A program made the position numbers and the translations under genes. A stretch of 64,000 bases of DNA, taken from assembly GCA_018292915.2 (NCBI GenBank), contig JACVVK020000205.1, positions 835,001 to 899,000 on the forward strand, given 5' to 3'. This DNA comes from Batillaria attramentaria (lineage: Eukaryota; Mollusca; Gastropoda; Batillariidae). Under the pieces are notes generated by a model. It saw nothing but the letters and a program-made list of their open reading frames with translations. It was not told the DNA's origin and did not search any database. Numbering within the stretch: the first letter of the stretch is position 1; the number at the start of each line of letters is the position of its first letter. Positions 1 to 64,000 of this stretch are shown here, in pieces.

Positions 1-42
1 GTCCATAGTCCAAAGTGCTAACCACTACACTACGGGGGCCGG
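1..42 (-). mobile_element. SINE-2 head fragment
   Basis: The reverse complement begins with the tRNA-like head (GGCCCCCGTAGTGTAGTGG-type box A region) shared with the copies at 8.3, 13.7 and 51.0 kb. The rest of the element lies off the left edge. Confidence 0.75.
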
Positions 43-600
43 TTTTTTTTTTTTTTTTGGATCGACCCCGTTTTCCGAGTGTGCCAGTTTGTAGTGATTC
101 TTGTTGTCACGAAAAAAAACAACAAAACAAAACAAAAACAACAACAACAAAAAACAAACCAAAACCCCCCGTGATTTTCGTGATTTTTGTATTTGGTAGG
201 GCAAGGTGTATGCCAGGGGGTAGCAAGAGGAGGAAAGCTGCCAGTGATGCTGGGACGTTTTGCGAGGCAAAGTTGCCGAAGGGGGTTTGGGTGAAGTGGC
301 CTTCTGGACTAAACAGAAAGTAGTTTAGCATTACTCCAGTGAGGCCTGAGCGGAAAGCAGACGTTCAAAATTTCTAAAACTCCTGTCAGGTACGTGGCCC
401 TTGAATGGTCTGTTCATGGTAAAATTTTACGTCATGATTGTCTAGACTTTTAAGGGTGACTAAGATGTCTGGGGCTAAGAGGGAATATACAGGCATTTTG
501 ATGCCTTGTGCATTTGTATTCTTCGACCTGCAATGCAAACCCGTCGAATCCTATTGAATACAGTGCAATGCAGTCCAGTCTAGTTCAACCAAGGCCATAA
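43..600. other. Non-coding stretch left of ATP1B exon 4
   Basis: It holds a T run (about 43-58) and an AAC/AAAAC-rich stretch (about 110-165). The remainder to 600 is unique-looking sequence with no exon I could support. It should be intron of the Na+/K+-ATPase beta gene, because that gene's later exons must lie further left. Confidence 0.5.
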
Positions 601-836
601 TAATAATAATAATAATAATGAGTATTGTATAGGCGCTTTACCCAATTTCATGAATCGGCTCAAAGCGCCGAGAACTGAACCCAACACGCACGCCCACGTA
701 AATCACACACATTCTCTCACACACTGCACATAAACACATTACAATCACGTGGTGCGAAGGGTCAGCTCAGCTATTTAAATTTCGGAATTGAGAATAGCAT
801 TTATTTTTTAAATTTGCTGGGCTGAACATTTCCAAA
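601..836 (-). mobile_element. Dispersed repeat family 4 (SINE-like, ATT tail)
   Basis: Read on the minus strand, this matches the block at 42562-42826 nearly end to end. Both start near AAATGTTCAGCCCA, contain a GCGCTTTGAGCC segment and a GGGTAAAGCGCC segment, and finish in an (ATT)n tail. The length of about 240-260 bp and the simple-sequence tail suggest a SINE or a short retroposed 3' end; I see no clear tRNA head. It sits in the intron after the last visible ATP1B exon. Confidence 0.65.
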
Positions 837-903
837 GCAGAAGGGAAAACGAGATTTTGAAAATATGGTCATGCTTTCGCGTGGTACATGTTCCAGAAAT
901 CAC

Positions 904-1082
904 CTTGTTCAACCCCAAAAGGACACAGGGTTTAGCAGGCGACAAACCATAACCAAAATCGTTCTCCTCGTTGCAATTCTGCGTCAGCTGGGCGACGCTC
1001 ACGGCACAAGCCTCATCGGCTGCAGGGTCAAACCCTTGTGAGCAGTCGCGGCCAATCCCGCTGGCCTCGGCTTCAATGTACG
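904..1082 (-). CDS. ATP1B: ATP1B exon 4
   Basis: The acceptor is CCTACAG before 1082 and the donor is AAG|GTGATT at 904/903. It encodes part of the beta-subunit ectodomain, with NCNEENDFGYG and KPCVLLGLNK, the most conserved beta-subunit block. The codon split C|CG with exon 3 gives the family's LKPY. It ends in phase 0. Confidence 0.9.
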
Positions 1083-3554
1083 CTGTAGGTCGGACAAGAA
1101 AGGGTTCAGAGGTCACCGATATCAACGCAAAGCAGCAATCATTGTGGACATAACCAACAAAACAAAATAAATTATGTCATAACAAAACTATTGGTAACAT
1201 AAAGAATAACAACAAAACAGATATTGTTAAACCAATAATCCGTAATAAACCAATAATACGTAATAAATGAAATACACGTAATAATAAATCAAATACACGT
1301 TATGGTAAACCAAATGATAACACAAAACAAATTATCAAAAATAATTATTTGAGAAAAGGTCTGAGGAATTCAAACCAAGGGAAATAACAAGCCCAATGAG
1401 GTTCGGACCAAGAAGTGTATTGTCTCCCTTCCGGGAGACCAGGCTTCCAGTCTGGTATTGTCTGCTCATAGGATTGTCTGAAAAGATTTGGGCACCTGGC
1501 CTAACCTTTCTAAGTCAGGGTGGGGTGGGTGATTGGGGGTTTAACTTCCCTTTCCAGCACATAGGGTGATATCAAAGACGGGGCAACGATAAAAAGCCAG
1601 CACAAATATTTGGGCGCAGCTGGGATCGAACACACGACCCGAGCATTAGAAGTCCAACGCTCTACCATTCGACCACCCCGGCTCCCCCTTTCTAGGTCAG
1701 ACCAAGCCCATTCCTCAACTTACTAATTTATGTAAGGTATCCGCCAAAGGCTCATTTCGCTAATTATTATGCAGTGTGCACAGCTAAAACGACGCCGTTT
1801 TCCAGACTACTGGGAAATATTTCTCTCTCCCCCCCCCCCCGCCCCTCAACTCCAACCACCCCCGCGCCCTTCCCGCCCTCCCCCCGGCCCAATGATCCCT
1901 CAGTCTACACTTTCATGGTGCACTTACGTTTCAGTCTCTCTTTGATGCTCTGAACATGTGCCTTGAAGCTATCTTTCTCTCGCTCGACGAAATAAATCAG
2001 CCTGTTTCTTTCATCGGGCATTGGCCGGAAACCCATACCTGCAAAGAGAAACAGACAGATTATCAGTTGTCACGTGGCACCCGAAAACAGGGCTGAACTC
2101 GCTGGGTATACTGTTTTGAGCTAGACTAGTCGAACGGTCACCGGGTGCATGGATCTATCACTGTCTCTTCCAACTTCAAACACTGACATAGTTTGAGTGT
2201 TTGTTGTTGTTGTTGTTGTTTTATTGTCCCTTTCGGGAAATTCGGACTGCTTCTCCCGGGGGGAAGCGCGCGTCGCCGCTGTGCAGCGCCACCCGATACC
2301 TAACTTATTTTTCAGTTTTGGTGGGGAAAGGGGGGAGGGGGGGGGGTGAAGCAGATGAGCAACCCGGTAGCCAGGAAAAACCGGTATCACATATCACAAG
2401 CTCGACCTGGGCTCAAACCCCCGCTTCCTCGCCGTGACAGCGGTGACGGCCGTTCATTAGCGCAGCGGCTAAGTCCGACGCGCTACCTATCAGACCACTG
2501 CTCACCCCACAAAATTAATAACTCAAAAATGATACGTTGACCTTTCAGCCGTGTATTCGCATCCTGCGTTACTTTTAACTGCATACGTAAAAAAAGACTA
2601 AATTAGTAAGTCTGTAGATCTTGAATCTGGATTATTACCGTTATAAGGGAAACTGGGTCCCTTAAAACTGTTAGACGGATCACGTATGCGTATGGCAGAC
2701 TTCCCCTCGGCGCATGCTCATTACGCCCACCCCCCCCCCCAAACAAACACCCCCCCCCCCCAAGCAAAAACAAAACAAAACAAAAACAAAAACAACAAAA
2801 AACAACAAAAAACCCAACAACCAAAAACCAACCAACCAACCAAACAAACAAACAAACAAACAAACAAAAAACAAAACAAACAAAAAACAAAACAAAACAA
2901 GACAAAACAAAACAACAAAATAAAACAAAACAAAACAACAAAATAAAACAAAACAAAACACCAATACACCAAAACAAAAGAAAACAAAACAACCCCCCAA
3001 AAAACAAACAAACAAACTAACAAAAAAAAAAACCAACCAGTGGTGGGCGCCTATTACGGACAGCTATTTTAGTGAACTGACCTGGAATATCCAAATAGCT
3101 GGAATCTCCAACCAGTTTGGGACAGTCCGCATCAATAGTCTGGAAGAACACTGCCATCAAACCGACGAAGAAACCTGTCAAGCATACGTAGTAGATGACG
3201 TAGAACGTGCAGATTTCAGCTGAAAAATAATGAAGAAATAATGACGTCGATGTCTTTCATCTTGAAATCACCCCTTGTTTCTTTCAAATGAAGCCGTGGG
3301 CGTATCGCGTTGTGGCATTGCAAAAACAAACAAACAAACAAACAAACAAACAAACAAACAAAAAATCCCAAAACAGCGACACAAAACAAGACAAAAACTG
3401 TTACAAATAATAATAATTAAAGAAAAAACAAATAAAATAAAACGCCGCCCCCTCTAAAATAGAAACGAGCAAACAAACAAAAAACAACCGAACAAAACAA
3501 ACAACAACAGCAACAGAACAAGAAAAAAAAATAGAAGAAACACACTGACACACA

Positions 3555-3585
<31 letters not shown>

Positions 3586-3690
3586 GCGCTATTACTTACC
3601 CCAGCTTCTTGCGCCTCTGCCAAGGAATTTCTTTTCTTTTCCATTCCAAACGAAGAGGGCCAAGCCTCGCATTTCCTCCCGAAGTCTCTG
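904..3690 (-). CDS. ATP1B: Na+/K+-ATPase beta subunit, 5' part (four exons visible)
   Basis: This encodes the beta subunit of the plasma-membrane Na+/K+ (or H+/K+) pump: a type II membrane glycoprotein needed for folding and delivery of the alpha subunit. Exons on the minus strand are about 3690-3600, 3219-3082, 2038-1928 and 1082-904. All junctions are GT..AG and keep frame after the first exon. The joined protein shows the family order: a cytoplasmic LFVWNGKEKKFLGR..SW motif, one transmembrane helix (FYVIYYVCLTGFFVGLMAV), the FFQTID stretch, PGMGFRPMPDE, LKPY, and the extracellular NCNEENDFGYG..KPCVLL motif. The last part of the ectodomain would lie left of position 1. The start is unresolved: the ATG at 3709-3707 is one base out of frame with the homologous exon 1 reading. 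SINEs lie in its introns. Confidence 0.88.
1519..1686 (-). mobile_element. SINE-1 copy in ATP1B intron 3
   Basis: On the minus strand: a tRNA-like head (CGAATGGTAGAGCGTTGG), then the body with AAATATTTGTGCTGGC, then the (CACCC) tail. It is flanked by 14-bp direct repeats, 1505-1518 and 1687-1700, differing at one base (CCTTTCTAAGTCAG / CCTTTCTAGGTCAG). This is good evidence for target-primed insertion. Confidence 0.88.
1928..2038 (-). CDS. ATP1B: ATP1B exon 3
   Basis: The acceptor is TTTGCAG before 2038 and the donor is AAAC|GTAAGTG at 1928/1927. The 111-bp exon encodes GMGFRPMPDERNR..IYFVEREKDSFK..HVQSIKERLK, the region just outside the membrane that is conserved in beta subunits (PGLxxRP-type motif). 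Confidence 0.9.
2196..2507 (-). mobile_element. SINE-3 copy in ATP1B intron 2
   Basis: On the minus strand: a tRNA-like head beginning GGTGAGCAGTGGTCTGATAG, with a box-B-like GTTTGAGCCC about 90 bp in, a body with CTGGCTACCGGG and GGTGGCGCTG, and a (CAA)n tail. It matches the plus-strand copy at 22211-22518 over most of its length, so this is a family and not a tRNA gene. The long gap between box A and box B suggests an enlarged anticodon region. Confidence 0.75.
2730..3035. repeat. C runs followed by A/C-only tract
   Basis: About 300 bp of the plus strand is almost free of G and T (ACAAA, CAAA and ACCA units), preceded by two C runs. It lies in ATP1B intron 2. Long reading frames through it are compositional artefacts. 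Confidence 0.9.
3082..3219 (-). CDS. ATP1B: ATP1B exon 2 (transmembrane helix)
   Basis: The acceptor is TTTTTCAG before 3219 and the donor is CCAG|GTCAGT at 3082/3081. It encodes the single membrane-spanning helix, with FYVIYYVCLTGFFVGLMAVF and then FQTIDADCPKL. Tyr/Phe-rich helices of this kind are typical of P-type ATPase beta subunits. Confidence 0.92.
3320..3590. repeat. AAAC-rich and CA/CG simple repeats
   Basis: (CAAA)n occurs around 3325-3362, degenerate A/C-rich sequence to about 3540, then (CA)n turning into (CG)n at about 3546-3588. The last block directly abuts the donor side of ATP1B exon 1. Confidence 0.9.
3600..3690 (-). CDS. ATP1B: ATP1B first visible exon (start unresolved)
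   Basis: The donor TGGG|GTAAGT at 3600/3599 is strong. The frame that joins exon 2 reads ..WALFVWNGKEKKFLGRGARSW, the cytoplasmic beta-subunit motif (family: WN..K..FLGRT..SW). In that frame no ATG lies between an upstream stop (about 3698) and the motif. The ATG at 3709 is open but in another frame. An upstream start exon, or a one-base error near the GGGCCC at about 3658-3663, would explain this. Confidence 0.7.
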
Positions 3691-3709
3691 ACTTGTCAGC
3701 GTTGGCATT

Positions 3710-4303
3710 GCTTTGCTGATAATATTATTTATCTGGAGAGCCTTCTGTTGTCAGACGACTGACTTGCAGGCTTTATCATCAGGGAAGCAAAATTACGACC
3801 AGCGGGTGTAGTTATAGCGACGCAGTAGGTCACTTGTTCATGATTCGAAACGGAAGAAAATCCACAAATGTCCTAAGATTTGACATGCTGAAGGTCACTG
3901 TGGGGCTCAATATGCAAGGCATTTATGTACATCCCGATCTTCTTCCGCTACGACGACATCTGACTTCCCTGATATATCCTGCACAGTCCGCTGTCCCTAA
4001 TTACAACGAGTTGACAGGAAATATCAGACCAGCAGTCCATCCGATTACACATAGCAGCAGACTTTGTCTATATAGTCCGGGCTTCGCTGCGCTTCAAGTA
4101 TTAAGACTTACGAAATTTTGAGGAGGAGTTTGACAAACTGCTGAACAAAAGGAGTGGTAGACTGAGACTGCCAAATGTGCACACGCAGCGTTAGGCGGAT
4201 TCATTCCTCCCGAAAGCTGTTGCTACCGCGAATGACACTCACCAAAGAGCACATGAAAAACCGCCATCTCCTTCCTTTGCTCTTAAACTTAATCTCTTGA
4301 ATA

Positions 4304-4339
<36 letters not shown>

Positions 4340-4400
4340 GGTGTTCCAGTACAGAGCTGTGATAATGTACTTAATTCATTATTATTGTGGCAATTTTAAG
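3710..4400. other. 5' flank of ATP1B
   Basis: This is unique-looking sequence with a (GA)n run at about 4304-4339. No exon or second gene could be supported. The core promoter of ATP1B should lie here or further right, but I see no convincing TATA or initiator element. Confidence 0.4.
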
Positions 4401-4429
4401 TGTGTGTCTTGTTATTTGTTGGAGAGGTT

Positions 4430-4750
4430 TGTTTACATACATGTAGTCAGTTTACTGCGGTGTCATGGCGGCAAGCCCAATCTAGCAGAGTGTTTAGGCA
4501 GCCGCAGACCCGGTAACATTAGGGTGGGTGAGTGGGTGTTTCGGGGTTTCACGTCCTTTTCCACCACATACGGGTGATATCAAAGATGGGGCAACGATGA
4601 CAAAGCCAGCACAAATATTTGGCCCTAGCCGGAATACGAACTCACGACCCGAGTATTAGAAGTCCAACGCTCTTACCATTCAGCCACCCCGGCTCCCCCG
4701 GTAACAATAGAGTGAAATGCCTAAAGACATAGTAGCCAAGGTTAATTGTT
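4430..4750. repeat. Older dispersed repeat, copy 1, split by SINE-1
   Basis: ACATGTAGTCAGTTTACTGC, TCATGGCGGCA, AGCAGAGTG and TTAGGCAGC recur in the same order at 4990-5275. Here the copy is broken by SINE-1 at 4523-4696, with flanking CCCGGTAACATTAG / CCCGGTAACAATAG. Confidence 0.7.
4523..4696 (-). mobile_element. SINE-1 copy with target-site duplication
   Basis: It carries the full head, body and tail of SINE-1 on the minus strand. The direct repeats flanking it are 4509-4522 and 4697-4710 (14 bp, one mismatch). Confidence 0.9.
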
Positions 4751-4754
4751 TGTT

Positions 4755-4850
4755 TTGCGAGCAATACGTCCTTTTTCACGACATAAGATTGATATCAAAG
4801 ACGAGGCAAAGAGAAAAGCGACAGCAGAAATGATCTACCTAAACTGGTTT
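4755..4850 (-). mobile_element. Diverged SINE-1-like 3' fragment
   Basis: It contains a GATATCAAAGACGAGGC segment and a preceding ACGTCCTTTTTCAC segment as in SINE-1, but with many changes and no tRNA head. A similar variant occurs at 5750-5835. Confidence 0.55.
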
Positions 4851-4989
4851 CAGATCTTTGAGAAGAACTATCAATGACGCGACTGAAGGAACCGTTAACT
4901 CATTCGTGATAGGAAACTTCGATCAAAGGTTCAGCCACGTATTTGCTCATAAAACTGAATTCTCGATTTATTTCTCATTAAGTTCACAA

Positions 4990-5280
4990 AATGTCACATG
5001 TAGTCAGTTTACTGCAGTTTCGATCATGGCGGCAGGCGCAGGCCAGCAGAGTGATTAGGCAGGGTGGGTGGGTGGGTGGGTGGGGGGTTTAACGTCCTTT
5101 TCCACCACGTAAGGGTGATATCAAAGACGGGGCAACGATGAAAAAGCCAGCACAAATATTTGGCCCCAGCCGGGATACGAACTCACGACCCGAGCATCAG
5201 AAGTCCAACGCTCTACCATTCGGCCACCCCGGCTCCCCTGTGATTAGGCAGCGGTAGACCCAGACACAATACAGTTAAAT
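4990..5280. repeat. Older dispersed repeat, copy 2, split by SINE-1
   Basis: This is the second copy of the repeat at 4430-4750. It has its own SINE-1 (5063-5239) at a different position, shown by the different target duplication. Confidence 0.7.
5063..5239 (-). mobile_element. SINE-1 copy with 12-bp target-site duplication
   Basis: A full-length SINE-1 on the minus strand. It is flanked by GTGATTAGGCAG at 5051-5062 and again at 5240-5251, identical. Confidence 0.93.
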
Positions 5281-5309
5281 GGACGCGTATAAAAAAAAAA
5301 ATTCTCATT

Positions 5310-5488
5310 TTTCGGAACTTCATTGTGGAATTCTCTTCCTGTCCATGTTAGGCACAGTCGGTCAGCCTCATCGTTTAAAAAAAGCCTCTTTAAATATCTA
5401 TTAGCCAACAATTCACAAATAATGATAAAAAAGGTACCACACGTTTACATATATGTGGACATACTAGTTCATGCATGCGGTAATTTTG

Positions 5489-5580
<92 letters not shown>

Positions 5581-5716
5581 GTTTCATGTTCCACTTTTAA
5601 GTATGTTCATTTTGGCTTTTTTGTTTATTTGTTTGTTTTGCAAAACGACAAGTTGAAAATTGAAAACCAAAACTTCCACCGTTTTCAAATAAAGTTATTT
5701 CAATTTCAATTTCAGT
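5310..5716 (+). mobile_element. 3' end of a non-LTR retrotransposon, with (TG)n
   Basis: The first 90 bases read LWNSLPVHVR..RSASSFKKSLFKYLL, the standard C-terminus of the reverse-transcriptase ORF of CR1/L2/Jockey-type LINEs (WNSLP motif followed by FK..L). A 90-bp (TG)n interrupts the sequence at about 5488-5578. The fragment ends at an AATAAA-like site and the repeated tail ATTTCAATTTCAATTTCA (about 5698-5715). It is a 5'-truncated dead copy. Confidence 0.7.
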
Positions 5717-5749
5717 AGTCAAGTGTTTTTTTTTTGTTTTTGTTTTTTG

Positions 5750-5838
5750 TTTTTGGCGAGCGTTACTTCCTTTTCACCACATCAGATTCATATCAAAGAC
5801 GAGGCGAAGAGGAACGCGACGGGAGAAATTTGGCTCTC
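5750..5838 (-). mobile_element. Diverged SINE-1-like 3' fragment
   Basis: The same variant as 4755-4850 (GGCGAGCGTTAC.., ATATCAAAGACGAGGCG). It ends just 3' of the gene A stop codon, so it probably lies in the gene A 3' UTR or flank. Confidence 0.5.
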
Positions 5839-5847
5839 ATCCACCAT

Positions 5848-8028
5848 TCACTCTTGGCGAGGATTTGACAGAATTTCTTCGATCTGACCTTTGGACACGC
5901 TTCCGTTCTTCAGCAGCATCTTGATAACGTCCAAGGCACCGTATGCGGTGTGGACGGTATTCTGGCTTGTAACGCTGACTCGCATCGTCTGTATCTTGGA
6001 CTCCACGATCTTTTTCATCCGGGCTTCACCTGCCAGCCTCCTGCGCTCCAACATGACGTTCAGGGTGTAGAGAAAAGGGTTGAGGGCGGAGTTCAAAGGC
6101 AGGATGAAGATCACCATGGCAACGTTGACCTCTCCAGGCACAGGGACGCTGTTAGAAGCGAGCAGTCCCAACAGGCCGATGGGAAACCAGCAGAGAAAGT
6201 CCGTCACGGCGATGGTGATCAACCGGCGGGCGATGGTCAGGTCTTTGGATTTTCGGGTGGTGTCTGCACCTCTCATGCTGTTACTGCGAATGGACCAGTA
6301 GATGAAGACCTGTCCTGCGGCGATGAGAACAAAGAGGACGAAGTTGACGACGATCATCACGACGAAGGAATAGTCCTGACCGGGGAAGTCATTCCTAGTG
6401 ATAGGCAGAGGAAGACAGATCCCAGTCTGCCCGTAAAACTGCCAGCCTGACGTCACAGGGAAAAGAGGCGTGGAAGCAAGAACGACCCCTGCGATCCAGG
6501 CAACTGCGCACGCTACCTGCGCAGACCTCTTCTGGAAGTGAAGCTGACTGAAAGGGAAACGGAGCACCAGGAAGCGGTCGAGGGTGATGAGACAGATGAT
6601 GAAGGCCGACACTTCGCTAGACAGCAGCGAGAGGAACCCGGCCGCCTTGCACGCAGCGCTCTCTTTCCACGCGACGTCGTTCCACAGATACGTTCCTTGG
6701 TAGAGTCGGTCCGCAACCCCGATTACCGCAAGGTACACGCCCATCAGGAAGTCGGCCACGCACAGATGGGTCACGAAGACGTCAAAACCAAGACCAGTGG
6801 TCGCTTTTTGAATGAACACCCGATACAAGAAGCTGCCGAAGTTTCCTACCAAAGCTAAGGCGGCAAAAGCAGATAGGAACACCCTGTACACGTCTGAACG
6901 AAGAAGAGCCTCGCACGATGAGATTTCATCAGAAGGAGCCTGACAGTCTGATAAACTAGACCCAGACGGGAGCATGTCTGGGCAACAAAGCTTGTAGTTG
7001 TCAGCGTAGATGATCTCCAGCTCAGTCAAACCGTGGAACAAGCTTTCCTGGAAAAGAGACATGGGACAACCGCGTAGGTCAAGCATTCGAAGTTTCTCCA
7101 GCTTCTGGAAACCGTCGCCAAGGACCTGATTAACGTTACTTCCGGACATGTTCAAGATCCGAAGACTGGGAAACACGGAGAAGAAAGAGGCGTTCAGCTC
7201 GGGCAGATCAGTCAAAGACAAGTCCAGAATCTGAAGGACTGGAAGGCCCTGCTGGAAATCAAGCTCGGTGAAAAGGCGTAAGCCCAGAGGATTTCCTGCG
7301 AGAATCAGCTCCTTCAGATTACCCAAACCCTTAATGTACTGGCCGTTGATACTCGTCAGTAGATTGTCTCTCAGGTCCAACAACCGTAAATTTGGGAGGG
7401 GAGGCACGTCAAACGTGGTAAGATTGCAGTCAGCAAGGATTAATCCTATCAACAACGTGTTATGTCTGAGGTCCAAGGCAGACACATCGACCCCACTGGC
7501 GTCTAGAAAGCGTAGTTCAGGAAAGTCACCAGCATGGAAAGTTTTCTCGCAAGAAAAGCTCTGCCCATCACAAACGCAGTGCTGTGGGCATGTAAAATTG
7601 CACAGCAGTTCGTCATCGTGTTCTGGACACTGGAACACCGCGTCACAGACATCGTCTGGATGTAGGCAGATTTTAGAACCTCTACATCGATAGAGCCCGG
7701 GACACGTGTAGCTGTCACACGCCGCCTCGTCCTCTTTGCCTGGACAGTCGTACACACCGTTGCAGCGCACGTACACCGGCAGGCAATAAAAGATGGTCTG
7801 GCACTGGAAGTGGGTTTCTGGGCAGTAGTTTGACGCGTTTTGATTGATTGGATACCACGAGCTGTCTGGGCGCCAGATATGGAAGCTACCGCGTCCGTCG
7901 AAGGTGATGACGCGTGGTGGCTCCGGCGTCTGGATCTCAACCACGTTGACGAAGGGGATGCACTGTGCTTCGTCTGCACCGTTGACACACTGGGCCATGC
8001 CGTCACATTCCTGGTCCATTGGGAGACA
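5848..8028 (-). CDS. Gene A exon 5: LDLa x3, LRRs, 7TM, stop
   Basis: The acceptor is TTTCTCCACCCAG before 8028. It opens in the middle of an LDLa module (CLPMDQECDG..CVNGADE). Two more follow (CNGVYDCPGKEDEAAC; CDAVFQCPEHDDELLC), then an LRR N-cap (CPQHCVCDGQSFSC), about seven LRRs and the hinge with CCP..C.AP.DEISSC. TM1 has LVGN, TM2 LCVADF, TM3 LITLDRF, TM6 FLCWFPIGLLG and TM7 LNSALNPFLYT. The tail is about 60 residues and ends NPRQE. The TGA stop is at 5850-5848. Confidence 0.93.
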   Translation of the reverse strand, partial: CLPMDQECDGMAQCVNGADEAQCIPFVNVVEIQTPEPPRVITFDGRGSFHIWRPDSSWYPINQNASNYCPETHFQCQTIFYCLPVYVRCNGVYDCPGKEDEAACDSYTCPGLYRCRGSKICLHPDDVCDAVFQCPEHDDELLCNFTCPQHCVCDGQSFSCEKTFHAGDFPELRFLDASGVDVSALDLRHNTLLIGLILADCNLTTFDVPPLPNLRLLDLRDNLLTSINGQYIKGLGNLKELILAGNPLGLRLFTELDFQQGLPVLQILDLSLTDLPELNASFFSVFPSLRILNMSGSNVNQVLGDGFQKLEKLRMLDLRGCPMSLFQESLFHGLTELEIIYADNYKLCCPDMLPSGSSLSDCQAPSDEISSCEALLRSDVYRVFLSAFAALALVGNFGSFLYRVFIQKATTGLGFDVFVTHLCVADFLMGVYLAVIGVADRLYQGTYLWNDVAWKESAACKAAGFLSLLSSEVSAFIICLITLDRFLVLRFPFSQLHFQKRSAQVACAVAWIAGVVLASTPLFPVTSGWQFYGQTGICLPLPITRNDFPGQDYSFVVMIVVNFVLFVLIAAGQVFIYWSIRSNSMRGADTTRKSKDLTIARRLITIAVTDFLCWFPIGLLGLLASNSVPVPGEVNVAMVIFILPLNSALNPFLYTLNVMLERRRLAGEARMKKIVESKIQTMRVSVTSQNTVHTAYGALDVIKMLLKNGSVSKGQIEEILSNPRQE

Positions 8029-11000
8029 CTGGGTGGAGAAACAAATTTCATTCGTAAAAGCCCATGGAAAAATCGGAATCTTCAGACCACTAGAAGCCAC
8101 TTCAAGCCACTATTATGTAATCTGAAGTGGTCTCGGACCAAGTTTGGGAGCAGCAGGTGACGTCAGTGCCCAGGTTGTCTACGTCCGCGGCGTTCTGGTG
8201 AGAGAGTACTTAGGTGTAGTGAAACTACAAAAGACAAGGAGGGTGGGATGGGTGGGGGTTTCCACCACGTACGGGTGATATCAAAGACGGGGCAACGTGA
8301 AAAAGGCCAGCAAGAATATTTGGCCAGGGAACTATGGCATATGCGGTGCCGACAGTAAGATCATCCACATCATGAGATGTGTCATACCAAGGGAAGCACC
8401 CCCAAAGTAGCACCCGTGAAGTGAGTGAATCTCGGCTGTGTGGCAACAGCATCCCCACTGGACACGTATCACACCCGCTCTAGATAGGAGTCGACCTAGG
8501 TAAGTAAAATCCCGCTTGCCTCGGCTGGGATTCGAAACCGGGTCTCCCGTCCCGAAGTGCTAACCACTACACTATGGGGGTCGGTGTCTTTTACGTGTTC
8601 ATACGCGTAAATGGCTGTAAATATTTACGTGTTACAATACCTGTCCGTTACCGCACTGGAATGGCGCGTTGAACGTACAGGCCTGATGAACGCAGAAGTG
8701 TTCGTCACTCGCATCACCACAGTCTGGTCTGTAGTCACACACCAGCGTGAACGGAATTCGCTGCACTCCATTATCGCATTCAAACATTGCCGGGAACGAG
8801 TCCGCCTCACTCTGAAGCGAACACGTGACCGAGGAACCAGACCCACTGGCCCAGCAGGAACTGCGGAAGTCGCACGACAGGAAAGCGTGTGTCACGTGAC
8901 CATCCGGGCATCGAACGACGGAAAGGTCGGTATCCCAGTCTCCTATGGGGGTCACGGATACCCCGGCTGTGGTGGCTTTTTTAGGGGTGCTTTCTGCCTC
9001 GCAGAGAATATGCGCAGTGCGTTTTATATCACATTCTTCCAGATACATGTTGTGGTCATCATCAAACCAGCCGTGTCGGAATGAACCGCAAACTGGTTTT
9101 TGCATTTTTCCTGTGTAGATCTTCATGAAGTAGGCGATTGAGCCGTCGGACCACTGGAATATATGCTGATACCTGGAAAATATTCCAGTGCCTTTGAACA
9201 GAGTTTTTTTTCCCCCAGTATTGTTTTGAAGAAAAGAATAATTCAGGTTCTAGTTTTAACACATTGTGTCCGGCTGAACTACTAAGACTGAATCAGTTGT
9301 TCACCTTCATCATGTTGTTTGTAAGAATGTACTGTGTGTACGTTATGTGTATGTAATGAATGTAAATGTACTTTATGTGTATGTAATATATGTAAGGTGT
9401 AAGTAATATTCTGTTCTTGTAAGGCGCCCAGAGCTCCAGCATGAGGTTGGACGCCCCCCCCCCAAAAAAAAAATAAAAAATATAAAATAAAAAATAAAAA
9501 AAATAAAAATAAAAAAAATAAAAAAAATCCTCATTATTATCATCGTTATTGACCAGAACATGACCTGTATTTGCCTTCCTGCGGTGCAACATTATGTAAC
9601 AAAAATACTGCCAAGACTGAAATGAACGGTACAACTTACATTCGAGGCAAGAAAGGAGCCGAAGATTTTAGTCCCGTAAAAACTCTCACAAAATCTGTCC
9701 TCTTTAGCATCTTCCCCCAAGCCTGCCACTCTTCCGGTGTGTTCAAACTGACCAATCGCATTCCCTGACGGAGGCACGTGACGGCGGCGTCGTTCCAAGA
9801 GATAAGCGCGTCTGGAATGATGCGAAGGTAACATCGGGCGTTGAGTGTTATTTTACCGGGACCACACGTGTCCGTGGTGTAGCTGCAATCCAGCTCGTCC
9901 TCTCCATTGGCGCACTGTGGCTGCAGGTCGCACGGGAAGTGCTGCTTGAAGTCGTCCCAGTATGGCACGGAGCAGTTCCACGTGCCCCCTGGAAGCTTCT
10001 CTGGTTGGGACTGTCCTTTAAATGTTTTTAAGAAAAAAAGTAAGAATGTACATGTGAAATTTAAAAAAGTCAAACACAAAAGGGGGACAAAAGTAGACCA
10101 GCCACTTTTGAGAAAACAACAACAACGACAAAGCATACACTGGTGACAGGTCAAATTAATCGACTTCGAGATTTACGAATATCCTATGTGTGAATAAATA
10201 AATCTCCTACCAGTTCACTCCCCTTAATATCCGACTCTGAAATCGGACGGTTCATTATCGATTCATGTTAAAGGGTGGGTGGGTGGGTGTTTGAGGGTTT
10301 AACGTCCTTTTCCACCCCATACGGGTGATATCAAAGACGGGGCAACGACGAAAAAGCCAGCACAAATATTTGGCCCCAGCCGGGATATCCGTGTTAAAGA
10401 ATTACTGTATAACTCTTGAAGCTTACTGTTTAGCCGCACTAAAAATACTCACAGAAGACCAGCAAAACCGTTAGTTTGAGTAAAAATGATTAAACATAAG
10501 CCTAGAGTGTGGGGTGAGTGGGTATTGGGTGTTTGGGAATTTAAAGTCCTTTTCCACCACCTAAGGGTGATACCAAAGACGGGGCAACGAGAAAAAGGCC
10601 AGCACAAATATTTGGCCCCAGCCACGATTCGAACTCACGACCCGAGCACTGGTGGTACTTGGGAGCATTTTTGTTCAAAATGGCTGAATTGGTAAGAGAA
10701 AAACGGATTGACTAATTGATTGACCGGTTGACTGACTCACGGTCGTGGAAGGAAAACAGAAGACGAAAGCCCGTTCCGGAGTTGAAACTCCAAATGAAAC
10801 TGACGAACCGGACATAGAGGACAGTCGTATTCAGGACTTCCGGAGCTAGAGAGCGTTTCTCGCATATCGTCTTGATGACGTTCCTGTGAGAGTTGCCTCC
10901 CTCGTAAAGCAACAGGCGGTCATCGCGGCACCAGTGGTCGGCCATGATATCCACGTGCGGGAAGCTGATCATGATCACGTGACCTGCGGGGACGTCCAGT

Positions 11001-13339
11001 CGAACCGTACTGTCCATATGAGGTGGGTAGCCGTCGTCAACCCATCTCGGGGTCTCAACAGACCCTGCAAAATTTTGAAAATGAAACGGTATTCCATCGA
11101 GATTCCATTTGAAATGAAATCCTGTCGTATTGAAATGACATCTTGTCGATTTGAAATACTATATCCTTTTGAAATGATATTCTGCCGTTTTCAAATAATA
11201 TTCTATCTGTGAAAAATGCACAGTCAACTCTGTCGCAGCCTGATTTCACAGCCCTGTTTCCGTTTTGACACTGAGCGAGAGAGATCGCACTGGCTAGTCT
11301 TCTCGTGCAGCACACAACACCCGATAGGCGCTGTAGCGATGTGTCTCACTCACTGACCAAAAGCACAATGAAGTCACCGCAAACTAACGCACTGGTTTTA
11401 TAAAGGTCTCCGAGCGCTTAAGGCCTGCATCAGTTGTAGAAGCCGCAGTTAAAAAAAACACAACAACATAAAACAAGGTTTGCGGATTTGTTTTGATTTC
11501 AGCAAAAATCCGCAAAAAATGCGGGTTTTTTTTTCTGTTAAAACTGCGCCTCCTTCGACTGTGCATAATCCAGAGTTTTCAGCGCTTCGGGGACCCATAT
11601 AAAACCAGAGCACGAGTTTGCCGTGACATTATTTGGCTTTTGGTCAGTGAGCGAGACACATCGCTACAGTGTCTAGCGGATGTTGAGTGCTGTACGATCT
11701 TTCTCGCTCAGTGTCAAAACGCAAACTGAGCTGTGAAATCAGGCTGCCCTTGGCTTTTATTGGGGTTTCAGGGACGCTGAAAACTCTGCAGCTGTGACAG
11801 AGTTGACTGTGCTTGCACGGTCGACTCTGTATTTTTTTTCACACTTCGGAAAGCTTTTTCTTGGGAGCTTAAATCTTTAAGGGCATTACCTGCACGGTCT
11901 GAAGTGAAACGAAGTTCCAGCTCAGGCCTCGACGTTTCCGGCACAGCAGTGAAGTTGAGCAGGAACTCAGCAGGGGCGTCAACGTACACCCTCAGCTCAA
12001 TGCGCACGGAGTTCCCGAAGCTGTGGATCGGACCTCTATACCCGTCTTTGCACCCGATGTAACCAGTCACTAAAGTTTTCATGTTAAGCAAATCATACGC
12101 GTCGAAAAAAACAGAATGGCAACCTTCCTCAATCTTTCCCTGCACGATGTCAACGAGAACGACGTTTCCCTTTGGAACTGTGAATATCAGGAGGCATTCT
12201 GCCATGGACTGAAAACTGCCTGTAGTGTTGCTGTGCGGCTCTGAGGCGTAGACAATGGTGAGTCCTGAAGGTGATGTAAGATGTATTGTTTCAGTTGTCG
12301 TGAAACACTGAGTAATGTTCTCGCTCGCGAAGAGAAGATGCCTGTTCGGCAGGTTTTCCCCTTGAGCAGGCGGCCAGCTCATAGAAGATGAATATGTAAG
12401 TCTTGATTCTTCAGAAGTCGAGTATGTAGGTTTTGAGTCTTCAGATGTCGGGAATGTTGGTTCTGATACTTCAGAAGTCGGATATGCAGGTGTTGAATCT
12501 TCAGAAGTCGAATATATAAGTGTTGAGTCTTGTTTTGAGTGTTCAGAAGTTGAGTGTTCAGAAGATATTGTTGGTTTTGAGTTTTCAGAATTCGGATGTG
12601 CAAGTGCTGAGTCTCCAGAAGTCGGATGTGCAAGTGCTGAGTCTTCAGAAGTCGATGACTTTGATTTTGAGTCTTCAGGAGTCGAGTGTGGAGGTGTTGA
12701 GTTTTCAGAAGTCCATAATGTTGGTTTTGAGTCTTCAGAAGTCGATAATGTTGGATTTGAGTCTTCAGAAGTCGATAATGTTGGCTTTAAGTCTTCAGAA
12801 GTCGAGTATGTAGGTGTTGGTTCTTCAGAAGTTGGATATGCAGGTCTTGAGTCTTCAGAGGTCGACAATTTGGGGTTTGATCCTTCAGAAGTCGAGTATG
12901 TAAGTTTAGAGTCTTCAGAAGTCGAATATGCAGGTCTTGAGTTTTCAGAAGTCGAGTATATAGGTGTTGAGTCTTCAGAAGTTGATGATTTCGGGTTTGA
13001 GTCGTCAGAAGTCGAATATGCAGCTGTTGAGTCTTCAGAAGTCGAATTTTGAGGCGTTGTGTCTTCTGCTACGCTGATGATAGATCGTGATGAAACAAAA
13101 CTGCTACTTGCGTCAAGACCTTTGCTGAAAATGCTGTGATTCTTAAACTTGTCATTTGTAGTAAGTAGACTGTTGCCGCCATCAGTGGACGTAGAAGTAG
13201 ATATGAGCTCAGTTTCAGAAACATCAGCCGGTGGTGTGTTATTGAGTATGCTGATGTTGTGTTTTCTGTCATGGGGCCCGCTTAAAGTGTCAGGGAACAC
13301 AAGACTAACACAAAGCGCCACTAGTAATGCCTGTACCAT
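5848..13339 (-). CDS. Gene A: CUB-CTLD-LDLa-LRR 7TM receptor, GRL101/type-C LGR-like
   Basis: This is a predicted plasma-membrane G-protein-coupled receptor of 1620 residues. Exons: 13339-11890, 11064-10741, 10015-9640, 9172-8641 and 8028-5848; frame closes across all four introns (phases 1, 1, 2, 0). Rough domain order: signal peptide 1-20; Ser/Thr-rich stalk with about 20 ten-residue repeats (98-320); CUB-like 1 (335-475); CUB 2 (490-590); LDLa-like (600-635); CTLD (637-775); Cys-rich GHVTHAFLSCD module (800-840); LDLa modules (848-1035); LRR N-cap and LRRs (1040-1240); hinge; 7TM (1275-1560); cytoplasmic tail. The LDLa + LRR + 7TM part matches the known GRL101/relaxin-receptor class. GPCR marks: LDRF in place of DRY, FLCWFP in TM6, NPFLY in TM7. 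It is the most diverged member at TM6-tail and has an extra intron. The ligand and G protein are unknown. Confidence 0.88.
8056..8140. repeat. Half copy of MITE-like family (GCCACTTCAAGCCAC)
   Basis: It shares GCCCATGG..., AGAAGCCACTTCAAGCCACT and AGTGGTCTCG with copies at 17807-18238 and 62185-62405. Only the left half remains. It sits about 30 bp inside the intron next to gene A exon 5. Confidence 0.65.
8238..8330 (-). mobile_element. SINE-1 3' part joined to SINE-2
   Basis: The tail and body of SINE-1 end abruptly at ATATTTGGCCAGGG, directly followed by the 3' part of SINE-2. Either one inserted in the other with later deletion, or this is a chimaeric retrotransposition product. Confidence 0.75.
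8331..8583 (-). mobile_element. SINE-2 copy in gene A intron 4
   Basis: On the minus strand the head reads GACCCCCATAGTGTAGTGG and the box-B-like part GGTTTCGAATCCC. The body contains GGTCGACTCC and GTGTGGCAACAGC (as its complement), as in the 13.7 and 51.0 kb copies. It is truncated at the 3' end. Confidence 0.85.
8641..9172 (-). CDS. Gene A exon 4: CTLD end, Cys-rich module, LDLa
   Basis: The acceptor is TTTTCCAG before 9172 and the donor is GGACAG|GTATTG at 8641/8640. It finishes the CTLD (FQWSDGSIAYF.., last cysteines in EECDI...AHILCE). Then come the module CPDGHVTHAFLSCDFRSSCW, a full LDLa (FECDNGVQRIPFTLVCDYR..DC.DASDE..C) and the first half of the next LDLa. It ends in phase 0. Confidence 0.9.
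9296..9455 (+). repeat. Dispersed repeat family 5
   Basis: It ends in TTGTAAGGCGCCCAGAGCTCC..GACGCC, like 30050-30172 (TTGTAAGGCGCCCTGAGCTCC..GGCGTCCC). The 160 bp are in gene A intron 3. An A-rich AAATA tract follows to about 9528. The 3' end resembles retroposon tails, but no head is recognised. Confidence 0.5.
9640..10015 (-). CDS. Gene A exon 3: LDLa-like module and first half of CTLD
   Basis: The acceptor is CATTTAAAG before 10015 and the donor is CGAAT|GTAAGT at 9640/9639. It encodes GGTWNCSVPYWDDFKQHF..C...CANGEDELDC, a four-cysteine LDLa-like module, then CGPGKITLNARCY..WNDAAVTCLRQGMRLVSLNTPEEW, the N-terminal half of a C-type lectin-like fold. In genes B-D this exon is fused to the CUB 2 exon. 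Confidence 0.88.
10273..10386 (-). mobile_element. SINE-1, head missing
   Basis: The tail and body of SINE-1 on the minus strand stop at CCAGCCGGGATA, so the tRNA head is missing. It lies in gene A intron 2. Confidence 0.8.
10509..10650 (-). mobile_element. SINE-1, partial head
   Basis: The tail, body and box-B half of the head (AACTCACGACCCGAGCACT complement) are present. It stops before box A. It lies in gene A intron 2, 120 bp right of the previous copy. Confidence 0.8.
10741..11064 (-). CDS. Gene A exon 2: CUB domain 2
   Basis: The acceptor is ATTTTGCAG before 11064 and the donor is CACGACC|GTGAGT at 10741/10740. It encodes SVETPRWVDDGYPPHMDSTV, then a CUB core with CRDDRLLLYEGG, a second Cys, and FNSGTGFRLLFSFHD. 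CUB domains bind proteins or glycans outside the cell. Only A has an intron directly after this domain. Confidence 0.85.
11214..11818. mobile_element. About 600-bp foldback element in gene A intron 1
   Basis: The left arm (GCACAGTCAACTCTGTC at 11218, CCTGATTTCACAGC, TTGACACTGAGCGAGA, TAGCGATGTGTCTC, CTGACCAAAAGC at 11353) is repeated in inverted order on the right. There, GCTTTTGGTCAG starts at 11636 and GACAGAGTTGACTGTGC at 11796. Pairing continues inwards past a GGTTTTATAAA / ATATAAAACC pair to a centre near 11500. The right arm carries about 30 extra bases. No transposase is inside, so it is probably a non-autonomous foldback or MITE-type transposon. Confidence 0.85.
11890..13339 (-). CDS. 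Gene A exon 1: signal peptide, mucin-like stalk, CUB-like 1
   Basis: The ATG is at 13339-13337, followed by a hydrophobic signal peptide (MVQALLVALCVSLVFPDTLS). The stalk is Ser/Thr/Asp-rich with NxT/S sites. The repeat block STSEDS.P.Y covers 12370-13045. The CUB-like domain begins near ENITQCF and ends NFTAVPETSRPELELRFTS. The donor is GCAG|GTAATG at 11890/11889, phase 1, at the same place as in B, C and D. Confidence 0.88.
12370..13045 (-). repeat. 30-bp coding tandem repeat in gene A
   Basis: About 20 imperfect copies of a 30-bp unit encode ten residues (S-T-S-E-D-S-x-P-x-Y). Changes are mostly at the residues after the SEDS core. The block is Ser/Thr-rich and so probably O-glycosylated and extended. 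B, C and D lack it. Confidence 0.92.
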
Positions 13340-13726
13340 CTTGAACCTCGCCTGGAATGTTCTGACATACCTCTCAAAGGGAATCTTTAAATACGTTTAG
13401 TGAAATGCGCAATATCTTCCAGAGCTATGGGATACTTTGCCTCGTCCGTAATAGTCCGCTTATGCAAAGGCTGTCGACCTTTATGATACGCAAGCCAGCT
13501 GGCTGTTCCCAGGACGGTTATCACGATTATCGACGAAAAGATCTCAAATACTGAGTGACTGGGTTTCCTGACAAATACCACTTGACTACGAGGGTCGTTC
13601 AGAAAGTTCTAGCTTAAGAAAGGTAAAGTTTGTGGTCGTGCAAACAATAGACTGAATCCCGCCGAAGTGCTAACGCTATAATTATATCTGGAAAGATACA
13701 ACAACTATTGAGAACTACTGGTGCAC
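13340..13726. other. 5' flank of gene A
   Basis: This should contain the 5' UTR and promoter of gene A. I see no convincing core-promoter motif. A 64-codon open frame at 13387-13581 has no supporting features. Confidence 0.4.
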
Positions 13727-13995
13727 CGGCCCCCGTAGTGTAGTAGTTAGCACTTCGGACCATGGACCGGGAGACCCGGGTTCGAGTCCCAGCCGAGGCA
13801 AGCGGGATTTCTCCTACCTAGGTCGGCTCCTACCCAGAGCGGGTGTGCTATGGGCTCAATGGGGAGGCTGTTGCCACACAACGACTTTGGGGGTGCTTCT
13901 CGTAGTGTGACACGTCGTATGTTGTGGATGATTACACGGCCGGCACGGCAGGTGCCGTAGTTCCCGGGCCTGGTTAATGCCGGGATATTTATGCT
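13727..13995 (+). mobile_element. SINE-2 copy
   Basis: The head GGCCCCCGTAGTGTAGTAG, with box-B-like GGGTTCGAGTCCC, is clearly tRNA-like. The body is shared with 51.0 and 8.3 kb (CTACCTAGGTCGGCTCC, GTGTGGCAAC-type segment, GCCGTAGTTCCCGGG). It diverges after GGTTAATGCCGGG.ATTTAT, so the 3' third is missing. Confidence 0.88.
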
Positions 13996-15435
<1,440 letters not shown>

Positions 15436-15601
15436 AAGGGTGGGTGGGTGTTTGGGGGTTTAACGTCCTTTTCCACCACATACAGGTGATATCAAAGACG
15501 GGGCAACGATGAAAAAGCAACCACAAATATTTGGCCCCAGCCGGGATACAAACTCGCGACCCAAGCATTAGAAGTCCAACGCTCGGCCACCCCGGCTCCC
15601 C
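15436..15601 (-). mobile_element. SINE-1 copy 3' of gene B
   Basis: Tail, body and head on the minus strand; box A is partly deleted (GCTCGGCCACC). The flanks ACAAACCTGAA / ACAAAACTGAA suggest a target duplication with one change. Confidence 0.85.
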
Positions 15602-15711
15602 ACAAAACTGAAACTGACATGTACGTGGGCTGTTTTGCTAAGAGAATAAGATAGTCCACATGCTCAAGAGACTTACAATGTTGCCACTTCTGTTCCAGAT
15701 TGATGGTCAGT

Positions 15712-17763
15712 TTAACTCCTGACAGCTGTCATAACACTGCTCTGTGCTTTTATCTTTGACATCACCACACACTCGATCCGCCTCTCCGTGGCTTGACGTC
15801 TCCGCTCCAGTATCATGTTGACGGTGTACAGGAACGGGTTCAGCGCCGAGTTCAGCGGCAGCACGATGATCGCCATGGCAACGCTGACCTCGCCAGGAAT
15901 CGCCACGTCATTGGCGGCCAGCAGACCCAGCAACCCGATGGGGAACCAGCACAGGAAGTCGGACAGCACGACAGTGAAGAGGCGGCGGGCGATGGTGAGG
16001 TCTTTGGACTTCTTGGTGGAATCAGACGTCGACATACTGTTGGAGCGGATGGACCAGTAGATGAAGGCCTGACCTGTAGCGATCAGGAGAAACACGACAA
16101 AGTTGAGGACGACCATGATCCCAAAAGAGTAACTCTGTCCAGGGAAGGTTTTTCTATTGACAGGCAGCGGCATGCATATACCGTTCTGACTGTAAAATTC
16201 CCAGTGTGATGTCATCGGCAGGAGTGGGGTTACAGCAAGAACGACTCCGATACTCCAAGCAATGGCGCATGCAACGTGGGCGGATCGAGGACCGAAGCGT
16301 ACACTGCTGAACGGGAAACGCAGAACGATGCATCTGTCCAGGGTAATCAGACAGATGACAAACGCTGAGACTTCACTCGACAACAAGGACAAAAACCCTG
16401 CTGTCTTGCACGTCGGGCTGTGTTTCCACATCAAATCGTCCCAGAGAAAAGTACCCTGGTACACCCGATCAGCGATGCCGATTATGGCAAGATACACACC
16501 CATACAAAAATCCGAAACGCACAAATGTGTCACGAAGACACCAAAGCCTAGTGCGCTCTTGGTTTTGTTCAGAAAGGTACGGTAGACGAAGCTGCTCAAG
16601 TTGCCGATGACGGCCAGCGCGGCAAAGACAGCCAGCAGCACGCGGTACACGTCAGACCGGAGCAGGGCGTCACAGGACGAGATCTCGTCAGTCGGGGCGC
16701 GACACTGAGGTAAGTTGAAGCCCGCGGGCAGCGTGGCTGGGCAGCACAGCTTGTAGTTGTCGGCGTAGACATTCTCTAGCCTATCTAGGCCCTTGAATAT
16801 ATCACGGGAGAATTTAACCACGCGGTTCCCCCTCAAATCTAGGACACGGAGCTGCTTCAGTGACTGAAACCCGTTATTTGAAACACTGTCGGCACCACAG
16901 CCAGAGAAGTTCATCCTGTGAATGTCAGGAAACATGTCAAAGAGACCAGTGTTTATCTCTGCTATATAGGCCCCTGACAACTGAAGCACCCTCAGGGAGG
17001 CAAAGGAACGCTCTGTGTTTCCTACGAAGAAGAACTCAGCCAGGGGGTTTCCTGCAAGAGACAGATATCGAAGTTTACGACATCTGCTGAGGTCTTCGAG
17101 GTGTACCACAGTTATTAGGTTGTTCTCAAGGTCAAGGCTGTGCAAGTTGTATAGCTTCAGGTTGGGTAACTGCGTGATGTTACATTCAGCTAGACTGAGG
17201 TGGATCAACATGGTGTTGTCATCTACACTGGTCAGATTCATACCGCTGCCTCCAGCGTCCAGAAAGCGGATGTTGGGGAAGAGACTCACTTCAAAAGGTT
17301 GTCCACAGAAAAAAGCCATTCCATAACAAGTGCATGCATCAGGACAACGAGCATCACACAAGAGTTCATCGTCCTTCTGAGGACACTGGATCGCTCCGTC
17401 ACACAGGTGACTAGGATGGACACAGACGCGAGAAGCCCGACAGCGGTAGAACCCGGGACACGTGTAGCTGTCACACGCCGCCTCGTCCTCTTTGCCCGGA
17501 CAGTCGTACACACCGTTACAGCGCACGTACACCGGTAGGCAGTATCCGTCGCCTGGACACTGGAAGTGAGTCTCTGGACAAATAATATCGTCATGCGTTG
17601 TGTGAAGAGCTTGTATGATGAAGCCACCGTTGTGGTCAAAGTCGACTATAGCTGGTGGTGGAACTACAGCTTCATTGCGAGAAGGAACAGAGCTACATTT
17701 CTTCTCATCGGCGCCGTTGACACAGTGTTCCATGCCATCACACCTTGAGCTCTGTGGCACACA
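15712..17763 (-). CDS. Gene B exon 4: LDLa x3, LRRs, 7TM, stop
   Basis: The acceptor is ATAATTTTTCAG before 17763. It completes an LDLa (CVPQSSRCDGMEHCVNGADE), then two more (CNGVYDCPGKEDEAAC; CDGAIQCPQKDDELLC), an LRR N-cap (CPDACTCYGMAFFC), LRRs, hinge (CRAPTDEISSCDALL) and 7TM. The segments from the hinge to TM1 and from TM6 to the tail start are almost the same as in C. TAA is at 15714-15712. Confidence 0.93.
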   Translation of the reverse strand, partial: CVPQSSRCDGMEHCVNGADEKKCSSVPSRNEAVVPPPAIVDFDHNGGFIIQALHTTHDDIICPETHFQCPGDGYCLPVYVRCNGVYDCPGKEDEAACDSYTCPGFYRCRASRVCVHPSHLCDGAIQCPQKDDELLCDARCPDACTCYGMAFFCGQPFEVSLFPNIRFLDAGGSGMNLTSVDDNTMLIHLSLAECNITQLPNLKLYNLHSLDLENNLITVVHLEDLSRCRKLRYLSLAGNPLAEFFFVGNTERSFASLRVLQLSGAYIAEINTGLFDMFPDIHRMNFSGCGADSVSNNGFQSLKQLRVLDLRGNRVVKFSRDIFKGLDRLENVYADNYKLCCPATLPAGFNLPQCRAPTDEISSCDALLRSDVYRVLLAVFAALAVIGNLSSFVYRTFLNKTKSALGFGVFVTHLCVSDFCMGVYLAIIGIADRVYQGTFLWDDLMWKHSPTCKTAGFLSLLSSEVSAFVICLITLDRCIVLRFPFSSVRFGPRSAHVACAIAWSIGVVLAVTPLLPMTSHWEFYSQNGICMPLPVNRKTFPGQSYSFGIMVVLNFVVFLLIATGQAFIYWSIRSNSMSTSDSTKKSKDLTIARRLFTVVLSDFLCWFPIGLLGLLAANDVAIPGEVSVAMAIIVLPLNSALNPFLYTVNMILERRRQATERRIECVVMSKIKAQSSVMTAVRS

Positions 17764-20700
17764 CTGAAAAATTATACAACAGGACAACTATAACTTTTAA
17801 GAACCCAGGCCCGATCACCCCCTGCTAACTATATCAGTATATGATACGGACGGGTGCGTGGGTGAGTGGGTGGGTGTTTGGGGGTTTAACGTCCTTTTCC
17901 ATCACATACGGGTGATATCAAAGACGGGGAAACGATGAAAAAGCCAGCACAAATATTTGGCCCCAGCCGGGATACAAACTCACGACCCGAGCATTAGAAG
18001 TCCAACGCTCTACCATTCGGCCACCCCGGCTCCCCCAGTATATGATACGACTGGTTAAAAAGAACAAGCCACTGCACATTAGCAGGAGCCACTTTAAGCC
18101 ACTAAATATTTAGCAAGGCGTGGGGCTTCCCCGCTAGGCCGGTGACCACTGCAGATTGCATTATAGTGGCTTGATGTGGCTCCTGGTGATCTGAAGATTT
18201 CAATTAAATCTGCGATTTGTGAAATGGGCTTTTAAGAGATAAGAAAACAGGAAATTTACGATGAAGTAAATGTTAATGAGAATCATGAACAACATTTTCG
18301 AATATGCCTGAAGACGTGGTTAGCTTTCGGGGATACTTGTATTTGTAACTATTGTGTTCTTCCGAACAAAAAAAGAAAGAAAGAAAAAAAAAAAAAGACG
18401 TCGTAGCCGACTTTAGTTTTGTACGCCCGTTTTTGAAACCAGTTTAGCTATCCGGTATTCCCCCAAAGTTTCTCAATGGACTTTTCAATGGAAACGAGAA
18501 ATGATTGGTGAACTTGGCATTTTGTTTTGTTACATTGCTCGGTGCTTAGGACAGGAAATGAGTATGCGTTTCTCTAAAAGGGGTTGGGTGTTTGGGAGTT
18601 TAACGTCCTTTTTCCAACACGAAAGGTGATATCAAAGACGGAGCATCAAGAAAAAGGCCAGTACAAGTATTTGGCCCAGCTGGGATGCGAACTCACGACC
18701 CGAACATTGAGAGTCCAACGCTCTACCATTCTGCTATCCTGCCTCCCCTTCCCTAAGAGAACATCCAATATCTAGAAAGATAAATGTTGCGATACCTGTT
18801 CATTTCCACAGTGGAAATGCTGAATGACGTCACACGGCGAGTAGACACAGAAGTCTTCATCACTGGCGTCCCGGCAGTCAGCGCGGTGATCACACACCAA
18901 CGTGTACGGCACGTGCTCAACACCGTCAGCGCACGTGAACGACGGCGGAAGTGGCGTCAGAAGAGCCGTACAGTCACTCAACCGGAAACCACGCCCCCAG
19001 CATGCACTCTGAGCGTCGCAAGCCAGGAACTCGTGAGTCATGTGACCTAGCGGACACCGTGTGTAGGACTCGCCGGAGGCCCGTGGTGAGATAATCGGTA
19101 ACACAATCTCTTTCCTTTCGATGCTCGTCGACTTGTCCGCGTTCTTGGAAGGTGGCATTTCACAGAGAATGTTACCTTGACGCCTGGATTCGTCACAGTG
19201 CGTCATGGTAAGAGCATGCAAACCGCTTGCTGCGTCACTATCAGAGGCGGTAGGTTCATCCATGGTGAACACGCTGCAGTCAGCATCCTGAATATATTTT
19301 TTTTCTGTCCAAGTAGAGCTCAAGTATGCGACCGTTCCGTCTGACCACTGCAGTACATTCTTGTATCTGTACGGCGACATTTTGTTAAGTGGTTGAGAAG
19401 AATGTGAAGAATGACGAGAAATAACTGGACTTAAAGAAAGGAAAAAAAGCAAAACAAACAAACGACAAAACAAAAAGGACCGACCAACCAGCAAAGAAAC
19501 AATACAGCTTTCAATAAACAAGACGAGACATCAAATTACATTCAAACATCCGTGTTACTAGTTTGGCGCCGTATGATAACGTCGTACTCATTTTCGAATG
19601 TTAACTAATATACAAATAAATATTGCACTTTAAAAATGTGAAAGCCCCCAAAAAGGGAAATAATTTATCGATCATAATTTTTTCTTCTCATTTTCAGGTC
19701 CATAAACATCTGATACATCCTTTGTGAAACCTACTAAAAACATCATAGGACATTGATCGGCTATGTTTTAGTTAGTCTTGTGTTTGTGTTGTCTGCCTAC
19801 CATTTCCTCGCGTACACATGCAAAGTTGTGGTATATATACGGCCAGCGGACCATGCCTTTTTGACGCGGATGGGTGCGTGAGTGTTAGGTGGTTTAACGT
19901 CCTTTTCCACAATGTATGGGTGATATCAAAGACGGGGCAAAGAGAAAAAGGCCAGTTCAAATAGTCGGCCCCAGCCGGGAATCGAACTCACGACCCGATC
20001 ACTGAAAATCCAACACTCGGCTATCCTGTCCCCCCCCCCCCCCCTATTTTTTGACGCATTTCAAGTGGCGGTATATTCGGTGCCAGAGAAGGAAGTTCTT
20101 TGGTTGTGATGTCTGTATGTTTACGCTAAATTATCTACCTTGGTTTGAAATCTTCTGTGAAAGTTTCAAGGCTGAATATAACTTATAAACGTGATGAATA
20201 GTAATCATTACCCACGACATACTGGCATCCACTTGTCACACTTTTACCATCCACTATCTCGAAATTGCCGCTTTTCAAAAGCAGGGATAACCGAATGGTA
20301 GAGCGTTGGACTTTCAATGCTCGGGCCGTGAGTTCGAATCCCGGCTGGGGCCAAATATTTCTGCCGCTTTTTCTCGTTGCCCCGTCTTTGATATCACCCA
20401 TACGTGGTGAAAAAGGACGGTACACTCCCAAACACCGAACCACCCCCTTTCAAAAGCAATATCTTAACAAATATATCTCCGGCTACAGAAATGCTACAAA
20501 ATAATGTTTACACCAAAAGAAAGCTTATTTCTGCACTTTCCATTGCTCAGAATCACCCGTTGCACCCCCCCCCCTTTTTATGTAGGGTTCCATCATTTTA
20601 GTGAAATAAGAAGAGAACTTACAACAGTGGTAGTGGTAGAGCAAATGAAGAATGGATGCACGACAAAAAAAAATTGTAATAAAAAAACCCAAACAACAAC

Positions 20701-21643
20701 AAAAAACAGGAACAAGTTGAGAATCAAACACAAGTCTGATGCATCAATGCAAGCAACTGAGGCTCGAAACAACAACAACAGCAACAACAAAACAAGAAGA
20801 GAACTTACAACAGTGGTAGTGTTGGGCTTGCTGGCTGCAGACCAAGAAAAACATCCAACTTCTGCTTCTCCAGCAGCTCAATCACATTTCTCCATTCCTC
20901 CGGAGTGTTCAGACTCGCTAAGACACCTCCATGTACCAGGCACTGTTTGGACGCCTCCTCCCACGTGATAAACTCCTCCAGTCTCATAAATATGTAGCAG
21001 CCCTTGCCCACAGCTATCCGTCCCAGTCCACAGACGTCAGTGGTGTAGGGACAGTCCGCCTCGTCCTCAATCCCAACACACTCTTGGTTCAGGTTACACA
21101 GGAAGTGCTGCCGGAAGTCAGCCCAGTACGGCACGGAGCAGTTCCACTTGCCGTCCGGTAGTCTTAGTGGAAGCGCAGACTGGTTGTGGAAAGAGAAAAG
21201 AAGCCTGAAGCCAGTGTGAGATCTAGACGAAACTCCACCCAGAAGCCGTACTTGAATGAACATCACGTCAGTGTCAAACAAGGTGGGTGGAGGGTATTCT
21301 GTTCTACAAGCCCACCACACATTGTTGTTCAAGGAAGGTCCGTGTCTGTACACTCTCACGAAGTCGCTACAATGGCTGAAATGTTGCGTGTAAAACCCGA
21401 AGACATCAAGACTCGGGAAGCTCAGCATGACAGAATTGTTCTCGGGAATGTCAAGCCGCACCCAGCTGTTGATGGGGGTCGGGTGAGGGGTGACTCCATC
21501 GAATCCTGGTGTCTGTATATATCCTGGAACGTACCCAAAGCGTTTGAGGCAAACTGTTAAAAAAAAAAAAATGTAGTGTTTGGCACGAGAGTATTTTTTC
21601 TGGTCTCCTCTCGGCCGTACAACACAGTTGCTGATTACGTATT

Positions 21644-21714
<71 letters not shown>

Positions 21715-22060
21715 ATCATTTCAACAAACCTGCTGTAGGAGAAGTGTAAATCAGCTCTAACTGTGGCCTGTTCTCTTGTGCCATCGTCACCGCCGTGCGT
21801 TGCGAGGAAACTTCATGTGGTGCAGGTTCTTCAGTGAGACTCCGGTGTTCTGGCGTGAAGTCAGTCACTGTTGTCAAAACTCGAGGAGCTGTCTCCGACT
21901 GGGCGTCGTCCTTTGCGGTCGTAACAGGAATGGACGTTTCGGCTGTGCTCGTACTTACATTGGGACTAGAAGCGTGGACGATGACAACCAGGCCAAACGC
22001 TAGCAGAACGGATGTCTTTCTCGTGAGAAGCTGCTGGAACAAGCTGCAGTTCTTTGCCAT
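15712..22060 (-). CDS. Gene B: CUB-CTLD-LDLa-LRR 7TM receptor lacking CUB 1
   Basis: A receptor of the same class as gene A, about 1222 residues. Exons: 22060-21730, 21523-20809, 19366-18796 and 17763-15712 (phases 1, 2, 0). Domain order: signal peptide (MAKNCSLFQQLL..LLAFGLVVIVHASS); a short Ser/Thr-rich stalk to about residue 110; CUB 2 (112-220); LDLa-like (225-260); CTLD (262-405); Cys-rich module and LDLa modules (420-680); LRRs (710-885); 7TM (920-1195). The first CUB-like domain of A, C and D is absent: the stalk runs straight into RPQLELIYTSPTAG, the segment that follows CUB 1 elsewhere. GPCR marks are LDRC (for DRY), FLCWFP and NPFLYT. An ATG 11 codons upstream (22093) is possible, but 22060 gives the cleaner signal peptide. 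Confidence 0.87.
17807..18240. repeat. MITE-like repeat in gene B intron 3, split by SINE-1
   Basis: The outer parts (CCCGATCACC.. at 17810, ACTGGTTAAAAA, AGGAGCCACTTTAAGCCACT, TAGTGGCTTGATGTGGCTCCTG) match 62185-62405 read in reverse. The two GCCACT/AGTGGC blocks are inverted repeats of each other, so the element can fold. The interruption is SINE-1 at 17849-18035. Confidence 0.75.
17849..18035 (-). mobile_element. SINE-1 nested in MITE-like repeat
   Basis: A full-length SINE-1 on the minus strand. CAGTATATGATACG occurs on both sides (17835-17848 and 18036-18049), a perfect 14-bp duplication of the host repeat. Confidence 0.95.
18581..18752 (-). mobile_element. SINE-1, variant subfamily
   Basis: This copy has the head variant CTGCTATCCTGCCTCCCC (complement) instead of CGGCCACCCCGGCTCCC. 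The same variant is seen at 19.9, 24.4 and 58.3 kb. It abuts gene B exon 3. Confidence 0.8.
18796..19366 (-). CDS. Gene B exon 3: CTLD end, Cys-rich module, LDLa
   Basis: The acceptor is CCGTACAG before 19366 and the donor is GAACAG|GTATCG at 18796/18795. It encodes YKNVLQWSDGTVAYL..., the CTLD end (THCDESRRQGNILCE), a linker, CPLGHMTHEFLACDAQSACW, an LDLa (FTCADGVEHVPYTLVCDHR.DC.DASDE..C) and half of the next. The linker after ILCE is longer than in D. Confidence 0.9.
19868..20032 (-). mobile_element. SINE-1 copy in gene B intron 2
   Basis: Variant subfamily, minus strand. TTTTTGACGC precedes it at about 19858 and recurs after the C run at about 20047, a likely target duplication. Confidence 0.82.
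20284..20447 (+). mobile_element. SINE-1 copy, plus strand
   Basis: Head GGATAACCGAATGGTAGAGC, box B GTGAGTTCGAATCCC, body and tail. It is flanked by TTTCAAAAGCA at 20273-20283 and 20448-20458. It is the only plus-strand SINE-1 in the first 45 kb. Confidence 0.88.
20809..21523 (-). CDS. Gene B exon 2: CUB 2, LDLa-like, CTLD first half
   Basis: The preferred acceptor GTTCCAG before 21523 gives GYIQTPGFDG, aligned with GFIQTPGWDG of gene C. An acceptor 33 bp upstream (TTTAACAG) is also in frame and would add 11 residues. It encodes the CUB core (CSDFVRVYRHG..), FRLLFSFHNQSALP, the LDLa-like module (WNCSVPYWADFRQHFLCNLN..CVGIEDEADC) and CGLGRIAVGKGCYIFM..LNTPEEW of the CTLD. The donor is CTGTT|GTAAGT at 20809/20808. 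Confidence 0.88.
21649..21713. repeat. (AC)n microsatellite in gene B intron 1
   Basis: About 32 AC dinucleotides, 15 bp from the gene B exon 1 donor. Confidence 0.95.
21730..22060 (-). CDS. Gene B exon 1: signal peptide and short stalk
   Basis: The start at 22060 gives MAKNCSLFQQLLTRK and then a hydrophobic core (SVLLAFGLVVIVHA). A Thr/Ser-rich stalk follows, then RPQLELIYTSPTAG. The donor is GCAG|GTTTGT at 21730/21729, phase 1. No CUB 1 is encoded, so the mature extracellular part starts almost at CUB 2. Confidence 0.8.
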
Positions 22061-22210
22061 TGTCGCTGCACAGCGATCACTGTCCAAGACCACACTGAAG
22101 GAACTGCTGGAGACTGTCCAAATAAGGAAGTGTCTTGCGGTCTCAAGCCACTGGAAAATTGAGGTGTTGAGATTGGATTACTCGGATTTTGCTGTTGAGT
22201 GTTCAAAAGA

Positions 22211-22518
22211 GCGGTGAGCCGTGGTCTAATAGGTAACGCGTCGGACTTAGCCGCTGCGCTACTGAACGGCCGTCATCGATATCACGGAGAAGTGTGGGTT
22301 CGAGCCCAGGTCGATCTTGTAATAATTATGTAAAACTGGTTTTTCTTGGCTACCGGGCTGCTCATCGGAGGTTTCTCTCCGGGTTACCCAGCTTTTTTCC
22401 TCTAGTAAAATTTATTTTTAAAAAATCAGGATAGGTACGTTGGGTGGCGCTGCTCCGCGGCGACGCGCTTTCTCCGGGGGACGCAGCCTGAATTCCCAAA
22501 AGTAATAAAAAAAAAACA
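22211..22518 (+). mobile_element. SINE-3 copy upstream of gene B
   Basis: tRNA-like head (GGTGAGCCGTGGTCTAATAG, GGGTTCGAGCCC), then TGGCTACCGGGCTGCTCATC and GGTGGCGCTG, then an A run. It lies 150 bp upstream of the gene B start codon. Confidence 0.78.
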
Positions 22519-23507
22519 GGCCACTTCGGACTTCGCTGCTGACTTCAATGCTGCTGGTCCATTAGTGTCGATGAGAACCGCGACTTCTACTTTAGAAGCG
22601 CTGATGTTAATTGTAACCAATCAGTACTTGTATTTCACGTTTCATGTGAATATATATCGCTCAATCTGATTCTTTACAGCCGCTGGTGTGCGTGTGCATG
22701 TGTGCCCTCAGACTTGCCCAAACCGTTCTGCAAACCGCTATCAGCTAGTCTCCCATATTTCAATCAGTTTCGGAATGACGTCAATTATTATTTTTGTGCT
22801 GGTTTGGTGTTGCATTTCGTGTTATTTGCACTTGTGCGGCGTTAAGCCCTAGCTAACTAACTAACTCAATCTAGTGATATTTGCTCACAGAAAAAGTAAA
22901 CCACACCGAAACTCCATTGTCACGTGTGTGAATGACGATTCATTACGCTTCACACACGAAGCCCAAACAGTTATTAACAGGGCTGACTAATTTGCAGGCG
23001 ATAAACGCGCAAAAGCGATTAGATTTAATTTTTTTCCTGTTGGTTGGGAACGTTCCTGCTGAAAACGAATCCATTAATACAGTAATTAAGCCACATGTGT
23101 ATTTCCACGCAGCGTCACGCCTAAAATGTTTGACTGGTTTTCCGTTCCCGTATAATCGTACAGTTTATTGTAAAAAGTGCACTCTTTGCTGATGTAACCC
23201 AGTGCATCGCACTTCTTCACCTCACGCAAGGTAAAGTTCTCACGAGTTAGAAATGTGATGATGGCTCAACTCGTATGTGAAATTCTGACGAGCGCTCCAT
23301 AAATCCAGTGTGTTACTGTGAAGCATTTACATTTCAAGACACAGAGCATCCAGTTCTATGCTAATCTTTTTGCTTAATGCCCAAAGGACCATTGTGATTA
23401 TGGGTTTCTACGGAAACTGTACGTTGCATTGTATTGACCTGTTAAACAATAAAAAGGTGTAATTGTAAATATTACTAGACGGTAGGCATTTTCTGAACGG
23501 CGGGGGT

Positions 23508-23570
<63 letters not shown>

Positions 23571-24395
23571 ACTCGGTTAATTCGCATTTTTTTAATTTTT
23601 TTTTTTTTTGGGGGGGGGGTGTTGGCTCTTTCAACAGCACGTGATCTAGGAGATAGGCACCTCCGGATATAAATGGTTTTGACGGCAAAACCTTTTTAGC
23701 ACCCATTAAATTGCCGTTTTAACTATTTGCACCACATCCAAAATTACATTTTCAAGAGTAAATTGGCTGTTATCGCATCTGATTGTAAACAAGCAACTTT
23801 TTGTTCTGGCGATAATGAGTAAAACATTGTTGTTTTAGGCCAGAAATGAAATGATAATATCACCTTTGGATTTGCTGGTTCCCAACCCACCGCTCCTTCA
23901 GACGACAAAATAAATGACATAGACTTTTTTGTCTTTTGTTTCTTTTTTTTTCATTTTGGTTCGTAAAAGCAAAGCTGCAGTATTTTGGCAAATGACAGGA
24001 AGTCCACGGCGTAATTTTAGGGAAAAATGGGTGATTTCAAGATAAAATACACTGACCAAACGGCCTTTTTCCTAAGAAGATGTCAATGGACTTACTGTGT
24101 TTTGCTGTTACATGGCAGAATTGTGGATTGTGAAACTAAACATGGATACATGTACAACTCTGATAAAACAAAACGGAACAATTAATCAAGATTTACCAGC
24201 GCCAAACACGCACGACTAAGTGCGTGCTACTAGCATTCATACTATATTTATGTTTTTTTTCCCCTCGTTTTACAGCCAAACGTGCTTTTTAAATTATTCA
24301 TTTTTATTTATTCATTAATCTCTCTCTTCTTCGCTTTAGGTTGCTCGTCCCTTTGACATCCTGTGATTATACAGATTTTGACAAGAGTAGGTTTG
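22519..24395. other. Intergenic between genes B and C, distal part
   Basis: No gene or exon is recognised. It holds a (CA)n of about 58 bp (23512-23569) followed by T and G runs. The rest is unique-looking, AT-rich sequence. Confidence 0.55.
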
Positions 24396-24590
24396 AAAGT
24401 GGGTGGGGTGGGTGGGGTGGGTGTTTAGGAGTTTAACGTCCTTTTCCACCACGTCAAAGACGGGGCAACGAGAAAAAGGCCAGCACAAATATTTCGCCCT
24501 AGCCGGGATTCGAACTTACGACCCGAGCATTGAAAGTCCAACGCTCTACCGTTCGGCTATCCAACGCTCTACCATTAGGCGATTATTTTT
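24396..24590 (-). mobile_element. SINE-1 copy with duplicated head segment
   Basis: Minus strand, variant subfamily. A short body deletion removes the sequence between ACCACGT and CAAAGACGGGG. The segment CCAACGCTCTACC occurs twice, so part of the head has been duplicated. Confidence 0.8.
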
Positions 24591-25069
24591 TGAACTGTTG
24601 TATTTAGACACTCTAATTGTCCACAAGCGTCCCTGTTTAAAAAAAAAATAAAAAAAATGTTATCATTGTTTTTAATTTTTGAGTAGATTTTTTATGAACT
24701 TTTTTTTTCTCGAGTACGCAAGTCAGTTCTACACAACAAAATTACTGATCTTTCTCAATACTGGCTAAGAGCTGAGAATAGGGAAATTTGACTGTTTCTA
24801 ACATCATCTCGAAGAATTACACTCAAAGGCTTTGTCTGAACTGAGCCATAGGGAATACGAGACAGAGTAAGGATCGTGAAAAGTGGAGAGTGAGTGAGTG
24901 AGTCAATACAGCTTTCCTGGCAACAGGTTGAGCACTCATAACGCAATAAAACACACGTAAACTATATGAACTACGCGACAGGTCTTGGTAGCAATCTTAA
25001 TAAGTCTTTTTTTCAGTCATTGGCTGGATGGTTCATACAATGAGTGTCTGTGTGTGTGTGTGTGTGTGA

Positions 25070-25106
<37 letters not shown>

Positions 25107-25414
25107 CATAAACGTGTGACGTCACTCTGACACAGAGAAAAACGTAATGTGATATAAGTCAGAATTTCATCATGTCAGGCTTACACCAGTCATCCAAAAA
25201 AAAGAAAACAAACAATAAAACAACCAACAACAAAAAAGCCTGAAAAACTTGAAAAACAGAACTAAGCGTATTCCCCTGCTCCTCCCCCCCCCCCATCCCC
25301 CCCCCCCTCTCTCTCCCTCTGGTGGTAATCACAAAACGGTTCTCACGGGCTCTATACTATAACTACGTGCTGCGTTCAGAAGAATAGAAATCACTTGAGA
25401 GCACTCAAAATGTG
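24591..25414. other. 3' flank of gene C
   Basis: No gene is seen. It has T/A runs at about 24640-24715, (TG)n around 25048-25104, and A/C- and C-rich tracts at 25195-25320. Confidence 0.6.
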
Positions 25415-27475
25415 TTAGCCGACGGATGAAGTTCCAGAGTGTGCCTTCACTTTCTGTTTGGCCAGCATTTCTTTCTCGATTCGCTGCTCCATGGCTTGAC
25501 GTCTCCGCTCCAGTATCATGTTGACGGTGTACAGGAACGGGTTCAGCGCCGAGTTCAGCGGCAGCACGATGATCGCCATGGCAACGCTGACCTCGCCAGG
25601 AATCGCCACGTCATTGGCGGCCAGCAGACCCAGCAGCCCGATGGGGAACCAGCACAGGAAGTCGGACAGCACGACAGTAAAGAGGCGGCGGGCGATGGTG
25701 AGGTCTTTGGACTTCTTGGTGGAATCAGACGTCGACATACTGTTGGAGCGGATGGACCAGTAGATGAAGGCCTGACCTGTAGCGATCTGGAGAAACACGA
25801 CAAAATTGAGGACGATCATCACGCCGAAAGCGTAGTCACTGCCAGCGAAGTATTTTCTGGTGATGGGCAGCGGGATACAGATTCCGGTCTGGCTGTAGAA
25901 CTCCCAGTGTGACGTCATGGGTAACAGAGGAATGACTGCTAGGATCAAGCCAAGTATCCACACTAGCGCGCACGTGATATTGGCTGATGTCTTCTGGAAA
26001 TGAAAATGACTGAACGGGAAGCGAAGCACCAGAAACCGATCAAGAGTTATCAGGCAGATGATGAAGGCCGACACCTCGCTAGACAGGAGTGACAAGAAGC
26101 CGGCTATCTTACAGGCAGCGCTGTTTTTCCACGCAAGATCATTCCACAGGTACGTGCCTTGATACAGACGGTCCGCCACCCCGATCACGGCCAGGTACAC
26201 ACCCATGAGAAAGTCAGACACGCACAGGTGTGTCACGAACACCCCGAAACCTAGTTTACTCTTGGTCCTATTGACAAATGAGCGATAGACGAAGCTGCTC
26301 AAGTTGCCGATAACGGCCAGCGCGGCAAAGACAGCCAGCAGCACGCGGTACACGTCAGACCGGAGCAGGGCGTCACAGGACGAGATCTCGTCAGTCGGGG
26401 CGCGACACTGAAGCAAGTTGAAGCCCGCGGGCAGCGTGGCCGGGCAGCACAGCTTGTAGTTGTCGGCGTACACTTCATCCAGTTGGTCAAGACCCCGAAA
26501 GACATCACGTGGGAAGTCGGTCATTGGACATCCACGGAGGTCCAGTTGTTGAAGATGCTGTAGAGGACGAAAGCCGTTCTCAGGGACCCTTTCAATGTCA
26601 CAGTCGGACAGATTCAGTGTTTCTAGGTTAGAAAAGACCTCGAGATCACCGACATTCAACTGCTGGAAGTAAACGCGCGATAAGTCCAGCGTCGTTAGGA
26701 AAGGAAACTCATCAAACTGCATGTTGTTGAAAGCGGAAAGATCTGTCAAAGGATTGGCTGAGAGTGAGAGATACTTGAGACGCGGTAACTTGCTTAAAAA
26801 CTCCAGGCTGACGCTTCTGACGTCATTGTCACTGAGATCCAGGACTTGCAGGTTGGGCAGGCTGACCGTGTCTAGTTGTGACACCCGGCACTCCGCCAGA
26901 CTCAAGTGTATCAGCATGATGTTGTCGGTCATGTCTAACAGACTCATACCAGTTCCACTGGCATCCAGGAACCTTAGCTGTGGATAGTCACGTGACATGA
27001 AGGAGCGACGACAGAAGAAGGCCATGCCGTAGCACGTGCAATTCACTGGACAAGTGACATCACACATCAGTTCGTCGTCTCGCTGAGGACACTGGATCGC
27101 CCCGTCACACAGGTGGCTAGGATGGACACAGACGCGAGAAGCCCGACAGCGGTAGAAGCCGGGACACGTGTAGCTGTCACACGCCGCCTCGTCCTCTTTG
27201 CCCGGACAGTCGTACACACCGTTACAGCGCACGTACACCGGCAGGCAGTAACCGTTACCAGCGCACTGAAAATGGGTCTGGGGGCAGGGCACGTTCCCGC
27301 TGTTCGTAGAGGAAACAGCGAAGTCTCCGTGGTGGTTGAAGTGTACCACAGCAGGTGGCAGTTCTGTTCTCAGTAGCTCGGGCATTGCAAAGACATTAGG
27401 AACAGGGCATCGTAGTTCATCGGCGCTGTTGACACACTTGTCTATTCCGTTACAACGCTCGTCCTTTGGTACACA
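25415..27475 (-). CDS. Gene C exon 4: LDLa x3, LRRs, 7TM, stop
   Basis: The acceptor is TTCCTGCAACAG before 27475. It encodes the LDLa half (CVPKDERCNGIDKCVNSADE), CNGVYDCPGKEDEAAC, CDGAIQCPQRDDELMC, N-cap CPVNCTCYGMAFFC, about seven LRRs with clear LxxLxLSxN repeats, hinge NYKLCCP..CRAPTDEISSC and 7TM. TAA is at 25417-25415. Confidence 0.94.
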   Translation of the reverse strand, partial: CVPKDERCNGIDKCVNSADELRCPVPNVFAMPELLRTELPPAVVHFNHHGDFAVSSTNSGNVPCPQTHFQCAGNGYCLPVYVRCNGVYDCPGKEDEAACDSYTCPGFYRCRASRVCVHPSHLCDGAIQCPQRDDELMCDVTCPVNCTCYGMAFFCRRSFMSRDYPQLRFLDASGTGMSLLDMTDNIMLIHLSLAECRVSQLDTVSLPNLQVLDLSDNDVRSVSLEFLSKLPRLKYLSLSANPLTDLSAFNNMQFDEFPFLTTLDLSRVYFQQLNVGDLEVFSNLETLNLSDCDIERVPENGFRPLQHLQQLDLRGCPMTDFPRDVFRGLDQLDEVYADNYKLCCPATLPAGFNLLQCRAPTDEISSCDALLRSDVYRVLLAVFAALAVIGNLSSFVYRSFVNRTKSKLGFGVFVTHLCVSDFLMGVYLAVIGVADRLYQGTYLWNDLAWKNSAACKIAGFLSLLSSEVSAFIICLITLDRFLVLRFPFSHFHFQKTSANITCALVWILGLILAVIPLLPMTSHWEFYSQTGICIPLPITRKYFAGSDYAFGVMIVLNFVVFLQIATGQAFIYWSIRSNSMSTSDSTKKSKDLTIARRLFTVVLSDFLCWFPIGLLGLLAANDVAIPGEVSVAMAIIVLPLNSALNPFLYTVNMILERRRQAMEQRIEKEMLAKQKVKAHSGTSSVG

Positions 27476-27551
27476 CTGTTGCAGGAAAGAGAAAGTTTTA
27501 GGAGTTAAAATGTGTCTTTTAGTGGTGACGGATGAATGAAACGTAAACTAG

Positions 27552-27598
<47 letters not shown>

Positions 27599-29867
27599 AC
27601 ACACGAACAACAAGTAACCGACAGAAACAAACACAGATCAATAATTATTCTAAGTGCATAATTTGTGTTAGGTGTGTTTGTGGTTTGTGGAAACACTTAA
27701 CTCATTTTTGTCACACCATACGTGATACAAGACACAAAACAACCAAAAGAACAACAAACAAACAAAAAATCGAAAAGCAGCAGCAACAACAAAAACAAAC
27801 AAACAAACAAAAAACAAAAAAACCTAACAAACAAAGAACAACATCAACAACAACAATATGATCATAACAACAACAAAAAATACAATAATTACAGTTGTCT
27901 TCAATACCTGCTGATTGCCGCATTTAAACGTCCCGATGACGTCACACGGCGGGTAGACACAGAAGTCTTCATCACTGGCGTCCCGACAGTCAGCTCGATG
28001 ATCACACACCAACGTGTACGGCACGTGCTCAACGCCGTCAGCGCACGTGAACGACGGCGGAAGTGGGGTCAGCGGAGCCGCACAGACGTCACGTGATCCT
28101 CGATCTTGACCCCAGCACTTACTCTCCTCATCGCAAGCTAGGAAGCTGTGCGTCACGTGACCTGCCGGGCAGAGCACGTGCGACACATTCCAGACCTGGG
28201 CAGTAGAGTTTGTTAACTGAACAGTGGGTGCGTTTTCAGTCGTAACTGGTACAGTTTGCTCTTCAGGGAGAGCGTCCGCTTCACACAGGATGTGGGTTTG
28301 ACGATTTAGGCGTCTGATATCACAAGGTTGGATGGATAGAGTGGCAAAACCCTCGACGTTGAAGGAGTAATCGGGACGGAAATATCCGCACTCCGCATCG
28401 CTCACGTCGCCAGTTATGACGTTCAGGAAGTAGGCGATAGTTCCGTCCGACCATTGCCACGTGTCTTGATACCTGTATAATAAAATGCTGACGAGGTAAG
28501 ATTCTGAAACTAGGAAAAAAAATACCCGTAAGTACCTTTACTTCTCTCTTTGCCTTTGGACCTCTCTATCTCTCCGAATCATCTCATTAGTATAATTAAT
28601 AATTATACAAAGCCCTGTTTTAAGTCTACTTGAGACCGAAAACCCCATTTTTTGCTGTTGTCAATTATATGCTTCAGGTGTCATGGATTTGTCGATAACG
28701 TCATTTTGACCCCAAGGAAACAAACTTTTACACTATTATTGTTAGAGTTTTCTCTTCATCAAGATTTAAAAATAATTTCTCTTGACCTTTCTCTTTTTTG
28801 TGTCTTTCAGGAAACCGTTTGAGCCTAAAACGCGCACAACAGTATTGTGTTTTATCTGTCTGATATTGCACCGTTAAAGTCCCAAACACCCTCCCTTGCT
28901 TTTTATGTGTTCACTAAAATCTTCGTTTTTGAAAATCCATTGTCCACAAGCAAAATTGTGAAGAAACACAGACTTTAATCATCCACACTAGAAAAATCTA
29001 GGAGCTTGTTATTTGTGGTTTAACGCCGAGCAGGAAAAAAACCCACCAACAACAAACAAAACAAAACAATACCCAGACCGTTTCGCGGCTCTTGGGATAA
29101 TCTAGGAAGATTTTTTCAAGGAATTATAAGGCTACTTACAAGAGAGGTAGCACTGGATTTGCAGCTCGGAGTCCAACAAAAACGTTCAGCCCTGTCGTCT
29201 GCAGCAGTGACGTCACTTCCTGCCATTCATCGGGAGTTCTCAGACTCGCCAAATACGCTCCGCTAAGCAGACACTCGTTGGAAGCGTCATCCCACGTGAT
29301 TATAGCGTCATCCTCAAGCATCATGAATATGTAGCAGCCGCTGCCCACAGAGATCCGTCCCGGACCACAGAGGTCAGTGGTGTAGGGACAGTCCGCCTCG
29401 TCCTCCATCCCAGCACACTCTTGGTTTAGGTTACACAGGAAGTGCTGCCGGAAGTCAGCCCAGTACGGCACGGAGCAGTTCCACTTGCCGCCCGCCAGTC
29501 TAACTGGAATAGCGGACTGGTTGTGGAAGGAAAAGATCAACTTGAAGCCAGAATAGGTGTCACCATCGTCAGAAAAAAAACGTACGAAGAAAACGTCTGT
29601 GTCATACAAAGCAGGACCGGGTCGATAACCCCGACAGGCCTTCCACACCAGGTGTTCCGAGGAGTTGCCTCCTGTGTACAACGCCACATTCTGAAAGGAG
29701 CACCACTTGGTTGATCCTCCGACATCAACGTGACGCAGACTGATCATGACCACGTGACTCGCTGGAACATCCACCCGTGCCCAGCTGTCCATGTTGTTCG
29801 GGTATTTTGTCTCGCCGTCCCATCCCGGTGTCTGAATGAACCCTGTGGGGAAGGACAAAGAAACACA

Positions 29868-29914
<47 letters not shown>

Positions 29915-29989
29915 GATCAAGCAAAATCCGAAAACCCACCTCTTCACTGTCCTCAACCAATAGCTGTTGCCACATCATCATCTTGCTGG

Positions 29990-30029
<40 letters not shown>

Positions 30030-31123
30030 GCCTGGGACAGCTGAGCCGTGTATGATGCTGCACATTATGTTTGTAGTTAAATGTTTGTGTGAAGGCATGT
30101 TGTGTTTCTTGGCGAGTGAGTGTGTGTTGATTGTAAGGCGCCCTGAGCTCCTGTGGGAGGGAGGGCGTCCCTTAAATATTATTATTATTATTATGATGAT
30201 GATGATGAATAAAATGCTTCTAAAAGCCTCTAATGACTTCAACCGTACTGCTCGGCGAAAACGTTTAGCAATAATTTAAAAGCAAAAAGCAAAAATATAC
30301 AGTCAAAAACTACTTGGACAATACGCCCTTTCATTCTGGAGTTAGCTTTCTGTGTTCAGAAAGAGTCTTTCGCGTACCTTTTTCATTTGCGAAATAATGT
30401 TAGTGCTTTTAATTAAGATTAACAAGAAAACGTACCGTTTGTAGAAGATGTGTAGTGCAGTTCTGTCTGCGGTAACTCGGACTCAGGAATTGCCGTAAAC
30501 GTCAGTCGGAAAAGACAGGAATGGCCAGTGTTGTAAGAAATTTTTATTTCAACGGCATTACTGTAGCTTGTGAAAGGTGCCACCGGGTACCCGAACTGTC
30601 CAAATACCCTCTGTATCGTAGACTGTCTCTCAATGTCGGACACCGTCAGCAGAAATGAGCCTTGTGTGCATCTGCCTTCCAGTTGGTTGATCTGCAGCTT
30701 GACCACCATATCCTCTTCAACGAAAAGTTCAAGGCCACATTCACCACTAGGTCTGATCTCCTCGTCTGTTTCATTTTTAACGTACGAGATTTCACCCGAA
30801 GTCATACGGTAACTTTGTATGCTGTCACTTTTGGCGCACCTCTTGATATCATCTGTTGTTATGACCTGATAATCACCGTCCTGTTGATGGCTACCGTCCT
30901 GTTTCACTGGGTCAGTTTCCTTCAGTGCAGGCTCGCTGAGTGTTATATCGTTTGATATCGGCACTATTGGACTGGGTTGTTTAGTCGGAAACTCAGATGT
31001 TGTAAGGTCTCTAAAAATGTTCTTTTCAGTGGTGCCTGAGACGGCATTTAACAAAACTATTGCAACCAAGACAGCAAATCGCCATCTTTGAAGGCTGTAT
31101 GTGCAGTTTCCTTCACGTGCCAT
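25415..31123 (-). CDS. Gene C: CUB-CUB-CTLD-LDLa-LRR 7TM receptor
   Basis: A receptor of the same class, about 1338 residues. Exons: 31123-30436, 29842-29140, 28472-27908 and 27475-25415 (phases 1, 2, 0). Domain order: signal peptide (about 1-32, W-R-F-A-V-L-V-A-I-V core); acidic Ser/Thr stalk; CUB-like 1 (about 100-220); CUB 2 (230-335); LDLa-like (345-378); CTLD (380-520); GHVTHSFLACD module; LDLa modules (550-800); LRRs (825-1000); hinge; 7TM (1040-1315); tail ending GTSSVG. GPCR marks: GN in TM1, LCVSDFLMG in TM2, LITLDRF, FLCWFP, NPFLYT. It shares long near-identical stretches with B at LDLa and TM5-TM7. The start of D lies 2.5 kb away in the other direction, so the two may share regulatory DNA. 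Confidence 0.9.
27552..27597. repeat. (CA)n microsatellite in gene C intron 3
   Basis: About 22 CA units. An A/C-rich stretch follows at about 27730-27890, beside the exon 3 donor. Confidence 0.95.
27908..28472 (-). CDS. Gene C exon 3: CTLD end, Cys-rich module, LDLa
   Basis: The acceptor is TTATACAG before 28472 and the donor is CAGCAG|GTATTG at 27908/27907. It encodes YQDTWQWSDGTIAYFLNV.., the CTLD end (CDIRRLNRQTHILCE), a linker, CPAGHVTHSFLACDEESKCW, LDLa (FTCADGVEHVPYTLVCDHR.DC.DASDE..C) and the next LDLa half (FKCGNQQ). Confidence 0.92.
28473..29139. other. Gene C intron 2
   Basis: It has GT..AG borders. The sequence is AT-rich and unique-looking, with no mobile element recognised. 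Confidence 0.6.
29140..29842 (-). CDS. Gene C exon 2: CUB 2, LDLa-like, CTLD first half
   Basis: The acceptor is TCCCCACAG before 29842 and the donor is CTCTT|GTAAGT at 29140/29139. It encodes GFIQTPGWDGETKYPNNMDS, the CUB core (CSFQNVALYTGGNSS.., YSGFKLIFSFHNQSA), LDLa-like module (WNCSVPYWADFRQHFLCNLN..CAGMEDEADC) and CTLD start (CGPGRISVGSGCYIFM...LRTPDEW). Confidence 0.92.
29872..30210. repeat. Repeats in gene C intron 1, including family 5 copy
   Basis: (AAT)n at about 29872-29911, (TG)n at 29994-30025, a family-5 repeat at about 30050-30172 (ends GTAAGGCGCCCTGAGCTCC, like 9.4 kb), then (ATT)n and (ATG)n to 30210. Confidence 0.8.
30436..31123 (-). CDS. Gene C exon 1: signal peptide, stalk, CUB-like 1
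   Basis: The ATG is at 31123-31121. It is followed by MAREGNCTYSLQRWR, then a hydrophobic core and cleavage near AVSGTT. The stalk has NxT/S and Pro. CUB-like 1 holds CAKSDSIQ.., SGECGLELFVEEDMVV and ends RLTFTAIPESELPQTELHYT. The donor is AACG|GTACGT at 30436/30435, phase 1. Confidence 0.88.
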
Positions 31124-31863
31124 TGTTGAAACGTCTGCGAAAGGTTTGCAACACTTTCACTTTTCTTTTTTTTGTAATTTGAATGATTTTCTCTTCTGTT
31201 TTAGTCCTTTACAAACAATCTCAATTTGGTTGAATGTCTCAAAAGATTCTTGTGAACAATTTTCCTTAAAAACTACACAGCTGTTTGCATTCGCAAAATT
31301 TCTTCTTATGATTTTATGAATTTTCCCTTCACAAGATCAGTTTGATATCTTATCGGCTATATACAAACACATCGGCACTCCTTCCTCTATTAACTGCAAT
31401 TTAGACAGATGATCTTGTATAATATAATTTTTTTACCCGCTCCCGGTGGGTGTGCTGCAGTTACTGATTTTACTTTTTTCTGGGGGCATAATAGACCTAC
31501 TCTTCCAACTAGAACAACACAGATTTACCAAAAGGAAGTCTTGCTAATGGAAGACAAACAAACTGGCACCGTTGTGTTGACAGATGTTATGAAGTGCGGT
31601 CTATATATTGACATGAAGACGAATAACAATTATGAGAGGTCGTGATCAGATCGTGCCGAAAACGTGTTTGTGCGTTCGTTAAAATGTTCGGGGTTTTTGT
31701 GTTTGTTTTATTTATTATTTCTTTAGGAAGTTCTGCTCAACAATACCTGTCACAGAACACTATATCACAGGCATGGATTTAGTGTGTTAATGTTGAAGGC
31801 TGTCTATTTTTGATCTGATGCTGCTCTATAATGTGATCATAATTATATATGCGTGCGTGCGTG

Positions 31864-31920
<57 letters not shown>

Positions 31921-32368
31921 GACGAGTTCTCACAAAATAAACGGGAAATTGACTGAAATCATGGATGGAAATGGAGAATTCCATAGATATTTAAGGTGCA
32001 TAACTGGGTTCTTCTTTCGCCAAGAAACAGTTTATGTGAAAACGCACGTTTACTCATAAGGAACCGTACCAGCTCCTAACATCACCAGTTTATTTATCTG
32101 AGGGCGAGCGCCGACTGGTCAAATCAAACAATCATTACACGCAGTACTGAGCAACGGCTGGAAGCACTGGTTTGCAGTAAGTGCTTCGTTAAACACTGAA
32201 ATGTAGTTAAACTGTAGGATCCCGGGACCACTGAAGTGCTGTGCAAACAAACGTAATGTTATTCTTCCTTTTGGGGAGTAATTATGAAAATCTGTACCGA
32301 CGGGTGAAGCACAAAGACAAACTATACCCAACTCAAATCGGACCGATGCTCACTGATGAAGACTTCAG
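31124..32368. other. Divergent intergenic C/D, gene C side
   Basis: No exon is seen. (TG)n of about 60 bp at 31860-31918, preceded by GCGTGCGTGC. The promoter of gene C is expected just right of 31123, but no defined core element is visible. Confidence 0.5.
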
Positions 32369-32541
32369 GGTGGGGTGGGTGTTAGGGGGTTTAACGTGCT
32401 TTTCCACCACATACGGATGATATCAAAGACGGGGCATCGATGAAAACGCCAGCACAAATATTTGGCCCCAGCCGGGATACGAACTCACGACCCGAGCATT
32501 GGAAGTCCAACGCTCTACCATTCGGCCAACCCCGGCTCCCC
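32369..32541 (-). mobile_element. SINE-1 between genes C and D
   Basis: Full-length SINE-1 on the minus strand. GATGAAGACTTCAG occurs at 32355-32368 and 32542-32555, a perfect 14-bp target duplication. Confidence 0.95.
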
Positions 32542-32939
32542 GATGAAGACTTCAGAGCCACGCTGTTCAGGCTTATGATATTCAGTAGTACTGCATTGAC
32601 TAAACTGATTAGCACGGTGTATTGGAGGTCCACACAGTGTACGGATGAGGGTAATTAGTGATAGGCATCAGGTGTGTACTGTTTGCTAAACAAACTACTT
32701 CAAACAACCGTACCGGTGAGCTTGCAAACATACGCGTTGGTTTATTGGTTAGGACTTTAATTACACTGTTTGATTAGAAGAACCTTTGTTTAAATTAGGA
32801 CCAACTCATGAAACTTGAATGGAGGATGTGTTACAAGAGTGTCAACAACTGGCTATTTCGGGAAAGTCCTGAGCGGTTCAAAACGTTTTTCTTAATCAAA
32901 AGAACTGGCGAATCAACAAATCGGACACTTTGAAGAGTT

Positions 32940-33375
32940 GAGAGAAATTTCTGCGAACACAGTATTCTTTGACATCAACTCGCCAAGACGTTGTCCCGGC
33001 AAGTGGGTGCAAAAACTGAGTTTAAATTAACAGTTTCTGACGAACGCAATATTCTTTGAGACATCAGCTCGCATTCAAAGTCCCACGAACACAATATTCT
33101 TTGTAGTCAACTCGCCAAGACGTCGTTGCGGCAAGGCGGTGCAAAAACTGAGTTTATCAGTTTCTGGCGAACGCAATATTCTTTGACATCAACTCGAATT
33201 AAATTTCCGGCGAACACAATATTCTTTGCCATCAACACGTCAAGACGTTGTTGCGGCAGTATTCTTTGACATCAACTCGCATTCAAAGTCCGGCGAACAC
33301 AATATTCTTTGACATCAACTCGCATTCAAAGTCCGGCGAACACAGTATTGACATCAACTCGCCGGTAGGTCGGTG
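32940..33375. repeat. Minisatellite upstream of gene D
   Basis: About eight to ten degenerate copies of a unit with CGAACACAATATTCTTTG and ACATCAACTCGC (about 40-45 bp). Some are spaced by a GCCAAGACGTTGTTGCGGCAA / GTGCAAAAACTGAGTTTA block. It ends about 300 bp before the gene D start codon. Confidence 0.88.
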
Positions 33376-33672
33376 CTGAAACTGAGTTTAACAGTGACTG
33401 TCTCACGAAACGACCATATACTTGTGGCTTAAAGTAAAGTACGTGTGAGGTCGACAGGATGCAAATGATAAGTCGTTTTGAAAGGGGATCATGGCAACTA
33501 AACCTGTATAACGCTGACAAATGAATCGTGACGCTGGATATTGGTCACTGTAATCACAATCTTTCTGTCGTTCCCGACGAAGCCAAAAATCCGAAATATT
33601 CACAGCAACCGGCGTTCTGCTGCCTCTTTTTCGCCTAAAAAAATAAATCGTTCAACAGAAAACAAGTGCAGC

Positions 33673-34369
33673 ATGGGAGGAAAGGGATACGTTTGTAAAA
33701 CTGTTCTCGTGATTTCCCTTCTACTGCAATCTACGTTGGTGGGTTGTGTTACGAACAGTGGCCTCAACGCGCCAGGCGTTCTTCATCAAACTACAGTCCC
33801 ATTGACAGACAACGTAAAGAACTCAAACCCACCGGACCCAGGTACCACAACAATTTTCACTGAAGCTTTCTCAACATCACCGTCGGTAGAGGAATCTTCC
33901 ACAACTCCAGTGGACTCCAACGACCATCTGTTTGTCTCACCAGAAAACGTCACAGAATGCTTGACAGAAAGTTTCATTCTTCGATACGAATCTTCATCTG
34001 GCATTGTTCTGTATACATCAAATGGCTCCAGCAATTCCGCCTCGAGCGGGTTCTGCCAGATAGAAGTCACAGTACCTAAAGGCCTGGTGGTCAAAGTCCA
34101 CGTTCTAGAACTGACTGGAGAGTGCGCATGTGGAAGTAATGACGACTTTAATCTGTATGTTATCGACGGAGACGATTTCGCTGGAATTCATCACACCACG
34201 GGTTGTCCTGACGATGAAAACGATGGTCCGTATTTTACCTTTACCGGAGTGGTCGAGTTTTGGATAGAAGCGGATTTGAACCTAGACTGTACCATGCGGG
34301 TAAACTTTACCGCTGTACCACCATCGGCAAGGCCACAAATACAGGTGCAATTCACTTCGCAAAACGCAG
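33673..34369 (+). CDS. Gene D exon 1: signal peptide, stalk, CUB-like 1
   Basis: ATG at 33673. An in-frame ATG further left (33541) would put a basic stretch before the signal peptide and is less likely. CUB-like 1 runs from ENVTECLTESFILRYESSSG to MRVNFTAVPPSARPQIQVQF. The donor is GCAG|GTACAT at 34369/34370, phase 1. Confidence 0.88.
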
Positions 34370-35739
34370 GTACATTATTCTAAGTTCTGTTTATTTGCCT
34401 CGTTTGTTCATCATTTCACTGAACTGAACTGTTTCATTTAATTTCATATTGTTTTTCACGTTTTACAATAATAATAATAATAATAATTATTATTAATAAT
34501 TATTATTATGCAATTGAAGAAAGATGATATTCGAGTCATTCAAGTCAAATTGTGTCTATTCGTAGGTGACATCACTACACCCGACTGGGACGGCAAGAAA
34601 AAGTACCCGCACAACATGGACAGCTGGGTACGGGTAGACGTGCCGGAGGGTCACGTGGTCATGATCAGTTTCCGTCATATGGACGTCGACAATTTCATCA
34701 ACGACTGTAGAAATGATATGGTCACTCTGTACGCTGGAGGCAATTCGTCCGCTGATAAAGTTTGGTCGGCATGTCGAGCGTTCTACCCAAACCCAGCTGT
34801 CTTGAAGACTGACGAATTCTTTGTACATTTTATTTCGGACGAGTCTGGAAGGTACACTGGCTTCCGACTGTCGTTTTCATTCCACAACCAATCTGCGCTT
34901 CCAGAAAAGCTACCGGACGGCAAGTGGAACTGCTCCGTCCCGTACTGGGCTGACTTCCGGCAGCACTTCCTGTGCAACCTAAACCAAGAGTGTGCTGGGA
35001 TGGAGGACGAGGCGGACTGTCCCTACACCACCGACGTCTGTGGACTGGGACGGATCTCTGTGGGCAGCGGCTGTTACATATTCATGAGGCTGGAGGGGAG
35101 TGTCACGTGGGACGGTGCGTCAGATGCTTGTCTGCTTCGTGGAGCCCATCTTGTCAGCCTGAACACGCCAGAAGAATGGCTGGCAATATCGCAGTTTCTG
35201 AAGACACTGAAATTCCATGTTTTCACTGGACTTCGCACCGTCAACCCAATCTTGCCTCTTTTGTGAGTATCGGTTTTTCGTTATCTTTATCTTGATCACT
35301 CAGTATCGTTACTGACTTCAACCGCTAAGATAACAGAAAGCACAACAACAACAACAACAGAAATAATGATGTCTTTGGCTATTCCCGAACAAACCCGAAA
35401 GTGTAGAAAACAATGTTAAATGTATTACGAGGCTTTATCAACACGAGGGCTGGCAGAATTTCAGATTGCTGCGAGAATATTCTTTTAGCCCCATGGATTC
35501 CTGGAATCTCATGATTACCCATATTAAATGCAGGTCCATCCACAGGCAACAGAAGTGTTCCCAATCATGTATCAACAAGATGTTCTAGTCATGTTAAAAT
35601 TGACGATTCCAATCACACTTGTGTAACGTGTTTAATACATTCTCATTCAAGACGGATATGAGAAAAAAACCCATTAGATTCCCCCCCCCCCCGGAAAAAA
35701 CAACAACAACAACAACAAAAATGCAAAACGCACACGCAC

Positions 35740-35777
<38 letters not shown>

Positions 35778-38700
35778 CGCTAGTGCTTTATTAAAGATGC
35801 CGAACAGATTACCAGAACAAGTGATCGAGGTATGATTGCAGGTACCAAGACACGTGGCAATGGGCCGATGAAACCATCGCCTACTTCTACAACATCCGGT
35901 CGGGCTACAACAGCGACTGCAGCATCTTTCGCCCAGACACGGTGTACGTCGACGGCAGAGTGAGGCTGCTGATGACCGGCTGTAGCAGTTCTCGTCAGGG
36001 AAACATTCTGTGCGAAGTTGACTCGCGCCGTAGCCGAGACTTTACGAGGGAGTCTGAGATACACCTTGAGCCACACGGAACGTGGACAGCGGGCGTGTCT
36101 CACGTGCAGTGTCCATCCGGTCACGTGACTCACGAGTTCCTGGCGTGTGACGTCAAGTCTGCGTGCTGGAAACGAGGCTACGGAGCCTCTGCCGAATGTC
36201 TCGCTTCTCTGACGCCACTTCCGCCGTCGTTCACGTGCGCTGACGGCGTTGAGCACGTGCCGTACACTTTAGTGTGTGATCACCGCGCTGACTGCCGGGA
36301 CGCCAGTGATGAAGACTTCTGTGTCTACCCGCCCTGTGCCTACATCGGGCAGTTCCAGTGTGGAGATCAGCAGGTAGTCAAGTGTTAGTTTCCAGATCAT
36401 TCTGTTGCGTGTAAATGAGTCATTGTATTTTGGAAAACTATTACCATTAATACTGGGGATAATTAAATTTCAAATTTGCTCGGTTTAGCCATCAATAATT
36501 ATTATATCATTTATATTTTAGAATGGTAAACACACGAGGGGTCAGTGGGAATGCAGATCATAACACTGACGTATTTACGCCAAGAATTTATTGATTTCAT
36601 ATAAAAAATAAGAACGATTCGCTTTGCGCACAAGAGCCTTGTCTAGTATTTCTAGTGAAGCTTGTATTTTACTGTAAAAAAATTTATAATGCGACTCTTC
36701 TAGTATTAGTTCGCTATAAGTACGAGTTTTGTGATTCCTGTATCTGATTGAAATATTTTGTGTTTTCCTAGTGTGTGCCCCAAGATAAGCGATGTGACGG
36801 CATGGAGCATTGCGCCAATGGTGCAGACGAGAAGAAATGCTTTCTGGGTCGGTTCAGTACCAGGCCCGTCTACAGAGTATTGCCGCCTGCACTGGCAGAC
36901 TCTGACGGACGTGGTGACTTCACATTAACACCGCTAGACAGTGCTAACTCTTCATGCCCAGCGACCCACTTCCAGTGTCCAGGCGACGGTTACTGCCTGC
37001 CGGTGTTCGTGCGCTGTAACGGTGTGTACGACTGTCCGGGCAAAGAGGACGAGGCGGCGTGTGACAGCTACACGTGTCCCGGCTTCTACCGCTGTCGGGA
37101 TTCTCGCGTCTGTTTACATTCGGATCATCTGTGTGACGGCGTGTTCCAGTGTCCGCAGCAGGACGACGAGTTGCTGTGTGAGGCGGAATGTCCCGTGAAC
37201 TGCACGTGCTACGGCCGGGCGTTTTTCTGTGTCAGTAACTTTACCGCGCGGAACTACACTGACCTGCGTTATCTGGACGCACGAGGCAGCGGGATGTCAC
37301 TTTGGGATGTGTCCGAAAACAGAATGTTAGTCTATCTGAGTCTAGCACAGTGTGGTCTGACAGAACTAGACAACATCAAACTACAGAACCTCCACGGTCT
37401 GGATCTCAGTGACAATCACCTCACCACGATATCCGTCGACTTTCTGATCAATTTCTCTCGTCTAGAGTATCTCAACATTGTTGGTAATCCCATCAAAAAA
37501 TTGTTTACGAGAACATCCAGCCATGAGCCATTCTCACTGCGTGTGAAGACAATGGATCTGTCCAGAGTTGTAATGCAGGAAATAACTCCAGATCTTTTCA
37601 AACCATTTCCAGAGTTGCAGTCCCTGAACTTGTCTGATGCTGGTGTTGACTACGCGGTTGGAAACATCTTTGAATCATTGAAGCAGCTCCGTGTACTGGA
37701 CCTAACAGGATGCCCGTTTACTGAATTCCCAAGAGGCGTTTTTAACGGTCTTGATCAACTGGATGAAGTGTACGCCGACAACTACAAGCTGTGTTGCCCG
37801 GCCACGCTGCCCGCGGGCTTCAACTTGCCTCAGTGTCGCGCCCCGACTGACGAGATCTCGTCCTGTGACGCCCTGCTCCGGTCTGACGTGTACCGTGTGT
37901 ATGTGTCCGTCCTCTCAGCTTTGGCTCTCACTGGCAATGCGGCCAGTTTCGTGTATCGAGTCTTTATCAAGACGTCCACAGCCTGTCGAGGTTACAGCGT
38001 GTTCATGACACATCTCCACGTGTCAGATTTCCTCAAGGGTCTTTACCTGGCGTTGATGGCCGTTGCTGACCGCATGTTTTACGGGAGTTACCTGTGGAAC
38101 GACCTGTCATGGAGAAACAGCGCAGGGTGTAAAGTGGCCGGCTTCTTGTCTCTGTTGTCCACCGAGGTCTCCTCCTTCTTTCTCTTTCTGATCACCGTGG
38201 ATCGTGTTCTTGCTCTATACTTTCCCTCCACTGTCATACAGTTTCAAAGAAAGTCCGCAAGTGTGGCATGTGGAATTGTTTGGGTTCTTGGTTTCATTCT
38301 GGCTATCGTTCCGCTGTTTCCAGTCACTCCACACTGGCAGTTCTACGGCAAAACCGCCATCTGCACCCCTTTTCCGATCAGCCACGAAACATTCCCGGGC
38401 AGCGGTTATAATTTCGCTGTAGTCATGGTCCTCAACTTTGTTCTATTCTCGTTGATGGCGATGGGCCAAGTCTTAATTTTCTGGTCCACCCGCTCTGAGA
38501 TTACGTCGGTGTCCAACTCAACAATCAAGTCAAAGGATCGTGTGGTTGGAAACAGATTCTTCACTGTTGTAATGTCCAGTTTCCTGTGCTGGTTCCCCAT
38601 CGGCTTGCTGGGAGTGCTGGCCGCCAATGACGTGGTGATTCCTGGTGAGGTCAGCGTTGCCATGGCGATCATCGTGCTGCCGCTGAACTCGGCGCTGAAC

Positions 38701-38820
38701 CCGTTCCTGTACACCGTCAACATGATACTGGAGCGGAGACGTCAAGCCATGGAGCGGCGGATTGAGAAAAGGGTGTTGTCCAAGCTTCAAGCCAAAACCA
38801 CGACCACTACGTCCAAGTGA
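33673..38820 (+). CDS. Gene D: CUB-CUB-CTLD-LDLa-LRR 7TM receptor, inverted copy
   Basis: A receptor of the same class on the plus strand, about 1324 residues. Exons: 33673-34369, 34566-35262, 35842-36373 and 36772-38820 (phases 1, 2, 0). The start at 33673 gives a signal peptide (VLVISLLLQSTLVG core). Domain order: Thr/Ser stalk to about 90; CUB-like 1 (95-225); CUB 2 (235-335); LDLa-like (345-378); CTLD (380-510); GHVTHEFLACD module; LDLa modules (555-780); LRRs (803-988); hinge; 7TM (1020-1297); Thr-rich tail (TTTTTSK). TM1-TM6 is the most diverged: LTVDRVLALYFPS replaces LITLDRFLVLRFPF, TM2 has LHVSDFLKG, and loop 3 has KSKDRVVGNRFF for KSKDLTIARRLF. FLCWFP and NPFLYT are kept. The C-terminus closely matches fragment E. 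Confidence 0.9.
34566..35262 (+). CDS. Gene D exon 2: CUB 2, LDLa-like, CTLD first half
   Basis: The acceptor is CTATTCGTAG before 34566 and the donor is CTTTT|GTGAGT at 35262/35263. It encodes DITTPDWDGKKKYPHNMDSW, CUB core (CRNDMVTLYAGGNSS.., TGFRLSFSFHNQSA), LDLa-like (WNCSVPYWADFRQHFLCNLN..CAGMEDEADC), CTLD start (CGLGRISVGSGCYIFM..WDGASDACLLRGAHLVSL). Confidence 0.93.
35263..35841. other. Gene D intron 2
   Basis: It has GT..AG borders. It contains (CAA)n tracts, a C run near 35680 and (CA)n at about 35727-35775, but no SINE. Confidence 0.7.
35842..36373 (+). CDS. Gene D exon 3: CTLD end, Cys-rich module, LDLa
   Basis: The acceptor is GATTGCAG before 35842 and the donor is CAGCAG|GTAGTC at 36373/36374. 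It encodes YQDTWQWADETIAYFYNI.., CTLD end (TGCSSSRQGNILCE), CPSGHVTHEFLACDVKSACW, LDLa (FTCADGVEHVPYTLVCDHR.DC.DASDE..C), and the half LDLa FQCGDQQ. Confidence 0.93.
36772..38820 (+). CDS. Gene D exon 4: LDLa x3, LRRs, 7TM, stop
   Basis: The acceptor is GTTTTCCTAG before 36772. It encodes CVPQDKRCDGMEHCANGADE, CNGVYDCPGKEDEAAC, CDGVFQCPQQDDELLC, N-cap CPVNCTCYGRAFFC, LRRs (LDLSDNHLTTISVDFL..; LNLSDAGVDYAV), hinge NYKLCCP..CRAPTDEISSC and 7TM. TGA at 38818-38820. Confidence 0.94.
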   Translation, partial: CVPQDKRCDGMEHCANGADEKKCFLGRFSTRPVYRVLPPALADSDGRGDFTLTPLDSANSSCPATHFQCPGDGYCLPVFVRCNGVYDCPGKEDEAACDSYTCPGFYRCRDSRVCLHSDHLCDGVFQCPQQDDELLCEAECPVNCTCYGRAFFCVSNFTARNYTDLRYLDARGSGMSLWDVSENRMLVYLSLAQCGLTELDNIKLQNLHGLDLSDNHLTTISVDFLINFSRLEYLNIVGNPIKKLFTRTSSHEPFSLRVKTMDLSRVVMQEITPDLFKPFPELQSLNLSDAGVDYAVGNIFESLKQLRVLDLTGCPFTEFPRGVFNGLDQLDEVYADNYKLCCPATLPAGFNLPQCRAPTDEISSCDALLRSDVYRVYVSVLSALALTGNAASFVYRVFIKTSTACRGYSVFMTHLHVSDFLKGLYLALMAVADRMFYGSYLWNDLSWRNSAGCKVAGFLSLLSTEVSSFFLFLITVDRVLALYFPSTVIQFQRKSASVACGIVWVLGFILAIVPLFPVTPHWQFYGKTAICTPFPISHETFPGSGYNFAVVMVLNFVLFSLMAMGQVLIFWSTRSEITSVSNSTIKSKDRVVGNRFFTVVMSSFLCWFPIGLLGVLAANDVVIPGEVSVAMAIIVLPLNSALNPFLYTVNMILERRRQAMERRIEKRVLSKLQAKTTTTTSK

Positions 38821-38944
38821 ACCCAAAATTGTTCTTTGTATGTATTGATTGAACGTGTGCAAACAAGCTTGCAGAATGCATATGAAAATATTACATGATA
38901 TATCCCAGACAAATCAATATTCTCACGAAGAAATGTACTTCACG

Positions 38945-39130
38945 TGAAAAAGTCTTTTGTAGAAGTCTTTTGTGAAAAAGTCTTGTGAAAGTCTTTCGTA
39001 AAAGTCTCTTGTGAAAAAGTCTCTTGTGAAAAAGTCTCTTGTGAAAAAGTCTTTTATGAAAGTCTTTTGTCTAAAGTCTTTGTGAAAGTTTTTTTGTGAA
39101 AAAATCTTTTGTGAAAGTCTTTTGTGAAAA
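38945..39130. repeat. 15-bp minisatellite 3' of gene D
   Basis: About 12 copies of a unit near GTGAAAAAGTCTCTT, with small length changes. It lies 125 bp after the gene D stop codon and before the first good AATAAA, so it may be transcribed in the 3' UTR. Confidence 0.9.
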
Positions 39131-39402
39131 TGTTAAGCACAAGATTCTGACACTTGTCTCTATGAATCTGCTCTTTGATGTATCAGTGTCAAATTGTCCT
39201 GTTGTGAAACCAATAGGGTTCCGAAAGTCATCGTTTTGTCCACAGAATCGGTTTAATATAGAGATCGTCGACCATTTCAAACGCAAGTGAACATGTGTAC
39301 AGAAGCTAACGAATGCTTCAGGGACTAGGATCGGTAGGCAGAAGCCGACATTCACTGAATGCCAGTCATATCATGTAAATGGTCATTATCGGAAATATCG
39401 GA

Positions 39403-39408
39403 AATAAA
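39403..39408 (+). promoter_or_regulatory. Candidate polyadenylation signal of gene D
   Basis: AATAAA, about 580 bp after the stop codon and the first canonical hexamer on this strand downstream of gene D. A cleavage site is not visible from sequence alone. Confidence 0.4.
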
Positions 39409-39473
39409 GTTTATCGCATGAGAATGTGGAAATTGTACTATGTATGTATGTACAACTCAAAGGGGACGGATTG

Positions 39474-39475
<2 letters not shown>

Positions 39476-39523
<48 letters not shown>

Positions 39524-39774
39524 GATGATGAAACGTTATTTTCTACGTTTTTTTATTATTATTTTTTTTATTCAGGATAGAGCATTTAGGCATTGCTGCC
39601 TGTCTTACAAGCTGTAGAATAGCAGGACAGCTTGGGTTCAAAGGGAAGAACAAATGTAATACCAGACAGAAACGAAAACAACGACAACCAAGAAACAAAC
39701 AAATAACTGAGTAATAAATACCTGAGCATTTTTAAACATTCGACGTCCGTCATTATAAAGAAAACAAGATGAAT

Positions 39775-39819
<45 letters not shown>

Positions 39820-39922
39820 TTACACGAAGACACGACCGTAAACGAAATAGGCGACTTAAGCATACTTCAAGACACACAAAAACAAGCAAGGAAGGGAACA
39901 CACACACACACACACACACACA
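39476..39922. repeat. Simple repeats and shared linker 1
   Basis: (GA)n 39476-39518; (CA)n 39780-39818 and 39899-39921. Between the CA tracts lies a segment (about 39823-39898) with ACGAAATAGGCGAC and CAAGACACAC, matching 61197-61271 over about 75 bp. Confidence 0.8.
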
Positions 39923-39934
39923 TCCATGTCTTTT

Positions 39935-40545
39935 GTGTGATGTGGGAACATTCGTCCTACGAATCGTTGATGTAATAAAGGAACATGCCTTAAATTATGC
40001 GTCTTTTCAAATTTGCGTTATATTTCCTGAGACAGGGTACCTTAAGCCATATTAATATATATCGATCTTTCTTGTAAGTCAAATACTTTCAGATATACAG
40101 AGGGGTTTTATTTTGGACACAAATTTTTGATGTGATAAAGGAACGTCCAGACTGACACAAACAGTAGGTGTACTCTGGGAACCGAGCAGACACAAACTGC
40201 AGATTCAATCCGGGAACATTGACAATAACACGATAAATCAACTTTTGTAATCCTTTAAACCGAGTTTGTCCTTTACCAACCATGCTGAAAACGTTTTCAT
40301 ATAGTGATTTTCCTTGTATGTGGAAGGCTATAGGATATACAGAGGGGTGCATGTTGGACACAAATTGTTGATGTGATGAGGGAACATTCACGCAGACACA
40401 AACAGGAGGTTTAATCTGGGAACCGACCAGACACAAACTGAAAGTTCAATTTGGGAACCTAGACTATGGATCGATAAATTATCTTTGTAATGCTTAAACT
40501 CGAATGTTTCATGACCAACCATGTTGGAAACATTAAAAATCATGT
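39935..40545. repeat. Tandem repeat, unit about 242 bp
   Basis: GATATACAGAGGGGT..., GGACACAAATTxTTGATGTGAT, CTGGGAACCGA.CAGACACAAA and ACCAACCATG recur with an offset of about 242 bp (40092 and 40334). A partial unit (TTGATGTAATAAAGGAACAT) lies at about 39968. Confidence 0.82.
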
Positions 40546-41620
40546 GTCATAAGTGGACACCAGCAATAGGTTATGCATTCACCATCAAATTATTGTTGAC
40601 AAATCACAGTGGTAAAGGCGTACCGTCCAAGATACCTATACAGGTGCGAATTGACAACCTGCATTTGGTCGGCTGGTTTGCAGATTGGTTGGCTGGATTG
40701 ATGAATGGTTGACTGTTTGGTTGAAGTTTTAATATCGCTCGCCGAAAAGATGGAGACGGCTCATTGGGCGATGGCTTAAGCGTTGTGTATTGTGTAGGCT
40801 TTTAGCTCTGCCCAGCCCCGCTTTGTCCAGCCCGATCATGTAATTACAGCCTTTCAGCACGAGTCCCACGCGCCTATTACCTAGGTGCGTAGTGCCGCGG
40901 GGGAGGGGAGGTGGGTTGGATAACTGCCGTACTGAAAAGATGTTTAAACTAGTCATGTACTGCCTTTTTTTCGGTTTTACCAGAGAGAGAGAGAGAGAGA
41001 GACTCTGGCTACAGAGAAAGAGAGAGGGGCGGCATTGACGAATAAACAAAAGATAGTTTCTTTTAGGGTGAGGTGAGTGTGTGTGTGTGTGTGGGGGGGG
41101 GGGGGGTCTTCTGACGAGAGAGAGAGAGAGAGTACTTTCTTTCGATGGAGCGTAGTGGTGGTGTTCATGGTAACGTTCTCACTCGGCCATGAGAAAGTCT
41201 CACATAACTGTCACCAGGGCCCGCAGGTAAAAGTCGAGGTAAGGGATTTTAGCCCCGGGTTAAGGCCTAACCTCAAACTAAACTGACTCTAGGGTTAAAT
41301 ATTCTGTTGCTGTTTTGTTTTAAATCAGAAGGGGGTCCATTCCGGCAAAGTGAATATGCCGTTATAAAAGAATTTTTCTTCTTTCTTCGCTTCCTTTTTT
41401 AAAATTTGATTTTATTTTTGGGTCTCTTTTGTCTTACTCTGGGTTAGGCCAGTAGTCGTGGGTTAGATTAACCTCGAGTTTTACATGCAGGCTCAGGGTA
41501 ATAACTGAAGTAACGGCCAAAAACTGGTTCAAATGCAAGAAAAGAAAATAGAACATATTTTGTAGAATAGCGTAATTTTCGAAATAAAGTACCGATCCTA
41601 CCCATCTTTCTCTCCGCCGC
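40546..41620. other. Non-coding stretch
   Basis: No gene is recognised. (GA)n runs at about 40981-41001 and 41116-41132, and a (TG)n plus G run at 41077-41106. The rest is unique-looking. Confidence 0.55.
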
Positions 41621-41629
41621 CGCGCCGTG

Positions 41630-42868
41630 CACCCGGCAGTCAATCTATGTATCTGGCGACTCCAACTTGTAACCTCTTTCTACGTACCTCTGACGCCAGA
41701 TGCCACCTTGTGTCTTACATCATGACATTCAGAATGGATTCCCCTACACCACTATGACCGTTTCATGCCGACTGAAAGTCATCAGGCAAATTCTCCCGTT
41801 TGCTACCGCAGTGAAGCCATTTCACCGAATACAGTATCTGTGCCGTTAAACCTTATTTTCCACTACTCCGACGGCTACACTATACTGATGTTATATTATA
41901 CCATTAGATTCTCTAAGCGGCTGAACGGCACGTTTTCCTCTGATATACTTTTTATCCCGACTTCATCAATATCCCCGCGGCAGTCAGTCTGTGTATTTGC
42001 CGACTCCCAACTTCTAACCTCTCTCTAAGTACCTCTGACGGCTGACACCACATCATTACATTTAGCTTGCATTTCTCTACACTACTATTACCGTTTCATA
42101 CCGGCTGAAAGCCATCAGACAAATTCTCCCGTTTGCTACCGCATTGATCAGCTATTACACTGAATCCAGTATCTGTTCCTTTAAACCTTATTTTCCACTA
42201 CTCCGACGGCTACACTATACTGATGTTATATGCCATTAGATTCAGCAGTCAATTCTCGTTGTGCATCACTAGATGACTAAACGGCTCTACGACCAGTTAT
42301 CCTAAAATACCCCCCCCCCCCCCCCCCCCCCCCCGATCCTACCCATAATTATCCCCGCCGTTGTGCACCGGCAGTCAGTCTTATGTATTTGCCGACTACC
42401 AACTTCTAACCTCTTCCTACATACTTCTGACGACTGGCACCATCTTGTGTCCTATACCATGACATTCAGCATGGGTTCCCCTACACTACTATGGCCGTTT
42501 CATGCCGGCTGAAAGCCACCAAATGAATTTTTCGCGTTTGATACCGCACCGCACTGATCAGCCATTTGAAAATGTTCAGCCCACCAAATTTGGATAGGTT
42601 CAGCCAACCAAATTTGAAAAATAAATGCAATTCTAAATTCCGAAATTTAAATAGCTGACTGTCCCTTCGCACAACGTGATTGTAATGTGTTTACGTCCAA
42701 TGTGTGAGAGAATGCGTGTGATTCACGTGAGCGTGCGTGGTGGGTTCAGTTCACGGTGCTTTGAGCCAATTCACGAAATTGGGTAAAGCGCCTATACAAT
42801 ACTCATTATTATTATTATTATTATTCTTTGACGGAACCCAGTACCTGTTTCTTTAAACCTTATTTTCC
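41630..42868. repeat. Three-copy tandem repeat, unit about 360 bp
   Basis: CGGCAGTCAxTCT, CCAACTT.TAACCTCT, TACACTACTAT..CCGTTTCATGCCG, AATTxTCCCGTTTG and CTTTAAACCTTATTTTCCA recur at about 41633, 41980 and 42368. Copy 3 is broken by a family-4 insertion at 42562-42826. A C run of about 34 (42309-42343) lies in copy 2. Confidence 0.85.
42562..42826 (+). mobile_element. Dispersed repeat family 4 inserted in tandem repeat
   Basis: The same element as 601-836 in the other orientation, with the (ATT)n tail at 42806-42826. Tandem-repeat copy 3 continues directly on the other side (ACGGAACCCAGTACCTGTTTC), so the borders are well defined. Confidence 0.8.
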
Positions 42869-42886
42869 AGGGCCAGGACCAAAGCA

Positions 42887-42919
<33 letters not shown>

Positions 42920-43009
42920 TAAGACCCCAGCAATGAGCGCGGCCACACATATAATTTTATCTGTGTGCCGTAAAATCCACACTCCACAAGTGGTATCTGA
43001 AGCAGACGA

Positions 43010-43178
43010 GTGGGTGAGGTGTGGGGGGTTGGGGGTTTAACGTCCTTTTCCGCCACATACTGGTTATATCAAAGACGGAGCAACGATGAAAAATCAGCAC
43101 AAATATTTGGTCCCAGCCGGGATAACGAATTCACAACCCGAGCATTAGAAGTCCAACGCTCTACCATTCGCCACCCCG
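43010..43178 (-). mobile_element. SINE-1 copy with target duplication
   Basis: Minus strand, full length with small deletions. AAGCAGACGA lies on both sides (43000-43009 and about 43181-43190). Confidence 0.85.
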
Positions 43179-43190
43179 AAAGCAGACGAT

Positions 43191-44922
43191 AATAAGTCCA
43201 ATTAGTGCCTTTTGCACACGAGAAGGTCACATAGCCGCTTTGAGTACTGCTTCCGAGGACCACAAAAAGAAGGCTTAGGAGCCGCCATGGTTCAAAAGAA
43301 AATTCTACTCTGAAAAGGACGATACTTCTCGATCTCGCAACACGTCACGACTCTTACATCAACATTCACTTTATGCCGAGTCCTTCGTTTATGTACACTG
43401 TACAGCCCATGCCCCATTCAAGTTTCCAAAAAAACTGACGAATGTACACGTGCTGTTTTTGCTGATTTATCCCCCCCCCCCCCCCCCACGCGCGCCAACG
43501 GGTTTGCTGATACGATCTTGATTGCACGAGAGTATCGCACGGTGTTTTGCGGAACAAAACTGCTCCCCGTTGCTGAACGCCGAGTCCGGTCGGTCCAAAT
43601 GGTGTGAGGACGTTCGAAGAAGAGCTCAGCTGAAATGATTAGACAGAATATGCGTCTGCGGTAGGCCGGTAGTCGTGTTGAAATGAGAAAACAAAAAGTT
43701 TAGTAAGGACATCATGTGAAACATAGGCACGTGTCCTACTAACGCCTGTAGGGGTGAGATGCGGGTGTTTGCTGATTAGCTATTATATTGATCCATGGCG
43801 TGTCGCAGCTATTCAGGGCCAATGCAAGTCTTCACACCTTTCGAGACTGGTGCCGATAGGAATGGGTCAGGGAGTCTTTACCTTTGTTACCGCTTTTCCT
43901 GATTAGCTGATAATCGACCTAAACCGGGTACATTGTTTTAATTAACAGAGAGAGAGAGAGAGAGAGAGCACCCAGTATCCATTTCTGGGTTGTGACGTGT
44001 ATACACTGGGCCCGCTTGCTAAAAACTAATAAGGTCAACGTGATATATGCCCGCTGGCGCGTGCCGTTTACACTTCTTCACATGTCCCTGGTGTCTGCTA
44101 CGCGTAACCAACCCGGGGTATTGGAAGCTCCAAGCCACCCTGGCGCCGCGAGCGTGTCCCGTCTTCGGGGTGTCTGCTGCGGGGTATTGGACGTTTCACA
44201 CCACTGCGATACATGACTGCGAGCGGCGCAGGTGGTGAAGTATTCTCGGAAGTATTAATCCACAAAGAGTGAAAAGACCTCCTTACTTTTTTGTTGTTAA
44301 ACAAGAAGCCTAAAATTTGTCACGCACCACACAGTTAACTGAAGTAAATAAGTTAAAGATTCGTAACTATCAAAGTAACGACTTAAGGGTAATTAAACAA
44401 ACAGTGCGATACACAACAAGAAAGTGGAGAAAACTCATATGCGAGGTGAGGTTTTGTGTACAATGTTTGCTTCCTTGGTCAGTTACCATCTCAGCCCCAC
44501 CTGCCCCCCCCCCCCCCGGCCCCTAAGTTACCAAACACCATGACACCAAGGTGTTTCAGATATATTTGTTTAGTCCGTGCTGTTCAACGGTCGCAGCTGC
44601 TCGTACGCCATGATACCTAAATCGTTTAAGAAGGATTTTTCCTTCCATTCTTCTCTTCCTTTTTTATTTTTGTTTTTGTTGGTTTCTTTCATCCATCCTT
44701 CACCATTTTCCGACTTCTTTTTATTCATTCGCATGTTTACAATGCGCATTTCATAATAATAATAATAATAATAATGCGTCAGGTACAAGCTGTGCCGTCA
44801 GCTGCTTATCCTTTTTTTGTTAACGTGTACACGCACATTTTTTATCAGTGAAAAAAAAATTATTGCAGGACGAAAATTTATATATTTAACACTTAATGAG
44901 CACAAATAAGCTTTAGCTTATA
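43191..44922. other. Non-coding stretch
   Basis: No gene is recognised. C runs at about 43471-43488 and 44505-44518, (GA)n at 43949-43968, (AAT)n at 44755-44775. Confidence 0.55.
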
Positions 44923-45351
44923 CAGTCTTCACAAAAAGTTAAGGGACCAGTCACATAATGGGTGACAGTTTCAATAAATCAGAAAAAAAAAAAAACGAAT
45001 AGATATTTTCCCGTAAAATTCGGTAGCAAGGTTAAGGGGTAATTAGTGAAGATGGGCGACCACTGTGTGGATGGCACGTGCGCGTCACACAGCATGCTTG
45101 GCGCGTTTGAAAAATCTTCAATTCCGGCAAAACTAGACGGAGTTTCAGTGTTCAATGAGTGATACCTGGGGCTTTCTGCACGGAAAAAAATGAGATGCAG
45201 GTCAAAGAATGCATCCCTGGTTATGAACTGTGCTCATTTGTTTGCCTACATAAAGCTGCTGTTTCAGCGATGTTCAGCACTACACCAGCATGCCACCACG
45301 ACAAAAGTTGAATGATATTTGCAAGTGGTCCTTAACTTTTTGTGAAGGCTG
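44923..45351. mobile_element. Tc1/mariner-type MITE
   Basis: The left terminus CAGTCTTCACAAAAAGTTAA and the complement of the right terminus, CAGCCTTCACAAAAAGTTAA, form inverted repeats of about 27 bp with one or two differences. TA lies directly outside each end (44921-44922 and 45352-45353), the Tc1/mariner target. Near the right end an ATG starts MPPRQKLNDI, similar in style to the N-terminus of mariner-type transposases. It runs into the right terminus, so this looks like an internal-deletion derivative of an autonomous element. Confidence 0.88.
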
Positions 45352-45702
45352 TAGTAACGCTCAGGGTGAAACAAACACAGTGTAACGGTATTGCAATGGC
45401 AGACTAAATTAATCCTAAAATCTCATTAATCAATACTAGAGAGAGAGCGGGGGGGGGGGGGTGTCTGTGTAGGTTGACAAAAAGATAAATACATGTATAC
45501 ATATAAAAAGATAAAACAAAATAAAAAGAAATAAAGATCCCCCAAAAGCAAGAAATAAAAAAAAAAAAAAAGATTAAAATTTCCTATGGTCTACACTAGA
45601 CACAGTTAAGGAAGTATCAGTAAGCAGACAAAATTACTCCTAAAATCTGATAAATTTACACAACAGAAGAGAGAGAGAGAGAGAGAGAGAGAGTGGTGTT
45701 GC

Positions 45703-47496
45703 CAGGAGTTTTTTTGTTGGGCGATTTAGCCAAAACAGCCATGAAAGTTTCGGCTTTTTACAGAAAGTTTCGGCTCTCTCTGCCGAAGCAGTTTCACAAG
45801 TTTTTCGACTAGATTCCCTACTGTTACGTTCTCCCTCCACCTCCATGAATTAAAGATGTTCTGTAGATATATATTCCGCAATAAAACAAGTCTTTGGAGT
45901 AAAATAACAAAATTGAACAAACTTCATTTCCTTGAACTTTAGAATGCTGTCTACCAAACATTCAGCACAAATCCAAGAAAAAGTGGGACTTTGAGTGTGA
46001 CTGTCCCTTGGAAATTAGGGGGAGCCGGGGTGGTCGAATGGTAGAGCGTTGGACTTCTAATGCTCGGGTCGTGAGTTCGATCCCGCTGGGGCCAAATATT
46101 TGTGCTGGCTTTTTCATCGTTGCTCCGTCTTTGATATCACCCTATGTGGTGGAAAAGGACGTTAAACCCCAAACACTCACTCACTCACTCACCCCTTGGA
46201 AATTAGTCCAGCCAGCACAGGAATCTCACAGAAACGGACATAATCGAGCCGATTCACTCGTGAAAACTTCGGCTCGGCCAGCCGACATGACAGACAGATT
46301 ATCGGCTTTTTTAAAATAAAAAAAAATTCGGCTTTTAGCCGAGATCCGTCCCCAAACGACATCCCTGGAGAGAGAGAGAGAGAGATTGTGTACTCACAAA
46401 AAAATAAATAAAAACGTGATGGTGTGGAGGTGGGGTTTGCAGGCGCACAAATGTGGTAGTGAGGGAGTCAACGCATGGTTTTATACAAAACAGTTTTTAA
46501 TACCACTATAAGGAGCGGTGTACTATGTTGGTATTCTGGTGCAGCGTGGTTGCAGTGAAGGCTAGATGGCAAAGATCGTAGATGGACAGAGCAGAATCGA
46601 ACATTCGCAGGGCTGAATTGGGACTGTGCCCCGCGGCGTGGGGCTGGGGTACTTATAGGGAGATCACGTGCAAACCATCAAAGCAACCCTAGGGTGCGTA
46701 GCTGGAGGAGAGTAGATTCACGGCTAGAGGGGAGAATCTGTGTTTGTCAGCACAGGGAAAACTGATGATAGCGGGCGTACTATAGCAGCTAGAACTTTCA
46801 AACAAACGGCAGCTAAAAGGCCTGAACAATACTTCAAAATGGCATACGTTTGGAACATCACAGAGATTTTCCTATCACCGATTGAAGAGCGTAAAGCCAG
46901 GGACCACGCACTGAATTGAAAATGGCAAAATGCACCCGTAAAACTATGAAACAGCGCTAAAAACAAAACATGATTAGAAAGTAAAAACTCTCCTGAAACT
47001 ACTACAGTTTACAGGGTAGTGTTAGGTTGAACGACTGTGGAGGTATTTAGCACTAAAAGGACACAAACAAACACAGCTAATTGGCACATGTGCCACCGTG
47101 GATCTACACACTGCGCGCGTGCCTGACTGGGCACGCGGCGGCTCGTGGCATAGCGCTGGCCAGAGAACAGAGGGGGTAGTGGGGCCAGAGACCAAAATAG
47201 TGGCCGAGCGGGTGGGAACCACTCGGCTAAAAATAATAAATAATAATAATAACCGCTGGGCTGCGCTAGACACTGTTAAGGAAGTATCAATATCTGTATT
47301 TTCTGGTAGAAACAGTTCTTGCCAGTAACCAATGTTTTTGAAGACATTCTTTCTTCCGAATGACCCGGCACACATGGCGTATGGCAAGGACTGAAGTTAT
47401 CCAACAGAAACAAAATCCACGTTTCGAGCATGCGCATCGAAGGCATTTCCCCAAGTTTAAATAGATTGCCGAGTAAGCTCGTCCACGCTCTGGCAA
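45703..47496. repeat. 1.8-kb tandem duplication, copy 1
   Basis: Repeated at 47497-49291 with an offset of 1794-1795 bp. The two copies differ by only a few single-base indels (for example near 46095, 46425 and 46495) and a (GA)n length change. No gene of known type is inside; it carries SINE-1 at 46019-46192. The longest open frame (minus, 47022-47387, 121 codons) is unrecognised and present in both copies. Confidence 0.95.
46019..46192 (+). mobile_element. SINE-1 in duplication copy 1
   Basis: Plus strand: head GGAGCCGGGGTGGTCGAATG, GTGAGTTCGATCCC, body, and a tail of (ACTC)n. CCCTTGGAAATTAG occurs at 46005-46018 and 46193-46206, a perfect duplication. It predates the 1.8-kb duplication, since both copies carry it. 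Confidence 0.95.
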
Positions 47497-49291
47497 CAGG
47501 AGTTTTTTTGTTGGGCGATTTAGCCAAAACAGCCATGAAAGTTTCGGCTTTTTACAGAAAGTTTCGGCTCTCTCTGCCGAAGCAGTTTCACAAGTTTTTC
47601 GACTAGATTCCCTACTGTTACGTTCTCCCTCCACCTCCATGAATTAAAGATGTTCTGTAGATATATATTCCGCAATAAAACAAGTCTTTGGAGTAAAATA
47701 ACAAAATTGAACAAACTTCATTTCCTTGAACTTTAGAATGCTGTCTACCAAACATTCAGCACAAATCCAAGAAAAAGTGGGACTTTGAGTGTGACTGTCC
47801 CTTGGAAATTAGGGGGAGCCGGGGTGGTCGAATGGTAGAGCGTTGGACTTCTAATGCTCGGGTCGTGAGTTCGATCCCGGCTGGGGCCAAATATTTGTGC
47901 TGGCTTTTTCATCGTTGCTCCGTCTTTGATATCACCCTATGTGGTGGAAAAGGACGTTAAACCCCAAACACTCACTCACTCACTCACCCCTTGGAAATTA
48001 GTCCAGCCAGCACAGGAATCTCACAGAAACGGACATAATCGAGCCGATTCACTCGTGAAAACTTCGGCTCGGCCAGCCGACATGACAGACAGATTATCGG
48101 CTTTTTTAAAATAAAAAAAAATTCGGCTTTTAGCCGAGATCCGTCCCCAAACGACATCCCTGGAGAGAGAGAGAGAGAGAGATTGTGTACTCACAAAAAA
48201 ATAAATAAAAACGTGATGGTGTGGAGTGGGGTTTGCAGGCGCACAAATGTGGTAGTGAGGGAGTCAACGCATGGTTTTATACAAAACAGTTTTAATACCA
48301 CTATAAGGAGCGGTGTACTATGTTGGTATTCTGGTGCAGCGTGGTTGCAGTGAAGGCTAGATGGCAAAGATCGTAGATGGACAGAGCAGAATCGAACATT
48401 CGCAGGGCTGAATTGGGACTGTGCCCCGCGGCGTGGGGCTGGGGTACTTATAGGGAGATCACGTGCAAACCATCAAAGCAACCCTAGGGTGCGTAGCTGG
48501 AGGAGAGTAGATTCACGGCTAGAGGGGAGAATCTGTGTTTGTCAGCACAGGGAAAACTGATGATAGCGGGCGTACTATAGCAGCTAGAACTTTCAAACAA
48601 ACGGCAGCTAAAAGGCCTGAACAATACTTCAAAATGGCATACGTTTGGAACATCACAGAGATTTTCCTATCACCGATTGAAGAGCGTAAAGCCAGGGACC
48701 ACGCACTGAATTGAAAATGGCAAAATGCACCCGTAAAACTATGAAACAGCGCTAAAAACAAAACATGATTAGAAAGTAAAAACTCTCCTGAAACTACTAC
48801 AGTTTACAGGGTAGTGTTAGGTTGAACGACTGTGGAGGTATTTAGCACTAAAAGGACACAAACAAACACAGCTAATTGGCACATGTGCCACCGTGGATCT
48901 ACACACTGCGCGCGTGCCTGACTGGGCACGCGGCGGCTCGTGGCATAGCGCTGGCCAGAGAACAGAGGGGGTAGTGGGGCCAGAGACCAAAATAGTGGCC
49001 GAGCGGGTGGGAACCACTCGGCTAAAAATAATAAATAATAATAATAACCGCTGGGCTGCGCTAGACACTGTTAAGGAAGTATCAATATCTGTATTTTCTG
49101 GTAGAAACAGTTCTTGCCAGTAACCAATGTTTTTGAAGACATTCTTTCTTCCGAATGACCCGGCACACATGGCGTATGGCAAGGACTGAAGTTATCCAAC
49201 AGAAACAAAATCCACGTTTCGAGCATGCGCATCGAAGGCATTTCCCCAAGTTTAAATAGATTGCCGAGTAAGCTCGTCCACGCTCTGGCAA
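47497..49291. repeat. 1.8-kb tandem duplication, copy 2
   Basis: A direct, adjacent repeat of 45703-47496. The copies join at GGCAAC|AGG; copy 2 ends at GGCAAC before unique sequence TCCCGCGTCACG. Near identity means a recent event, or an assembly of two haplotypes side by side. Confidence 0.95.
47813..47987 (+). mobile_element. SINE-1 in duplication copy 2
   Basis: Co-duplicated copy of the SINE-1 at 46019-46192, with the same target duplication. It differs by one extra G in the box-B region (ATCCCGGCTGG versus ATCCCGCTGG). Confidence 0.95.
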
Positions 49292-50823
49292 CTCCCGCGT
49301 CACGGGTCTGCCTTCAAACGTTAGGAACAAGAGGACAAAAGGGGCTGTTTCGCAGATCAAAGGCGCCGCTACAGAGGGGCGGAGCATCAACTCCCGCGCC
49401 ACACCCGTGCTGTAAGAGGCGAGGGGACATGGCGGCTCTCAGACGATGAGATCAAAAGGAAGTGGGCGGAGCTTCAGTTCCCCTGAGACAGAGCGTGCAC
49501 CCACTTCAGGGCTGCCGTGACTGCTTGACAACAGAGACAACGATTAAGCGGGTATTCCTTCTTGGCGGCCGGGACAGGTAGCCATACCGGAGATCGATCT
49601 GGCCTGATTTAGCGGCTCCAACGCATAGTGACGGAGGAGACCAAATGACCGGCTGAGTACAATAATGTTTTAAACCGGGCACTTGCCCTTTGCTAGAAAG
49701 CCAGTAAAGATTTGACATGTTTATAGTTTAGCTGTTATTTCCCATCAAGCCGAGTATTTTGATCCAAGATGCAAATCAACACCGAGCTTTACCTCAGTAA
49801 AGGCAATTTTTCCGCGAAAAAGCAGCCGTCAATTCCCCCTAGGGCCTAGGTATAGGTAGCATGACGCTTTCACTGTCACTTCGCGGAAAAACGCGGTTTT
49901 TTTTTTCGTTTTTTTTAGGGGGGGGGGGGGGGGGTGATTTCTAACCTCGGCCTGTGCTGCTGTTTCTGCAAAGACTTCTATAATTTATACATAAAAAGAA
50001 AGGACACTGTCTCCTCTTTTCAACCATTGTATTTGTATATTTGTGTTGGCCGAGCCTCCCCCCCCCCCCACCCCGGGTCCTTCCCATTTCTATCTTTCGG
50101 GGATCACAGTAAAGAAATTCAGTTTAAAAAGGGGGTTTTGTCGGAAATGCTCGTCCACTGGCCTTAAACTGGAAAAGGGAACACAAAAATACGCGGTACG
50201 GATGCTGCTGTACAGCATCTAGTCAATATTAAGTACAGAATGAGGGACAGTGCAAACAGTGCTATTGTTTGCCACTGCAACTTCAAGGGAAGGGTTCACT
50301 AAACGGTGCACGTGAAGCGTTGGAATAACCAAAACGACATCCCCGCGTTAAATTAGTTTGGCGTCGCCTAGAGATTTCACGGGTAAGTGCCAGCTGGCAA
50401 ATTGTGTACTGAGCCACGCGCGCAGGAGAGCGAGTTGTCATGTGAGGCGACATGGTCCAATTGGCGCTGCTTGATCTGCACTCATCAAATCAACTTTGCT
50501 TTGTGCTGCCGTCAGAGTGGACCTTTAGTCTATTGCTCTGGGGCCAGCACCGTGAGACTATCTCGTGGCCGAGTTAGAAGGTATCTGCATTACACTCCCA
50601 AAAAAAAAACAACAACAACAAACAAACCGTCAACAACAACAACAACCAAAAAACCCACAAAAAAAACCCAACCCAACTCTCTTTATAAGAAACCCTCTTT
50701 CTCAGCTTTTCCAGTGATCGCACTGAAGAAAGTCAGTTTCAAAAACTGTATTAAGCGACCTGAAGGATGAGAGAGTGGGATACGGACCCCTCCCCCCACC
50801 ACCCACATTAACCCCCGCAGTTT
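49292..50823. other. Non-coding stretch
   Basis: No gene is recognised. T and G runs at about 49896-49935, an A/C-rich tract at about 50598-50675, C runs at 50059 and 50792. Confidence 0.55.
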
Positions 50824-51300
50824 TTTTTTTGTTTTTTTTTGCTGCAACAACTCTTTGCCGGCTCCAGTGGTGTTACAGAGGGCTCGGAAGTTGGGGCAAT
50901 TTTTATTATGCATGATGATGGAGATGACGATGATGGTAAGATGATGCTATGGAGGTCCGTGTGGTTTTAGGACTGCGGGACAGGGCCGCATTCCACGCTT
51001 CCTGTGATAAATAACCCGGCATTAACCAGTCCCGGGAACTACGGCACCTGTGGTGCCGGCCTTGTAATCATCCACATCATAAGACGTGTCATACCAAGGG
51101 AAGCACCCCCAAAGTCGCACCCGTGAAGTGGGTGAATCTCGGCTGTGTGGCAACAGCCTCCCCAGTGGGTCCATAGCACACCCACTCTGGGTAGGAGCCG
51201 ACCTAGGTAGGAAAAATTGCGCTTGCCTCGGCTGGGACTCGAACCCGGGTCTCCCGATCCATAGCCCGAAGTGCTAACCACTACACTACGGGGGCCGGTC
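50824..51300 (-). mobile_element. SINE-2, near full length with target duplication
   Basis: Minus strand: head GGCCCCCGTAGTGTAGTGG, box B GGGTTCGAGTCCC, body as at 13.7 kb, a further 200 bp not present there, and an A-rich tail (about 50821-50840 as T on the plus strand). Flanks AACCCCCGCAGTTT (50810-50823) and AACCCCCACAGTTT (51301-51314) form a target duplication with one change. The element is about 475 bp, the longest SINE-2 in the window. Confidence 0.9.
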
Positions 51301-51463
51301 AACCCCCACAGTTTAAGTAGTTTACAATCGCCAGTAGATTTCACAGGTAAGTGTCAATTGCCATGCGTGTAGGATAACGATAAGGTGCGAGTTGTGATGT
51401 GAGGGGACACGGTCTACTGGTGCTGAGTGTACTGGTCTGCGCTCAACAAGTCAACCTCACTTG

Positions 51464-51505
51464 CTATGTAGTGGAAAAGGACGTTAAACCCCCAAACACC
51501 CACCC
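51464..51505 (+). mobile_element. 5'-truncated SINE-1
   Basis: Only the last 40 bp (TGTAGTGGAAAAGGACGTTA.. and CACCC tail) are present. They lie between CAACCTCACTTG (51452-51463) and CAACTTCACTTG (51506-51517), a target duplication with one change, so it inserted already truncated. Confidence 0.82.
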
Positions 51506-51888
51506 AACTTCACTTGTGTGGCCGCCAGTTTTGGCCGTTACTTTATTGCCCTGGTGACAGTTATGTGAAACTTTTCTCACGGCCGAGTGAACACCACCAC
51601 TACGCTCCATCAATAGAAATCTCTCTCTCTCTCTCTGTTTCTCTTGTCAGTAGACCCCCCCCCCCCTTCCCAAACACACACAAAGACTCGCCTCACCCTC
51701 AAACTATCTTTTGTTAGCTTGTCAATGCCGCCTTACTCTCTTTCTCCGTAGCTAGACTCTCTCTCTCTCCCTCTCTCACTCCATTGCTAATTGCCTGCTC
51801 ATTGTTTTAATCACTACTTCCATAATTAGCTCTTCCGTTTTTTTTTATTGATTATTGTTTGTTAAATGATTAAATCTACGTAAATTAG

Positions 51889-52051
51889 GGGGAGCCGGGG
51901 GGTCGAATGGTAGAGCGTTGGACTTCTAATGCTCGGGTCGTGAGTTCGATCCCGGCTGGGGCCAAATATTTGTGCTGGCTTTTTCATCGTTGCCCCGTCT
52001 TTAATATCACCCTATGTGGTGGAAAAAGACGTTAACCCCCCCCCCCCCCAA
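51889..52051 (+). mobile_element. SINE-1 copy
   Basis: Plus strand, full head and body, with the tail replaced by a C run. GTAAATTAG occurs at 51880-51888 and 52052-52060. Confidence 0.9.
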
Positions 52052-52119
52052 GTAAATTAGTGTTTGTCGGGGGGGGGGGGGGGGGTCTTTAGTGTAGCAG
52101 GACATTGTAGACAGGTAAT

Positions 52120-52590
52120 TTTCTATCTTTTTTGAAAGAAATCTCTCCCCGTCACCAACCTCACCACTTCCTCCGCCCCCCCCCCCCTCCCTCCTCGTCT
52201 CGCCTAGCCCAACACACCCGCACCATACCCCAGCTCTCTCTCTCTCTCTTTTTGTTTATATGTCCAGAATATAAGGAATTACGTGAACAGTACATCCCCT
52301 CAAAATTTTACAAAAAACCGTCACAATTTAGATTCTCTGTGATCATGGCAGACAGTAGCCAACTCTTAACCCGCAACCTATCCTTGTTTGTCTATAAAGC
52401 TATGGAACACAGGAGTAAGGTACAAGCCATAGTAAGTTAAATATGCTAAGTATGGAGGATATATACATATGATACATATCATTAGTTACGAAACCTGAAT
52501 ATATGGAGCGTGCGTGCTCATCCTACCCCCCCCCCCACCCCCAAATTTTCAGTCTTGGGCCGAAAGCCTACTGAATAAATTGATTTGTCT
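52120..52590. other. CT-rich non-coding stretch
   Basis: Pyrimidine-rich, with (CT)n and C runs. A 102-codon open frame at 52132-52440 has no recognisable domain, and its first part is low-complexity. Confidence 0.5.
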
Positions 52591-54127
52591 CTCTCTCTCT
52601 TTCTGTGAAAAACTATGTGGCCATAGTTGTCAAAGACATTCTCTGTCTGTCACACTCAGTAAAACACAGTAGCTAATTTTTGTCATGAACTATGCATCTG
52701 AGAGTATAACTCGGGAAACTTTCTCTCTGAAAGTCTCCCTGATACAATTCCGTTAGTTCCCTCTCTGGTAGTATAACTCACGAAATGTTCTCACGTCTCT
52801 CAAAGTCTCCCTGATGCAATTTCGTTAGTTGTCAACTCTCTCTCTCTCTCTCTCTCTGATATAAATCCATTAGTTGTCAAAGAAAATATCCCTCTCCCCC
52901 TCTCTCTGAATAATTATATGGCTTTACTCGTCAAAGAAATTCTGTCTGTTTCATAGAGTAACACAGTTGCGAATTTTGTCATGAACTAAGCATCTGATAA
53001 TACAACTCAGGAAACTTTCTCTCTGAAAGTCTCCCTGATACAATTCCGTTGGTTGTGAAATCCCCCTCCATTCTGTCTCTCACTTTCTGGTAGTATCACT
53101 CACGAAACATTCTCTCTCAAAGTCTCCCTGATGCAATTCCGTTAGTTGTCAAACCCCCCTCTCTCTCTCTCTTTGATACAATTCCGTTAGTTGCCAAAGA
53201 AACTCTCTCTCTCTCTCTCTCTCTGGATAACTATATGGCTTTAGTCGAGTGTTTCCAGCTTGTGCAGAGTGAGTTTTACGGGCATAAAGCCACGCAAAGC
53301 TTGTGCAGAATAAAACCCTGACTAACTAATTAACTGGCTTCAATTGTTAAAGAAATTCGTTCTGTCTGTCACATTGAGTAAAACACAGTAGCGAATTTTT
53401 GTCATGAACAATGTATCTGATAATATAACTCAGGAAACTTGCTCTCTCAAAGTCTCCCAGATACATTTCCGCTAGTTTTCAAATGCCCCCCCCCCCCCCC
53501 CCGTCTCTCTGTGTGATACTATTCCAGTAGTTGTCAAAGGAAATCTCTCTCTCTCTCTCTCTCTGACTTGGTAAACCACAGCATTTTGTTGGAGAAATTA
53601 TCTATATACATGTACATCCCTGATCCTAAGACAATCTCCTTATTTTGTTCATATCTTCAAGGTAGAAGGCAGAAAGTCTACCACAATGGTGCGTTTTCTG
53701 AGGAAGGTGTTGTAAGCTCGGTATGCCCCAGAGGCTCTATCCTTGGCCCAGTTTTCTTTTGTTTATTCATCAATGATATGCCCCTCTCCATCTCAAACTC
53801 TAATGTAAGCTGTGATATGTTTGCTGACGACTCCACGCGCCATGCGTCGGATATGGATGAGTCCAAAGTAAACGAAGTATTGCAGCATAGCCTCATTGAA
53901 GTCTCCCAGTGGTGTAAAAGTCAACCACATGGCAATCAATACCTAAAAAAACCAAAAAAAAACCCTAAAGCATGCTAATGACAACGTGCCAAAATCAACA
54001 ACGCAAACTATCTCCTCTGCGGTTGTCAGTTGGATCGGAGTCCATCGAGCAAGTCTCAAACCACCGTCTACTATGTGTCATAATTGACGACCAACTCTCC
54101 CTGATGCAATTCCGTTAGTTGTCAAAG

Positions 54128-54164
<37 letters not shown>

Positions 54165-54660
54165 ATGATTATACATGTACGTCTCGCATGGTTAAAAAAA
54201 AAAATCTCTCAATCTGTTTCACTCAGTAAAACACAGTCACGAACAGTATCGTAAACTATGTATCTGGTAATATATAGCTCACGAAACTTTCTCTTCCAAA
54301 GTCTTGCCGATACAACCCCCCCCCCCCCGCCCTCTCTCTCACTCGCTGCATGATTATACGTCTTTAGTAGTGAACGAAATTCTCTCAATCTGTCTCACTC
54401 AGTATAAAATAGCCGGGAACTGTGTTGTGAACTTTGTATCTGGTATTATGACTCAAAACTTTCTCTCTCTTCCAATGTCTCCCCAAGACAATTACATCTT
54501 CCCCCCCCCCACTCTCTCTCTCTCTCTCTCTGTGCGATACGATTCCGTGAGTTGTCAAAAGAAATCTCCCTCTCCCTTTGAATAATTATATGGTTTTACT
54601 CGTCAAAAATTATTCTGTCTGTTTCGCTGAGCAAAAAACATGGTCAAGATGCTCAAGCCC
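52590..54660. repeat. Satellite-like degenerate array with (CT)n blocks
   Basis: AGTAAAACACAGTAGC, TTTTGTCATGAACTATG, AACTCxxGAAACTTTCTCTC, AAGTCTCCCTGATACAATT and CCGTTAGTTGTCAAA recur in this order at about 52660, 52965, 53378 and 54225, with partial copies at 52770, 53090 and 54403. The unit is about 300 bp, variable because of (CT)n blocks. The array is broken by RT relics and resumes at 57130-57260. Confidence 0.82.
53566..54104 (+). pseudogene. Reverse-transcriptase relic of a non-LTR retrotransposon
   Basis: The frame at 53568-53978 reads SYLQGRRQKVYHNGAFSEEG, then PRGSILGPVFFCLFINDMPL, then MFADDSTRHA: the RT palm blocks of a LINE ORF2 (PQGSxLGPxLF and F/YADDT). The catalytic pair is kept as ADDS. 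After a frame break, 54025-54102 gives SIEQVSNHRLLCVIIDDQLS, the usual post-palm segment. Jockey/I/CR1-like by motif, but too short to place. It lies inside the satellite-like array. Confidence 0.85.
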
Positions 54661-54689
54661 CCCCCCCCCCCCCCGGCTCAGTGAAAGAA

Positions 54690-55400
54690 TTCATTAAAGA
54701 GTCCTTTTATAAGCAGAGCGGAAGGCCGAGTCAGTACTTGCTGAGCGGACAGATAAAGGAAGAGAATTCCAAATAGTCGGTGCTGCAGAAAAGAAAGACC
54801 TTTCTCCAAAGGTTTTAGTGAAGACACGTGGTTTGCAGAGTGTGAGAGTGGATGAGCGAAGTGTTCTTGTTGGTACGTAGACTAACTCAGAGAGATAAGA
54901 AGGTCCTGACTGACTAATGACACGGTAGCACATGCAAGCAATCTTAATGCGAGCCCCTGGGGAGCCAGTGCAAAGTGCGGAGGTGTGGGGTGATGTGATC
55001 TCTTCGCGAAACTCTCAGAACTAGGCGTGCCGCATTGTTTTGTAACCTTTGGAGTCACTGTAAGAGATCCTTCGGGCTGTTTACAAGGAGACCATTACAG
55101 TAATCCAAGCGTGAAAGCACAAAAGCTGACACAAGAGTCTTTGTAGCCTAAACTGAGAGGAAATGACGAATAGAGCTAATACGACTGAGCTCAAAGTTCA
55201 CAGTAGGGATGATGTTCACTACATGGGCATGCATAGTCAAGTGTGAGTCAAGAACAACACCAAGATTCTTAGCTGATTTGGCAAATGGAACAGTAGCATC
55301 ACTGACAACAAGAGTATCAGGTAATGGACCAGCGGACTTAGCTAAGGCATATAACTGATATCCATAGCCAAAAGCTGTTTATTAATGCACACATAACCTC
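54690..55400 (-). pseudogene. C-terminal ORF2 relic of a CR1/L2-type LINE
   Basis: Minus strand, with several frame changes and stops: AKNLGVVLDSHLTMHAHV, TKTLVSAFVLSRLDYCNGLL, LQRLQNNAARLVLR, HITPHLRTLHWLP, PSYLSELVYVPTRTLRSS and TIWNSLPLSVRSA.STDSAF. These are the well-known thumb and tail blocks of CR1/L2 reverse transcriptases (DYCN..L, QN.AAR, LHWLP, WNSLP). Broken and inactive. Confidence 0.88.
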
Positions 55401-55747
55401 TCATGTTAATTATGCCTCCACTGTTTGGGATGGGTGTTTTGGTTTTGTTTTGTTTGTTTTGTTTTGTTGTTTTTGGTCGTTAGTGTTAGTTACATGATAT
55501 GTTCTTAAAAGAGTCTAGCACAGCCCAGAACAGACCCCCCTCCCCTCCTCCCACGACCATTGTGAGTACACATAGAGCTCCCCCACCTCCCCGTCACTCT
55601 GCCATCGCAGTAACGTCACACTTTATGCCTTTCCTTCGCAAGTCCGCTTATAGACAGATTCAAGAGTCACCATTTTCAGCAGTGTGGGAATCACGGGGAA
55701 GCCGTTGTATGCACGTCATTCGTGACGAATTGCATACCGGTGTGGGC

Positions 55748-55903
55748 ATGGCGCCACCATCTTGTTGATACAAACATCTAAACTTACGAAAAACAGGGCT
55801 GCAAAACTGGCAAAGCACGTGGGTTTGAAAGATGTCGGTTTGCCAGTTATGCTGCTTTTCGTAAGTTTAGATGTTAGTATCAACAAGATGGCGGCACGAT
55901 CAT
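55748..55903. mobile_element. Foldback / MITE-like hairpin of about 155 bp
   Basis: CATCTTGTTGATACAAACAT and CTAAACTTACGAAAAACAG on the left are matched by the complement on the right (CTGCTTTTCGTAAGTTTAG, ATGTTAGTATCAACAAGATG). The arms are about 45 bp. The loop has a second short pair, AACTGGCAAA / TTTGCCAGTT. No coding part. Confidence 0.88.
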
Positions 55904-57130
55904 TACGTAATAGGGGTAATCATCGAATTTTGTTCAATATCCCGGGGAGTTGTGCAGAAAGTGAAGATTAGAGTGTAGCAAGATATGTAGATTTGGACAG
56001 CGGTTTTCCTGATACCATCGGACATGCAGAAGAGTTGGAAGAAAATAACTTTGATGATGGGAACGAGAAGGTGATCAATCAACGCTAATCGAGTGCCAGT
56101 GGGAGGTGGCAGATGTGTTCTGTGTGGGGAGGCCAGGAAAGTCGGAGAGGAGTGAGTAGAGGCAGTACTGGGAGGCAACAGAGTGAAACTAGAGGGAGTG
56201 CTGCGTTAGATCTGAATCTCACGGCTGTTTGGATAAACATATACACAGACAGTAACCAGTCTACGAAGGTGAGAATGGTCCTGCTGTGTTTCCCCCTGCT
56301 GATTGCATCATGATAGACTTTTAGGATATTCTTTTCCCTGGACTTTGTCATGTTGTTGCAGAGCACTGAACAAACCTGTATGCTAGACAGAGGTGTGTGC
56401 ATTGGTGCAGCAGGAAGGGTGGAGGGGTGGGGGGCCCGAAAAGCTGGGCACACTGTGCATTTTGCTGTGTCGCATGTGCTCAGTGGTCTGTACATAGGTG
56501 TTTCAAGTATGACCTCAGGCAATATAGAGATAGATCTCATGAAAGACATCACCAGCAGTAAATGCAGTAAGCCTGCAGTACAGCTGAAGTCAGTTGCATA
56601 CCAAAGTGTTCTGTGTGTGTTTGAACAGTCTGTGAAATAACATGCAAGGTCAGTACAAATGAGGACTAAACAGAAACCATGCACAGCATCACGAAATGTT
56701 TTATCTTTTGGAACTGACTCGCAGGGTAAATCTGCACACTGGTGGATGAAATGTACATAACAAGGTTCAACTTTTACTTTCACTGCTTCAGGATGAATAT
56801 TTCCATAAAACTGGCAAATATGCTTTGAAAATCAAACATGAGGCTAGAAATAGATGAATGGTGTCCCTTTGGGATACAGTTGTCTCCCCGTTTGTTTCCA
56901 TTGATGATAGGTTTGTGCTCATTGCATTCCTGTATTCAATATCCTTTCAGATATTATACTGTTATTAATATAAAATGAGGGGTATGTGTACAGTAAACCT
57001 AAGACTGATTGTACCCACAAACTGTCATTTTTTTCAAATAGTTCTGCAAAGGAAAGGGTTATTTGTTCCACCTGAGCATTACTACAGGCTCTTGATTTTG
57101 CTTAGTAATTGTTGTGTTAATAAATCCGCT
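55904..57130. other. Unassigned insertion inside the satellite-like array
   Basis: Open frames exist on both strands (minus 56085-56783, 232 codons; plus 56350-56640, 96 codons), but I see no domain, signal or splice logic. The sequence is not low-complexity. It could be the remains of a transposon or a lineage-specific exon; I cannot decide. Confidence 0.35.
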
Positions 57131-57260
57131 CTGGAAAAACAAAAATCTCTTTCCGTCTCTCTCTGACCACCCATATGGCTTTAGGTGTCAAAGAAATTCT
57201 CTGAGTAAAGCACGGTCGAAAACTATGTATCTGATTGTATAACTAAAAAAAATCCAACAA
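57130..57260. repeat. Satellite-like array resumes
   Basis: TCTCTCTCTGACCACCCATATGGCTTTAG, GTCAAAGAAATTCTCTGAGTAAAGCAC and AACTATGTATCTGATTGTATAACT match the 52.6-54.6 kb unit. The array was therefore split by a block of about 2.5 kb. Confidence 0.75.
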
Positions 57261-58265
57261 TAAAAAATCAAAACATACAACAACAACAACAAAACACATT
57301 ACTGTGGAATTTGACATGGACTGAAATCAGTATGTGTACTTTCATCATATTAAGTCACCAGAAAGTGTCTTTGCTTCAGGTGGCGTGGGGGGGGGGGGGA
57401 GTGGGAAGACAGCATAACTTTCAAGCATATGCCAGTGTTACGAGCGTGGCTGTGCCTCTTGTTTATATTTTGTTTGTATGCTGTAGGATAACAGCTGTAA
57501 TGCTTTTTTTGTAGCTTTGGTGAGATAGAGAAGTCGCTTTGTTTAGTTTATATTCTTTTATAGTAATGTAAATCTGTTTCCCGTGATCCAGAAGTTTCTT
57601 TTGTTATCACGAGTATTCGAGAAGTGGTGACCTTGTTTTGGCTGCCCCCTTTTACCCTCGGGCGACGGTATGCACTTCGGGCCTAGGGCTCAGTCGCTCG
57701 GAAATCTCGTGCAAATCGCTTTGTTCTGACCTGTTTACGATTAGAAGGTGTTATATAACGCGCCTAGGTTCGGCGGGCAGGTACTTGATTATTCTGGATT
57801 CTTCTTTAGTTTTAAAATAGCAATAATGTGATTCACGCTTTGATTTTGATTGGTTCTGTTATAAGAGTGGTCCAGAATGTACTAGAATGCCGTTACTGTA
57901 TATAAGGCCCGGAGATGTGTGTGTGTGTGTGTGTGTGTGCACGAGAGAAGCTTGTAATTGCGAAGCTTGAAAGTGCTGTGTAACACCAGAGGTTATTCCG
58001 AAAATGTATTCTTAGCAACATTCAATGCAGATAAAGCAAATGTTCTACTGGTTGTCTTATTTCCCTTTCATCCCTATTCCTGTGACCTTGACCCCTCAGG
58101 CCAAGGTTACCCACATTATGCACATGGAAGTATTTCATACACACTGCATGTGTCGTAAGCATCCTATTATGGCACGCAAATAACAAATCCCACACCCTTA
58201 GACCGCGAAAACAGTAATGTCCCACCACCAGACAACCAAAACAAAACCCCCAACAATTCAGCGGC
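57261..58265. other. Non-coding stretch
   Basis: No gene is recognised. A G run near 57387 and (TG)n at 57918-57939. TGTGACCTTGACCCCTCAGG at about 58080 has the look of a dispersed repeat but recurs nowhere else here. Confidence 0.5.
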
Positions 58266-58418
58266 TGGGTGTTTGGGAGTTTTCCGCCATATATGGGTGA
58301 TATCAAAGATGGGGCGATGAGAAAAAGGCAAGCACAAAATATGGTCGAAGCCGGGGTTCAAACTCACGACCCGAGCATTGAAACCCCAACACTCTACCGT
58401 TCGGCTATCCCGTCCCCC
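58266..58418 (-). mobile_element. SINE-1, diverged variant
   Basis: Minus strand, variant subfamily head (GGCTATCCCGTCCCCC complement). The segment GTTTAACGTCCTTTTCCACC is shortened to GTTTTCCGCC. Confidence 0.8.
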
Positions 58419-59937
58419 TATTTACTGGAAATCAGACAGACGAAAACGGGGTATAGAAAGTGATTTCATGCATTGACCATTGGGTGGTGATCTTTTATTT
58501 GCAGGCTCTTAATATAATATCAATTTAAGTGTTACAGTGATTTTGTCTTAGTTCTTTACCTGCACCCCAAAACAGGAATTAACAACAGTAGCGGACTGTT
58601 TCACACTGCCTTAGAATATAGAGCAAACCTGTCTCTTTAAAATAATATTTTTGGAACGCTGGCCATTTTCTTATCACTTCGTTGTGGTGGGGTCGTTAAA
58701 TCCCAATTAACCAACCATATTATGTGAAGATCAAAATGACTTTGAAAGAGACAACTGTGCGAAAGTGGTTGTCCATTAGATATGGTGGTGTGTTATTGTG
58801 GTGACTGGATTGTAATATTGTTGCACCAGACAGCGGGGGTGGGGGGGGGGGGGTAATTGGTAGACAATGGCAATTGGATTACTTGTGGGGATAGTTTTAA
58901 GTGCTGTTGAAGGAATGTAGGAAGTGATTGTTGGGTGTCAGAAGGTGTTATGCCTGTAACAGTGGGGTGGTAGGCTTGTGATTTTTTAATGTTTCTTGCG
59001 CCTGCATGGGTGTCGTTAGTGGACTGCAGGTTTTGGTACATATATAGTGGGGTAGAACTGTCGTTACTGTATGTTGGTTGTTGGAGAGGAGTTTGGAGGG
59101 GGAGGGGGCTGGATGGCGTCTGTACCTTGAAGCCTGTAAAATGGCGTGGTGGTGTGCATGTGAGGTATGTGGGGCCGTTATGGGTTGAATAGTGTGTGCA
59201 AGTTGGTCAGTGTACAAATGTCCTACTCTGAGGGTTCAGGCTGTAGATCGGTGGGAGTGGTGAATGTGTTCTTGGGTATAAGTGGGGTACGGTACTGAAG
59301 GTTTGTTCTGTCATTTGTGATTTGAGTTAGGAGTTACCAGCTTACACAAGTTTGACTGTAGTGTTGGTGTTAACCGTGCGATTTTACATCAAATTATGCA
59401 CTTAGTTTGTATGTCTTTTAGGCGGGTTGTGTTTGTATGTGAGATAGAGTTCTGGGGAGGGAAATATAGAGGGAAAGAGTCTGTGGTGTGGAGTGGGTGG
59501 TGTTTGCGAGTTTGACTGTGGCGTGGGGTGTTGGGGGTGTGGAGGGTGGTTTGAATGCAGTAATAATGGAATGTGTGAATACCGATGAAGCTGAGACTCA
59601 TAAGGAAAACAATAATAATATATTATTTTTACAGTCAAACCTGTGTACGCTGGTCACCCAAGGGACTGAGTCAAATTGACCGGCTTAGACAGATGACCGG
59701 GTTATCCAGGATGGCATGTCAACAGCTAGTATGTAACCCAATGGGTACTTAAGTGGCGCTCAGCTATTCCCCCGCCACCCTCTCTTTTTTTCACTGACCA
59801 CAGACTTGCATTAAAAATAGAGACAGATTGAGCCCTTCACGTTTATTTAGCTCTGTGCCGGTAAGCCTCGCTTGCAGCAATCGGTTGACTGACTGAATCG
59901 TTTGCAGCATACTAAAGAGTGCGATGTAACTAAACTG
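58419..59937. other. Non-coding stretch, GT-rich in part
   Basis: 58780-59560 is rich in G and T on the plus strand, with GTGG/GTTG words and a G run at 58837. No gene is recognised. Confidence 0.5.
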
Positions 59938-59987
59938 AGGGTGGGTGGATGTTTGGGGGTTTAACGTCCTATTCCACCACATAGGGT
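59938..59987 (-). mobile_element. 5'-truncated SINE-1 with perfect target duplication
   Basis: Only the tail and last 35 bp are present. GATGTAACTAAACTG occurs at 59923-59937 and 59988-60002, identical. This is clear evidence for abortive target-primed reverse transcription. Confidence 0.92.
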
Positions 59988-60002
59988 GATGTAACTAAAC
60001 TG

Positions 60003-60940
60003 CAACAACCCATAGACAAGTGTGTGTAAGAACAGAGAGACTCAAACACAGAATTTTGATGTGAACACAGAACATTCCAACTTTACAGCATTGGGTTTAA
60101 TCGCCAGTGCGGATGACTGCTTTCTGGCTAAGTATAGTTCTCCACATAGACCATTTGGCCTTGAATGTATGTCTGTTGCAGCATATTAAAGTGTGCGATA
60201 CAAATAACCTGAAATAATCCATAGGAATATGTGTGTAATAACAGATAAACCCAAACACAGAATTTTGATGTAAACACGGAACGTCCCATCATTACATACA
60301 GCATTTGGGTTTAATCGCCGGTGCAGAAAACAGTGTTTTCTTGCTCAGTATAGTCCTCTACTGAGACCATTTGACTTTGAATGCATGTGTTTTGCAGGAT
60401 GTTAAAGTGAGGGATGCAAATAACCTGAAATAAACCATAGGCAAATGTGTGTAAGAACAGAAAAACCCAAACACAGAATATTGATGTGAAGACGGAACGT
60501 CCCAACTTTACATACAGCATTTGGGTTTAATCGCCGGTGCGGAAGGCATTGTTTTCTGGCTAAGTGTAGTTCTCCACATAGGCCATTTTGGCCTTCAGTG
60601 TATGCCTTTTGCAGCGTATTGAAGTATGCGATGCAAATAACCTGAAATAACCCATAGGCAACAGGGTGTAATAAGAGATAAACCCAAACACAGAATTTTG
60701 ATGTGAACACGGAACGTCCCAACTTTACATGCAGCATTTGGGTTTAATCGCCGGTGCAGAAAACAGTGTTTTATGGCTCAGTATAATCCTCTGCTGAGAC
60801 CATTTGACTTTAAATGCATGTGTTTTGAAGGATATTAAAGTGTGCGATGCAAATAACCCGAAATAACCCATAGGCAAATGTGTGTGACAACAGGGAAATC
60901 AAAACACAAAATTTTGATGTAAACACGGGACGTGTGTAAA
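60003..60940. repeat. Tandem repeat, unit about 215 bp, 4.3 copies
   Basis: CCCATAGxCAAxTGTGTGTAA, CAGAATTTTGATGTGAACAC, GGAACGTCCCAACTTTACA, GGGTTTAATCGCCGGTGC and TGCGATGCAAATAACCTGAAATAA recur at about 60008, 60220, 60437, 60652 and 60869. Units alternate between two types (GCGGAAGGCATTGTTTTCTGG versus GCAGAAAACAGTGTTTT), so the higher-order period may be two units. Confidence 0.92.
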
Positions 60941-61138
60941 GTGTTTAAAAGTCACACAGTCGCACAAGTGCAAAATGGGGACATTTCCAAATTTTTGCAA
61001 ACAATCAATTTTTTATACGTTTTTCAGGGCGTAGAACACGATTTTGCACTTAGTGCAATGTGGGAACGTTCCATCATACACCTCGGTTCCCTCTTTGGAG
61101 TTGAGATTTGTGTCTCAGTTCCATTATTACACAAATGA

Positions 61139-61275
61139 CACGTACACACACCACACACACACCACACACACACACACACACACACGCGCGCGCGCACGAA
61201 AACACGAACGTGAACGAAATAGGCGACCTACGGATACTGCAAGACGCACGTAAACAAGAAAGGAAGAGAAAACAT
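61139..61275. repeat. (CA)n and shared linker 2
   Basis: (CA)n/(CG)n at 61139-61196, then a segment (61197-61271) with ACGAAATAGGCGACC, CTGCAAGACGCACG and AAGAAAGGAAG, matching 39823-39898. Both sites lie next to an array of tandem units that contain TTGATGTGA..GGAAC. Confidence 0.8.
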
Positions 61276-61509
61276 CAACAGGACTTTATTCTCTTCTTTT
61301 TCACGCAATACCGCGCAAAAGAGAACACTTTTGTATGGACACAATCCGGTTACGACGAGTAAGTGAACAAATAGGCGACCAACCGAAATGATAAACCTCG
61401 CCGTTAGGGTCACCTTACCAATCGATTCCAACAAACGAACCACAAGAGTCATGACGTCATTAATGATTCTTGACGTAAGACGATTCTGCTTCACTTGGAA
61501 CTCATAAAA

Positions 61510-61682
61510 CATAGCTGGGGTGGCCGAATGGTAGAGCTTTGGACTTCTAATGCTCGGGGCGTGAGCTCCTATCCCGACTGGGGCCAGATATTTGTGCTGG
61601 CTTTTTCATCTTTGCCCCGTCTTTGATATCACCCGTGTGTGGTGGAAAAGGACGTTAAACCCCCAAACACCCACCCACCCAT
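61510..61682 (+). mobile_element. SINE-1 copy
   Basis: Plus strand, head to (ACCC)n tail. CATAAAA precedes at about 61506 and follows at about 61680, a short probable target duplication. Confidence 0.85.
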
Positions 61683-61879
61683 AAAATTAATCACAATTAA
61701 ACCCGTTAAGTTCGGTTTGGTTTGTTAGCTCGGTTTTGCTTTTACATCACGTTTATTGGCTGACCAAAACTTGCCATGATAAGAAATTAAGGGGATGAAA
61801 ACCCCAAAGAAACAAAAATACTAATCTATTATCTCATGTAAAATGAGATCGACGAATTTTGTTCAGTGCGTGTCTCCTG

Positions 61880-61880
<1 letters not shown>

Positions 61881-61926
<46 letters not shown>

Positions 61927-62023
61927 TGTGTGTGTGTGTGTGTGTGAGTGTGTGTGAGTTTGTGTATGTGTGTGTGTGTGTGTGTGTGAGTGTGTGTGGT
62001 GTGTTGTGAGTGTGTGTGTGTGT

Positions 62024-62084
<61 letters not shown>
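61881..62084. repeat. Long (TG)n microsatellite
   Basis: About 200 bp of (TG)n with GAG and TTTG interruptions, the longest microsatellite in the window. Confidence 0.97.
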
Positions 62085-62088
<4 letters not shown>

Positions 62089-62184
62089 TCAAAAGCAAAT
62101 TCTTCAAACGTAAGATATTACATGGTATCACACACATACACGAGTCAAGCACAACAGGAAAAAAGTACACAAATAACTCTTAAA

Positions 62185-62405
62185 CGCCCATGGATAAACC
62201 GTATTTTTACTTGAAATTTTGAGATCGCTAGAAGCTGCTGCAAGCCATTGTTATGCAATAATTATGCAGTGGTCTCGCGCCTAGCAGGAAGGCCCACATC
62301 TTGCGTAATAGTGGCTTGAAGTGGCTGCTACCTGTCTGCAGTTTTTTTTTTTTAACCAGTCCTATCATACTGCAGACAGACGGTGATCAGGCTCGGGCTC
62401 ATAAG
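62185..62405 (-). repeat. MITE-like repeat, full copy
   Basis: Read on the minus strand, this matches the uninterrupted parts of 17807-18240: CCCGAGCCTGATCACC, GGACTGGTTAAAAA, GCAGCCACTTCAAGCCACTA, GACCACTGCA and CATGGGCG.TTAAGAG. The two GCCACT blocks are inverted to each other. About 220 bp. Confidence 0.75.
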
Positions 62406-62689
62406 ACTCAAGCAATCACAATTAAGGAGTAAAAAGCATACTAGTCCAATTTGTTGTTCTTGAATTTAGTTAGTGACACTCTATGCTCTATAGGCACGCG
62501 AAACGGTTCTGGTATGTAGGAACTCAAGCAACGTCTCACCTGCTGTCACACAGAGGATTTGAAAAACATGTGATGAACTGTTAAGCACTGAGGTGGATAA
62601 GGCCATTTCAAAGATTTTTTTTCCAAAGCAAATATACTCGTTCTATGTGTACATGTACATGTAATTGTAACTGTGAATATGTACCAACT

Positions 62690-63720
62690 ACAGAAAAAAA
62701 CCCACACCAAAATAATGAAACAAAAACAAATTTCTATATGGATGAAACTGCTCCTCTAAACAAACAGAAAGAAACCGTTAAAAACACACGAACCACAACC
62801 ACCCCAAGACAAAAACAAAAAGGCAAAACCAGAAACAACACTGTGTACACTAAAAGACCCCCCCCAAAAAAAAAAAAACAAAAAAACAAAAAACAAAAAC
62901 AAAAACAAAAAAAAACAACCAAAAAAACCAACAACAACAACAAACAAACAAAACCCAAAACCACCACCACCACCCCCCCCCCCAAAAAAAAAACAAACCA
63001 AAACAACAACAACCAAAAACACCAACAAACAACATAACACCAACAAACAACATTAACAACAACACCAACAAGCAACAACAACAACAACAACAACAAAAAC
63101 ACAAAAAAAACAAAACAAAAACCATACACATAAGAACAAAACAAACAACACAATATTATACAAAAAACATCAATACCAAAAAAAAACAAACCCAAAAAAC
63201 CAAAAACAACAACAACAAAAAGCAACAACACCCCCAAAACAACAACAACAACAACAAACCAAAACAAAAAAAAACAACAACAACAAAACAAAAGTAACCA
63301 AAAAAGACCACCCCCCAAAAAAAAAAAACAGCAACAAAAAAAAGAAAAGAAAAAAAAAGCCCAAACACCCCCCCCCAAAAAAAAACCAACAACAACAACA
63401 AAACAAAAACAACAACAACAACAACGAAAAAACAAAACAAAACAACAAAACACAACAACAACAACAACAACAAAACCCGGAAAAACAATCAAACAAACAG
63501 GAAAACAAAACAAACAAACAAACAAACAAAATACAACAACAAAAACCCACAACAAAACAAAAACAACAACAAAAAAAAACCAAACAAGAACAACGACAAC
63601 AACTAAACAACACAAAAAAACAGACTAAGGAAAAAATCAACTAACAAAACAAAACAATACAAATGGACACCGAAGAAAACGCACTCCTTAGCAAATAAAC
63701 TAAGAAATAAACAAAAAGCA
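62690..63720. repeat. 1-kb tract of almost only A and C
   Basis: More than 1 kb of plus strand built from CAA, CAAAA, CCAAA and C runs with very few G or T. The long open frames here (for example minus 62734-63615) are Phe/Val/Cys-only and not genes. Confidence 0.95.
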
Positions 63721-63725
63721 AACCG

Positions 63726-64000
63726 TTAATTTCCTTTGGATTTAGATGCAGTTTTTGTGGTTTTTATCTGAAGTTTGGACAACACCCTTTTCTCAATCCG
63801 CCGCTCCATGGCTTGACGTCTCCGCTCCAGTATCATGTTGACGGTGTACAGGAACGGGTTCAGCGCCGAGTTCAGCGGCAGCACAATGATCGCCATGGCA
63901 ACGCTGACCTCGCCAGGAATCGCCACGTCATTGGCGGCCAGCAGACCCAGCAATCCGATGGAGAACCAGCACAGGAAGTTGGACATTACGACAGAGAACA
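63726..64000 (-). CDS. Gene E: 3' end of a fifth 7TM receptor (partial)
   Basis: Cut by the right edge. It reads from TM6 (SVVMSNFLCWFSIGLLGLL) through GEVSVAMAIIVLPLNSALNP and TM7 NPFLYTVNMILERRR to the tail and TAA at 63728-63726. The TM6 CWFP motif is CWFS here. The tail MERRIEKRVLSKLQIKTTKT is closest to gene D. It should continue to the right as a receptor of the same class; whether it is intact cannot be seen. Confidence 0.88.
   Translation of the reverse strand, partial: FSVVMSNFLCWFSIGLLGLLAANDVAIPGEVSVAMAIIVLPLNSALNPFLYTVNMILERRRQAMERRIEKRVLSKLQIKTTKTASKSKGN

Follow-up and report, generated by a model that had tools for sequence, protein, structure and literature searches.

Within the window, the whole stretch of 64,000 nt that was analysed, positions 5848-38820 harbour four complete genes, of which A, B and C lie on the minus strand and D on the plus strand, with start positions at 13339, 22060, 31123 and 33673, respectively (Table 1). 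After splicing, each gene has a single open frame, and the encoded proteins comprise 1620 (A), 1222 (B), 1338 (C) and 1324 (D) amino acids. GT-AG borders are present at all 13 introns and the intron phases at homologous junctions are identical (1, then 2, then 0), with one additional phase-1 intron in gene A; the total intron length per gene ranges from 1173 bases, the value of gene D, to 2680 bases. This bears out the four complete genes proposed by a first-pass annotation. As for the one fragment that it listed in addition, the extra piece identified here is the 7TM end of a fifth paralogue, gene E, which is truncated by the window edge and is not a decayed copy (93-95% nucleotide identity to B, C and D across 207-242 bases). 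A tblastn search for further family pieces in the window revealed none beyond 63738-63998. A 99.7% tandem duplication, possibly an artefact of assembly, is likewise present in the window.

Table 1. Exons of the receptor genes and positions of the homogenised islands; all positions refer to the window.
Feature	Position	Strand	Content	Counterparts
Gene A exon 1	11890..13339	-	signal-peptide-like start, long Ser/Thr-rich repeat stalk, CUB1 (12328-11921)	
Gene A exon 2	10741..11064	-	bulk of CUB2	
Gene A exon 3	9640..10015	-	CUB2 end, LDLa1, CTLD N-terminal half; bounded by the intron extra to B-D	
Gene A exon 4	8641..9172	-	CTLD C-terminal half, Cys-rich segment, LDLa2, LDLa3 first half	
Gene A exon 5	5848..8028	-	LDLa3 remainder, LDLa4-5, LRR, hinge, 7TM, stop	
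Gene B exon 1	21730..22060	-	signal-peptide-like start, short Ser/Thr-rich linker; without CUB1	
Gene B exon 2	20809..21523	-	CUB2, LDLa1, CTLD N-half	
Gene B exon 3	18796..19366	-	CTLD C-half, Cys-rich segment, LDLa2, half LDLa3	
Gene B exon 4	15712..17763	-	LDLa3 remainder, LDLa4-5, LRR, hinge, 7TM, stop	
Gene C exon 1	30436..31123	-	signal-peptide-like start, CUB1 (30859-30467)	
Gene C exon 2	29140..29842	-	CUB2, LDLa1, CTLD N-half	
Gene C exon 3	27908..28472	-	CTLD C-half, Cys-rich segment, LDLa2, half LDLa3	
Gene C exon 4	25415..27475	-	LDLa3 remainder, LDLa4-5, LRR, hinge, 7TM, stop	
Gene D exon 1	33673..34369	+	signal-peptide-like start, CUB1 (33937-34338; fold assigned as CUB from an AlphaFold2 model and structure search)	
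Gene D exon 2	34566..35262	+	CUB2, LDLa1, CTLD N-half	
Gene D exon 3	35842..36373	+	CTLD C-half, Cys-rich segment, LDLa2, half LDLa3	
Gene D exon 4	36772..38820	+	LDLa3 remainder, LDLa4-5, LRR, hinge, 7TM, stop	
Gene E (fifth paralogue)	63738..63998	-	7TM C-terminus, cut by window end	
Island I1 in D	34901..35053	+	LDLa1	B 21170-21018; C 29507-29355
Island I2 in D	36197..36325	+	LDLa2	B 18972-18844; C 28084-27956
Island I3 in D	36985..37101	+	LDLa4-5	B 17550-17434; C 27256-27140
Island I4 in D	37759..37881	+	hinge	B 16779-16657; C 26482-26360
Island I5 in D	38563..38721	+	TM6-TM7	B 15975-15817; C 25678-25520; common also to gene E

The domain order of the proteins A-D is CUB-LDLa-CTLD-Cys-rich-LDLa x4-LRR-hinge-7TM, with one or two CUBs per gene, and 905-1268 residues precede the 7TM. 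The latter is of class A and displays intact CWFP and NPFLY motifs. A Pfam search of the joined proteins, proposed earlier as a check, detected 7tm_1 (E-values down to 3.8e-27), Ldl_recept_a and LRR (LRR_8/LRR_4) over cut-off in all four, whereas Lectin_C passed it only in B and D (23.2 versus 22.6 bits) and stayed below in A (16.8 bits) and C (19.0 bits). CUB passed the gathering score of 21.4 in A, C and D (30.0, 36.5 and 47.3 bits), no match being listed for gene B. Across the homologues, CUB2 and the CTLD were recovered by family profiles seeded with A-D. All Pfam CUB matches concern the second domain, CUB1 having none in any gene. Here, the AlphaFold2 model of CUB1 from gene D (pLDDT 85) has CUB structures as its top Foldseek and VIA-align rows, and by this predicted fold, demonstrated for gene D, the first domain is a CUB. 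In gene B, the signal-peptide-like start and a Ser/Thr-rich stretch run to the end of exon 1. Two CUBs ahead of the core are therefore present in A, C and D, but the claim of one module order with two CUBs in all genes is wrong, because gene B is devoid of CUB1. The long Ser/Thr-rich repeat stalk is unique to gene A among the four. Five LDLa are found by family profile in A, C and D as well as in the A-D alignment, and a Cys-rich hinge pattern of type C, which can be aligned to RXFP1, is present in all four genes.

A CTLD that binds sugars in a calcium-dependent manner contains an EPN/QPD motif together with WND. An EPN/QPD-like motif occurs in none of the four window genes and in 3 of the 102 CTLDs examined. 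W[NSD]D is present in the second CTLD half of 17 of the 102 and coincides with an EPN/QPD-like motif in two; the WSD of genes A-C is placed within WSDG, away from the domain end. By these motifs the window CTLD is non-canonical and the canonical sugar-binding motif is absent, so that the glycan sensing suggested earlier finds little support.

The modules had been assigned to single proteins and not to an annotation fusion, and this is supported by the exon layout and by homologues. In all four genes one intron interrupts the CTLD and another LDLa3, and both domains are whole only if the exons join. Furthermore, CUB2, CTLD, LRR and 7TM reside in one protein in at least 82 homologues (82 of the 120 listed among 298 matches). 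Two homologues have whole open frames on short contigs, namely P0067 with 1453 aa on 4749 bases (387 spare) and P0090 with 1422 aa on 4902 bases (633 spare). Since these spare bases are fewer than the intron bases of any window gene, both contigs fit transcripts. P0007, P0010 and P0018 were dropped as transcript evidence, as their contigs of 5515-5691 bases leave 1273-1554 spare bases, which could house introns as short as those of gene D. Two genes, one for a secreted CUB-CTLD protein and, downstream, one for an LDLa-LRR-7TM receptor, merged only by modelled splicing, would fit the search with the N-terminal half, in which 10 of 14 matches lack a 7TM match, 3 are partial and 1 is full. However, with both domains split by introns each part would itself require the junctions, and the two parts occur together in 82 of the 120 listed homologues as well as on contigs too small for such introns, which makes separate genes highly improbable. 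Of the ten matches, eight are Batillaria models; P0130 ends at the junction preceding the 7TM exon and P0126 continues beyond it. Ectodomain-only products are possible.

Compared by sequence with solved structures, exon 4 of gene D matches RXFP1 best (E 8.8e-59), followed by TSHR (2.1e-25). The LRR, type-C hinge and 7TM of RXFP1 (PDB 7tmw) align to residues 204-650 of this exon, and with LRR, hinge and LDLa in all four genes the type-C LGR-like core described in the first-pass annotation is corroborated. For the homologue P0003 from Pomacea canaliculata (NCBI name GRL101-like; model pLDDT 85.7), LGRs occupy every one of the first 35 Foldseek rows; RXFP1, whose chain is shorter, ranks only 35th behind other LGRs. 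Some homologues bear the NCBI names GRL101-like or relaxin receptor 2-like. RXFP1 shares LRR, type-C hinge, 7TM and an LDLa with the window proteins, but it has one LDLa and is not known to contain a CUB or a CTLD. GPR126/ADGRG6, an adhesion GPCR, is similar in that its extracellular structure 6v55 matches CUB1. In contrast to it, none of the four window proteins shows a GAIN/GPS family in the Pfam scan at E 0.1. The window genes are most likely a cluster of GRL101-like LGRs of type C, the relaxin-receptor type, each encoding a single large GPCR of the cell surface.

The closest published arrangement is SudRes2 of Biomphalaria sudanica, a region of clustered GRL101-like paralogues linked in 2025 to schistosome resistance, which combine an N-terminal C-type-lectin-like domain, described there as unique to those genes, with LDL class A, LRR and 7TM in one protein (PMC12297450). 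The likeness concerns plan and clustering, whereas the word CUB has 0 occurrences in the main text of that study. GRL101 of Lymnaea stagnalis, a type C2 LGR, likewise joins several LDLa and LRR to a class-A 7TM, but with twelve LDLa and six LRR, and its description mentions neither CUB nor CTLD, in contrast to five LDLa plus CUB and CTLD in the window genes (PMC8286064, PMC12297450). Type-C LGRs with hinge, LDL and CUB domains have been described from Nematostella and Trichoplax; these are cnidarian and placozoan, also contain fibronectin type II, and C-type lectin is never mentioned in the text of the review (PMC9545775). Thus, the earlier notion that neither CUB nor CTLD forms part of a known LGR plan is not supported, as CTL+LDL+LRR+7TM (PMC12297450) and CUB+LDL (PMC9545775) are both published. 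A description of CUB, CTLD, LDLa, LRR and 7TM in one protein was not found in mostly open-access main texts (including PMC6267866, PMC8286064, PMC4079206, PMC11863921, PMC9545775, PMC11521371 and PMC12297450). The receptor design represents a variant within an already known family of snail receptors.

At silent sites the genes B, C and D are a mosaic, in which five GC-rich framework islands (Table 1) are near-identical and the CUB, CTLD, LRR and TM blocks between them are highly diverged. The same five segments were recovered in each of the mutually dependent pairs B-C, B-D and C-D. In this order, the longest identical run of 4-fold sites is 61, 21 and 25, matched by 0, 2 and 0 of 5000 shuffles, and the best-segment score was equalled by 0, 12 and 15 of 5000; segments scoring 6 or more occur in nearly all shuffles, so the test applies to the best segment and not to each island. 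Identity at 4-fold sites is 116/242, 82/207 and 100/243 outside the islands versus 33/33, 25/30 and 25/30 at TM6-7, and their GC content in B, C and D is 0.76-0.80 within islands compared with 0.52-0.58 outside. This pattern of silent sites points to GC-biased gene conversion, which would keep LDLa1, LDLa2, LDLa4-5, hinge and TM6-7 near-identical among B, C and D (with E included at TM6-7) but leave the recognition blocks divergent, resulting in mosaic evolution. Taken jointly, anatomy, family and mosaic pattern of the cluster are held with high confidence.

Silent-site constraint, or an artefact of assembly or polishing, would offer another origin of the identical islands. The islands coincide with conserved protein segments, and the data come from one assembly, in which the possibly artefactual tandem duplication lies in the same window. 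Nevertheless, gene A argues against this origin: it has the same segments without raised GC (0.60 versus 0.57 outside) and with low identity at silent sites to B, C and D (1/15 each at the hinge; 8/22, 9/23 and 9/21 at TM6-7), LDLa4-5 being the exception with 12/15 to each. Polishing would not be expected to even out paralogues in which about half or more of the nearby silent sites are different. Constraint or artefact is therefore improbable, and gene conversion is preferred.

At the amino acid level, the excess of island over block identity places B-C, B-D and C-D at ranks 1-3 of 5151 pairs, a contrast with other species that is partly circular because the islands were chosen after the data had been seen. 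The mean excess within species is 0.152 in Nucella, 0.156 in Littorina and 0.144 in Batillaria, compared with 0.157 between species, and the single Pomacea pair (0.25) stays below the between-species maximum of 0.28. Homogenisation as a family-wide trait was dropped, and it is claimed only for B, C and D (plus E at TM6-7), because no such excess appears when pairs from within each of the other four named species are compared.

Cassette shuffling between paralogues was suggested by FastTree block trees, in which TM1-5 of gene D groups with proteins of Nucella and Babylonia (support 0.76) and its other blocks elsewhere. AU tests on quick IQ-TREE trees, built from 42 rows picked by hand from 102 (37 rows in the case of the CTLD), did not reject a single clade for B-C-D or for A-B-C-D (p 0.49 and 0.581 for TM1-5; 0.704 and 0.577 for LRR), and in the CTLD tree each group is already set off by one branch (support 95 and 72); such chimaeras were therefore dropped. 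dN/dS is below 1 in every computable domain row except CUB1 of B-D (1.36), which is not a real alignment since B has no CUB1. Positive selection on the binding blocks was likewise dropped, as silent sites there are mostly saturated and dN/dS has little power.

Mechanistically, the most likely reading is that the distal CUB/CTLD modules capture a macromolecule as ligand, which would probably be a protein or particle and not a calcium-held sugar. The LDLa-LRR-hinge unit would transmit or unmask this capture to the 7TM, as in RXFP1, and the 7TM would then signal through a G protein. The ligand step alone is tentative. Instead, the proteins could be hormone receptors, whose LRRs bind an insulin/IGF/relaxin-like peptide and whose N-terminal modules are accessory, in co-reception or matrix anchoring. 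This would suit a core nearest to RXFP1 by sequence, as well as the proposals of GRL101 as an IGF receptor (PMC8286064) and of insulin-like ligands for type-C LGRs (PMC4079206). On the contrary, the LRRs are among the blocks diverged between paralogues (dN 0.42-0.53 for B-C, B-D and C-D), and the 120 listed homologues include at least 28 proteins of Littorina saxatilis and at least 17 of Nucella lapillus, compared with one GRL101 orthologue per ambulacrarian species in the text of PMC8286064; a hormone receptor is thus rather unlikely.

Within capture by CUB/CTLD, a special case would be receptors for immunity or parasite recognition that correspond to the SudRes2 cluster. Pathogen sensing is possible by analogy with this resistance-linked region, which has the CTL+LDL+LRR+7TM plan and the clustering in common with the window genes (PMC12297450), and diverged binding blocks on a homogenised framework would be in line with it. 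Yet the validated B. sudanica variant sits in the neighbouring Zn-RING-IAP gene and not in a GRL101 gene, according to the main text (PMC12297450), and apart from the unreal B-D row dN/dS stays below 1, many dS being saturated; equivalence to SudRes2 is conceivable but not favoured. More speculative, and doubtful at present, is a GPCR family evolving like an immune-receptor array, in which ongoing GC-biased conversion would re-copy the five islands and CUB, CTLD, LRR and TM1-5 would be kept separate as a varied set of recognition modules, so that snails would possess a particle- or parasite-sensing LGR set with a common signalling frame. Homogenisation of the framework only would be a mark, open to search in any snail genome from long reads, of how such arrays might retain one shared signalling core as the binding parts diversify.

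The first-pass annotation had also recommended searching other molluscs and annelids for the same domain order. Among the listed matches of the two protein searches, of which many bear no source name, the named sources are five caenogastropod species, and no Biomphalaria protein is among the named ones (120 listed of 298; and 14). Judged by the nearest matches, the window itself most likely comes from a caenogastropod. That CTLD and CUBs recur in numerous proteins from several caenogastropods suggests a plan of greater age and wider spread than B. sudanica.

The models for genes A to D, the four complete receptor genes, were built from stop-to-stop frames and inspection of splice sites in a window free of N bases. 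The first methionine in exon 1 was taken as translation start, and signal peptides were called by eye. All 13 introns are GT-AG, and homologous junctions share their phase (1 after exon 1, 2 within the CTLD, 0 within LDLa3), with an additional phase-1 intron at the CUB2 end of gene A. These models bear out the four complete genes of the first-pass annotation; as for its "one fragment", the only further piece seen is part of another copy, gene E, which is cut by the window end. Gene A carries in exon 1, preceding CUB1, a stalk of about 20 Ser/Thr-rich TSEDS-type repeats of roughly ten residues each (a loose pattern counts 22), a putative mucin-like spacer that B, C and D lack.

Features of the window
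Feature	Position	Strand	Description
Gene A	13339 to 5848	-	five exons, 1620 aa
Gene A stalk	~13040-12370	-	Ser/Thr-rich repeats
Gene B	22060 to 15712	-	four exons, 1222 aa
Gene C	31123 to 25415	-	four exons, 1338 aa
Gene D	33673 to 38820	+	four exons, 1324 aa
Gene E	63738-63998	-	sole part of fifth copy; window ends there
Exon-like ORF	811-1176	-	Na+/K+-ATPase beta chain match (Pfam E 2.6e-07)
Tandem duplication	45703-47497, 47497-49292		~1.8 kb, adjacent, 99.7% identity
SINE-like repeat	1518-1689, 5061-5238, 10272-10387, 15437-15584, 17858-18036, 32367-32541, 43010-43178, 46012-46194, 47806-47989, 51882-52050, 61513-61680	both	~110-180 bp
Related repeats	13725-13992, 8324-8585, 51007-51299		
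tRNA-like match	51224-51295	-	
tRNA-like match	13729-13800	+	
Retroelement fragment	53520-53978	+	reverse transcriptase (Pfam RVT_1 E 9.6e-08)

The CTLD starts in exon 2, or for gene A in the third exon, and finishes in the following exon, where LDLa3 starts, to be finished in the 7TM exon. Since each is split by an intron, both domains are whole only after exon joining in all four genes. A database search revealed 298 proteins at E 0.001; among the best 120 of these, profiles seeded with A to D and iterated on the same 120 detected CUB2 in 85, the CTLD in 98, the 7TM in 120 and CUB1 in 33, and 82 hold CUB2, CTLD, LRR and 7TM in one protein, counts which are no family frequencies because the proteins are ordered by likeness to gene D. 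The earlier statement that the architecture is not an annotation fusion is thereby upheld. Furthermore, P0067 (complete ORF of 1453 aa on a 4749-base contig, 387 bases spare) and P0090 (1422 aa, 4902 bases, 633 spare) are probably transcripts, since their spare bases are fewer than the introns of any of the genes A to D (1173-2680 bases in total per gene).

The CUB-CTLD ectodomain may also be made as a soluble form without the 7TM. Residues 89-530 of gene D gave 14 matches, with no 7TM match in 10 (8 Batillaria, 1 Pomacea, 1 Nucella), a partial one in 3 and a full one in 1, and P0130 terminates at the junction preceding the 7TM exon, which would fit such a form; P0126 continues beyond this junction. 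However, several of the 7TM-less models are labeled "partial", and we read them as broken automatic models. In the automatic model P0128 (Nucella lapillus), von Willebrand A domains are joined to the same CUB-LDLa-CTLD ectodomain, a join that may reflect either fused models or genuine domain exchange; its listed contig equals in size those of the receptor models P0001 and P0105.

Among B, C and D, dS exceeds 1 or is not computable at CUB2, the whole CTLD, LDLa3, the linker, the LRR and TM1-5, with lower values for the exon-2 half of the CTLD in B-C (0.78) and the Cys-rich segment (0.62-0.89). At five framework segments, the islands, it is 0.03-0.50 and lower still in their cores. A scan of 4-fold codons recovered the identical five segments in all three pairs, with limits that do not match exon ends.

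Identity at 4-fold sites (chance 0.25); the B-C TM6-7 tract begins earlier, at D residue 1195, and part is thus tallied as outside
Segment	B-C	B-D	C-D
LDLa1	15/18	18/21	15/19
LDLa2	18/21	19/21	18/21
LDLa4-5	15/18	14/17	17/17
Hinge	18/21	19/22	21/21
TM6-7	33/33	25/30	25/30
Outside	116/242	82/207	100/243

Out of 5000 shuffles, 0, 2 and 0 attained the longest identical 4-fold runs (61, 21 and 25 in B-C, B-D and C-D), while 0, 12 and 15 attained the best-segment scores. Almost every shuffle contains segments scoring at least 6, and the case for the weaker islands is therefore their recurrence at the same place across non-independent pairs. Islands are also richer in 4-fold GC than the remainder in B (91/119 against 210/405, Fisher p 1.6e-06), C (97/121, 248/428, 6.3e-06) and D (90/116, 232/419, 1.0e-05), these tests being mutually non-independent; gene A gives 63/105 and 247/432 (p 0.66). 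Island amino acid identity, with limits picked post hoc from the window, is 0.96 (B-C), 0.90 (B-D) and 0.88 (C-D), against a mean of 0.604 (sd 0.047, maximum 0.745) in 818 non-window pairs of like block identity, drawn from the 98 of the 120 listed homologues having CTLD, LRR and 7TM and <1900 aa.

Gene A is outside the homogenized set save at LDLa4-5, where 12/15 4-fold sites are shared in every comparison with B, C or D. Its identity with them is 1/15 each at the hinge, 8/22, 9/23 and 9/21 at TM6-7, 6/12, 6/14 and 4/13 at LDLa1, and 4/8, 4/8 and 3/8 at LDLa2. In TM6-7, gene E is identical to B, C and D at 34/37, 32/35 and 33/37 4-fold sites, compared with 10/25 for A. We read the pattern, from sequence comparison within a single assembly, as probable recurrent short-tract, GC-biased gene conversion. 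Tree tests gave no demonstration of whole-block shuffling among paralogues, and no description of island homogenization was found in the literature searched.

The proteins combine a long multi-domain ectodomain with an intact class-A core and a relaxin-receptor-type hinge. The receptor would reach the cell surface by secretion, its distal CUB/CTLD modules may capture a protein or particle, and the signal would be relayed through LDLa-LRR-hinge, presumably to G-protein signaling; Gs, as for RXFP1, is a guess. One rival reading makes the protein a hormone receptor for an insulin-family ligand; another, a special case of the main reading, has it recognize pathogens. GRL101 is a type C2 LGR for which insulin-family ligands have been proposed (PMC8286064, PMC4079206), and LDLa is a mark of type-C (PMC11863921). 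In the SudRes2 region of Biomphalaria sudanica, 10 of 14 genes encode GRL101-like proteins with CTL, LDL, LRR and 7TM, as in A to D, and two more are incomplete; RNA aligned to 11/12, six genes outside the region are annotated with GRL101, CTL and LDL domains, and the validated variant lies in a nearby Zn-RING-IAP gene (PMC12297450). The N-terminal CTL is described there as unique to the SudRes2 GRL101-like genes; the word CUB does not occur in that paper's main text. Type-C LGRs of Nematostella and Trichoplax bear LDL and CUB domains (PMC9545775). The CUB and lectin folds, first taken to lie outside the known plan, are thus each published, and what stands is their union in one such receptor, of which no description was found in the literature searched. 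The database already contains unnamed or "hypothetical" proteins in which Pfam recognizes CUB, Lectin_C, LDLa, LRR and 7tm_1, e.g., P0008 (Nucella) and P0062 (Littorina).

Elsewhere in the window, the exon-like ORF is probably a single exon of a neighboring gene, and the tandem duplication may be recent or an assembly artefact. Two copies of the dispersed SINE-like repeat (at least 11 places, ~86-97% identity where aligned) sit within it. The tRNA-like matches overlap two of the three related repeats and are, for this reason, perhaps tRNA-derived elements, not tRNA genes.
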